NCBI GenBank assembly: GCA_963971575.1
Contig: OZ020625.1
Coordinates: 24,764,992-24,828,991 of the forward strand
Direction: 5' to 3'
Length of the DNA stretch: 64,000 bases
From: Liopterus haemorrhoidalis
Lineage: Eukaryota > Arthropoda > Insecta > Coleoptera > Dytiscidae
Numbering within the stretch: position 1 is the stretch's first letter; each line of letters begins with the position of its first letter. A program made the position numbers and the translations under genes. Shown one piece after another: positions 1 to 64,000 of this stretch. Below the pieces are notes generated by a model that worked only from the letters and a program-made list of their open reading frames with translations, did no database searches and was not told the DNA's origin.

Positions 1-10710: not shown

Positions 10711-11117
10711 CAGTCTGTTCCAAACGGTTAAGCGGAACTAAATGGGAATTTAGTTCTTTTAGGTTGTCACGAGAAGGGACCTTGCTTGGGTTATTTCATT
10801 TTTCACGTTGGGATGTCAAAATTTAAAATTCCAACAATGAAACCATGGAAACGAATGACATATGTCAAAATTAAATATTTTTTTTAGATATTTTAATGAC
10901 AAAAAAATAAATAAATGGGAAATTTGTATTAAGAATGACACAAAAAATCAAAATATAAAGAAAATGACATTTTAAAATTATATTAACCTTAACCAAAAAA
11001 TGTTTATTGTAAGTATGATTTACAAAGCTTAAACAAAACGGCCGAAAGGCACGATTTAAACGATGAAAGTAACTAGATTGCAAAATCTAGTTCCGCTTAA
11101 CCGTTTGGAACAGACTG
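10711..11117. mobile_element. 407-bp MITE (CAGTCTGTTCC family)
   Basis: TIR CAGTCTGTTCCAAACGGTTA, perfect at both ends; TA at 10709-10710 and 11118-11119. The same 407-bp length recurs in the opposite orientation at 29781-30187. Shorter relatives are embedded in the hAT copies at ~14115-14286 and ~55209-55388. TA target suggests mobilisation by a Tc1/mariner transposase. Confidence 0.85.
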
Positions 11118-11398
11118 TAATTAAATAACTTTATATTAAATAATTACCGCTCCCACAAAATTATAAGGATAAAAGTCTGTTGAGAATATTGCACAGATGC
11201 AGGGAGATGGTAAGAGGCTGTAAAAGTACCAATTACTATTGTGTATCACAGAAAATAATAAAACACATTAAAATAAGTTGCAAGACTTTATAAAACAATA
11301 AGTTCAATTCTCTCAGGAAGAGTAAAACTTGTATGTGAGTGAGAGTAAAAGTCAACCCGAGTGACAGTGACCAAAGAAGAAGAAGAAGGTGGCGTTCC

Positions 11399-12481
11399 CT
11401 AGGATGATTAAGTAAAGGATGCGCTATTCGTATACTAACAATATTGACGATTGTGTGGAAACCCTTGTTGAGAAAGAAGGTAATATATGTCTGTACTGTG
11501 CACACTGCAACTACGTAATGCGCATGTGCTACATTTGAATTTGAAACAAGCGTATTTTTAAATGAAAATAATTATGGAATTTCTTAGAAATTATTCTAAA
11601 ATCTCGTAATTTCACAGCAAATTTTATAACATATTTGAGAAATTTGTATAACACGGTGTTAATTTTCTGCGTATCGTGTCAAACTGTATAAATGTGTATT
11701 TAAAATTTATCTAATCATTTTAAAATAATATTATTTGTCATTAAAACAATCTTTAATGATATTTTAAAAATTAAAGGCTGCCAATAAAGGAGGCAGTATT
11801 ATGAATTTAATCAGTCAGTTAAAGGATAAAATAGTAGTTACAATAAACTAAAATAAGCTTGAAAAATATTAGTGCCAAATAATACTACCCAAACATCTTG
11901 TTGCGAAAATTACACGACTATGGCCCGATTGCAAGAATCTCTATTAAATTTAATGATTCAAAATACCAGAGGTGGGTAGCTATGGGTCCTTTTCAAATAT
12001 TCCGATAAGACGTTGAAGGGCCACATCCTTTGAGTATCCCCCCACAAACCAGAAATTAATTTAATTTTTATCGTTCGATTAATGAAGGATTGAAAGACGG
12101 ATGTACAAAATGAAATATATGGGGGATGGGGCGCAGAGGGGTTAATTTTGATATATATTTATTTTACATTACATAGAAATATTCTTATCTTTACCTATAA
12201 GGGATGGTTTGATAATTTTTATTTGGTTGTGATAATTGATTAAATGAAAGTATGGAAATAAAATATATAACACAAATAGATACACATATTTTTATTCGTT
12301 TTGAAATATCACAAGTCTGTTGAACATTTTTCTTTTCGCCACCTTGTGTATATCTAACAATTTAGGACAGTAATAGCGTCTTACGTGTGTACGCAGTACC
12401 GCGATATATATCTTTCTCACTCAGTAAGGGTTTCCACACATTTTACACACGAATAGCGCATCCTTTACTTAATCATCCTAG
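11399..12481. mobile_element. Non-autonomous hAT-like element with 8-bp target duplication
   Basis: Ends CTAGGATGATTAAGTAAAGG and its complement, with GGCGTTCC duplicated at 11391-11398 and 12482-12489. Inverted similarity extends inward (GATGCGCTATTCGT; GTGTGGAAACCCTT). No coding frame of note. Because the end bases are partly shared with the flank, the duplication could be read as 4-8 bp. Confidence 0.7.
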
Positions 12482-12757
12482 GGCGTTCCACTGTAAGAGG
12501 GCCAACAAAGAAATGTTTACATTACCTGTTTGTAAATTTATAATCCTTATTGAATAAATATTTAAACTTCACCACTATAAACTCAACACACAACTAAAAA
12601 TTACAATCGTGAATGAGACATATATACCTACTGAGCAGTGGCGTGGTTAGGTTTTTTCCTTCCGTTAATTTTTACCTACCATCACATATAGAGATAGAGG
12701 TATTGCAATCATAACAATTTTTACTTTACGAGGTTTTAAAAAATAAGCACGTATTAA

Positions 12758-13321
12758 TCCGCATTCAGAGCTCTTGAATCAATAGCTTATGCACTGTAGC
12801 TTATGGACTGTTCACTGTCACCAGAAAGTTTGTCATATGGTAAAACGTGAAACCGTGTAGACCTCCAAATTTAATACGCTGTTTGTTGTGGATTGTGCAT
12901 AATTTTCTAAACTTATAGCTAGTGAGATGTTTTAATGAGACAGACATATAAACACATCGGCTATCGCATTCCATCAGTGACACCGTAGTTATCGAATGCC
13001 TTTATATAACATAACATAATGTCATTATTAACAAATCTTGCTCAAAATTACAAAGACGAACAGTATAAATATGATCAATTTAGGTAATTAGGTAGTTAAA
13101 ATCTAAGACAACAGAATTATAAGAACGATATTACATATAAAATATTTTACGAAGCTAAACAGTTGGTTTCAAAATTCACAGATGGCGGACTATTCGTAAA
13201 ATATTAATTTCTAATTTGCTATGAACGGTACGTGGACGTTAAAAAGAATGCATAGAAACATAACTTACAGCTAACAAAGCACAGTCTACAACCACTTAAT
13301 TTAAAGAGCTCTGAATGCGGC
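12758..13321. mobile_element. piggyBac-like MITE (TTAA target)
   Basis: TTAA at 12754-12757 and 13322-13325. TIRs TCCGCATTCAGAGCTCTT and its complement with one mismatch. TTAA duplication is diagnostic for piggyBac-type insertion. No transposase frame in 564 bp. Confidence 0.7.
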
Positions 13322-13325
13322 TTAA

Positions 13326-13795
13326 GGCTTTTTGTAACACGAATCAACTATTTATATCGTGATATCAATCTGTGGATACGTGGTATGAGGTGTTGTCGAT
13401 CTCATTTTGTTAATATTTATGTTTCAGAGCCATACATAAGTACAGGACGTATTATAACTTGGTATAACCAGATTTTGGTGTTCCTAGACAAGAGTTTCGT
13501 TTTAAAGAGGGGACAAAATGTAAAATACGATGAATTATACTGCGTTCAGACCTGTTAAAATTAGTTGATTGATCACTGTGTGTTGTGGATAAGAATAGTA
13601 GATAGTTTTAACGTTCAAGGCAAAAACCTTAAAATGTTCAGGGTATGGAGAGAAGCAAGAGTGACAATTGAGCACATGCTGGAGGAATACGGAGAAATAA
13701 GAAGCAAGGGAGGAACAAGATGGAGGTTCTGAGCTTATGTGGAGGAGGATATGCATGGATAAAGGATGTTGTTACAGGAAGGAAGGAGATTAAAG
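13326..13795. other. Unassigned interval between MITEs
   Basis: No convincing coding signal, structured RNA or terminal repeat. Contains a purine-rich stretch (13650-13740). The frames on either strand are short and not supported. Confidence 0.5.
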
Positions 13796-14975
13796 TAGGG
13801 TTGTACATCGAAGGCAAAACATCGATGTTTAACATCGATGTTAACATCGGCGCCTTACTATCCATGTTGAAAAAACATCGAAGGAAAAACATCGATGTAT
13901 CGGAAACATCGATGTTTTATTAATATTAAAAAAAACTATTTGTTTATATTATATAGGTTTTATTTAATAATGGAAAGATAAAATACGAAAAAAGTAACAT
14001 ATAATACACAAAAAGCATTTATTAGATTTTGAAATAGAAATATTCCTTTTAAATAGTAATTAATTTCACATTAACATTATTATACCCAATATAATAATCC
14101 TAATTTGTACCTACAGTCTATTCCAAACGATTAGGCGGAACTAACCGCAATTTTCATTTTTGTCATTAGATATTTTTTTATATATTGAAGTTGACTTTTC
14201 CTGAACAAAATTATCAAAAGCTTCAATCAATCGGTAAAAGTAACTAGAATTGAAAATCTAGTTCCGCCTAAACCAAAGAAACAGACCTTACTATTTTTAC
14301 ATTTCTAAAATGAAATATTGGATTTTATTACAATACTAATATAGTAATCTTAATGTTAATTTTATATTATTTAACATAAAAATAACACTGTCATACACAA
14401 TTATTTTTATACTTTTTTAAGTTGAAATAAAGTCTGTTCCTTTGGTTTAGGCGGAACTAGATTTTCAATTCTAGTTACTTTTACCAATTAATTGAAGCTT
14501 TTGATCATTTTGTTCAGGGAAAGCCAACTTCAACATATAAAAAAATAGCTAATGACAACTTACAAAAATCCAGGGATTGGAGGAATAACAATTGGGAAAG
14601 TGTCAACAAGACTCAAAAAGGAAAAGTGTATTGGCGGCGTTGGTCGTTCGCATTGTTTGCAAAAATTAGAAATTTCTTCTTATTTTTTTGTATTCTGCTA
14701 ACTGCTAAGAAGAATAAAAACTAACACTATTAGTATTGTTATATCACAATAGATGGCTTATATTTTGTGTACTAATTTTAATAAAAATTAAATTTTTAAG
14801 ATTCCAGCGCCTCTAGCGGTAGTTTCTGAATTTCAAAGTTTAAACATCGACATCGGTAGTAGACATCGATGTTTTATCGATACTATCGCCAGCTGACCAT
14901 CGATGGTAAAAACATCGATGTTTTTAAAACAAACATCGATGTTTTCGATACATCGATGTTGTTTTCCCATCCCCA
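13796..14975. mobile_element. hAT-type MITE 'CATCGATG' family, copy 2
   Basis: 8-bp duplication GATTAAAG at 13788-13795 and 14976-14983. Ends TAGGGTTGTACATC and CCCATCCCCA; dense ACATCGATGT boxes at both ends. Internally it carries two inverted, shortened relatives of the CAGTCTGTTCC MITE (~14115-14286 and ~14430-14575), also present in copy 3, so they entered before this family spread. Confidence 0.88.
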
Positions 14976-14983
14976 GATTAAAG

Positions 14984-15412
14984 TCATTGAAAACAAGGAA
15001 AGAAAAAGCTAAAATAATCTACGGAATCAATAAATCCAAAAACTGTTAAGCAGATTTCAAGCCAACAGGCAAAAATTAATTAATTTATTTTAAATTATAG
15101 GATTAAGGTAATTGTGAATGTAAATGCATATAGATTAAAATGTAATATATTTAAAAATAATAATTGAAATTGCCTTTGTCAAATTTTATCATCACTATTT
15201 TGATCGGGTCTATACGCTTTGTAATTCTTGGCTTATGGTAGCTACGTCACTGGTTGCGGGGAACTACATCGTTTTGCATATCATTTAGTCATAGGAGAGT
15301 TGGAATAAAAATATTTTACCTGTTACGAAACCTGTTATTTCGCGTATTTTCCTAAAAGCAATTTTTATCTGGTCTAATGAAAGGAATTAAAAATTATAAC
15401 CAAAATAGTAAT
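14984..15412. other. Unassigned AT-rich interval
   Basis: Nothing identifiable beyond generic AT-rich sequence; no terminal repeats or coding frame. Confidence 0.5.
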
Positions 15413-15570
15413 AAAAAAATTGATGTGAAGTGTGAATATTCACACATTTCAGGGTTTCGCAGGTATATAATAAGTGAAGGCGGTATGCTGAGTGTGTAGG
15501 ACAAATTTTACTTTGTAGTAATCACGGCAAAATGAACGATATTTTTAAAATAATTTATCGTCTGTTAATA
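15413..15570 (+). repeat. Rep-B 5' end fragment
   Basis: Starts ATTGATGTGAAGTGTGAATA and includes the perfect palindrome GTGTGAATATTCACAC. It matches the first ~150 bp of Rep-B elsewhere, then diverges. Confidence 0.8.
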
Positions 15571-15802
15571 ATAATATAATTTTATTAATTCAAAACAAAA
15601 AATACATAAAAAATACATTTTCCTCTTATTAGAATTAACAAATGATGCCCATATCTTGAGGGTATACCACTTTGAACAAAGTTCAGTGCGCGGCAGCAAT
15701 TTAAATATTTACATTATGGCGGGCAAGCAGGTAATCTATAAATATAAATTAAGAAATCTTATATTAAGTCTTAATAACTAAATACAAAATAAATTTAACA
15801 TT

Positions 15803-18793
15803 TATAACGTATATTACGGCCAGACTCCAGCGTTATATAGTTGGCATACGCCAGCGTCCGCTCAGCTCTCTGATCGGTCGCTAAAAACCTAAATGGGGAA
15901 AAATATGAATTCCGCAACCACTGTGAAGTGACTCCAGTGGCTATCAGCTGTCCAGGGCAAGGTAGAAGGCCGCCAGCCCAGTCTAGAGGTAGATGTGACT
16001 ATGCAGGGTGGTCCTGTAATTATCAATGTCGATGTGCGGCCTAAAATTTATACGGCGCCAGTCACTTCGCTTCTATTACCCTAAATTCTGGAAGAAAAAT
16101 AAAACCCCAGGGGAAGGAATAGAGTTCTCGTGATAGAAACACCAAAATTTCAATAACTAGATTTATTAACAAAAAAAATCAGTAACTAACAATATTAATA
16201 ACAAAATAAATAATATTCGTAAACGAATATTGAATACGCAAAATCTACAAACAAAATAAATTATTCACTAAATGAATACTCAATACGCAAAATCTATAAA
16301 CAAAATTAATTATTCACTAACTGAATACTCAATACGCAAAATCTATTAACCAAATAAATATTATTATTCGTAAAGCGAATACTCAATAAACAGAATTTTA
16401 TAACCAAAAATTTTAAGAATTACAAGATCAATGACTAGTTAAATATTCCCTTTTTAGTTCGGAGTACGACAAAGTTAATACAAAAAAATAAATTATTTAA
16501 TCTACGAGCAAAATATCTAAGTTAAATCCAAAATTTTAGAAACTAAGTACTCACGAACGGCCAAAGGAATAGAAACAACTGAATCTTTAACCGGTAATTA
16601 ATTACAATTTAAACTGACAAACTGAATTACTTGTAATACGGTATAACTACCCAGTAACATGTGATTGGATTACTTATGCTACAACTGCCCTAGGGCTGCG
16701 TGAACTTTTGCACAGGAAAATTATACCACAGTGATTAATTACGTTGAAAAATGGTAACGGTATTCCGGTTGGCAATACCGTTAGGAAAAATCCAGAAGAG
16801 TTTTAGAATCGGAAAGCTAGCGCTTGTTCAAAACCCGATTTAAATTTTTACTATACTTCTATCTCGCCTTAACTTTAATGGAAACCCAGCCAGTCTATTG
16901 GCAACGAAGTCGCGTTGATTCAAGAATCCATCGTTGTCAAGAGACTGACTCCATATATCCCCTTTTACTCTTAAAAACCCGTGATACGTCAACAAAAAAA
17001 TTACGCGAGATGCCAAACAAAAAAAAATTGACGAACCACCCTACCCACTGACTCGACGGAAATGATCAAAATTTAAAAAAAATTATCGAGAACAAAAAAA
17101 AATTAAGGAAGACTGGTCAAAAAAAAATAAATAAAAAAAACAATGCTTGTGGCTGAGGTTCTGCCCGATTGAAGTTAACGTTAATTCCTCCCCATATAAT
17201 ACAAACCCGATCCTCGATAACGTGAACAGCAAGTAACACGAATACTTGACCAGTAAGTATTCAAAGTAAGGAGTAACCTGCGTGTTTGAAAGCTAATTCA
17301 CAACCTCCAGTTATCAAGGAAAATACTATACAGACAGACTGAATTTACATTACGCGGCAAAAATTTAAAATGAGCGATTCGTGAACCAAAAAATTATTGT
17401 ACCTCCAAAAATAATTACGGTGACGACACAGTCCACCCGTACACGCAACAGCGTACTCAATAAATCCAAAACTATCTCAATAACTCAAAAATATCTCAAG
17501 ATACAACAAAACTTGAGAAACCTCAATGCATTTCAGCTAATAATACAGTACAAAAAAATAACACACACTTAATAATCATGGCCATAACTCATAAGGGTGT
17601 ACCAGACGCAGCCCTACACTATTAACGTTAAGAATCGCAAAAAAACATCCCCAAACGGGAATTCCAATACGTTAATAGGGCAGAGTCGCTTCTGTTACAA
17701 AATTTCAAACATTTCCAAAGTATACTCAGCTGAAACACAGGAATTCTCGCAACACCCTGTAGCAACAGGTCTCAAGTGATACAATAATTTTCACGCTACA
17801 TCTTCCACGGATCGCTCCAAAATCGGCTCTTCAACCCTTACATGTGGGGGACAATAAATCTCGAAAGCAGGATCCTCGCTCGAGAAAGAATACTCAATTT
17901 AGGCCCGTCCATGTTGCCACTAAATTTACAAAATACAGAGAAATACTTTACATTAGAACACTGAATTATTCAAAACTGATTAGCGGGTAACACTGTATAA
18001 AAGAAACATACCTCGGTGTTTTAGTGGCGAAACGTCGTAACTCAATTGCCATCTAGGGGTAGAAAACTCCTAATTCCGACGTAAGTCGCGTTTTGCATTC
18101 CCAAAACATGATGTATCACGTGCCTTTTCCGCTTAGCGAATCCACAGGTGAACTGCATTATCTTCTCAAATAATTTTCACAAAAACTTGTGGAATAAAAA
18201 TTTGGCACGTGTTACTGAGTCTCCACCCCTTAGGGAACCTCTATACTTCTTGAATTACGACATTGAAGAGACAAAATGGCATTTAACATTCCATTATATA
18301 TGCCCCCCCTTCACCACTATAACTGTCTAATAGACACTAGACTCACGTGGGCAAAACCACGTGACTCAGACTGTTATCAAAAATAACAACATTCTGTCTT
18401 ATCGGCGTTAAAAATCACGAATGTCAACATTGTATTTTATTACAAGTTGTAAGTATGTTCCTTATATACGCAATACACGCTAATAGTCTCTAATTTCCAG
18501 GTTCTAATGAAGTATTCATACTCCAAAATGCAAAAGAATGTGATTATTCCCATGTGTCAAAATGACATAACCTAAAAGTTTTTGACAGAATACGAGAATT
18601 CAGATGTTAATTTATATTTCTGTAGCAAGAACGGCTACTTTTAAGTAGATTGTCAGGAGGCTAGTCAGTTGGTTTCGCAAAAATACACAATACTGTATCC
18701 TTTAATGAGAATAGCATAAGTTTTTGTACGTTAAGGTAGGTTACGTTAAGGTAGTTTTGTAAGCGGTGGTGTCAGCTAAAATAGGCCGTAACA
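15803..18793 (-). repeat. LTR (3' LTR on the minus strand)
   Basis: 2991 bp, matching 20516-23506 over its length; by eye I found one difference (AAAATTAATTATTC near 16302 versus AAAATAAATTATTC near 21015). The short frames inside are duplicated exactly in both LTRs and have no coding support. Confidence 0.92.
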
Positions 18794-18804
18794 ACTCCCC
18801 CTTT
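18794..18804 (-). promoter_or_regulatory. Polypurine tract of the LARD
   Basis: The minus strand reads AAAGGGGGAGT immediately before the LTR start TGTTACGG. A purine run at this position primes plus-strand synthesis in LTR elements. Confidence 0.75.
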
Positions 18805-20491
18805 GCTTAAAAAAGAGACGCGGGTCTCTAAAGACCCCGTATCTTTATATTAAATTGCATTCGCACGAAACAATCGCTCAAAAAAAAAACTATCAATAAA
18901 CTATTTACAATTCTATCCTACTTACATCCTAAATAGTGGAACACACGGAATTCCTAACTAATTAGGGGTGGCGTTCGCGAAGACGCGGTAACAGCCACGG
19001 GAGGCAAGGTAGTTGCTGCAGACAACGAAGACAAGGTGCTAATGTGCAAAGCGCACAGACGGGTATTATCACCAACAGGCCATGGAGGTGATAATATTGC
19101 CAACAAGGCAAGGAGGACGAGTAGGTTTGACGTCGCTCATACTGCGGATAAGCTCTAGCGAAAAAAACTAACGGCAGTCGGCGCCCTACAAAAAAAAGGT
19201 TGGGTTCCACTATTTCCTAACTAACTTTGTACAACTACTAACTAGCTAAATCTATGCAACGCACTCATAATCTTAACTAAACCATTCACGAAGGGAATCT
19301 ATCTCACACAAAAAGAAAGCCTAACTGACACGCGTACCGACCTAACTGTCCTACGCTCACTTCTACGTACTTAACTTCAAACTCAAAAATACAAGCGTTA
19401 TTCACAAACGCACTAATAACTGCAATTCTAACTTGCTATCTCAAATATCTCACCCAAAAATACGGGATTTCTCAAAACGACAACCAACTGACATGTCCGC
19501 TACGACAATTCCTACTTAACTCAAAACGGTCTGACAAACGCATTAACAACAATGAATTTCTCTATATTCAACTTACTAGATCTGATTCGGTCCTGACCCG
19601 TGTACTCTAGGTCACGTCCAAAATATTTCCTAACCAGGAATCAAATATTGTACAACAAAAATCGCGGAGCAAGTCTACTGTTCTTCCCCAATACTCTAAA
19701 CCGTTGAGTGATTCTCCTGGATAAACCAGCTCGGTACTTAATACCGTAAATATGAGTAAACTAATTTTCCGCTAAGCGAATCCCGTGTGAATCTCAATGG
19801 TTCGCCCTAAACTGGCTCACCAATACAAATGTCTCTACCAGACACTGAACCCATTTGACAACCGAGTCACTCGGCTTGTCACCAATATAATTCAACATAA
19901 CCAATGTTGCAATTACAATTCTACCAACAATTGTTGCCATACAATGCAACACAAAATTTTCACAGGGATATACATTAGAGTCCTCTCACTCAATGTTACT
20001 AACAACTCAGACACAGTAACTTACTCACTCTTACAACAAAAAAAAACTATTTAGCTCATCAACTGAGACTAACTCAAAATCTAAACAATGTGTACAATAT
20101 GTCGTCCAAATACCTAACAGATCATAGCAATACAACGACGAATAACATAGCGAAAGTAATCCAATCAACTTTTCAAACAAATAAATTAAATTTCATATTA
20201 CGAGAACTCTTTAGGGTTGGGTTTAGGAACAAAAGGAATACAACCAATCAATATAAGACCCATATTTTCCTATTACACAAAAAAATCCAAACAGCTCCAA
20301 ACTGAAATAAAAATATGGTCTTCTCAAAAACAGCCCCTCTCAACTCGGGCATCCAAATACGTGATTCCTTCTCAGCAAACGCCTAAATCCACAAACCTCA
20401 AGTCAGAATATGTAACGTCCTTTTCGGCAAAGGCCCGAAATATCTAACGTTCCTTAACAAATGGAAGCCCCACATTGCTTAACAAATGTGA
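18805..20491 (-). other. LARD internal domain, non-coding
   Basis: No reading frame above ~85 codons and none resembling gag or pol. The 82-codon minus-strand frame at 18962-19210 is Leu/Cys-rich without recognisable motifs and is not supported as a gene. Confidence 0.7.
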
Positions 20492-20509
20492 GCCCCACGT
20501 TGGGCGCCA
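20492..20509 (-). promoter_or_regulatory. Primer binding site complementary to tRNA-Lys
   Basis: The minus strand reads TGGCGCCCAACGTGGGGC, the classical 18-nt tRNA-Lys primer site, 6 nt from the LTR. It fixes the element's orientation. Confidence 0.85.
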
Positions 20510-20515
20510 GAAATA

Positions 20516-23506
20516 TATAACGTATATTACGGCCAGACTCCAGCGTTATATAGTTGGCATACGCCAGCGTCCGCTCAGCTCTCTGATCGGTCGCTAAAAA
20601 CCTAAATGGGGAAAAATATGAATTCCGCAACCACTGTGAAGTGACTCCAGTGGCTATCAGCTGTCCAGGGCAAGGTAGAAGGCCGCCAGCCCAGTCTAGA
20701 GGTAGATGTGACTATGCAGGGTGGTCCTGTAATTATCAATGTCGATGTGCGGCCTAAAATTTATACGGCGCCAGTCACTTCGCTTCTATTACCCTAAATT
20801 CTGGAAGAAAAATAAAACCCCAGGGGAAGGAATAGAGTTCTCGTGATAGAAACACCAAAATTTCAATAACTAGATTTATTAACAAAAAAAATCAGTAACT
20901 AACAATATTAATAACAAAATAAATAATATTCGTAAACGAATATTGAATACGCAAAATCTACAAACAAAATAAATTATTCACTAAATGAATACTCAATACG
21001 CAAAATCTATAAACAAAATAAATTATTCACTAACTGAATACTCAATACGCAAAATCTATTAACCAAATAAATATTATTATTCGTAAAGCGAATACTCAAT
21101 AAACAGAATTTTATAACCAAAAATTTTAAGAATTACAAGATCAATGACTAGTTAAATATTCCCTTTTTAGTTCGGAGTACGACAAAGTTAATACAAAAAA
21201 ATAAATTATTTAATCTACGAGCAAAATATCTAAGTTAAATCCAAAATTTTAGAAACTAAGTACTCACGAACGGCCAAAGGAATAGAAACAACTGAATCTT
21301 TAACCGGTAATTAATTACAATTTAAACTGACAAACTGAATTACTTGTAATACGGTATAACTACCCAGTAACATGTGATTGGATTACTTATGCTACAACTG
21401 CCCTAGGGCTGCGTGAACTTTTGCACAGGAAAATTATACCACAGTGATTAATTACGTTGAAAAATGGTAACGGTATTCCGGTTGGCAATACCGTTAGGAA
21501 AAATCCAGAAGAGTTTTAGAATCGGAAAGCTAGCGCTTGTTCAAAACCCGATTTAAATTTTTACTATACTTCTATCTCGCCTTAACTTTAATGGAAACCC
21601 AGCCAGTCTATTGGCAACGAAGTCGCGTTGATTCAAGAATCCATCGTTGTCAAGAGACTGACTCCATATATCCCCTTTTACTCTTAAAAACCCGTGATAC
21701 GTCAACAAAAAAATTACGCGAGATGCCAAACAAAAAAAAATTGACGAACCACCCTACCCACTGACTCGACGGAAATGATCAAAATTTAAAAAAAATTATC
21801 GAGAACAAAAAAAAATTAAGGAAGACTGGTCAAAAAAAAATAAATAAAAAAAACAATGCTTGTGGCTGAGGTTCTGCCCGATTGAAGTTAACGTTAATTC
21901 CTCCCCATATAATACAAACCCGATCCTCGATAACGTGAACAGCAAGTAACACGAATACTTGACCAGTAAGTATTCAAAGTAAGGAGTAACCTGCGTGTTT
22001 GAAAGCTAATTCACAACCTCCAGTTATCAAGGAAAATACTATACAGACAGACTGAATTTACATTACGCGGCAAAAATTTAAAATGAGCGATTCGTGAACC
22101 AAAAAATTATTGTACCTCCAAAAATAATTACGGTGACGACACAGTCCACCCGTACACGCAACAGCGTACTCAATAAATCCAAAACTATCTCAATAACTCA
22201 AAAATATCTCAAGATACAACAAAACTTGAGAAACCTCAATGCATTTCAGCTAATAATACAGTACAAAAAAATAACACACACTTAATAATCATGGCCATAA
22301 CTCATAAGGGTGTACCAGACGCAGCCCTACACTATTAACGTTAAGAATCGCAAAAAAACATCCCCAAACGGGAATTCCAATACGTTAATAGGGCAGAGTC
22401 GCTTCTGTTACAAAATTTCAAACATTTCCAAAGTATACTCAGCTGAAACACAGGAATTCTCGCAACACCCTGTAGCAACAGGTCTCAAGTGATACAATAA
22501 TTTTCACGCTACATCTTCCACGGATCGCTCCAAAATCGGCTCTTCAACCCTTACATGTGGGGGACAATAAATCTCGAAAGCAGGATCCTCGCTCGAGAAA
22601 GAATACTCAATTTAGGCCCGTCCATGTTGCCACTAAATTTACAAAATACAGAGAAATACTTTACATTAGAACACTGAATTATTCAAAACTGATTAGCGGG
22701 TAACACTGTATAAAAGAAACATACCTCGGTGTTTTAGTGGCGAAACGTCGTAACTCAATTGCCATCTAGGGGTAGAAAACTCCTAATTCCGACGTAAGTC
22801 GCGTTTTGCATTCCCAAAACATGATGTATCACGTGCCTTTTCCGCTTAGCGAATCCACAGGTGAACTGCATTATCTTCTCAAATAATTTTCACAAAAACT
22901 TGTGGAATAAAAATTTGGCACGTGTTACTGAGTCTCCACCCCTTAGGGAACCTCTATACTTCTTGAATTACGACATTGAAGAGACAAAATGGCATTTAAC
23001 ATTCCATTATATATGCCCCCCCTTCACCACTATAACTGTCTAATAGACACTAGACTCACGTGGGCAAAACCACGTGACTCAGACTGTTATCAAAAATAAC
23101 AACATTCTGTCTTATCGGCGTTAAAAATCACGAATGTCAACATTGTATTTTATTACAAGTTGTAAGTATGTTCCTTATATACGCAATACACGCTAATAGT
23201 CTCTAATTTCCAGGTTCTAATGAAGTATTCATACTCCAAAATGCAAAAGAATGTGATTATTCCCATGTGTCAAAATGACATAACCTAAAAGTTTTTGACA
23301 GAATACGAGAATTCAGATGTTAATTTATATTTCTGTAGCAAGAACGGCTACTTTTAAGTAGATTGTCAGGAGGCTAGTCAGTTGGTTTCGCAAAAATACA
23401 CAATACTGTATCCTTTAATGAGAATAGCATAAGTTTTTGTACGTTAAGGTAGGTTACGTTAAGGTAGTTTTGTAAGCGGTGGTGTCAGCTAAAATAGGCC
23501 GTAACA
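20516..23506 (-). repeat. LTR (5' LTR on the minus strand)
   Basis: 2991 bp; followed at 23507 by the CATT duplication. It should hold the promoter and polyadenylation signal of the element; I did not localise them. Confidence 0.92.
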
Positions 23507-23573
23507 CATTTATTGAGAGAATAGGCATTAAATTATTCTTAATATACATATACGTACATATACACATTTTTAT

Positions 23574-24499
23574 AAAAAATTGATGTGAAGTGTGAATATT
23601 CACACATTTCAGGGTTTCGCAGGTATATAATAAGTGAAGGCGATATGCTGAGTGTGTAGGACAAATTTTACTTTGTAGTAATCACGGCAAAATGAACGAT
23701 ATTTTTAAAATAATTTATCGTCTGTTAATCATATAATAAGATAATTATTAAATTTACGCTCTTAAAAATTAAATACAACATTTGTCAAAATATAACTAGA
23801 ATTTTGATAAAATAATTTCAACATAATAAAAATGCAAAAAAAAAACAGAAAAAATAAAATTCACTCAGTACTCGAACTCGAAACCCTTCGTTTACCAGCG
23901 AGTTTTAGCTTACGACACCAGTGCTCTAACCAACAACGCCATCGTACGCCTTGCATGTGAGTGTTTTACATTGGTATAACTTTTGTACTTTGTGATCCAA
24001 AAACCACAAAAAATGCGTTATTTTCCGAAAACATAATCTGATCAAAAATTCCTGTTGCACTATTTCGGTTCACACCAATATACATAACTTAGATTTTTTT
24101 TAGATTTTTAGTTTAAACCATCTGGGCTACAGGGTGTGGGACAAAATTTTTTTTGCACAATTTTGGCAAAAATCGCACCAAAATAATTTATTTTGCAAAA
24201 ATAAAAATTTGATCGTTAATCCACGTACTAAGGGCTTTCATTTGATACCCTACTCAGAATTTAAAAAAAATATTTTTGTTTTCGATGAGCACATATTTGT
24301 TTATATTTTTAGGGGGGTATGTTTTTTAGATGTTTTAGTATTTTTCCTATGTGCGGGTCAAAGAGTTGTATAAACATGCCAAATTTCAACTCTCTAGGTT
24401 TAGCCGTTTGGCTACAATTTTTACCGAACAGATAGACAGACAGACAGACGACAAAATGACGTCTAGGGTTTTTTGGTCATACTTACAAAACCCTAAAAA
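23574..24499 (+). repeat. Rep-B copy, nearly complete
   Basis: The 5' end ATTGATGTGAAGTGTG and 3' end TACAAAACCCTAAAAA are both present, with a GACA microsatellite at 24431-24450. AGGGTTTCGCAGGTAT near the 5' end is mirrored by the 3' ATACCTACAAAACCCT of better copies. The 79-codon frame at 24134-24373 recurs in other copies with changes and reads as repeat, not gene. Confidence 0.82.
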
Positions 24500-25975
24500 A
24501 TCAGCTGTGGCCACCACAGGACCGACCGCCATCACAAAGTACTTGTATAAAATACATTCTAGCAGCAGAGTAGAAATAACTTGGCCTAATATTTTCCAAC
24601 AGAGATATTATTTATCATGACCATGGAAACGTTACATATAAGTAAGAAAAAATTGAGAAAAAATTTCGAAAAATTTTTGTAAAATTTTTCGAAATTTTTT
24701 GTTTTATCAAAAAACTTATTTTTTGTTGCTAAATATTTGCAAAAATCTTAAAATCGACACGAGTAAACTCCCATTTTTAGTCAACCGATTTTTACCAAAA
24801 GTTGATCAACTTGTGCCATTGATGGCAGAAGCTTTATGAAGTTTCATAAAAATCCTTTCAGCCGAATTTGCTCTGCACGTATACACAGACAGACGGACGG
24901 ACGGACAGACGGATAGACAGACAGACGGATAGACAGACAGACGGACAGACAGACCGACAGACATCATGCCAAAAATAGTAAAAACGTTATGTAGGGACCT
25001 CAATTCGTGGAAATCCATCGAAATCTCGAAATGTCAAAATCGGTATGATCACAATACCTCCCTTATATATGTTGGCGGTCGGTAAAATTGTATTTTAGAG
25101 GTTGCCTAAGAAAATTTTCGTGATCTTTTGAATATAAAGAAATTGTATTTTAAGAGTTACATTAAGTAAAATTTGGTGCTCTTTTGACTATATAATTTCT
25201 TTCAGGTACAGAAATAGGAATTGGAGTTCAAACCCCAATTACAAAAGACCTACAAGCTTAAATATGAAGTTTCATAAAAATCCTTTTAGCCGAATTTGCT
25301 CTGCACGTGTACACAGACAGCCGGACAGACAGACTGACAGACAGACGGACAGACGGACGGACGGACAGACGGACGGACTGACAGACGGATAGACAGACCG
25401 ACAGACTTCATGCTAAAAATAGTCAAAACGTTATGTAGGGACCTGAATTCGTGGAGATCCATCGAAATATCGAAATGTCAAAATCGGTATGATCACAATA
25501 CCTCCGTTATATATGTTGGCGGTCGGTAAAATTGTATTTTAGAGGTTGGCCTAAGAAAATTTTCGTGATCATTTGATTATAAAGAAATTGTATTTTAAGA
25601 GTTATATTAAGTAAAATTTGGTGCTCTTTTGACTATATAATTTCTTTCAGGTACACAAACAGGAATTGGAGTTCAAACCCCAATTACAAAAGACCTACAA
25701 GCTTAAATATGAAGTTTCATAAAAATCCTTTCAGCCGAATTTGCTCTGCACGTGTACACAGACAGACGGACAGACAGACTGACAGACAGACGGACAGACG
25801 GACGGACGGACAGACGGACGGACAGACAGACGGACAGACAGACGACAGACTTCATGCTAAAAATAGTTAAAACGTTATGTAGGGACCTCAATTCGTAGAG
25901 ATCCATCGAAATCTCGAAATGTCAAAATCGGTATGATCACAATACCTCCCTTATACATGTTGGCGGTCGGTAAAA
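24500..25975 (+). repeat. Rep-A copy with two further partial units in tandem
   Basis: A full Rep-A (24500-25092) is followed by two partial units (25093-~25530 and ~25531-25975), each with TTTTAGAGGTTG, a microsatellite and the TTGGCGGTCGGTAAAA end. Unit spacing is about 442 bp. The microsatellites differ in GACA/GACG pattern. Confidence 0.82.
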
Positions 25976-26400
25976 ATAGATCCGCTGCTCTAAAGGAATG
26001 GTTGCGACATATCCAGTACAACCGAAGAAACAAGCGATCATTTTCTTGTAAGTGCTTCGTGAACGAACAACTTTTGTAAATTTCGGTTCACCTTGAAAGA
26101 CCCAAACAATGGATTGTTGTTTAGTTTCCGGTTCATATGAAAAAATCCAAGTTTCGTCACCTGTAACGATGTTGTATACGGATTTTGCAGTGCTGAGGTT
26201 GAATTTTTTAGCATTCCCTTATATCTATCAACACGAGCCTTTTTTTGAGCTTCGTTCAAATTATGCGGAATCCATCGGGAACAGATCTTTTTCACAGCTA
26301 AATGTTCATGTAAAATCGAATATATCAGATCTGCGATATGGCAATGGATGCCTCTATCTCACGGTAAGTCGCATGCCGTTCTTCTTCAATTATTTTGCAT
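25976..26400 (-). pseudogene. mariner transposase central fragment
   Basis: The minus strand encodes ICSRWIPHNLNEAQKKARVD and the region around the first catalytic Asp, with frameshifts (KLFVHEALTRK, then FFGCTGYVATIPL). It is the same lineage as the element at 57480-59110. The N- and C-terminal thirds are missing. Confidence 0.75.
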
Positions 26401-27295
26401 GTTTGTTGCTTAGTTTCCGGTTCATATGAATAAATCCAAATTCAATTTTTCGAACAGACTTTTTATCTTATTTATTTGTGTTTGTCGGCGCAAGATTTCT
26501 TTTATTGAGTTTGCGTATTTTTATTGATTTTATTTATTTATTTATGGTTTGATTTATTGATTTTAATATGTAGTGTAGTCATTTATATGGGCTGCGTTAG
26601 GCGTAAATAGCCTTTGTTGCTTTGCGCCAAAACTTTTAACTAACTAACTTATTATTGAAACGTTTTTTCCTGTGTTGTTTTCCTTCAGTTGCTAATCAAG
26701 TATGAGTTGACCTATTGACTCTCCATATCATTGCTATTTTTTTATTTACTTTTTTGTCTCTGCAAGAACAAAAAGATTTGTTCAGTACCGTATTCTGTTA
26801 TATTGATTTATAAATTTTAAATGCGCAAATAGCCATTGCTGCTGTGCACCAAAAATGCTACATATCCTACCTATTCAGGTACTCATTCAGGTACTCATGT
26901 ACCTTTTAAGTTTTTACAAAAACTGCAAAATATTGTTCATATCGGTCTAAGCATAGAGGAGTGTCTAGAGTTTATTCTTTATGTCTACGAAACCCTAGAC
27001 ATTTCTATATGTAATTTTATCCGCAGTTTCTTAAAGAATACATCTGCAAAATATTGTTGATATCAGTCAAAGCATATAGGAGTATCTAGAGTTTCTTGTT
27101 TATGCCTACAAAAGCCTAGACATTTCTATATGTAATTATATTTAGATATGACTACCAAAAAAAAAACCTTGTAACGTCATTCATGTCTGTGTGTACGGTA
27201 GAAATTGTAGCCAAACGGCTTAACATAGAATGTTGAAATTTGGTATTTTTACATTATGTATCCCAACTGTTGTAAAATTGTTTAATTCTACAACA
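26401..27295. other. Unassigned AT-rich interval
   Basis: Two blocks resemble each other (near 26590-26640 and 26820-26860, both with GCxxAATAGCC and TTGCTGCT/TTGCTTTG), suggesting 3' ends of an old retroelement; a ~120-bp duplicated motif with CATATAGGAGT/GCATAGAGGAGTGTCTAGAG lies at 26940-27130. No gene supported. Confidence 0.4.
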
Positions 27296-27606
27296 GATTT
27301 AGTACGTGTTCGTTTCTTTTTTCGGGTTACTGACAGCTTCACCTCTCGATTGTTGTGCAGCGATTTTATTCACTTTAGAAATGCTGACATTTAATGCAAC
27401 AGCAACTCTCTAAAAACGTAATTAATAATTATTTGTAGAAAAATATTCAAGTGAAAAGACCATAGATATAAACAAAATTTAATATTTACTTACATCTCCA
27501 CATATTTCAAATCCATTAAAGGTCCAGCATTATCACGTTCTCTTTCAAAATAATTGATAAGAGACAAAACCATCCTTTGCGCGAAGCTATTAAGAGCTTT
27601 CGACAT
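27296..27606 (-). pseudogene. IS630/Tc1-like (DDE_3) transposase N-terminal fragment
   Basis: From ATG 27606: MSKALNSFAQRMVLSLINYF followed by an acidic linker and MDLKYVE; then a possible intron with GTAAGT donor; then RVAVALNVSISKVNKI (HTH) and a Lys-rich GEAVSNPKK segment ending in a stop. The layout matches the N-terminus of the degenerate element at 59365-59902. The catalytic part is absent; exact exon joining is uncertain. Confidence 0.55.
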
Positions 27607-27743
27607 TTTTATTACAATAATATTTGATTAAATGTAAAATAAAGTTTAACCTCACTTAAATGTCAAATCTTACTTAAAAACGACTGAACAGTACAATCTA
27701 AACGTGACAAAGTGTAAAAACGTTACCAAAATTTAGTAAAAAA

Positions 27744-28263
27744 ATCAGCTGTGGCCACCACAGGACCAACCGCCATCATAAAGTAATTGTATAAAATACA
27801 TTCTAGCAGCAGAGTAGAAATAACTTGGCCTAATATTTTCTAACAGAGATATTATTTATCATAACCATGGAAACGTTACATATAAGTATGAAAAAATTGA
27901 GACAAAAAATAGTAGGGTGTCAAATGAAAGTCCTTGGTACGTGGATTAACGATCAAATTTTTATTTTTGCAAAATAATTTATTTGAAAGCGACTTTAGAA
28001 GGTGTATGCTGGTGTAGTGGTTATGGTGCTCGCTTCTTACCTAACAAAATGAGTTCGATCCCTGCGAGAGGAAACAATATAATTTTTTGTTTTTTTTTGC
28101 ATTTTTAATTTGTTTAAATAATTTTTTAAAATTGTAGTTATATGTTGGCAAATGTTCCATTTAATTTTTAAAAGCGTAAATTTAATAACCAGTGGAAATT
28201 GTTGAAATTATTATTTTATTCTGTTTCTGTTTTCTGTTTTACACAAAGTACTTGTATAAAATA
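27744..28263 (+). repeat. Chimera of Rep-A 5' part and reverse Rep-B
   Basis: Begins like Rep-A (ATCAGCTGTGGCCACCACAG), switches at ~27905 to Rep-B sequence in reverse (TACGTGGATTAACGATCAAA), and returns to Rep-A (AAGTACTTGTATAAAATAC) at ~28250. This points to insertion of Rep-B into Rep-A with partial loss. Confidence 0.6.
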
Positions 28264-28472
28264 CAGAGTGAATATTTAATGGCGAGACGACGTCACTGAA
28301 TTTTACGTGCCTACTAGCAGAATACTATGACTATAATAACCTTGAAGAAAATTTTATTATGAAGAAAAAAAGATTATGCGCGTGCGCGCATAATCGCCTG
28401 CTACGATGTGTATGAAACGGCAAATTATTAAAACTTCCAGTGATGTCGTCTCGCCATTAAATAATCACTCCG
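28264..28472. mobile_element. 209-bp MITE with TA duplication
   Basis: TIR GAGTGAATATTTAATGGCGA at the left, near-perfect complement at the right (TCGCCATTAAATAATCACTC); TA at 28262-28263 and 28473-28474. It splits a Rep-A copy whose unbroken form is seen at 24545. Confidence 0.75.
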
Positions 28473-28474
28473 TA

Positions 28475-29138
28475 CATGCTAGCAGCAGAGTTGAAATAAC
28501 TTGGCCTAATATTTTCTAACAGAGATATTATTTATCATGACCATGGAAACGTTACCTATAAGTATGAAAATATAGATACTTAGAAAAATTACGAAAAATT
28601 TTACAAAAATTTTTAGAAATTTTTCGTTTCATCAAAAAACGTCTCAAATAAAAGTTATTAGTTATTGCATTTATAGCAACTTTTGTTCAACAAATTTTTT
28701 CGAAATATTTTTCTGTTGTGAAATATTTGCAAAAATCTTAAAATCGACACGAGTAAATTCCCATTTTTAGTCAACCGATTTTTACCAAAAGTTGATCAAC
28801 TCGTGCCATTGATGGCAGAAGCTTAAATATGAAGTTTCATAAAAATCCTTTCAGCCAAATTTACTCTGCACGTGTACACAGACAGACAGACAGACGGACA
28901 GACGGACGGACAGACAGACAGACAGACAGATGGACGGACGGACGGACGGACGGACAGACGGACAGACAGACGGACAGACAGACAGACGGACGGACAGACA
29001 GACCGACAGACATCATGCTAAAAATAGTCAAAACGTTATGTAGGGACCTCAATTCGTGGAGATCCATCGAAATCTCGAAACGTCAAAATCAGTATGATCA
29101 CAATACCTCCCTTATATATGTTGGCGGTCGGTAAAAAT
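28475..29138 (+). repeat. Rep-A copy (3' part complete)
   Basis: Runs from GCTAGCAGCAGAG through a long GACA/GACG microsatellite (28878-29010) to TTGGCGGTCGGTAAAAA. Confidence 0.85.
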
Positions 29139-29756
29139 ATACCAACTGAGTAATGGTCTAATGTTGGTTAAATCACATTATGACATTGGTACTTAATATA
29201 ACCTAGTGTGACGTCATCTCATATTTATTGTGAATGGAGTTTATTCTTTTAGATACATTGGAATTCGTATCAAATTTTGATGTATATCGATAGTTACTAA
29301 TTTCATTTCAGATTGATAGTTTTGTGTAAGAAACTTTTAAGAATACTGTTGTGCCTCCCTCTAACTCGCTTTTACTGTTTTGAGTGATGCATCATTTCTT
29401 TCTACACCACGATTCTGCATTAATACAGCCCTGTAGTTGATAAGCTATAAATAAATTTATGAAAAGGGTGGGGACATCAAGGAAAACCCGATTATTTTTA
29501 ATAAAAATCTCGACTAGTTCCAAATGAAGTAATTTAACTATAACAGAAAGCTTTTGGCAACAGTAAACAGTAGCACAACAAATAGTTTTTGTAATAAAAT
29601 ATATTCAGTGTAGTTTTGCAGTCAAATGATCGAAAAACTGGTAAAGATTATTTTATTTGGTTTTTTATTTAGATATGAATGTTTACAAAGACATATTTTG
29701 ATTATTAATAATCTTTAGTTAATGTAATCGTACGTTATACGTCTCTTGTTTCATAC
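29139..29756. other. Unassigned interval
   Basis: 29195-29235 (TGTGACGTCATCTCATA) is related to the inverted motifs at 3200 and 4915. 29430-29700 resembles 50840-51070 (AGGGGAATCAAGG-like and AATATATTCAGTGTAGTTTTG), an unnamed repeat. No coding frame supported. Confidence 0.45.
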
Positions 29757-30660
29757 ATTTTTACCGACCGCCAACATATACAGTCTGTTCCAAACGGTTA
29801 AGCGGAACTAAATTTTGCAATCTAGTTACTTTCATCGTTTAAATCGTGCTTTTCGACCGTTTTGTTTAAGCTTTGTAAATCATACTTACAATACACATTT
29901 TTTGTTAAGGTTAATATCATTTTAAATTGTCATTTTCTTTATATTTTGATTTTTTGTGTCATTCTTAATACAAATTTCCCATTTATTAATTTTTTTGTTA
30001 TTAAAATACATTAAAAAAATAATTTAATTTTGACATAGGTCATTCGTTTCCATGGTTTCATTGTTGTAATTTTAAATTTTGACATTGCAACGTGAAAAAT
30101 GAAATAACCCAAGCAAGGTCCCTTGTCGTGACAACCTAAAAGAACGAAATTCCCATTTAGTTCCGCCTAAGCGTTTGAAACAGACTGTATAAGGGAGGTA
30201 TTGTGATCATACCGATTTTGACATTTCGAGATTTCGATGGATCTCCATGAATTGAGGATCCTACATAACGTTTTGACTATTTTTAACATGATGTCTGGCG
30301 GTCTGTCTGTCCGTCCGTCTGTCCGTTCGTCCGTCTGTCCGTTCGTCCGTCTGTCTGTGTACACATGCAGAGCAAATTCGGCTAAAAGGATTTTTATGAA
30401 ACTTCATATTTAAACATCAATGGCACGAGTTGATCAACTTTTGGTAAAAATCAGTTGACTAGAAATGGGAGTTTACTCGTGTCGATTTTAAGATTTTTGC
30501 GAATATTTAGCAACAGAAAAATATTTCGAAAAAATTTATTTAACAAAAGTTGCTATAAATGTAATAACTAATAACTTTTATTTGAGACGTTTTATGATAA
30601 AACGAAAAATTTTAAAAAATTTTAGTAAAAATTTTCGATTTTTTTTTTATAGCATAATGA
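29757..30660 (-). repeat. Rep-A copy, reverse, split by the 407-bp MITE
   Basis: TTTTTACCGACCGCCAACAT ends at 29776; after the MITE it resumes with AAGGGAGGTATTGTGATC. The microsatellite lies at 30300-30360. Confidence 0.85.
29781..30187. mobile_element. 407-bp MITE (CAGTCTGTTCC family), second copy
   Basis: Same length and TIR as 10711-11117 but inverted. TA duplicated at 29779-29780 and 30188-30189, exactly interrupting the Rep-A end CATATATAAGGG. Confidence 0.9.
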
Positions 30661-31010
30661 CGTAGAATGCAATCGATTTTTCCTTTGCCCTCACATATGT
30701 GATTGTTGTAACAGACAAAATATTAGTGGTTCCTAAACGGTGGTACTGCATCGATTTTATCAAGCGATATATGAATCTTATCCAAAAATGGTTGAGGACT
30801 TTTTAACTCTAAATGGGCCAACAATGGTGCCTTTAAAATTGTGCCGGACATTTACCTAACATCCTGTATATTAGTTTGTATTTGTGTCTTAGCTTTCAGC
30901 CGGTCCGTAAAGTATTTATCCTATTTTCGCCGGTCCGCGGAGGCAAAAAGGTTGAAGAACACTTCTTTACACCATCTTTTAGAATCCCACAGATATTCTA
31001 CAAATTTATT
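30661..31010. other. Unassigned interval before mariner copy 2
   Basis: No gene supported; short frames on + at 30841-31118 run into the mariner TIR and are not conserved anywhere visible. Confidence 0.4.
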
Positions 31011-31012
31011 TA

Positions 31013-32287
31013 CCAGGTCTACAAGTATGAAATGCGGATTTTTATCAAACTTGCCGCGCAAACAGAGTGTATAGTTCAAAGTTTCAACACATATGGCGTT
31101 TTGTTAAGTTGTCATTAAGTGTCAAATGCGTATAGGTTATAATTTGAAAAGTGATCATATAGTTTTGTTTTACTGTGTTAAAAATGTCAAATTTTGTGCC
31201 AAATAAAGAGCATTCGCGGACAGTACTACTGTTTTGTTTTCATTTGAAAAAAACTGCTGCTGAATCATACCGACTGCTTCGAGAAGCTTATGGTGAATAT
31301 GCTCCATCGCAAGATACGTGTGAACGATGGTTTCGGCGTTTCAAAAGTGGTGACTTTGATCTTACAGACAAAGAACATGGAAAACCTCCAAAAAAATATG
31401 GAGATACAAAATTGGAAACATTGCTACAGGAATACGATAGTCAATCACAAAAACAACTAGCAGAGCAGTTAGGCGTTAGTCAACAAGCTGTTTCCAATCG
31501 CCTACGAGAGATGGGTAAGATCCAGAAAGTAGGCAGATGGGTTCCACATGCATTGAATGAGAGGCAGACGGAAAAACGCAAAAACACTTGTGAAATTTTG
31601 CTTGCACGATACAAAAGAAAGTCTTTTTTGCATCGTATCATTACTGGCGATGAAAAATGGATTTATTTTCAAAATCCCAAACGCAAAAAATCATGGGTGA
31701 ACCCAAGCTCACCATCCACATCAACTGCAAGACCGAATCGCTTTGGCAAAAAGACAATGCTCTGTACTTGGTGGGACCAGAAGGGTGTGGTCTATTATGA
31801 ATTGTTAAAACCTGGTGAAACAGTTAATACCCAACGTTACCAACAACAACTGATTGAATTGAACCATTCGCTGCTCATTTAACGACCAGAATACGAAAGA
31901 AAACAGCACAAGGTAATCTTTCTTCGCGAAAAATCTCCATCACATAAGTAAAAAGCAGTTTGGAGGCACTCAAGTGGGAAGTGCTACCCCATGCCGCATA
32001 CTCACCAGACTTGGCCCCTCCAGATTACCACTTGTTCGCAGCGATGGTCACGCACTTGCCGAGCATCACTTTTGTTCATATGAAAATGTGAAAGAATGGC
32101 TAGATGATAGGTTTGCGGGGAAAGGGGAGGAGTTCTACTGGCGAGGTATTCACAAATTGCCTGAAAGATGGGAAAAATGTATAACTTCTAATGGAGCATA
32201 CTTTGAATAAATAAACTTTTACTGTTCTTTTGAGTTTAATGTGTTTTATTTAAAAAAAAAATCCGCATTTCATACTTGTAGACCTGG
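31013..32287 (+). mobile_element. mariner element, copy 2
   Basis: Same family as 1317-2595. Perfect TIR CCAGGTCTACAAGTATGAAA at both ends, TA at 31011-31012 and 32288-32289. The right end lies 37 bp upstream of the acceptor AG of gene A's first coding exon. Confidence 0.94.
31184..32210 (+). pseudogene. mariner transposase with premature stop
   Basis: It keeps the first catalytic Asp (ITGDEKWIYF) that copy 1 has lost, and the intact HTH (QQAVSNRLREMG). The frame ends at TAA 31880-31882 (SLLI*), before the second Asp. The following sequence has lost HDNASSH through substitutions and deletions (the place reads ttcgcgaaaaatct near 31924) but retains APPDYHLF-like and CITSNGAYFE ends in shifted frames. 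Non-functional. Confidence 0.9.
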
Positions 32288-32326
32288 TATATAGAAAAAG
32301 ATGAAAACGTTTATATTTTTTTAGGG

Positions 32327-32495
32327 ATGATGAGAAACATTTTGCTTCTTCTGGAGTGTATGGTCATAGTCTTTGCTCTTCCTCGATGGAATAGTTGGCA
32401 TGGGCATGGAAATGGACACGTGCATGCACACATGCATGGACATATGCATGGACATCATGGACAAGGACATAGACTTGGACAAATCAACTGTGGAG
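32327..32495 (+). CDS. Gene A coding exon 1
   Basis: Two adjacent ATGs (32327, 32330) just after a TTTTTTTAGGG acceptor (AG at 32323-32324), so an upstream non-coding exon is implied. It encodes the signal peptide and His-rich segment and ends INCG + G at donor GTAAAT. Exon 1 of gene B has the same start context and the same end. Confidence 0.8.
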
Positions 32496-35400
32496 GTAAA
32501 TTAATCATCTAATGGTATATTCTGTAACAAGGTTGGAATGAGAAAATTCGATGCGAGTGGAACATTCCGAGTGCGAGCCGTAGGCGAGCGTGAGGAACCA
32601 CGAGCATCGAATTTTGGTAATCCCTTGAGCTACCTAGAAAAGTAATTTCCTTCTCCTGGTTCCCGAAGGTATTGTGTGACGGCTTATTTACAATTTTATT
32701 CGAATTTTAGACGCTAAATATCCAGTTGGCCACCATATGCACAATCATCCCCCAGGACATCCTTGGCACAGGCCTCATCTCTGTAAACCGGTGGAAGAAA
32801 AGTCAGCCATAACTACAGGCGACACCAATTGCGGCGGTGAGTTAAGATCAGTGACAAATCCACACTTTCAGCGGCCTGAAGCTAATAATAAGTTAGGGGC
32901 CCATGAGTTGAAGCAATATACCACGTTACTCAATAAGTCTCCGGTCTAAAGGTGCCTGTCCACTTGAGAGTACTCTCGAGAGTAACTCTCGAGAGTAACT
33001 CTCACGGGTTTGTCCACTAGAGAGCTGATTTCGATCGGGTGGACTCTCGAGAGTACCTTGCGAGTTGCTCTCGAGAGTAACTCTCACGGGTTTGTCCACT
33101 AGAGAGCTGATTTCGACCGGGTGGACTCTCGAGAGTACCCTGCGAGTTGCTCTCGAGAGTAACTCTCACGGGTTTGTCCACTAGAGAGCTGATTTCGACC
33201 GGGTGGACTCTCGAGAGTACCCTGCGAGCTGCTCTCGAGAGTAACTCTCACGGGTTTGTCCACTAGAGAGCTGATTTCGACCGGGTGAACTCTCGAGAGT
33301 ACCTTGCGAGTTGCTCTCGAGAGTAACTCTCACGGGTTTGTCCACTAGAGAGCTGATTTCGACCGGGTGGACTCTCGAGAGTACCCTGCGAGTTGCTCTC
33401 GAGAGTAAGTCTCACGGGTTTGTCCACTAGAGAGCTGATTTCGATCGGGTGGACTCTCGAGAGTACCTTGCGAGTTGCTCTCGAGAGTAACTCTCACGGG
33501 TTTGTCCACTAGAGAGCTGATTTCGACCGGGTGGACTCTCGAGAGTACCCTGCGAGTTGCTCTCGAGAGTTACTCTCGAGAGAACTCTCAAGCCTGTGTC
33601 CACTTGATCAGTTGTGGAGAGTAATCAAGATGGCGTCGTACTATAGAAAGGTCGCAGTAGCTGTAATAATTCTAACTATTTATAAAAAAAGAAAAAAGTT
33701 AAATAAAAAAAATTTGCTGGATTAAGTCATGGATTGATAGAAGAAGTGTTTTAGGTGCCTTCAATAATTTCTGAAAATCAAAAATGAAATGGTGCTGCAT
33801 CTATTTTTAATAATAAAGTTGAATTGATTAATATTATTAAAAATTTATGTACTTTTAATAATTCTCTTATAAAATTTATTTTAAATATTATTAATAAAAT
33901 TGCAAATAAAAATAGTTGAAACTATAGCTTTTACTAAAAAATATTTAATAAAAGATTTAGAGGAATATGATTTTTCTTTTTTCTTAATAAAGGAATGTAA
34001 AGTAAAAGAAAGGAAAGTAAATTAATTTCTAATCCTATTCACGCCCCTATTCATGAAATTGAAGAAATTGTGATTATTCTTCCTGTAAATAAAGTTGATA
34101 AAAAAGAAAATAGATATTAAAAAGAAAAGGGTTATTACCTTTATATTTGGGGTATGTACCTAAAAGCATAATTAGCATATTTTGTTGTTAATTACATTTT
34201 AGTAGAAGATGTACAAAGTTTTTTGATACTTTAAAAAATAGTTTAATTCAATTAAATGTAATTACTGAAATAATTTAATAATTTAATTTTAGGTTCTACT
34301 TAATTATTTGGGGTAATTAGTTATTAACAAAGGTAAAAATTTACTTAATTTATTCTATCAAAATAATTATTTAATGTTTTAAACTTTATTTTAATAAAAA
34401 AAAACATATATATTTTTATTTTTAAATTGAATTAAATTTAAACTAATTAATAATTTTTAATGAAATTTAAAAAAAAATGGTTAATAGGTTGGTAATTTTC
34501 TAAATTTAGGGGTATAAAATTTCCTACAAAACATTATGTTTTTTCATTCTGTCACGGTAATCGACACATTTCACGATCGACAGAATTTCCCGGAGTTCGT
34601 ACAAGCCGATTAATTTATTTATTTCCTCCGGTGACGAATTTTTGAACATCTTGTAAGCAGACAGCTCTCGAGAGTACTCTCAGGAATTCGAACACAGTTC
34701 GTATTTGGCGAGCTACTCTCGGAGAGGGTAGGGAGCACGTGTCCACTTGCGAGTACGTTGAGAGTAGTTAGCTCTCGGAGAGTAGCTCGCCACTTTCTGC
34801 GAGTTACTCTCAGGTGCCTGTCCACTTGAGAGTAACTGCTATCGAGAGCTTCTCGCCACTATTTACTCTCAAGTGGACAGGCACCATACCTAAGAAAAAC
34901 ATTTTTTTTTTTTTAGAAATTCGATTTTATTCATCAACATACGCTCCTCTAACTTTTCGATGCCTTATGATTTGTCTTTGCCCTTAAAATCGGCCTCGGT
35001 TTCGGTAGTCACTTCTTCAATTGAGTCAAATTTCTTCAAATTTGAGGTCTGCAAAAAGCCAGTAGTCGCTGGGGGCCAGATCTGTAGAGTACGGTGGGCG
35101 AGGAAGCAATTCGAAGCGTAATTCATTCAATTTAACCATCGTTTTCATCGGCTTGTGACACGGAGCGTTATCTTGGTGAAAAAGCATTGTTTTCTTTTGC
35201 ATGTGAAGCCGTTTTTTTATCGACCTCCAACATATATAAAGGAGGTATTGTGATCATACCGATTTTGACATTTCGAGATTTCGATGGAATTGAGGTCCCT
35301 GCATAACGTTTTGACTATTTTTAGAATGATGTCTGTCTGTCTGGCTGTCTGTCTGTTTGTGTGTCCGTCCATCTGTCTGAGTACACGTGCAGAGCAAATT

Positions 35401-38400
35401 CGGCTTAAAGGATTTTTATGAAACTTCATATTTAAGCTTTTGACAACAATGGCACAAGTTGATCAACTTTTAGTAAAAATCGGAAAAATCGTGTAGAAAT
35501 GGGAGTTTACTCGTGTCGATTTTAAGATTTTTGCGAATATTTAGCAACAGAAAAATATATCTAAAAAATTGATGTGAAGTGTGAATATTTACACATTTCA
35601 GGGTTTCGCAGGTATATAATAAGTGAAGGCGGTATGCTGAGTGTGTAGGACAAATTTTACTTTGTAGTAATCACGGCAAAATGAACGATATTTTTAAAAT
35701 AATTTATCGTCTGTTAATCATATAATAAGACTGGTTATTAAATTTACGCTCATAAAAATTAAATACAACATTTGTCAAAATATAACTAGAATTTTGACAA
35801 AATAATTTCAACATAATAAAAATGCAAAAAAAAACAGAAAAAATAAAATTCACTCCGGTACCCGAACTCGAAACCCTTCGTTTTCCAGCCAGTTTAAGAG
35901 CGCTCTAACGCATGTAGCCATCGCACGCCATGCATGTTAGTGTCTTACATTGGTATAACGTTTGTACTTTGTGAACCAAAAACCACAAAAAATGCGTTAT
36001 TTTCCAAAAACATAATCTGATCAAAAATTCCTGTTGTACTATTTCGGTTCACACCAATATACATTACTTAGAATTTTTTTAGATTTTTAGTTTAAACCAT
36101 CTGAGCTACAGGGTGTGGGACAAAAATTTTTTTGCACATTTTTGGCAAAAATCGCATCAAAATAATTTATTTTGCAAAAATAAAAATTTGATCGTTAATC
36201 CACGTACTAAGGGCTTTCATTTGATACTCTACTCAGAATTTAAAAAAAATATTTTTGTTTTCGATGAGCACATATTTGTTTATATTTTTAGGGGGGTATG
36301 TTTTTTAGATGTTTTAATATTTTTCCTATGTGCGGGTCAAAAAGTTGTATAAGCATGCCAAATTTCAACTCTCTAGGTTTAGCCGTTTGGCTACAATTTT
36401 TACCGAACAGACAGACAGACAGACAGACAGGCAGACAGACAGACAGATAGACAGACAGCCAGACAGACAGACAGACGACAAAATGACGGTATAAGGGTTT
36501 TTTTGTCATACCTACAAAACCCTAAAAACATATCCCCCTACAACAATGTCCAAATATGTGCTCATCGAAAAATTTAAATTCTGAGAGGGTTTCAAATGAA
36601 AGCTCTTAATACGTGGATTAACGATCAAAATTTTATTTTTGCCAAATAAATTATTTTGATTCCATTTTTGCTTAAATTCTGCAAAAAAATTGTTCCACGC
36701 CCTGTAGCCCAGATGGTTTAAACTAAAAATCTGAACAAATTCTAAGTAATGTACATTGGTGTGAACCGGAATAGTACATACAATAGGAATTTTGGATCAG
36801 ATTATGTTTTCGGAAAAGAACGCATTTTTTGTGTTTTTTTTTTGTTGACGATGTACAAAAGTTATAGTTATGTAACACACTATACTAGAAGGCGTAGTTT
36901 TTTCCATTTTTATTTTTTTTAAATTATTTTGTCAAAATTCTAGTTATATTTTGGCAAATAAATGTGGCATTTAATTTTTAAGACCGTAAATTTAATAACC
37001 AGTTGGAATTGTTGGAATTATATTTTCATTCTGTCTCATGTATACGAAACCAGACGGACGGAGCCTATGAATTAAAACAACCAATGGAAGCCATAGTCGC
37101 ATTTTTCTAAATTTTAATGATTATTGCTATAAAAAAAATACTGCATATATTTAGAAACCTAAATAATGGTATTAAGTATTCGAATTAAAATTAACAAAAA
37201 AATATTTTAACATAAAATTTGTTTGTAAAGTTTATAGATTAAGAGACGATAAATTATTTTAATAATATCGTTCATTTTGTCGGTACCAAAAAGCAAAATT
37301 TGTCCTACATACTCAGCATGCCGCCTTCACTTATTATATACCTGCGAAACCCTGCAATGTGTGAAAATTTACACTTCACATCTTTTTTAGGGTTTTGTAG
37401 GTATGACCAAAAAACCGTTATGCCGTCATTTTGTCGTCTGTCTGTCTGTCTGTCTGTCTGTTCGGTAAAAATTGTAGCCAAACGGCTAAACCTAGAGAGT
37501 TGAAATTTGGCATGCTTATACAACTCTTTGACCCGCACATATGAAAAATACTAAAACATCTAAAAAACATACCCCCCTAAAAATATAAACAAATATGTGC
37601 TCATCGAAAACAAAAATTTTTTTTTTTAATTCTGAGTAGGGTATCAAATGAAAACCCTTAGTACGTGGATTAACGATCAAATTTTTATTTTGGGAAAATA
37701 AATTATTTTGATGCGATTTTTGCCAAAAATGTGCAAAAAAAATTTTGTCCCACACCCTGTAGCCCAGATGGTTTAAACTAAAAATCTAAAAAAATTCTAA
37801 GTAATGTATATTGGTGTGAACCGAAATAGTACAACAGGAATTTTTGATCAGATTATGTTTTTGGAAAATAACGCATTTTTTGTGGTTTTTGGTTCACAAA
37901 GTACAAAAGTTATACCAATGTAAGACACTCACATGCATGGCGTGCGATGGCGACATGCGTTAGGGCACTCTTAAACTGGCTGGAAAACGAAGGGTTTCGA
38001 GTTCGAGTACGGAGTGAATTTTATTTTTTCTGTTTTTTTTTTGCATTTTTATTATGTTGAAATTATTTTGTCAAAATTCTAGTTATATTTTGACAAATGT
38101 TGTATTTAATTTTTAAGAGCGTAAATTTAATAACCAGTCTTATTATATGATTAACAGACGATAAATTATTTTAAAAATATCGTTCATTTTGCCGTGATTA
38201 CTATAAAGTAAAATTTGTCCTACACACTCAGCATACCGCCTTCACTTATTATATACCTGCGAAACCCTGAAATGTGTGAATATTCACACTTCACATCAAT
38301 TTTTTAGGTCATCACTTGTATTTCCGAAGCGAGGACCTTTTTTTTATAGATTATCTCCTGAAATTTAGAAGTGAGAACCTTATTCATAGTTATGACTTCC

Positions 38401-41400
38401 GGGCCCCCTCCAAAAAAAAAAATTCCTGGGTGCGCCACTGCATGCAACCCTAAAACTAGTCGTAGTAATATGTGTAACCAGGACACGACATTAATTGTTT
38501 ATGACGGAAAAAAATAACACTAATTTCAATTTGTATTTCAGAAAAGAATTATCCACATGATCATCCTCTCCATAATCATCCACCTGGACATCCTTGGCAT
38601 AAACCAGAGCTGTGTCCAAAATCAACAACCACCACCACAACAACTAGAAGACCAACAACAACAAGGCCATCAACAACCACCACAAAACCAACAACAACAA
38701 CTTCAACCACAACTACAAGGCCAACAACAACTACAACCACAACAACAACAACAAGGCCAACAACAACTACAACCACAACAACAAGGCCAACAACAACTAC
38801 AACCACAACAACAACAACAAGGCCAACAACAACTAAAACCACAACAACAACAACAAGGCCAACAACAACTAAAACCACAACAACAAGGCCAACAACAACA
38901 ACAACAACAAAGCCAACAACAACAACAAAGCCAACAACTTCAACCACAACAAAACCATATCCAATAACAACATTACTTCCAACAGAATCTGAAGAAATAG
39001 TAGACGAAAATACATTTAAAAATATAATACAAAACAACTATTATAACAAATTAATACCATCAGACCTCAAAAAACATCTACTTGGCCAGTCAATACCACT
39101 ACAAAAACTACAAAAAGCATTAAAAAAATTCGATCAAAACATACAAAAAAATACCCAATTCCCAACCACAGAAATTGATATACTACAAAAAAATGTTAAA
39201 CATTATTTGAAAGACCTAAAAACAAGCAAACAATTAAAATCAGCCACTCTGAAAGATAAAGTGGAAAACGGAGAATTGGAATTAAGCCCTGAATTAAAAG
39301 ATTATATATTGCATGACAAAATACGCACTAACAAAGAATTAAATGATTTACTTAATAAACTCCCAAAAGAAATGGAGGAGAAGAAATTGGATTATTGGAC
39401 AAACTACAATAACCCTGATATTCTTACACCACAGGAAATTGAAAAAATTGAAAAAGAAATATCTGAAATGATAAAAAGTGATATTGCAAAAAACACAAAA
39501 CCAGACGCAACAGAACTGGCAAAAAATGGCAAACTTAATGGAATATTAAGCCCAGATCTAATAAATTTTATTTTAAACCCTAAAACAATCAAAGAAGATA
39601 AACTACTAAATAAATTACAAAAAGATATAGAGAACAGTAAAAAGAAATCTGCATTGCCAGGAGATCTAACACCAGAAGAACTGGATGAGGTAGAAAAACA
39701 AGTTACCGATTTATTAAACTCAAATAAACAACAAACAACAGACTTATTCACCCTTCTAAATACAGGGGAATTGGATAAAATCGTGAGTTCTGATTTAAAA
39801 AAATATCTCCAAGGAGAAAAAAGCTTAACAACTGAAGATCTGAAGGAATTAAAAAAAGAATTTAATGATAACATCAAAAAATCCCTGGATCATTATTATA
39901 CTGAAGAATATAATGCCTTATTATCCAATCAAACTATACCAGAAGACAAGTTGAAACCTGAACAACTAAAAGAAATCGAAAACCAAGTTAACAAACTTCT
40001 ATCAAACCCTGAAGAAACATTATTTGATGTTATTAACAGTGGAAAATTGGATAATATACTAACAGAAATTTTAAAAAAATATTTACTCCATGGCCAAAGT
40101 TTTGACAAGCCAACACTAGAAAAAATGAAAACAGATTTTGAAAAGAAACTTCCAAATATTTCACTTGAAAATAAAAAATATAGTGATGAAATCCTAGATC
40201 TTATACAAACCGGAATTGATTCTTTACAGCAATCAAATTTATTAGACTTAATAAAAAACGGTAAATTAGATCATTTATTAACACCTGAAATTAAAAAACA
40301 AATATTGGGACAACAAAAATACCCAAAAAATAAACTAAAAGATATGATTAAAGATTTACAAAAAAATACAGCACCAGAAAATGAAGTTCTTAAAGAAATT
40401 ATTAAAATATTAAACGATACCCTTCAAAAACCAGACGTGATGGAACTTGTTAAAGAAGGAAAACTTGACAATCTTATAACACCAGATATTAAAAAAGTAT
40501 TACTAGGACAAAAATCTGATATAGATTTAGACAAAATGACAAAAGAGCTAGAAGAAAATTTGCAAAGTGTATTAGTTAAAAATCCAACTCCATACACTCC
40601 ATCAGAACTGACAGAATATGAAAAAGAGATCAAGCAATTATTAAAAGATACAAAAGAAATTTTAGATAAAGTCAAAAATGGTGAACTAGATAAACTTTTG
40701 ACACCAAACATAAAAAAACAATTGCTAGGACAACAAAAATACAACAAAAAAGATTTAGAAGACATGGTTAAAGATTTAGAACAAAATTTTGGCACTCAAT
40801 TGGTAGAATATTTAAAAAATCCCACAGTAGCAAAACATTCACCTGAAGAACTTAAAAATTACGTTGACAAAATCACAAACATGTTGCAAAATGCAGACCA
40901 AGACTTGTTAGAACTTGTTAAAAATGGTAGTTTAGATCATCTAGTAACACCTGATATTAAAAAACAATTACTTGGAGAAGCAAAGTATAACAAAAAACAA
41001 CTTCAGGATATGGTTAAAGACTTGAACAATAATTATATAGATCTATCTTATATTGAACCAAATGATCTCCAAAGTTTCAACGAAATTGAAAAACTTTTAA
41101 AAGAAGCAATTGTAAATGCTGAAGAACCAGATGATAACTTGTTGAAACTTGTAAGGAATGGTGAATTAGATGAACTTATAACATCAGACATTAAAAAACA
41201 TTTGTTAGGAGAACAAAAATACAACAAAAATGAATTAGAAGACATGGTAAAAGACTTAGGGAAAAATTTTGCTGCTCAATTGGTCAGATATTTTACAAAT
41301 CCATCAATAGCAACGCATTCTCCTGATGAATTAAAAAAATACGTCGATGAAATCACAAACCTTTTGCAAAATGCAGAAGAAGACACGTTGGAGCTTGTTA

Positions 41401-43835
41401 AAAACGGTAGTTTAGACCATCTCATAACACCTGACATAAAAAAACAATTACTTGGAGAAGCAAAATATAACAAAAAACAACTGCAAGGTATGGTTAAAGA
41501 ATTAAACAAAAATTATATGGATATATTAGAAGTTAAGCCAGAAGATCTCCAGAGATTCAACGAGATTGAAAAACTTTTAAAAGAAGCATTTGTAAATGCT
41601 GAAGAACCAGATGATAACTTGTTGAAACTTGTAAGGGATGGTGATCTGGATAACCTTATAACACGAGGCATTAAAAAACATTTGTTAGGAGAACAAAAAT
41701 ACAACAAAAATGAATTAGAAGACATGGTTAATGACTTAAAGAAAAATTTTGCTGCTCAATTGGTCAGATATTTTACAAATCCATCAATAGCAACGCATTC
41801 TCCTGATGAATTAAAAAAATACTTTGATGAAATCACAAACCTTTTGCAAAATGCAGAAGAAGATACGTTGGATCTTGTCAAAAACGGTAGTTTAGACCAT
41901 TTCATAACACCTGACATAAAAAAACAATTACTTGGAGAAGCAAAATATAACAAAAAACAATTGCAAGGTATGGTTAATGAATTAAACAAAAATTATATGG
42001 ATATATCAGAAGTTAAGCCAGAAGATCTCCAGAGATTCAACGAGATTGAAAAACTTTTAAAAGAAGCAATTGTAAATGCTGAAGAACCCGATGATAACTT
42101 GTTGAAACTTGTAAGGGATGGTGAACTGGATAACCTTATAACACCAGACATTAAAAAACATTTGTTAGGAGAACAAAAATATAACAAAAATGAGTTAGAA
42201 GACATGGTTAATGACTTAAAGAAAAATTTTGCTGCTCAATTGGTCAGATATTTTACAAATCCATCAATAGCAACGCATTCTCCTGATGAATTAAAAAAAT
42301 ACTTTGATGAAATCACAAACCTTTTGCAAAATGCAGAAGAAGACACGCTGGATCTTGTCAAAAATGGTAGTTTAGACCACCTAGTAACGCCTGACATTAA
42401 GAAACAATTACTTGGAGAAGCAAAGTATAACAAAAATCAACTCCAAGGGATGGTTAACCAGTTAAACAATAAAGATCTAACTAATATTACTCCAGATGAT
42501 ATCAAAAGAGTTAAAGATATCGAAAAGTTGTTAAAAGAAGCAATAACAAATGCCGAAGAACCAGCATTAGACGTGTTAAAACTTGTCAAAAATGGAGAGT
42601 TGGATAATATTTTAACACCAGAAATAAAAAAACAATTACTTGGAGAATATAAATATAACAGAAAGGAACTAGAAGATATGATGAAAGAATTGGACAAAAC
42701 CTTTCAAGATGAGTTAGTAAAACATATTAGGAACCCAAATTCACAACTAAATACAATAGTTCTTGCCCAAAATATCGAGGAAATAAAAAAGTTACTCCAA
42801 ACTGCAATGGATCAAAAACAACCTAACCCAAATAAAGAAAAATTGATCAATTTGATTAACTCTGGTGGTCTAGATATGTTGTCTCCTATTGTTAAAAATC
42901 ACCTCTTAGGCACATCGATAACACCTTTAGAAGAAGTAAAAATAGAGCTCGAAAATAACATTAAAGAAGCCATAAGAAAAAACCCATCCAAAGCAAATAC
43001 TCTAGAAAAATTGAAGAATATTATAAAATCTGTTATCGAAGATGAAACTTTACAGAAACCAGACACCAGAAAAGAGTTACAGAATCTTCTAAATGGTCCT
43101 TTGTCCTTTTTAGGGCAAAATGTAAAAGACTACATCTTAGGAAAATCTTCAGACTTACAACAAATAAAAAAAGAACTAAACAAAAATAGCGTTAATGAAA
43201 TATTAAAATCAAATAATAGAAAACGACAAGAAGAAATCAAAAAATTAAAAGACAAAATAATGTCCTTAATTGAGGAAGACTTAAAGGATAATAACAATCT
43301 TCTAAACTTAGCAACCAGTGGAAAATTATCAAAAATTTCACCATCTGCCTCTGAATATATCCTTGGTAAAAAATTAACAGAACCCGAATTACAAAAACTT
43401 AAACAAGAAGTAAATGACAATATTGATGAAGCAGTTTTGGCTTATTTTGAAAATGATAGAAAGACAGATTTAACTCCTGAGCAATTGTCCAATTTACGAA
43501 ATGAATTAAATAAGAAAATAGATGACGATATATTGAATGCTGAGCCAGTTTTAACAGAAGAGGAAGAAATGACATGGTTAAGAGATATTCTATCTTCTGG
43601 AAAGTATGATCACTTAATCCCCTGGGAGATCAAGGGAATAATTAATGGGACAACGCACCCAACACCTTCTAGAATTGAAGACCTGATGGAACAAATTCGT
43701 AATATTCCAGATACTAATAATGAGGTTAAAAATGTTAAGACAATTATCCAAAAAGGACTACGGGATATATCGGAACATATAAAGGAGTCCGTTAATCGAG
43801 GGACAGTGGGATATTATAGGAACTGGGAGAATTAG
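32327..43835 (+). CDS. Gene A: giant secreted His-module/Thr-rich/IKKxLLG-repeat protein (3 coding exons, 1862 aa)
   Basis: I do not recognise this family. Exons 32327-32495, 32711-32836 and 38542-43835 join with phase-1 introns (GAC and GAA codons across the joins), total 5589 nt. Order: signal peptide (LLLLECMVIVFALP, residues ~5-18); Gly/His-rich stretch with MHGHMHGHHGQGH; a CGG junction; exon 2 module (HNHPPGHPWHRPHLC); second module (HNHPPGHPWHKPELC); ~120 residues of Thr with Arg-Pro/Lys-Pro (mucin-like); about 20 units of ~75-80 aa, each with N-G-x-L-D-x-L-x-T-P-D-IKK-x-LLG-E and Lys/Glu-rich helices. No transmembrane segment after the signal peptide. His clusters suggest binding of Zn, Cu or Ni and the Thr tract suggests O-glycosylation; both are inference. 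It ends about 75 residues earlier than gene B relative to homologous sequence. Confidence 0.75.
32553..32622. repeat. Short palindromic repeat in gene A intron 1
   Basis: AAAATTCGATGCGAGTGG and CACGAGCATCGAATTTTGG face each other across ~35 bp of GAGTGCGAGCCGTAGGCGAG sequence, in a 215-bp intron. Likely a tiny MITE or foldback. Confidence 0.5.
32711..32836 (+). CDS. Gene A coding exon 2 (His/Pro module)
   Basis: 126 nt, symmetric phase 1-1, preceded by CGAATTTTAG and followed by GTGAGT. It encodes YPVGHHMHNHPPGHPWHRPH, then LCKPVEE and a TNCG end. Same length and phase as gene B exon 2. Confidence 0.82.
32951..34885. mobile_element. TIR element with an 82-bp tandem array, superfamily unknown
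   Basis: Perfect 22-bp TIR starting GGTGCCTGTCCACTTGAGAG at 32951 and its complement ending at 34885. It contains the 82-bp array, an AT-rich centre (33720-34550) and more CTCTCGAGAG/CTCTCGGAGAG boxes near the right end, including an internal direct copy of the TIR at 34813. No transposase frame. The target duplication is unclear (flanks AAA and ATA). Confidence 0.75.
32985..33590. repeat. 82-bp tandem repeat, about 7 copies
   Basis: GGGTTTGTCCACTAGAGAGC recurs at exactly 82-bp steps (33006, 33088, 33170 and onward). Each unit holds two CTCTCGAGAG palindromes. Copies differ at a few positions only (CGATCGGG/CGACCGGG, CCTTGCG/CCCTGCG). Confidence 0.92.
35219..35560 (-). repeat. Rep-A copy, reverse
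   Basis: Starts CGACCTCCAACATATATAAA, includes a short GTCT microsatellite (35330-35375) and the AT-rich body, truncated where Rep-B begins at ~35567. Confidence 0.8.
35567..36530 (+). repeat. Rep-B copy, complete
   Basis: 5' ATTGATGTGAAGTGTGAATA to 3' CATACCTACAAAACCCTAAA, with a GACA microsatellite at 36408-36475. It forms an inverted pair with 37384-38303. Confidence 0.87.
36531..37383 (-). repeat. Rep-B copy, reverse, diverged
   Basis: Same landmarks in reverse (TACGTGGATTAACGATCAAA, CACACTTCACATC-like end) but no microsatellite, and more divergence than its neighbours. A non-homologous stretch at 37040-37250 is shared with the copies at 44760-45000 and 52030-52250. Confidence 0.72.
37384..38303 (-). 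repeat. Rep-B copy, reverse, complete
   Basis: From TTTTTTAGGGTTTTGTAGGT to TTCACACTTCACATCAATTT. It closely matches 35567-36530 in inverted orientation. It lies ~240 bp upstream of the gene A exon 3 acceptor. Confidence 0.87.
38306..38441. mobile_element. hAT-like terminal fragment
   Basis: The sequence ends GGGTGCGCCACTG; read in reverse it starts CAGTGGCGCACCCAGG, typical of hAT termini. Only one end found. Similar CAGTGGCG ends occur near 8015 and 12637. Confidence 0.4.
38542..43835 (+). CDS. Gene A coding exon 3 (module 2, Thr tract, LLG repeats)
   Basis: The acceptor TTGTATTTCAG ends at 38541, and the open frame runs 1764 codons to TAG at 43833. The true frame reads Thr/Pro across 38630-38960; Gln-rich (+) and Val-rich (-) frames there are shadows. 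The IKKxLLG core recurs from ~39073 (LKKHLLGQ) to ~43630. Units 41101-42540 repeat at 480 bp with near-identical DNA. No in-frame ATG exists in the first 660 nt, so the exon cannot be an independent gene start there. Confidence 0.85.
40621..42540 (+). repeat. 480-bp higher-order tandem repeat inside gene A
   Basis: Each 480-bp block (160 codons) holds two alternating LLG units, one ending in HSPDELKKY..EITNLLQNA and one in FNEIEKLLKEA. 41281-41340, 41761-41820 and 42241-42300 are identical over 60 bases; the block at 40801 is more diverged. Confidence 0.93.
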
Positions 43836-44545
43836 TGTAACCCTTCAACAGGCATGCATCTAATACACTGGAAGAAATTTAAATAGCCTCAACCAGATTT
43901 TTCTTCTAAATAAAAAACTGATTTCTCAAATTGATTGCTGTAATAATCTTTGTTATCGTTAATTATAATTTTTTGTATAATTATATATTATTTATTATTT
44001 ATTTACATAATTATTTATTTATTATTTTTAGTTACTAATAATAAATTTTATTGATCAGTTGTGCGTACAAGAAGGATACAAAAAACCCAGTTACAGTAAA
44101 AGTTTAAATAATTAACCACTTAAGGGTGCGCACAACCGTAAAGTTTCTTATACAAGACTAACAACCTGAAATAAAATTAGTAAGAATCTATATATCAAAA
44201 TTTTCAGCGAATTTTTATCTATCTAATAGGATATTTGTAATTGTAAAAAGAACTGTCATGTAATTGTAAATAAACAAATTGCGTTATAAACGCCATATTG
44301 TAAACCATTCGACGCATATTTGTGTACCATGCAGCAAATTGTAGCTAAAGCTCCATTCTACAAATATGTTTGGAGATAATTTGTTCTATTGTGAAAATTA
44401 CTTATAGTTACTGTACTTGGTAATCTACTTTTGCCGCCACCTCGAATCTGCCGCAGTTTCTTATACAAGACTAACAACCTGAAATAAAATTAGTAAGAAT
44501 CTATATATCAAAATTTTCAGCGAATTTTTATCTATCTAATAGGAT
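43836..44545 (+). other. Gene A 3' flank with a ~97-bp duplication
   Basis: AATAAA at 43909-43914 is a candidate polyadenylation signal, 74 bp after the stop. A ~97-bp block starting AGTTTCTTATACAAGACTAA occurs at 44150-44246 and again at 44455-44550. Otherwise AT-rich, with no gene. Confidence 0.55.
43909..43914 (+). terminator. Candidate polyadenylation signal, gene A
   Basis: AATAAA 74 bp downstream of the TAG; a GT-rich cleavage region is plausible at 43930-43960. Not verified. Confidence 0.45.
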
Positions 44546-44765
44546 ATTTTTAATAGGGGATAGGCATGATTTTTTTAATTATAGTCCTCTTGTTGCATAT
44601 AACATAAAAAATTGATGTGAAGTGTGAATTTTCACACATTTCAGGGTTTTGCAGGTATTTAGGGGATAGGCATGATTTTTTTAATTATAGTCCTCTTGTT
44701 GCATATAACATAAAAAATTGATGTGAAGTGTGAATTTTCACACATTTCAGGGTTTTGCAGGTATT
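44546..44765. repeat. ~104-bp tandem duplication at a Rep-B 5' end
   Basis: GGGGATAGGCATGATTTTTT ... GGGTTTTGCAGGTATTTAG occurs twice head to tail (~44556 and ~44660), duplicating Rep-B's first ~50 bp with its left flank. Confidence 0.8.
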
Positions 44766-45698
44766 TAGTAAGTGAATGATGATTATTTTGGATGCGAAAA
44801 CAAATTTTATATTAAAATATTTTTTTTGTTAATTTTAATTCGAACGCCTAATACCATTATTTAAGTTTCTAAATATGTGTAGTATTTTTTTTATATAGCA
44901 AGGTTCATAAAGAATTTTAAAAATTGCGCCTATGGCTTCCATTGGTTGTTATAAGTTCCGTCCCTCTGGTTTCGTGTACATTGAAACAGAAGTAAATTAT
45001 AATTTAAACAATTTCCACTGGTTATTAAATTTACGCTTTTAAAAATTAAATGCAACATTTGCCAAAATATAACTAGAATTTTGAAAAAATAATTTAAACA
45101 ATATAAAAATTAAGAAAAAAAAAAACAAAAAATAATATAGTCTCCACCGACAGGGTTCGATCCCTTTCGGATCGGGTTACTTGGTTGAAAAATCAGCGTC
45201 AAATACCACTACACCAGCAACACACGTTCCAGTGTGGCGTGTTACAAAGCTATAACTTGTGTACATTATTAGCCAAAAATCACAAAAAATGCGTTTTTCT
45301 CCAAAAACATAATCTGATCAAAAATTCCTGTTGTACTATTCCGGTTCACACCAATGTACATTACTTAGAATTTTTTCAGATTTTTAGTTTAAACCATCTG
45401 GGCTACAGGGTGTGGGACAAAAAAATTTTTGCACAATTTTGGCAAAAATCGCTTCAAAATAATTTATTTTGCAAAAATAAAAATTTGATCGTTAATCCAC
45501 GTACCAAGGGCTGTCATTTGATACCCTACTCAGAATTATAAAAAAATATTTTTTTTTTCGATGAGCACATATTTGTTTATATTTTTAGGGGGATATGTTT
45601 TTTAGATGTTTTAGTATTTTTTCTATGTGCGGGTTAAAGAGTTGTATAAGCAAATTTCAAGTCTCTAGGTTTAGCCGTTTGGCTACAATTTTTACCGA

Positions 45699-45751
<53 letters not shown>

Positions 45752-45850
45752 GAGACAGAGAGACAGACAGACAGACAGACAGACATATAGAACTCTCTAA
45801 GTTTAGCCGTTTGGCTACAAAAATGACGGTATAAGGGTCCTAAAAAGGTC
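44707..45850 (+). repeat. Rep-B copy, longer variant
   Basis: It carries the extra 5' segment shared with 36990-37380 and 52030-52250 (AATACCATTATTTAAGTTTC, GCGCCTATGGCTTCCATTG), then the standard body and a long pure GACA array at 45701-45785. Confidence 0.8.
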
Positions 45851-46451
45851 CTCTACACGATTCGGGTCCTAACCAAGGACCTACGAGTCGCAAAGGTATC
45901 TTCGCAAAATTCGTGCTGTTCCCAAGAGGGCTGCCTTTTGCAACTGTCCGGTTGTAACGCATTATTATTATTATTGTAACATAGTCAATAAATTATATTA
46001 TTATTATTCTTATTATTATTTCGTACCAGTTTCGGTTCTCTTAAAAATTTCGGTTAATTTCGGTTTTCGGTTCGGTTTTGGTTCGGACTTTCTGAACATA
46101 ACCCATATTTGTTGTTGAATATATTGAGACGTTTTCTCCAGTATGGTATTTCCTATCATTGTTATTATATTTAGCTTATCTTGTAGTTTGCATTTAAATT
46201 TATATTGACCTATCGCCTCTCCATATCATTGCCAATTTTTGTTATTGTTTTTTAACTCTGTAAAAACAGACTGTTTTGTTCAGTACCGTCTTCTGGTATA
46301 TTGACTTTTAAACTTTAAATCGTCAATGGAGTGGCCGACCTCGTTAATATCACGCAATTCTTTCAACACAAAAACACAAAAAATGCGTTTTTTTCCCAAA
46401 ACATAATCTGATCAAAAATTTTTGTTGCACTATTCCGGTTCACACCAGTGT
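45851..46451. other. Unassigned interval and Rep-B remnant
   Basis: A (TTA)n run at 45963-46020 and repeats of TTCGGTT at 46020-46095. From ~46370 the sequence is Rep-B (ACACAAAAAATGCG, ATAATCTGATCAAAAA) up to the mariner border. No gene. Confidence 0.45.
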
Positions 46452-46581
46452 ACGAGGGATGTATCCAAAGTTCTGGGAATTCACCTATAATTTTTATTAT
46501 TTTGTTAATTTTCGTCAATATTACAATGTAGTTTTTCAACATAATCTCCATTTAACTGAATCCATTTATTCCAACGATAAA

Positions 46582-46815
46582 CTAATGCTCTTGAAGTTGA
46601 CGACAAGTATCAGACCTATTGAGTTTCTGTTCTGGTCCCAACAGCCTTGGCACCCAGCGCGGCGAAACCTTGCTAACGCTCAAAATATCATGCAAGATGT
46701 CATGAACTTGTCGTGTACCTATCCCTAGGCGCACACTAATTTGACGAATAGTCATTCGCCTGTCCTCTTTCAGTAGGTCTTCGACGGCAGTAATGTTTCT
46801 TTCATTTACCGACAT
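46582..46815 (-). pseudogene. mariner transposase N-terminal fragment
   Basis: 77 residues with the second HTH of the paired DNA-binding region and the WVPRLLGPEQK linker; stop at 46582 right after RQLQEH. No catalytic Asp present. Confidence 0.82.
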
Positions 46816-46884
46816 GCTTGGGCGCCCACTGCGTGGATCGTCTTCTAGTTATGTTCTACCGGTTTTAAAACGATCGATCCACTG

Positions 46885-48136
46885 CAGTGCCGCAACAAGG
46901 GTGGTGCGAGAGGTGCCGCCGCACCAGGCGCCGGATTCATAGGGGCGCCGAATGACCAAATTTCATTTTTTTTATTATTATCTTTTATATTAATAAACTA
47001 TAATCAACACAAATTTGATTTCATAATCGAAAGTTTCAAATGGCAGGCAAGATCATTAATTGATGACTGTACAACTGCCACTGCAATGCAATTATTAGAA
47101 GTGATCCACACTTACGATTGAAAAGATGTGTACCCTAATATTGGCATTGCACTGCGCATATTTTTAACGCTCCCTGTAACTGTTGCTTCGAATTAACGCA
47201 GTTTTAGTAAATTAAAGTTAATAAAAAATTATTTGCGTTCTACAATGGGCCAAGAGCTTGTAAAATTTAGCTTTAATATCAATAAAAAATACTACAGCGC
47301 AGTCATTAAATTATGAAGACTTAATTAACGAATTTTCACAGTTAAAAGCCAGAAAAGTTCAATTTATTTAATTTTCCATTCCGTTAAAGTGATTATATAA
47401 TATATTATTAAAATACCTAAATATTTATTATTTTTTGTTCAAATATCCCTTTTTTTGTCATTAAATATATATTTTTTATTTATTTTGTTATTCATTTATG
47501 TAATATAATATTTCTTTAGCCCTTTTGTGTTTCATTTTAGGTGTTTTTCATTTTGTGTTTTATTGACCTAGAGTTTATATTTTGTCCCTTTTTATATTAG
47601 TTGATTATCATGATTTTTGAGTTTATTAAAAGATTTGTAACATAATTTGTTAATATAATCGTTAATATTGCAATTTAAACCAAACCAAAGAAAAAGGTTA
47701 AAACTAAACTAAAAAATAATACCAACGAATGTTTTTTTTTTTTAATTTTTTTTGATACATTTGTTGTTATAAAATGACTTTATAATATATATTTTTGTAT
47801 GTTCCTTTACTGCTAATAAGATAGTTCCTTTATTAGGAGTAAGTGTTCCTTTTCTAGCGATTTTGTGATTTTTATAAATAAAGTTATTCTTTTATTTTCA
47901 CTTGCATCAAAATAAAACAATAAGATTTTAAGGATTCTCTATAAAATATGGTAAGTAAATATCTTAAATAACATTTTGGTGAAGAAAACAACGTAAGTAA
48001 ATGTTTTAAACGTTCCCTTACTGATGCAATCATCCTACCATAAAATTTTAAAAATTGCGTATTTAATTAGTGAGGATGAGGAGGGGCGCCAAATAATTTT
48101 ACGCACCAGGCGCCAATTTATGTTGTTGCGGCACTG
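46885..48136 (+). mobile_element. hAT element, degenerate, nested in mariner
   Basis: TIR CAGTGCCGCAACA at the left and TGTTGCGGCACTG at the right. The 8-bp duplication ATCCACTG/ATCCACCG (46877-46884, 48137-48144) differs at one base. A second inverted box GCACCAGGCGCC lies just inside each end. 1252 bp, with a transposase C-terminal remnant. Confidence 0.9.
47125..47370 (+). pseudogene. hAT transposase C-terminal dimerisation domain remnant
   Basis: The reading gives LPVTVAS, then RSFSKLKLIKNYLRSTMGQE, a one-base frameshift at ~47262, then NLALISI and LNYEDLINEFSQLKARK with a stop at 47368. The RSFSKLKLIK/LRSTM/LALLSIE series is the hAT C-terminal (hATC) signature of ZMYM-like transposases. 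Everything upstream is deleted. Confidence 0.85.
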
Positions 48137-48339
48137 ATCCACCGATAAACAGTACAGGCTCACCAAATACTCCTTGCAGACGCTGAATAATTTCCGATGT
48201 TTTCACACCTTCTTTTCACAAAAAGAAAATTATTGGTCTTTGAGATTTTGCTGCGTCTTCCATGGTTACAAAAACAGTGCTATGAAAACGCGTCTATATC
48301 AGTCGAACACCTAAATCAGACTGAACAATAATGCACTTT

Positions 48340-48540
48340 TTTCGATGAGCACATATTTGTTGTTTATATTTTTAGGGACATATGTTTTTTAGATGTTTTA
48401 GTATTTTTCCTATGTGCGGGTCAAAGAGTTGTATAAGCATGCCAAATTTCAACTCTCGAGGTTTAGCCCTTTGGCTACAATTTTTGCCGAACAGACAGAC
48501 AGACAGACAGACAGACAGACGACAAAATGACGGTGGCATT
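48340..48540 (+). repeat. Rep-B 3' fragment
   Basis: TTCGATGAGCACATATTTGT to GACAAAATGACGGT with a short GACA array at 48492-48522. It continues the Rep-B broken at 46451, so the mariner/hAT stack sits inside one Rep-B copy. Confidence 0.75.
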
Positions 48541-48544
48541 GTCT

Positions 48545-48821
48545 TGTTTACATCTTAACATACAAGAAATATTTAAAAAATACCAGTCAAAAATTCCACA
48601 TTAAATGAGTAATTTTTTTAAATTATATTATTATATTTATATGAATAGATTGTTTTAAATAAATATTAAAATATAACTATAAATATTTGTTCGAAATTGT
48701 AATATCCCAATTTTATAAAAACACTGCTTACAGACATTTCATTTTTACTTAGGTAAGTGCTCCGCCAAAAAATTTTGTTTGCAAAAGTGTTCCGTGCCTT
48801 AGAAAAGGTTGGCAACCACTG
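48545..48821. mobile_element. hAT fragment with one terminus
   Basis: Ends ...GGTTGGCAACCACTG; in reverse CAGTGGTTGCCAACCTTTTC, a typical hAT end. Followed by CTTTAGAA, the insertion site in a mariner. The other end was not found. Confidence 0.55.
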
Positions 48822-49260
48822 CTTTAGAAGATCGGAGAACAGTTAATGCTGAATGGTATACAACAATTTATTTGCCAGAAGTCATCGACAAAATCAGGAA
48901 AAACAACCAAAAACTTCGCATCATTCTTCATCGTGACAATGCAAGCTCCTACACAGCACGTCAAACAATTGATTATTTGAAGGAGAAAAACATCGAATTA
49001 ATATATCATTGCCCGTATTCACCTGATTTATCCACGACTTTTTTTGTTCCCCAATGTCAAACAAAAAATGCTTGGACAGTGTTTTTCATCACCCCAAGAA
49101 GCGGTTGAAGTCTTCGAAAACCATGTTTTTGAGATACCAACTTTAGAGTAGAAAAAATGTTTCGAGAATTGGTTTGAACGCATGCAAAAATGTATAAATT
49201 GAAAAGCAATAAAACAGTTTGTTCTAAAAAACATTTTTTCTTTCTTAGTTTTTGTAGAAA
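48822..49260 (+). pseudogene. mariner transposase C-terminal half
   Basis: Starts LEDRRTVNAEWYTTIYLPEV, has the second Asp region altered (ILHRDNASSYTAR, HHDNA in relatives), then YHCPYSPDL with a frameshift losing the third Asp, and continues in other frames to a normal end near 49205. Same lineage as 57480-59110. Confidence 0.8.
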
Positions 49261-49438
49261 CTTAAATGGTAGCCCTTGTATATGGCTGTTCTATCTAGAA
49301 TCGTAGCAATGTTTTTGGCGCCCTTGGCAAATAAAGTAAATTGATAAAATTAACCGCGTCAAATCCAAGTGAAGAACAAAAAAAGTGCCCACTGCTATGC
49401 CCTGCAATGGCGCCTTTCATTAGACCACGCGCCCTGTC

Positions 49439-49440
<2 letters not shown>

Positions 49441-49525
<85 letters not shown>
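49441..49525. repeat. (AAT)n microsatellite
   Basis: About 28 uninterrupted AAT units. Poly-Asn and poly-Tyr frames here are artefacts. Confidence 0.95.
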
Positions 49526-49639
49526 GGGTTTGGGATGCAGTCGTGTGTATTTAGCTCCACTAGTCTCTAGTATGACGCGGCTCAAAAGGTTGCTGAAGTT
49601 TGAGATTAGTGGACGCTTGTCAAGACCTGACAAACCCCA

Positions 49640-50765
49640 TAATAATAATAATAATTTATTGACCATAATACAAAATAAAACATTGTTTTAGTCAGTCAAG
49701 CAATACAATACAAAGTACAACACATGTTAATAAAGAGCAAAAATAAGGGGCAGTACATAAATAAATTTAAAATTTAACATTCAAAAATTCGTCAGTCGAG
49801 TAAAATGGGTTTCTAATTAAAAATTCTTTTACAGTTTTCTTGAAATTCAGAAAACGCAGGACTTTATATCCCTCTGGCAGAATATTGAAAAATTTTATGC
49901 TGTAATAATTAGAGGCATTGCGTGATTTAGTTAAACGTAAAAAGTTTGGATATATATGGTATTTATTCCTAGTAGCATACGAGTGCATTCTGTCACCAGA
50001 TGGCCATATATTTCTATTTTTATATGCATACAATACACACTGATAAATATAGAGGGAAGGTAATGTCATTATTTCTAATTCTTTAAATGCATTCTTACAG
50101 TCAGCTATATAGTTAATTTTTGCTAAAATTCGAATAGCACGTCGTTGAAGGGAAAAAATTCTATTAGCTGAAGCAGAATGTCCCCAAGCTAGAAGAGCAT
50201 AAGAAATATGTGTCTGAAATAGGGCATAATATGATATTAACATTATTTCTTTTGAGACATTATTGACCAGATTGCGAAAAAGAAATATAGTTTTGCAGAT
50301 TTTTTTGGCAAGAATCTCTACGTGCTGATCCCACTTAAGTGCAGGGTCAACATAAACACCCAGAAAAGCAACAGAAGCAGGATTTGAAAATTTATGGTTT
50401 TTACAACTAATTAAGAGGTTTTGAGTTTTCGAATTATTGAGAGATAATTCGTTCGAAAGAAACCAGTCATTTGCTTTTTCAATGATTATATTATTTTCAT
50501 TTATTAAATTTAATGATAGTGAGTGAGAGATTATGGTGGTATCATCTGCATATAAAATACAATCATTTTCAATGCAATTGGAAAAATCGTTTACGTAGAT
50601 TAGAAATAGAAGTGGTCCTAAAATAGATCCTTGTGGAACACCTCGTTCAACATTCAGCGACTTCGAAGATTTATTATTAAAAATAACAAATTGTTTCCGA
50701 TTGTTCAGGTATGATTTGATAAGTGAACAACTACATGGATCAAAGTTATATACTTTTAATTTTTC
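49640..50765 (-). mobile_element. 5'-truncated LINE (CR1/Jockey-like)
   Basis: Minus strand carries the RT C-terminal half and ends in AATAAATTATTATTATTATT, a microsatellite tail typical of CR1/Jockey-like LINEs that lack poly(A). The 5' end is lost at 50765. Confidence 0.85.
49770..50760 (-). pseudogene. LINE reverse transcriptase fragment
   Basis: An open frame runs without an early ATG from ~50760: RKQFVIFNN..., then GVPQGSILGPLLFLIYVND (RT block 4), ILYADDTTI (block 5 with the catalytic YADD), a thumb with AFLGVYVDPALKWDQH, and the C-terminal ISYALLAWG...RAIRIL region to the stop at 49767. Fingers, endonuclease and ORF1 are missing. RNA-templated DNA synthesis is the family role; this copy is dead through truncation. 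Confidence 0.88.
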
Positions 50766-51090
50766 ATACCTCGCGCCCCTGGCAAATGCCCCGATGCCAA
50801 CGCCTTATTACGGCTCTGGTTCTTTCTAAATACAGCTCTGTTGCTGATAAACTATAAATAATTTTTATAAAGGGGTTAGGGGAATCAAGGAAAAACCTAT
50901 TATTATTAAAGATCTCATCTAAAAAGACAAATCGAATAACTTGACAATAACATAAAGTCTTTAACAATATTAAAAGTGCACAATATACGAATTTTCGAAT
51001 AAAATATATTTAGTGTTGTTTTGCAATCAAATAAACGAGAAACAGGTAAGTTATTTTAAACAATTATTTGTTTTATTTGAATATTATATT
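50766..51090. other. Unassigned interval
   Basis: Related to 29430-29700 (CTCTGTTGCTGATAAACTATAAATAA; GGGGAATCAAGGAAAA). No gene. Confidence 0.45.
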
Positions 51091-51160
51091 TTTACCGACC
51101 ACCAACATATATAAGGGAGGTATTGTGATCATACCGATTTTGACATTTCGAGATTTCGAT
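51091..51160 (-). repeat. Rep-A 3' end, reverse
   Basis: TTTTTACCGACCACCAACAT to TTTCGAGATTTCGATG, where a mariner begins. Confidence 0.75.
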
Positions 51161-51975
51161 GTCATCAGGAGTGTCGATATTGGTACGGAGCTAGGCATTG
51201 ACCACAAAACTGTTTTGAACCATTTACGGAAAGCTGGCTACAAAAAGAAACTCGATATATGGGTTCCTCATGAGTTGAGCGCGAAAAACATGATAGACCG
51301 AATTAACATCTGCGATGCGCTGCTGAAACGCAGTGAAATAAAGCCATTTTTGAAACATGTCATAACCGGTTATGAAAAATGGATCACGTATGACAATCGG
51401 AAGCGTAAAAGATCGTGGACAAGGGATGGTGAGCCGTCACAAGCGTTCGCGAAGCGAAAATTGACGCTGAACAAGGTGATGCTGTGTGTGTGGTGGGACT
51501 GGAAGGGAATCGTCAACCATGAGCTACTTTCAGTTGGTCAGACGATTGATTCTCAACTCTACTGTGGACAACTAGAGATTACGCCAGACAATTGAAAGAG
51601 AACGACCCGAATTGAATAATAGGAAAGGTGTTGTCTTTCATCATGACAACGCAAGACCACATACTTCTTTGATGACCCGTCAAAAATTGCGAGAGGTTGG
51701 TTGAGAAATTTTGTTGCATCCACCGTATAGTCCAGACATAGCACCCTCTGACTATCATTCCGATCTCTGCAGAATTCTCTTATTAGAATTAAGCTGGTTT
51801 CAAAAGAAGCCTGTGAAAACCACTTGATTCAGTTTTTCAACCAGAAACCACAAAAGTTGATCACCGATGGCATCATGGCTCTACCCGAAAAATGGCGAAA
51901 CATTGTCGATAATAATGGAGCATATTTGGTTTAAATAAATTCATTTTCACACTAACAAAACCAGTTGAATTTTAC
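51160..51975 (+). pseudogene. mariner transposase, 5'-truncated and frameshifted
   Basis: Begins in the HTH (IGTELGIDHKTVLNHLRKAG), then WVPHELS; the first catalytic position reads ITGYEKWITYDN (Asp to Tyr). A frameshift near 51580 precedes HHDNARPHTS (second Asp) and YSPDIAPSDYH (third Asp), with a stop between. The C-terminal frame is broken. It is a lineage distinct from copies 1 and 2. The open frame fused upstream (51068-51160) is Rep-A. Confidence 0.8.
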
Positions 51976-51976
51976 T

Positions 51977-53122
51977 AAAAAAATTGATGTGAAGTGTGAA
52001 TTTTCACACATTTCAGGGTTTTGCAGGTATTTAGTAAGTGAATGATGATTATTTGGGATGCCAAAACCAATTTTATGTTAAAATATATTTTTTTTTGTTA
52101 ATTTTAATTCGAATGCCTAATACCATTATGTAGGTTTCTAAATATGTGCAGTATTTTTTTTATATAACAAGGTTTAATAAGATTTTGAAAATTGCGCCTA
52201 TGGCTTCCATTGTTTGTTTTAGTCATAAGCTCCGCCCTTCTATTTTCGTCTATTTGTAGGAATATAAATAGCAGTATAGCAGTAATATATTTAGGCACTA
52301 ATATGATACAGACATTATAACACATGACATAACATATATTTTATATATTTCATTTTTTTTAACTTGTATCCATGGTATTATATATTTATAGTTACGTTAT
52401 ATTTTAAGTTACTTGGTTGTAAGTCCAATAGTAATCAATTTCAACAATTTGCACTGGTTATTAAATTTACGCTTTTAAAAATTAAATGCAATATTTGCCC
52501 AAATATAACTAGAATATTGAAAAAGTAATTTAAACAAAATAAAAATGCAAAAAAAACAGAAAAAATGAATTGCCTCGCGGCCGATTTGAACTCGAGTTTG
52601 CAGATTAGAACGCTTGTATAGTAACCATTACACCATCGAAGCGCTCTGTCTACTGTGCTACATAATATCATTAAATATTTTACATGGTTACGCAAAAAAC
52701 ACAAAAAATGCGCTATTTTCCGAACACATAATCTGATCAAAAATTCCTGTTGAACTATTCCGGTTCACATAAATGTACATTACTTAGAATTTTTTCAGAT
52801 TTTTAGTTTAAACCATCTGGGCTACAGGGTGTGGGACAAAATTTTTTTTGAACAATTTTGGCAGAAATAATTTCTAAATAATTTATTTTGCAAAAATAAA
52901 ATTTTGATCGTTAATCCACATACTAAGGGCTTTCATTTGATACCCTGCTCAGAATTAAAAAAAAATATATTTTTTTTCGATGAGCACATATTTGTTTATA
53001 TTTTTAGGGGGATATGTTTTTTAGATGTTTTGGTATTTTTCCTATGTGCGGGTCAACGAGTTGTATAAGCATGCCAAATTTTAACTTTCTAGGTTTAGCC
53101 GTTTGGCTACAATTTTTACCGA

Positions 53123-53156
<34 letters not shown>

Positions 53157-53212
53157 GACAAAATGACGGTATAAGGGTTTTTTGGTCATACCTACAAAAC
53201 CCTAAAAAAACG
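51977..53212 (+). repeat. Rep-B copy, longer variant
   Basis: ATTGATGTGAAGTGTGAATT to CCTACAAAACCCTAAAAA, with the extra segment (GCGCCTATGGCTTCCATTG) at ~52190 and a pure GACA array at 53126-53157. It ends ~290 bp upstream of gene B's first coding exon. Confidence 0.85.
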
Positions 53213-53502
53213 CCACGAACTTTTTCCCAGACCTTTATTATAACTAATTCAAATGTAGCTATATAAGATCCATTTAAGACCCGCCTCGGGGAAACGGATA
53301 TGGACCCGGATACGGATTTTTATTTTTTACGGATCATCCGCGGATTCGGAGCAACGGCACTAAACAAAATTCATATAACCTACTAAAAACCCTACCTAGT
53401 TTATTAACCTTAATTATGTTTTTATATCGCCGAACACATCAGAGAAAAATTGTGTTCTTTCTATCTTGTTCAATCTTGTATAATTTACATATTTTTTTAG
53501 GG

Positions 53503-53767
53503 ATGACGCGAAAAATCTTGCTTCTTCTGGGGTATATAGTCATAGTCTTTGCTTTTCCTCATGGACATCATCATCATGGACGCCATCATCATGGACACCA
53601 TCTCCATGGGCACCATCCCCACGGGCACCATCCACATGGACACCCTCTCCATGGGCATCATCCTCCTAGACACCATCCTAATGGGCACCATCATCCTGGG
53701 CACCACCGTCTTGGGCATCACCCTCCTATGTACCATGATCATGGAAAAGACCAACTCATCTGTGGAG
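53503..53767 (+). CDS. Gene B coding exon 1 (signal peptide and His repeats)
   Basis: ATG follows ATTTTTTTAGGG (AG 53499-53500). Degenerate CATCATCAYGGRCAC codons give HGHHPHGHHP-type repeats. Ends ICG + G at donor GTAAAT, as in gene A. Confidence 0.8.
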
Positions 53768-54684
53768 GTAAATTAAACACCGTCTTCTTCTTCTTCTATA
53801 TTATTATTTAAACTTCTATTTTATTATATTTTTAATTTCAAAAAATTGATGTGAAGTGTGAATATTCACACATTTTAGGGTTTCGCAGGTATATAATAAG
53901 TGAAGGCGGTATGCTGAGTGTGTAGGAGAAATTTTACTTTGTAGCAATCACGGCAAAATGAACGATATTTTTAAAATAATTTATCGTCTGTTAATCATAT
54001 AATAAGACTGGTTATAAAATTTACGCTCATAAAAATTAAATACAACATTTGTCAAAATATAACTAGAATTTTGACAAAATAACTTCAACATAATAAAAAT
54101 GCAAAAAAAAAAAACAGAAAAAATAAAATTCACTCCGTACTCGAACTCGAAACCCTTCGTTTTCCAGCCAGTTTAAAAGTGCTCTAACGCATGTAGCCAT
54201 CGCACGCCATGCATGTGAGTGTCTTACATTGGTATAACTTTTGTACTTTGTGAACTAAAAACCACAAAAAATGCGTTATTTTCCAAAAACATAATTTGAT
54301 CAAAAATTCCTGTTGTACTATTTCGGTTCACACCAATATACATTTCTTAGAATTTTTTTAGATTTTTAGTTTAAACCATCTGGGCTACAGGGTGTGGGAC
54401 AAAATTTTTTTTGCACATTTTTGGCAAAAATCGCATCAAAATAATTTATTTTGCAAAAATAAAAATTTGATCGTTAATCCACGTACTAAGGGCTTTCATT
54501 TGATACCCTACTCAGAATTTAAAAAAAATATTTTTGTTTCGATGAGCACATATTTGTTTATATTTTTAGGAAGGTATGCTTTTTAGATGTTTTAGTATTT
54601 TTCCTATGTGCGGGTCAAAGAGTTGTATAAGCATGCCAAATTTCAACTCTCTAGGTTTAGCCGTTTGGCTATAATTTTTACCGA

Positions 54685-54718
<34 letters not shown>

Positions 54719-57700
54719 GACAAAGTGACGGTATAAGGGTTGTTTGGTCATACCTACAAAACCCTAAAAAGACACGCCCTAGCCATAAATACAAAATAGT
54801 ATATTGTGTAACAAGTGCAGAAACTATACATTTGCCGATTGAGAAACATATTTGCCGCTCTCGCTGAGCTCGCGCGGGTATCTTTCGAATAGGGTTGTAC
54901 ATCGAAGGAAAAACATCGATGTTTAACATCGATGTTAACATCGGCGCATACTATCGATGTTGAAAAAACATCGAAGGAAAAACATCGATGTATCGGAAAC
55001 ATCGATATTTTTATTAATATTAAAAAAAGCTATTTATTTATATTATATAGGTTTTATTTAATAATGTAAAGATAAAATACGAAAAAAGTAACATATAATA
55101 CACAAAAAGCATTTATTAGATTTTGAAATAGAAATATTCCTTTTTAATAGTAATTAATTTCACATTAACATTATTATACCCAATATAATAATCCTAATTT
55201 GTACCTACAGTCTATTCCAAACGATTAGGCGGAACTAACCGCAATTTTCATTTTTGTAATTTGTCATTAGATATTTTTTTATATATTGAAGTTGATTTTT
55301 TCTGAACAAAATTATCAAAAGCTTCAATCAATCGGTAAAAGTAACTAGAATTGAAAATCTAGTTCCGCCTAAACCAAAGGAACAGACCTTACTATTTTTA
55401 CATTTCTAAAATGAAATATTGGATTTTATTACAATACTAATATAGTAATCTTAATGTTAATTTTATATTATTTAACATAAAAATAACACTGTCATACAAT
55501 TATTTTTATACTTTTTTAAGTTGAAATAAAGTCTGTTCCTTTGGTTTAGACGGAACTAGATTTTCAATTCTAGTTACTTTTACCGAATAATTGAAGCTTT
55601 TGATCATTTTGTTCAGGAAAAGCCAACTTCAATATATAAAAAAATAGCTAATGACAACTTACAAAAATCCAGGGATTGGAGGAATAACAACTGGGAAAGT
55701 GTCAACAAGACTCAAAAAGAAAAAGTGTGTTGGCGTCTTTGGTCGTTCGCATTGTTTGCAAAAATTAGAAGTTTCTTCTTATTTTTTCGTATTCTGCTAA
55801 CTGCTAAGAAGAATAAGAACTAACACTATTAATATTGTTATATCACAATAGATGGCGCTTATATTTTGTGTTCTAATTTTAATAAAAATTAAATTTTTAA
55901 GATTCCAGCGCCTCTAGAGGTAGTTTCTGAATTTCAAAGTTTAAACATCGACATCGGTAATTGAGAAGTGACATTACCGTTGGCGGCGCTGTAATTCATG
56001 GCAAAATGGCTGAATTGTCTAGTATATAGCTGTCAATATGCTAACAGGGAACAGGTTAATTTAAGCACAGTACATTTTTATTTTATGAAAATGTATCTAT
56101 CGACGTTCTAACAAAAAATCAACACTAGAAAATATGTAATAATTTCAAACAGTACTACAGTCGCGTAGTACAATATTTGACCACCAGACTGCGTATCCGA
56201 GCGTGTCAGTTCTCAATAGACATCGATGTTTTAGCGATACTATCGCCAGCTGACCATCGATGGTAAAAACATCGATGTTTTTAAAACAAACATCGATGTT
56301 TTCAATACATCGATGTTTTTTTCACATCCCTACTGTATATCAAAGGGAATATTTTCATATGCATATATTTCAAATTCTGCACAGTTTAAATGAAATACAC
56401 AGTTGATTGGTTCACTAAATCTTTATTTTATCAATGGTTAATTTACAAAGAATCTTAATCAGTAATATTTCTGGCTGGTCCTGTCCGGCTGACGCACTAG
56501 TCAGTCATCGTTCGAACGTTGTAGTTAGCTATTTTCCCGTTGGTCAGATAAGTTTTAGCTGTGGAAATTCTGAGAATTAGTTTTGTGATTTATTGTGGTT
56601 CCACACGAAACAGCGTCATAGACGGATTCAGTGAACTTTTTTCTATGGATTCAGTGACCTGGTTTTAGGGATACAACACGCATATGCGGTTTTTAAGCTA
56701 ACGCAGAGGACTGAGGGGTTTTACGTTTATGTTTTCTCTTATTTTCGGAGATCTTTGATTTGACCGAGCCTAGTCTCTTTCCGAGCATCATTTGGACCCA
56801 GAAACCATCCTCTCTGGTTCAGCAAGTTCCTAAGACGCGCTAGAAATTCAGATGGGTTGAGACTCGCCGGTGACGTCACAAGGACAGACAGCTTGTGGCG
56901 AGCGCACCATTCCTGCACCCCGCACCGCTAGGACACGGCCGCACCATAGTCGTGCTCGAGAATAATCGGAGGTTCCCGAACGTGGTCCGGCATCAGCTGT
57001 TGTCGGCGAACTGTTAAGTTGAAACTAATGAACAGGACCTAATGGCGCCCTCATATAATCCGCCCCTTCTCCATTGAGCTGGCTAGGAGACCCTCAATTC
57101 CGCCCCTGTCACCAACCCTTAAGTTAAGGATAAGGCGAGTGTGACAGTCCCGAGAATTACCTAGAAATGTAATTTCCCTTTCCTTTTTCCCGAAGGTATT
57201 GTGGACGGCTTATTTAGAATTTTATTTGAATTTTAGATACCAATTACCCAGTTGGCCATCCTATGCACAATCATCCTCCAGGACATCGCTGGCACAGGCC
57301 TCATCTCTGTAAACCAGTGGAAGAAAAGCCAGCCATAACTACGCACGACACCAATTGCGGAGGTGAGTTAAGATCAGTGTCAAATCCAACCTTTCAAGGG
57401 TCTGAAGCTAATAATAATTTGGGGGCCCAAGAGTTGAAGCAATATATAATTAGTTTTATGAAACCTTTATTGCAAAATTTTACATTAGTGTATGTTACGT
57501 CCGCGCCTAGTCGTGAAGGTTCTCGTTGGATGATTTTTTACGATTTTAGTAAAGGCCTAACTCAACAACAATGCATAGATTCGCTTCGTTCAACTTTTAG
57601 TAATGAAGCACCATCAGAAAAGACTGTTTACAATTGGTTTGCAGAATTTCGTCGTGGTCGTGCGTTCGTCTGTGGTGAATCTCGTGAAAGTCAACCAAAA

Positions 57701-60700
57701 TAGGTTGTGATTCAATAAAACATCGATGTTGTGCGAAATTGATTGAAGAAGATCGGCATGTGACTTACTGTGAGTCAGAAGCATCCTTTGGCATATCGCA
57801 GACTGCAATACAATCGATCTTGCATGAACATTTAGCTGTGAAAAAAATCTGTTCCCGATGGACTCCGCATAATTTGACCGAAGCTCAAAAAAAGGCTCGT
57901 GTTGATTGGTGTAAGGGAATGCTAAACAAATTCAACCTAGGCACTGAAAAATCCGTATACATCATTACAGGTGACGAAACTTGAATTTATTCATATGAAC
58001 CGGAAACTAAGCAACAATCCATTGTTTGGGTCAAGATGAACCGAAACTCATAAAAGTTGTTCGTTCACGAAGCACTTCCAAGAAAATAATTGCTTGTTTC
58101 TTTGGTTGTACTGGACATGTCGCAACCATTCCTTTAAACAGGGGTCCCCAAACTTTTTTGACCGTCGACCCCTAGAACAGGTTTTCGACATCGTATCGAC
58201 CCCCTCTATTTTACAATTACGTTATTATAATAGAGCAAGCAAAAAATACGCTTATGTGATTTCTTATATTGTTTATTGTACAGAGTTTTTTATTTATATT
58301 ACATTTATCTAATATAATTACATCTAATTGCATTACAATAATATTATTATTAAATAAAATTGCCTATCATTGTTAATGTGACGGGTGTGGTTGGTGACTC
58401 TTTGCAAGATTAGCAATGTCGGGTTCAAAATTAGTTAATTTCAGTCTTAAATCGCCACGGAATTTTACATCTAACTTGTTTCTCTGTTTTGTCAATATGG
58501 AATTAACATGACCAAAACCAGTCGCATCCACTGTGTAGCTACACAGTGTAATTTTTAACTTTTTTCCATAGACCCCCAATCAACACCCGAGCCAGAATCG
58601 ACCCCTAATAATGACATATCGATCCCCGGGGGTAGCTCTGATTTAGAGGATGGGAGAACAGTTAATGCTGAATGGTATACAACAATTTGTTTGGCAGAAT
58701 TCATCGACAAAATCAGGGAAAACAACCAAAAACCTCGCATCATTCTTCATCATGACAATGCAAGATCCCACACAGCTCGTCAAATAAGTGATTATTTGAA
58801 GGAGAAAAACATCTAATTAATGTTTCATTGCCCGTATTCACCTAATTTATTCCCTAACGACTTTTTCTTGATCCCCAATGTCAAACAAAAATGCGTGGAT
58901 AGCGATTTTCATCACCTCAAGAAGCTGTTGAAGTCTTCGAGAACCATGTTTTTGATATTTGGCAAATTTTTTTGGAGAATTGGTTTGAACGCATGCAAAA
59001 TTGTATAAATCTTAAAGACGAATATTTTCAACAGCAACAAAACAGTTTGTTCAAAAAAAAAAAATGTCTTTCTCAGTTTTTGTAAAAACTTAAAAGCTAG
59101 CCCTCGTATTTAATTCCAAATCTTATGTATTGTGTATCTGTCAATGTTTTAAAAATGTCCTACTATAGTCGGATTGCTGAGAGGTGACTGTTACATGTAT
59201 GTATCAAGTAGTGCATTCATATAATAGTCTAGTTACCATTTTTCAGCGATTTTAAAAATGTTTTTTGTTATTTGTCTTAGCTGTCAGTGTCTGGTAATAA
59301 ATATTAATTAGTAGAGCTTGCGGTCAATTATTAAATTCACAAACTTTAATTTTAAATCTGCTGGGATATTTTAATTCCGAAAAAGATAACAATGGGTCAC
59401 TTATTTCTCTATCTTGTGTCCATCAAAGAGTAGCAGCTGACTTAAAGATTTCGGAATCAACAATTCGTAGAATTATAAAATGTAATAAATCTGAACTTCG
59501 CACTAACAAAATCACGAGAAAACGAAGAAAATTAAAATCTGAACCAGTTTATTTTATTGATACATTGGCACAAACATAAGGTCATGAAGTACTAAGATTA
59601 CCTCCTTATCACTGCCAGTTTAACCCCATTGAACTAATTTGGGGTATAACAAAAAATTATTATGATAGACATATTGGTCAAAACGGATATAGTGATAACA
59701 AGTTTTGAAAATGTAGCAGTGTAGTAGCCTGTGATCAAATTAGTAGTTAAACTTGGGCAAAATCTGTAAAAAAAAACGAAAATTTAACAAATGAATGGTG
59801 GGAAAGGGAAAGGATTGTTGATGATATTAATCCAATAATAATAAATACAAGAAATGACAGCGATAGTTCAGATGACGACGATATCATGCATTACAGTGAC
59901 TAATTTTTTTAAAATAAATTAAACATTTAAATACAACTTGTTGTAATATATTATATGAATAAATATATTTTTACTTAATATTTTATTACTTTGTACGTAG
60001 GGGAAGATTTAATTTAATTAAACAACAAATTATAATCTAAAATTTACGTATGAGTATAAGTTTTTCCTTATTTATAATTATTACCTTAAAATTAATAATT
60101 TTGTTTGTTTGAGTACTGCTGTGAATTTATTTTCGTGCTCAAATTAGTAAAGATATCTACGAATCATGCCGTTTCTTTCTAATGCTTTGTTTTTTATTAA
60201 AATAATTTGGAAGGTTAGTTGTCAACTTGCGTCACTATATGTTACTATGGGTATGCAAATAATTATAATGATATAGACAGAGAAAGCATATAGTATTGTA
60301 CATCGATACTTGTAACAACGAACAGTCACCTATCAGCAATCCGACTATATGCTCTATTTCAATTGCACATCTCTTATACCCTTTTCACAGTAGATCTTTA
60401 AGATCCGATGTTAAAGTGAAGGTATCTTTAAACGCTAATGTGAAACCGTACGGCCTCATCTAAACACAAGCGATGTTTAAGACAGAGATCTGCGTCTTAA
60501 ACTTCGTCTGCATTGCCAACTTAATTTCTATTATAAAAAAATACTCCTTGAATTTGTACTGTCAACATTTTATATTATCATAAACAAGAATACTGTATTA
60601 TATCGACGTTATAAGAAGTTTATACTTATTGTTATAATAAAATTATTTATTTTAATAATGTGTTTAATAAAATACAGAGCTACAATAATTGAGATAAAAT

Positions 60701-63263
60701 GTATCGACTTACATGTTAATACAGGTGTAATATATTCTTTATAGTAGTGTCTTTATTGTAGAATGAAATGAAATATCCATATTTGTTTATAATAATAGAC
60801 CATATTAGTGTGTCGTCACATACATGTGCTGCCATCTGAGAGCTGAGTCCTTTTGAAGTTTAAAATTCATAGGACATTGCTTTTGTTACCTTAATTTTAT
60901 AAATATTTTCAATTTTGGAGCAAAAAATATGTATTTTTGATAAATATATACTAATATATACAGTCCAGACACTTTACATTATAGAATAATGATTTTATAA
61001 ATATATAAATAAGGATTCGAAGATATATTTATAGGTTACGTTTTTAAATAATATGAAAATCGGAATATCTTTAGTATTTATTTAATTAACACTAAATAAT
61101 CATTAATATTTTGTTTTAGAATGCATATTGGTGTATTGTTTTGCTCCGAATTGTAACAATTACATCTACATTATTAATTGCAAATTTTTTCGTTTTTTTG
61201 ACAGATGAAAATGAAAAACAATAATGGAAAATTAAAAACAACATATTATTCCTTTAAACCATTTAGATATGGCACACACACTTATTGCTATGTTACTTGC
61301 CATAATAACGATTATTAACGTAAATTTTTCAAAATTAACCTGCAAAATAATATTTTTCTGCAAAAATAATGACATATTAAATTATAATGTATAAAATAAG
61401 AATTTTAATAAATAAATATTGACTTGTAGTTTTGATGTGAAGCACTCTCTTACTTTGAAAACTTAATTTATATTTCCAAAATACAATTTAACAGAAAAAC
61501 AACATGCTAAATTCAAATAAAAGGAATCCAACCGCGAGACGGCAGCACTGAATCCCATTTTGTCACGTAGTTACTAATATGGTCTATTCAAAATGTGCGT
61601 CTGCGCAGACAGTTCAAAACTGGTAATTTCATGACGGTAACTTAAGGACAAAATTACTGTAGCTGATGACAGCACCAGAGATTTAAACATCAAGTGTGAA
61701 AGCATACCGATCTTAAACATCGGTGAACTTTAAGTTCACTCGTCTTAAAGATCTAGTGTGAAAACGGTATTAAGACCTGCTTGTTTGGGGACATAGTCAT
61801 CAATAAAACGCATTTTTGCCTTATAAAGACGAATTGTTAGAATCATTTCTGGGACAACTTACAGATCGGATTTTAAGCATGCTTTCAGAAGTTTAAAAAT
61901 TACTTTGCCATCTCTCTATAATTACCAATGTTTGAACAAAACTTGAAATTCACATATAAGATAACTCGGTGTTAATGAATTAATTTTAATTCGTATTTCA
62001 GAAAAGAGTTATCCTGTTGGCCATCCACTACATAATCATCCACCAGGACATCCTTGGCATAAACCAGAGTTATGTTCAAAAACAACAACAACAACTATAA
62101 GGCCAATAACAACAATAATACCATGGGAACCAATAAGACAGACAAATACAACTCCAGAACCTACAACAACCACAACAGAATCAACAACTACAAAGCCAAC
62201 AACAACTATAGAACCAACAACAACTATTGTCGCTGAAAAATTGGAAAATATTATTGAAGAAGATAAAACTTTACCGAAACCAAACACCAAAAAAGAGCTA
62301 GAGGATCTTCTAAGTGGTCCTTTATCCTTTTTAGGTCAAAATATTAAAAGCTACATCTTAGGAAAATCATCAGATTTAGAACAAATAAAAAAAGAACTAA
62401 ACAAAAGTTTTGTTAATGAAATATTAAAATACAATAATAGAAAACAACAAGAAGAACTAAAAAAATTAAAAGATAAAATAATGAATTTAATTCAGGAAGA
62501 CTTAAAAGATAGTATCGATCTTCAAAACTTAGCAACGAGTGGAAAATTATCAAAAATCTTGCCAGGAGCCTCTGAATATATACTTGGTAAAAAATTAACA
62601 GCACCCGAATTAAAAAAACTTAAAGAAAAAGTGGATGAAAATATTGATGAAGCAATTGTTGATTATTTTGGGGATGACAGAAAAACAGATTTAACCCCTG
62701 AACAATTATCGAAATTACGAAAGGAATTAAATAAAAAAATAGATGATGACATAACGAATTTTAAAACAGTTTTGACAGAAGAGGAAGAAATACTTTGGTT
62801 AACTAATATTTTATCGTCTGGAAAGTATGATCATATAATTCCAAATGAGCTCAAAGGTATTATTATGGGAATAGAATACCCAACACCTTCTAGACTAGAA
62901 GAACTGATTCAACAAATCCGTAAAATACCAGATATTGATAATGAGGTTAAAACAATGAAGGCAATTGGTCAAAAAATGCTTCAAAATATGTCAGAAAATT
63001 TAAATAAGTGGCAGTTGGATTATTATAATAAAATATTGAACAATTTTGGTCAACCAAATCAACCAAAGGTACCAGTTTATCCTGAGTCTGCAGGATCTAA
63101 TGATTATGGACTAGTATTTCCAATGGGAGGTTACCCAAATCAGATTTCTACAATTGCTGAAAATGAATTGAAAGATATGGTACAAACCTTTGATCCAAAT
63201 TCTTCAGATCCACTGGATTTTAGTAAAATAAAAACTGCCAAATTGTGTTGTACAGAGGAATAA
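53503..63263 (+). CDS. Gene B: secreted His-module/Thr-rich/LLG protein, paralog of gene A (3 coding exons, 550 aa)
   Basis: Function unknown. Exons 53503-53767, 57237-57362 and 62002-63263 join in phase 1 (GAT and GAA) to 1653 nt. Signal peptide ILLLLGYIVIVFAFP; then ~60 residues of HHHHG/HGHHPHGH-type His repeats, far more His-rich than A; exon 2 module (HNHPPGHRWHRPHLC); exon 3 module (HNHPPGHPWHKPELC); a short Thr/Pro tract; 3 LLG units (IKSYILGK, ASEYILGK, LKGIIMG); and a unique Pro/Gly-rich tail ending KTAKLCCTEE. The C-terminal ~300 residues align with gene A's end, but the ~17-unit array of A is absent. Start chosen at 53503 because AG|GG precedes it as in gene A; an in-frame ATG at 53416 lies upstream of that acceptor. 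Metal binding and O-glycosylation are inferred. Confidence 0.76.
53840..54772 (+). repeat. Rep-B copy in gene B intron 1
   Basis: Complete copy, close to 35567-36530, with a pure GACA array at 54687-54717. Confidence 0.87.
54890..56332. mobile_element. hAT-type MITE 'CATCGATG' family, copy 3
   Basis: TAGGGTTGTACATCG to CACATCCCTA with ACATCGATGT boxes at both ends. Flanks CTTTCGAA and CTGTATAT no longer match well. It carries a further insertion at 55960-56217. Confidence 0.85.
55960..56217. mobile_element. ~258-bp MITE nested in the hAT copy
   Basis: ATTGAGAAGTGAC at the left and GTCAGTTCTCAAT at the right are inverted with one mismatch. Copy 2 of the host element reads straight through (GGTAGTAGACATCG), defining the empty site. 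Probable TA target. Confidence 0.75.
56333..57236. other. Gene B intron 1, unassigned GC-richer stretch
   Basis: 56600-57110 is less AT-rich than its surroundings and might be a solo LTR or gene fragment; no paired ends found. 57115-57236 (CCCGAAGGTATTGTGGACGG) is homologous to gene A intron 1 (32650-32710) and is ancestral intron. Confidence 0.45.
57237..57362 (+). CDS. Gene B coding exon 2 (His/Pro module)
   Basis: 126 nt, phase 1-1, preceded by TTGAATTTTAG, followed by GTGAGT. Encodes YPVGHPMHNHPPGHRWHRPH, then LCKPVEEKPAI and TNCG. Reading on past the donor enters mariner DNA, so the longer frame is spurious. Confidence 0.82.
57500..59015 (+). pseudogene. mariner transposase, interrupted
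   Basis: MIFYDFSKGLTQQQCID and VYNWFAEFRRGR (first HTH), a stop at ~57703, IEEDRHVTYCESEASFGISQ, ICSRWTPHNLTEAQKKARVD, ITGDET with the first catalytic Asp kept but followed by a stop, YEPETKQQS; then the hAT; then LEDGRTVNAEWYTTICLAEF, ILHHDNARSHTARQ (second Asp), a stop, and YSPNLFPNDFFLI (third Asp kept as ND). Multiple stops make it dead. Confidence 0.85.
58139..58640. mobile_element. ~500-bp hAT-like MITE in mariner
   Basis: Starts CAGGGGTCCCCAAACTTTTT and ends CCCCGGGGGTAGCTCTG. Flanks CCTTTAAA and ATTTAGAG are decayed copies of the mariner sequence CCTTTAGAG seen unbroken near 25995 in reverse. Confidence 0.75.
59164..60349 (+). mobile_element. IS630/Tc1-like (DDE_3) element, degenerate
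   Basis: TIR TATAGTCGGATTGCTGAGAG at the left and CTATCAGCAATCCGACTATA at the right (one mismatch). The TA target is included in the repeated end, so exact borders may shift by 2 bp. Confidence 0.85.
59365..59902 (+). pseudogene. DDE_3-type transposase, internally deleted
   Basis: YFNSEKDNNGSLISLSCVHQ, an HTH (RVAADLKISESTIRRIIKC) and a Lys/Arg linker, then a deletion that removes the first two catalytic Asp. It resumes HEVLRLPPYHCQFNPIELIW with the catalytic Glu of DDE, a stop at ~59706, and NEWWERERIVDDINPIII followed by an acidic SDSSDDDD tail. In this family this protein moves TA-flanked elements; this copy is inactive. Confidence 0.8.
60377..61769. mobile_element. TTA-flanked MITE-like element
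   Basis: TIR TACCCTTTTCACAGTAGATC and, reversed from the right end, TACCGTTTTCACACTAGATC; the match extends over TTTAAGA. TTA at 60374-60376 and 61770-61772. Contains the nested element 60798-61584. Confidence 0.78.
60798..61584. mobile_element. 787-bp nested MITE
   Basis: GACCATATTAGT at the left, ACTAATATGGTC at the right; TA at 60796-60797 and 61585-61586. AT-rich, non-coding. Confidence 0.7.
62002..63263 (+). CDS. Gene B coding exon 3 (module 2, Thr tract, 3 LLG units, tail)
   Basis: The acceptor CGTATTTCAG ends at 62001, identical in context to gene A exon 3. Open frame of 420 codons to TAA 63261-63263. The downstream ~1 kb aligns with gene A 43030-43830 at high protein identity (for example GPLSFLGQN, KTDLTPEQLS, LTEEEE). 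Confidence 0.86.
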
Positions 63264-63264
63264 A
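63259..63264 (+). terminator. Candidate polyadenylation signal overlapping the gene B stop
   Basis: AATAAA spans the TAA stop codon; an ATTAAA at ~63293 is the alternative. If the first is used, the 3' UTR would be very short. Confidence 0.4.
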
Positions 63265-63334
63265 AACAAAGGTCCTGTTTGAGGATATTTATATTAAAGT
63301 TTGTGTAATTTATTGATGTTATTTTTATTAATGA

Positions 63335-63590
63335 TACTCCCTCTGTCCGAAAATATGGTAAAAATTTTGAATTTTTCCTTGTCCGAAAATATGATATAGT
63401 AGGTCGTCAAGGATGATTTTTGTAGAAAACCAGTGGCGAAGGGAAACCTCCGCTAGACTTGCCCTCCCATAAAAAAAATAAATAAATTTAATTTTTTTTT
63501 TTTTTTAAATATTTAGATAAATCTTCAAAAATACATCAAATTATGTTCTATACAAATTTTTGTCCAATGCTTGGTTTACTAGTTACGAAT
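63335..63590. other. Unassigned repeat debris
   Basis: TACTCCCTCTGTCCGAAAAT looks like a TIR but no partner was found; CCGAAAATATG recurs at 63384. CAGTGGCGAAGGG at 63431 resembles a hAT end without partner. Confidence 0.35.
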
Positions 63591-63592
63591 TA

Positions 63593-63970
63593 ATTATCAT
63601 GACCATGGAAACGTTACATATAAGTATGAAAAAATTGAGACTAAGAAAAATTTTAAATAATTTAAAAAAAATTTTCAAAATTTTTCGTTTTATCAAAAAA
63701 CTTCTCAAATAAAAGTTGTTAGTTATTGCATTTATAGTAACTTTTGTTCAACAAATTTTTTCGAAATATTTTTCTGTTGATATATATTCGCAAAAATCTT
63801 AAAATCGACACGAGTAAACTCCCATTTCTAGTCAACCGATCTTCATAAAAAACAATAGGGTTCTTCCCATTTAATAGGAGAATTTTTTAGTACCAGAACG
63901 AATTCTCTAAGTTGAACCGTTCTTGAGTTATCGTGTATACACACAGACACACACACAGACACACACACAT
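63593..63970 (+). repeat. Rep-A fragment joined to another CA/GACA-type repeat
   Basis: Rep-A body (ATGACCATGGAAACGTTACA to GTCAACCGAT) to 63840, then unrelated sequence with an (ACAC)n-rich microsatellite at 63940-63970. Confidence 0.65.
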
Positions 63971-64000
63971 ACGGACGGCACTTCGAAAATAGGTTTTTTG

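Follow-up and report, generated by a model that had tools for sequence, protein, structure and literature searches.

Drosophila glue proteins (Sgs1, Sgs3, Sgs4 and Eig71Ee) combine a signal peptide with Thr-rich repeats prone to O-glycosylation. According to the available part of the source, their genes occur as clustered paralogs that change repeat number fast and contain a phase 1 intron, which in Sgs1, Sgs3, Sgs7, Sgs8 and Eig71Ee interrupts the signal peptide (PMC6352337). A second system of interest is the mammalian histidine-rich glycoprotein (HRG), for which the accessible portion of the source describes two predicted N-terminal cystatin domains and GHHPH repeats proposed to bind Zn2+ (PMC5372734).

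Two genes of Liopterus haemorrhoidalis, here called A and B, resemble both systems in part. Like the Sgs proteins, their products carry a Thr-rich tract behind a signal-like start (judged by hydropathy only), and like the glue genes, as far as these are covered in the available part of PMC6352337, they are clustered paralogs with a fast change of repeat number and phase 1 introns. Unlike in Sgs genes, exon 1 of A and B codes for the whole signal-like stretch and also for a His-rich head, with the first coding intron lying behind that head. They further encode HNHPPGHxWH modules and arrays of predicted four-helix units (LLG units), neither of which is mentioned for glue proteins in that part of PMC6352337. 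The Thr/Pro tract behind a signal-like start also recalls secreted mucins with Pro/Thr/Ser domains; unlike these, gene A encodes mostly a helical array and not PTS repeats. The LLG unit itself, predicted as a small all-helical bundle, shares this general form with PDB structures of the four-helix bundle and helical-repeat type.

Both genes are located on the plus strand of the window, the whole stretch of 64,000 nucleotides that was analysed (C14:24764992-24828991), within an assembly of 1,020,077,131 bases (1.02 Gb) in 91 contigs. In this assembly, 25-base TTAGG words were counted 2,089 times forward and 1,653 times in reverse (the reversed pattern occurs 4 times in each direction), and they stand at the start of contig C4; TTAGG repeats occur in many arthropods.

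Gene A encodes a product of 1,862 aa in three predicted exons. Exon 1 (32327..32495) contains the signal-peptide-like start, a His-rich stretch (residues 20-54; 11 of 35 are His) and the first Cys of module 1; exon 2 (32711..32836; 126 nt, phase 1-1) contains the HNHPPGHPWH module 1 and a linker; exon 3 (38542..43835) contains the HNHPPGHPWH module 2, a Thr/Pro tract (38622..38993, residues 126-249; 84 of 124 are Thr), an array of 20 LLG units (39006..43787, residues 254-1847) and the stop codon. An AG right before GGATG suggests a 5′ UTR intron. Gene B encodes 550 aa, likewise in three predicted exons: exon 1 (53503..53767) with a signal-peptide-like start and a His-rich segment (32 of 68 residues are His) bearing GHHPH twice, at residues 36 and 41; exon 2 (57237..57362; phase 1-1 and identical in length to that of A, 126 nt) with the HNHPPGHRWH module 1; and exon 3 (62002..63263) with module 2, a Thr tract (62082..62225, residues 158-205; 24 of 48 are Thr), three LLG units (62292..63008, residues 228-466) and an 84-aa tail running to CCTEE and the stop. 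GT or AG is present at all eight predicted splice sites of the two genes. The introns contain transposon-like sequence. The N-terminal hydropathy peak (10-residue mean) reaches 2.9 in A and 3.1 in B, with values of at most 1.45 elsewhere, pointing to a signal-peptide-like start in each. The exon models and motif counts thereby bear out the architecture proposed in the initial annotation, namely a hydrophobic start, a His-rich stretch, two Cys-containing modules, a Thr tract and LLG units in the same order in A and B.

Cysteines around the modules are spaced C-x25-C-x15-C-x25-C in both products (residues 55, 81, 97 and 123 in A; 87, 113, 129 and 155 in B). Across five module sequences (two from A, two from B and one from P0001, a protein described below), 13 columns are invariant (Y7, P8, H11, H14, N15, H16, P17, P18, G19, H20, W22, H23 and P25), including five His and one Trp. 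The HNHPPGH pattern occurs at six places genome-wide and its reversed control at one, so that one chance match is to be expected. Genes A and B account for four of the six with their modules; a fifth belongs to gene D on contig C5. The sixth, on C11 (L002), runs antisense to long frames that look retroelement-like by eye, and was taken as chance.

The His-rich head of gene B brings up a metal or pH sensor of haemolymph or clotting, working like HRG. We regard this as improbable. Gene B shares with HRG the GHHPH motif, which is proposed there to bind Zn2+ (available part of PMC5372734), but the product of gene A contains none; Pfam lists no cystatin domain for gene D or for the third exon of either A or B; and neither a Thr stalk nor a helical array is mentioned for HRG in that part of PMC5372734. 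Judging from intron position on the one side and the unlisted cystatin domains on the other, A and B would belong neither to Sgs nor to HRG.

Selection on the coding sequence supports the exon models. The long frames are open over 1,776 codons in A and 432 codons in B; when the 6 kb that hold the frame of A were simulated 200 times with a first-order Markov model, the longest frame averaged 108 codons and never exceeded 188. Over 239 codons of the LLG region (the last three units), A and B differ more at silent than at replacement sites (pS 0.36, pN 0.14, Fisher p 1.2e-8), and so do the 41 codons of exon 2 (pS 0.30, pN 0.07, p 0.0034), where the two other frames exhibit no such bias (p 0.51 and 1). 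We considered whether exon 2 runs past its predicted donor, as the frame stays open there for 28 codons in both genes; these codons carry no coding bias (pS 0.112, pN 0.106, p 1), after which the genes diverge, and the extension was rejected. Since the constraint lies in the coding frame and ends at the predicted donor, the end of exon 2 is supported without transcripts. These comparisons argue for purifying selection on the LLG region and exon 2. Overall divergence between A and B is alike in exon 2 (0.127) and its flanks of about 85 bases (0.129 and 0.146), and the flanks of exons 1 and 3 barely align (0.25 to 0.39); a copying or conversion event may have affected exon 2 and its flanks at a later date than the sequence around them.

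An LLG profile derived by iteration from A and B themselves detects 20 units of 65-90 residues each in A and three in B, where a partial unit (i-E 0.0097) and a further match without significance (0.16) were also returned. The units of B are 72% identical to units 18-20 of A. Within the array of A, a two-unit repeat of 480 bp was called at 40677-42688, and units 10 to 14 are nearly alike at silent sites (pS 0.04 to 0.13). The fold prediction proposed along with the initial annotation was carried out with AlphaFold2, whose alignments, like the unit profile, consist of repeats from the two genes A and B. Two units gave pLDDT 89.7 and pTM 0.59, with four helices per unit; four units gave pLDDT 86.0 and a pTM of only 0.38. 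The LLG unit is thus predicted to be a four-helix bundle (pLDDT 86-90), and the array is probably organized as beads on a string, in which the mutual orientation of the beads is uncertain.

In addition to the LLG units that the initial annotation described in A and B, one more unit near the window start, upstream of A, occupies an internal exon of 324 nt (603..926, minus strand, phase 1-1), assigned to gene C. Over 264 kb including the window, the profile matched 12 minus-strand frames (best i-E of each 2e-15 to 1.3e-4) between window position 945 and about -53.6 kb, which may represent one gene or several, and nothing at E 0.01 besides A, B and this region. The splice sites of gene C were chosen by eye. 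Three neighbouring exons are exactly 300 nt long, in phase 2-2, and contain one rotated LLG unit each; their silent divergence exceeds replacement divergence (p 0.033, 0.00019 and 0.00067). Because these exons are in phase 2-2, the uniform phase 1 reported for the coding introns holds in A and B (4 of 4) but is not a rule of the family. In gene C the units multiplied through duplication of exons; gene A carries them in one giant exon.

A search of the genome with the LLG part of B returned ten places at E <=10: B itself, three in A, five in the gene C region and a further gene, E; four of the ten are weaker than E 0.1. Gene E (C14:14051245-14052252, minus strand) lies 10.8 Mb from gene B on the same contig and is a relative of B exon 3 (83% identical, 388 codons open), in which the module reads HNYPPGH, the Thr tract is much shorter and the CCTEE end of B is kept. 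Its exons 1 and 2 were not recognised within about 15.6 kb upstream. Between B and E, 371 aligned codons remain open, and no constraint is seen on this recent pair (pN 0.076, pS 0.070, p 0.89). The pair appears to be relaxed, diversifying or decaying, its frame being open nevertheless.

Such a pattern could be produced by decaying or non-functional duplicates within a transposon-rich region, an origin also compatible with the transposon-like introns and with the unrecognised exons 1 and 2 of E. We consider it very improbable, given the open frames of 1,776 and 432 codons and the constraint between A and B (p 1.2e-8; exon 2, p 0.0034) and between the exon copies of gene C (p 0.00019 to 0.033). 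The pN/pS of about 1 between B and E would also suit salivary or venom-like secreted effectors, whose repeats would serve as multivalent ligand- or host-binding modules evolving fast under conflict, and not as a material. The signal-peptide-like start, the turnover of units 10 to 14 in A and the clustering of the duplicates are in line with effectors, but the constraint on exon 2 and the LLG units between A and B points the other way, and Thr stalks and His-rich heads are commoner among structural or matrix proteins. We consider effectors unlikely, and favour a structural or adhesive role for A and B.

Gene D (C5:961101-963431, minus strand) comprises an uninterrupted coding frame of 776 aa, with TTTCAG shortly before the ATG. 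Its parts follow the order seen in A and B: a signal-like start, a His-rich stretch, one module, Thr-rich stretches and unit-like repeats. The single YPFGHPLHNHPPGHPWH module has no Cys, and the Cys pairs are therefore not family-wide. Four weak LLG-type matches were found (whole-protein E 6.7e-7 in a one-protein search; stretches 3.1e-5 to 1.5e-3), and Pfam gave one row, at E 0.078 and under its cut-off. Between its C-terminal repeats lie three basic sites, RRKR (residue 499), RKKR (572) and KRKR (649). They could mark a polyprotein precursor from which single LLG-type units are freed as small secreted helical proteins, A and B being derived uncut forms; as neither A nor B contains this four-residue basic pattern even once, and D alone has it, we find a precursor origin distinctly unlikely.

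The sole match of a first protein search was P0001, a protein of 648 aa (E 1.4e-4 among 7,987 candidates scored) with the tag lgn, which we take to denote Logan assemblies. Two segments, at E 1.9e-12 and E 1.2e-9, align P0001 with gene D in the same order; the last unit of P0001 is also matched by a repeat further along D (E 1.0e-7). All three values come from two-sequence comparisons with the low-complexity filter off. The P0001 unit scores 7.5 bits against the LLG profile, a value reached by none of 2,000 whole-protein shuffles and by 9 of 2,000 shuffles of the last 70 residues. This unit match is weak alone, and kinship would be carried by the match of P0001 to D. The module of P0001 contains a complete HNHPPGH, and its peptide pattern has no place in the assembly beyond the six HNHPPGH places already listed. 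P0001 therefore seems to derive from a different genome, and the family would not be confined to this assembly. The family suspected from A and B thus extends to the gene C locus, D and E in the same assembly and to P0001 in another data set.

The profile databases that the initial annotation had proposed as a check yielded no convincing family. Two Pfam families pass their cut-offs on exon 3 of A as a whole. RuvC (PF02075) scores 49.4 bits against a cut-off of 22.2, and 23.7 bits on one two-unit piece, but its best stretches cover only 40 and 29 of 148 positions and none passes alone in the exon; among the 25 of 51 families listed for the two-unit pieces, it reaches E <=0.1 in 8 of 21 pieces, at best 5e-5 over 29 residues. 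We rejected RuvC identity on these grounds, as a helix match inflated by repeats. DUF7674 (PF24722) scores 35 bits against a cut-off of 27, with three stretches, the strongest of which spans 51 of 111 positions; it reaches E <=0.1 in 4 of 21 pieces (best 0.0022, again among the 25 of 51 families listed) and is not among the Pfam rows for B. We read RuvC, and more tentatively DUF7674, as amphipathic-helix matches inflated by repeats. Exon 3 of B has no Pfam match above cut-off, and NCBIfam gave none for the third exons of A and B, for P0001 or for the frame 484-945; NF006358 (33 bits, cut-off 585) and the ruvC family TIGR00228 (23.9, cut-off 100.65) were dismissed as repeat artefacts. No CBM14 (Peritrophin) domain was listed by Pfam for D, for exon 3 of either gene or for the B frame that includes exon 2.

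Against the PDB, a two-unit profile matched the de novo four-helix design Syn-F4-Link (E 0.00032) and then S100-A9 (0.0028), which may likewise reflect amphipathic helices. The calcium-binding loop that follows helix 3 in S100/EF-hand proteins appears to be absent, helix 3 (model 34-57) being unbroken by eye. A PDB sequence search with B gave five rows, the best at E 0.16. In a set of 5.8 billion proteins, the LLG profile had no match among the 7,995 candidates sharing most words that were scored, nor had the module region alone (one candidate). No match was obtained in viral contigs or GTDB genome contigs, none in Rfam at the gathering threshold, and the best BFVD hit had E 0.36. In PHROGs, A had a single match, at E 5.3e-4, in which no individual stretch passes; B and P0001 had no match there. 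The motif strings are not mentioned in the CC-licensed literature searched. As judged by Pfam, NCBIfam, the protein-set searches and that literature, the family appears undescribed, in line with the statement of the initial annotation that it knew no named family with this architecture.

The architecture, the exon models derived from coding constraint, the predicted bead fold and the family members are computed results. Building on them, we tentatively propose, with slightly less than an even chance, that A and B represent a secreted, O-glycosylated and metal-binding structural or adhesive family producing extracellular material. Secretion, metal, sugar and material function are what we infer from sequence. 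Both the His-rich head and the pair of HNHPPGHxWH modules, which are bracketed by Cys, would bind a divalent metal (Zn or Cu) and could cross-link; the Thr tract would form an extended O-glycosylated stalk; and the LLG array would be a flexible string of small four-helix beads providing length and many weak contacts. Together, head, stalk and beads could build a glue, a lining, or a salivary or egg-coat matrix, and bead number could shift quickly via unit and exon duplication. We counted for this material the unit number (20 in A, 3 in B), N-terminal hydropathy, the invariant His and Trp columns, Cys spacing, Thr tracts, the predicted fold, the constraint in A/B and gene C, and the order of parts in D. 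Counted against it were the unconstrained B/E pair, the equal divergence of exon 2 and its flanks, and the D module without Cys.

More speculatively, and with considerable doubt, the genes might define a new secreted superfamily with two new modules of its own, an HNHPPGHxWH module that binds metal and the LLG bead. Bead number would then depend on duplication of exons in gene C and on growth of a giant exon in gene A, and D would be cut at basic sites into free beads, yielding a tunable extracellular material. Among secreted repetitive proteins, the family would contribute two modules not described so far, one of His/Pro/Trp type and the other a small four-helix bead. It uses two routes to change bead number, duplication of exons and expansion of the array within a single exon. 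Should the modules bind metal, these proteins would offer a natural model for glycosylated bio-adhesives or coatings that are cross-linked by metal.

The introns of gene A and gene B, which encode putative secreted proteins with His-rich, Thr-rich and LLG-repeat segments, contain repetitive DNA. A satellite of 7.5 copies of an 82-bp unit (32966–33577; 96% matches), abundant in GAGAGT palindromes, lies in gene A intron 2. The same intron carries an element of about 970 bases (35563–36528) sharing 93% identity with its counterpart in gene B intron 1 (53840–54770).

Two mariner-type transposase frames were identified by Pfam domains: 31163–31882 (Transposase_1 and HTH_48) and 57230–57703 (HTH_48), the latter starting with gene B exon 2 and continuing into the intron 2 transposon. 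Between the two genes, a minus-strand reverse transcriptase frame (49767–50804; RVT_1) forms part of a LINE-like element. The window also holds two direct copies of 2,994 nt each (15800–18793 and 20513–23506), 99.93% identical, with a spacing of 4,713 bases. They appear to be young, representing either a long-terminal-repeat-like pair or a tandem duplication; plain TG..CA was not seen at their ends.

In the upstream gene C region, an LLG unit is followed by the Thr-rich stretch TTTTEISTTESITTERITTGRTTTERSTTGED (minus strand; L015:8653–9378, window −41347 to −40622), which resembles a stalk-like tract behind the bead predicted for the unit. Gene D, a 776-aa open-frame relative on another contig, possesses basic sites between its repeats at residues 499, 572 and 649; scanning the predicted protein sequences of genes A and B revealed no such sites. 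The gene D sites, spaced about 75 residues from one another, suggest that its product may be cut as a precursor.
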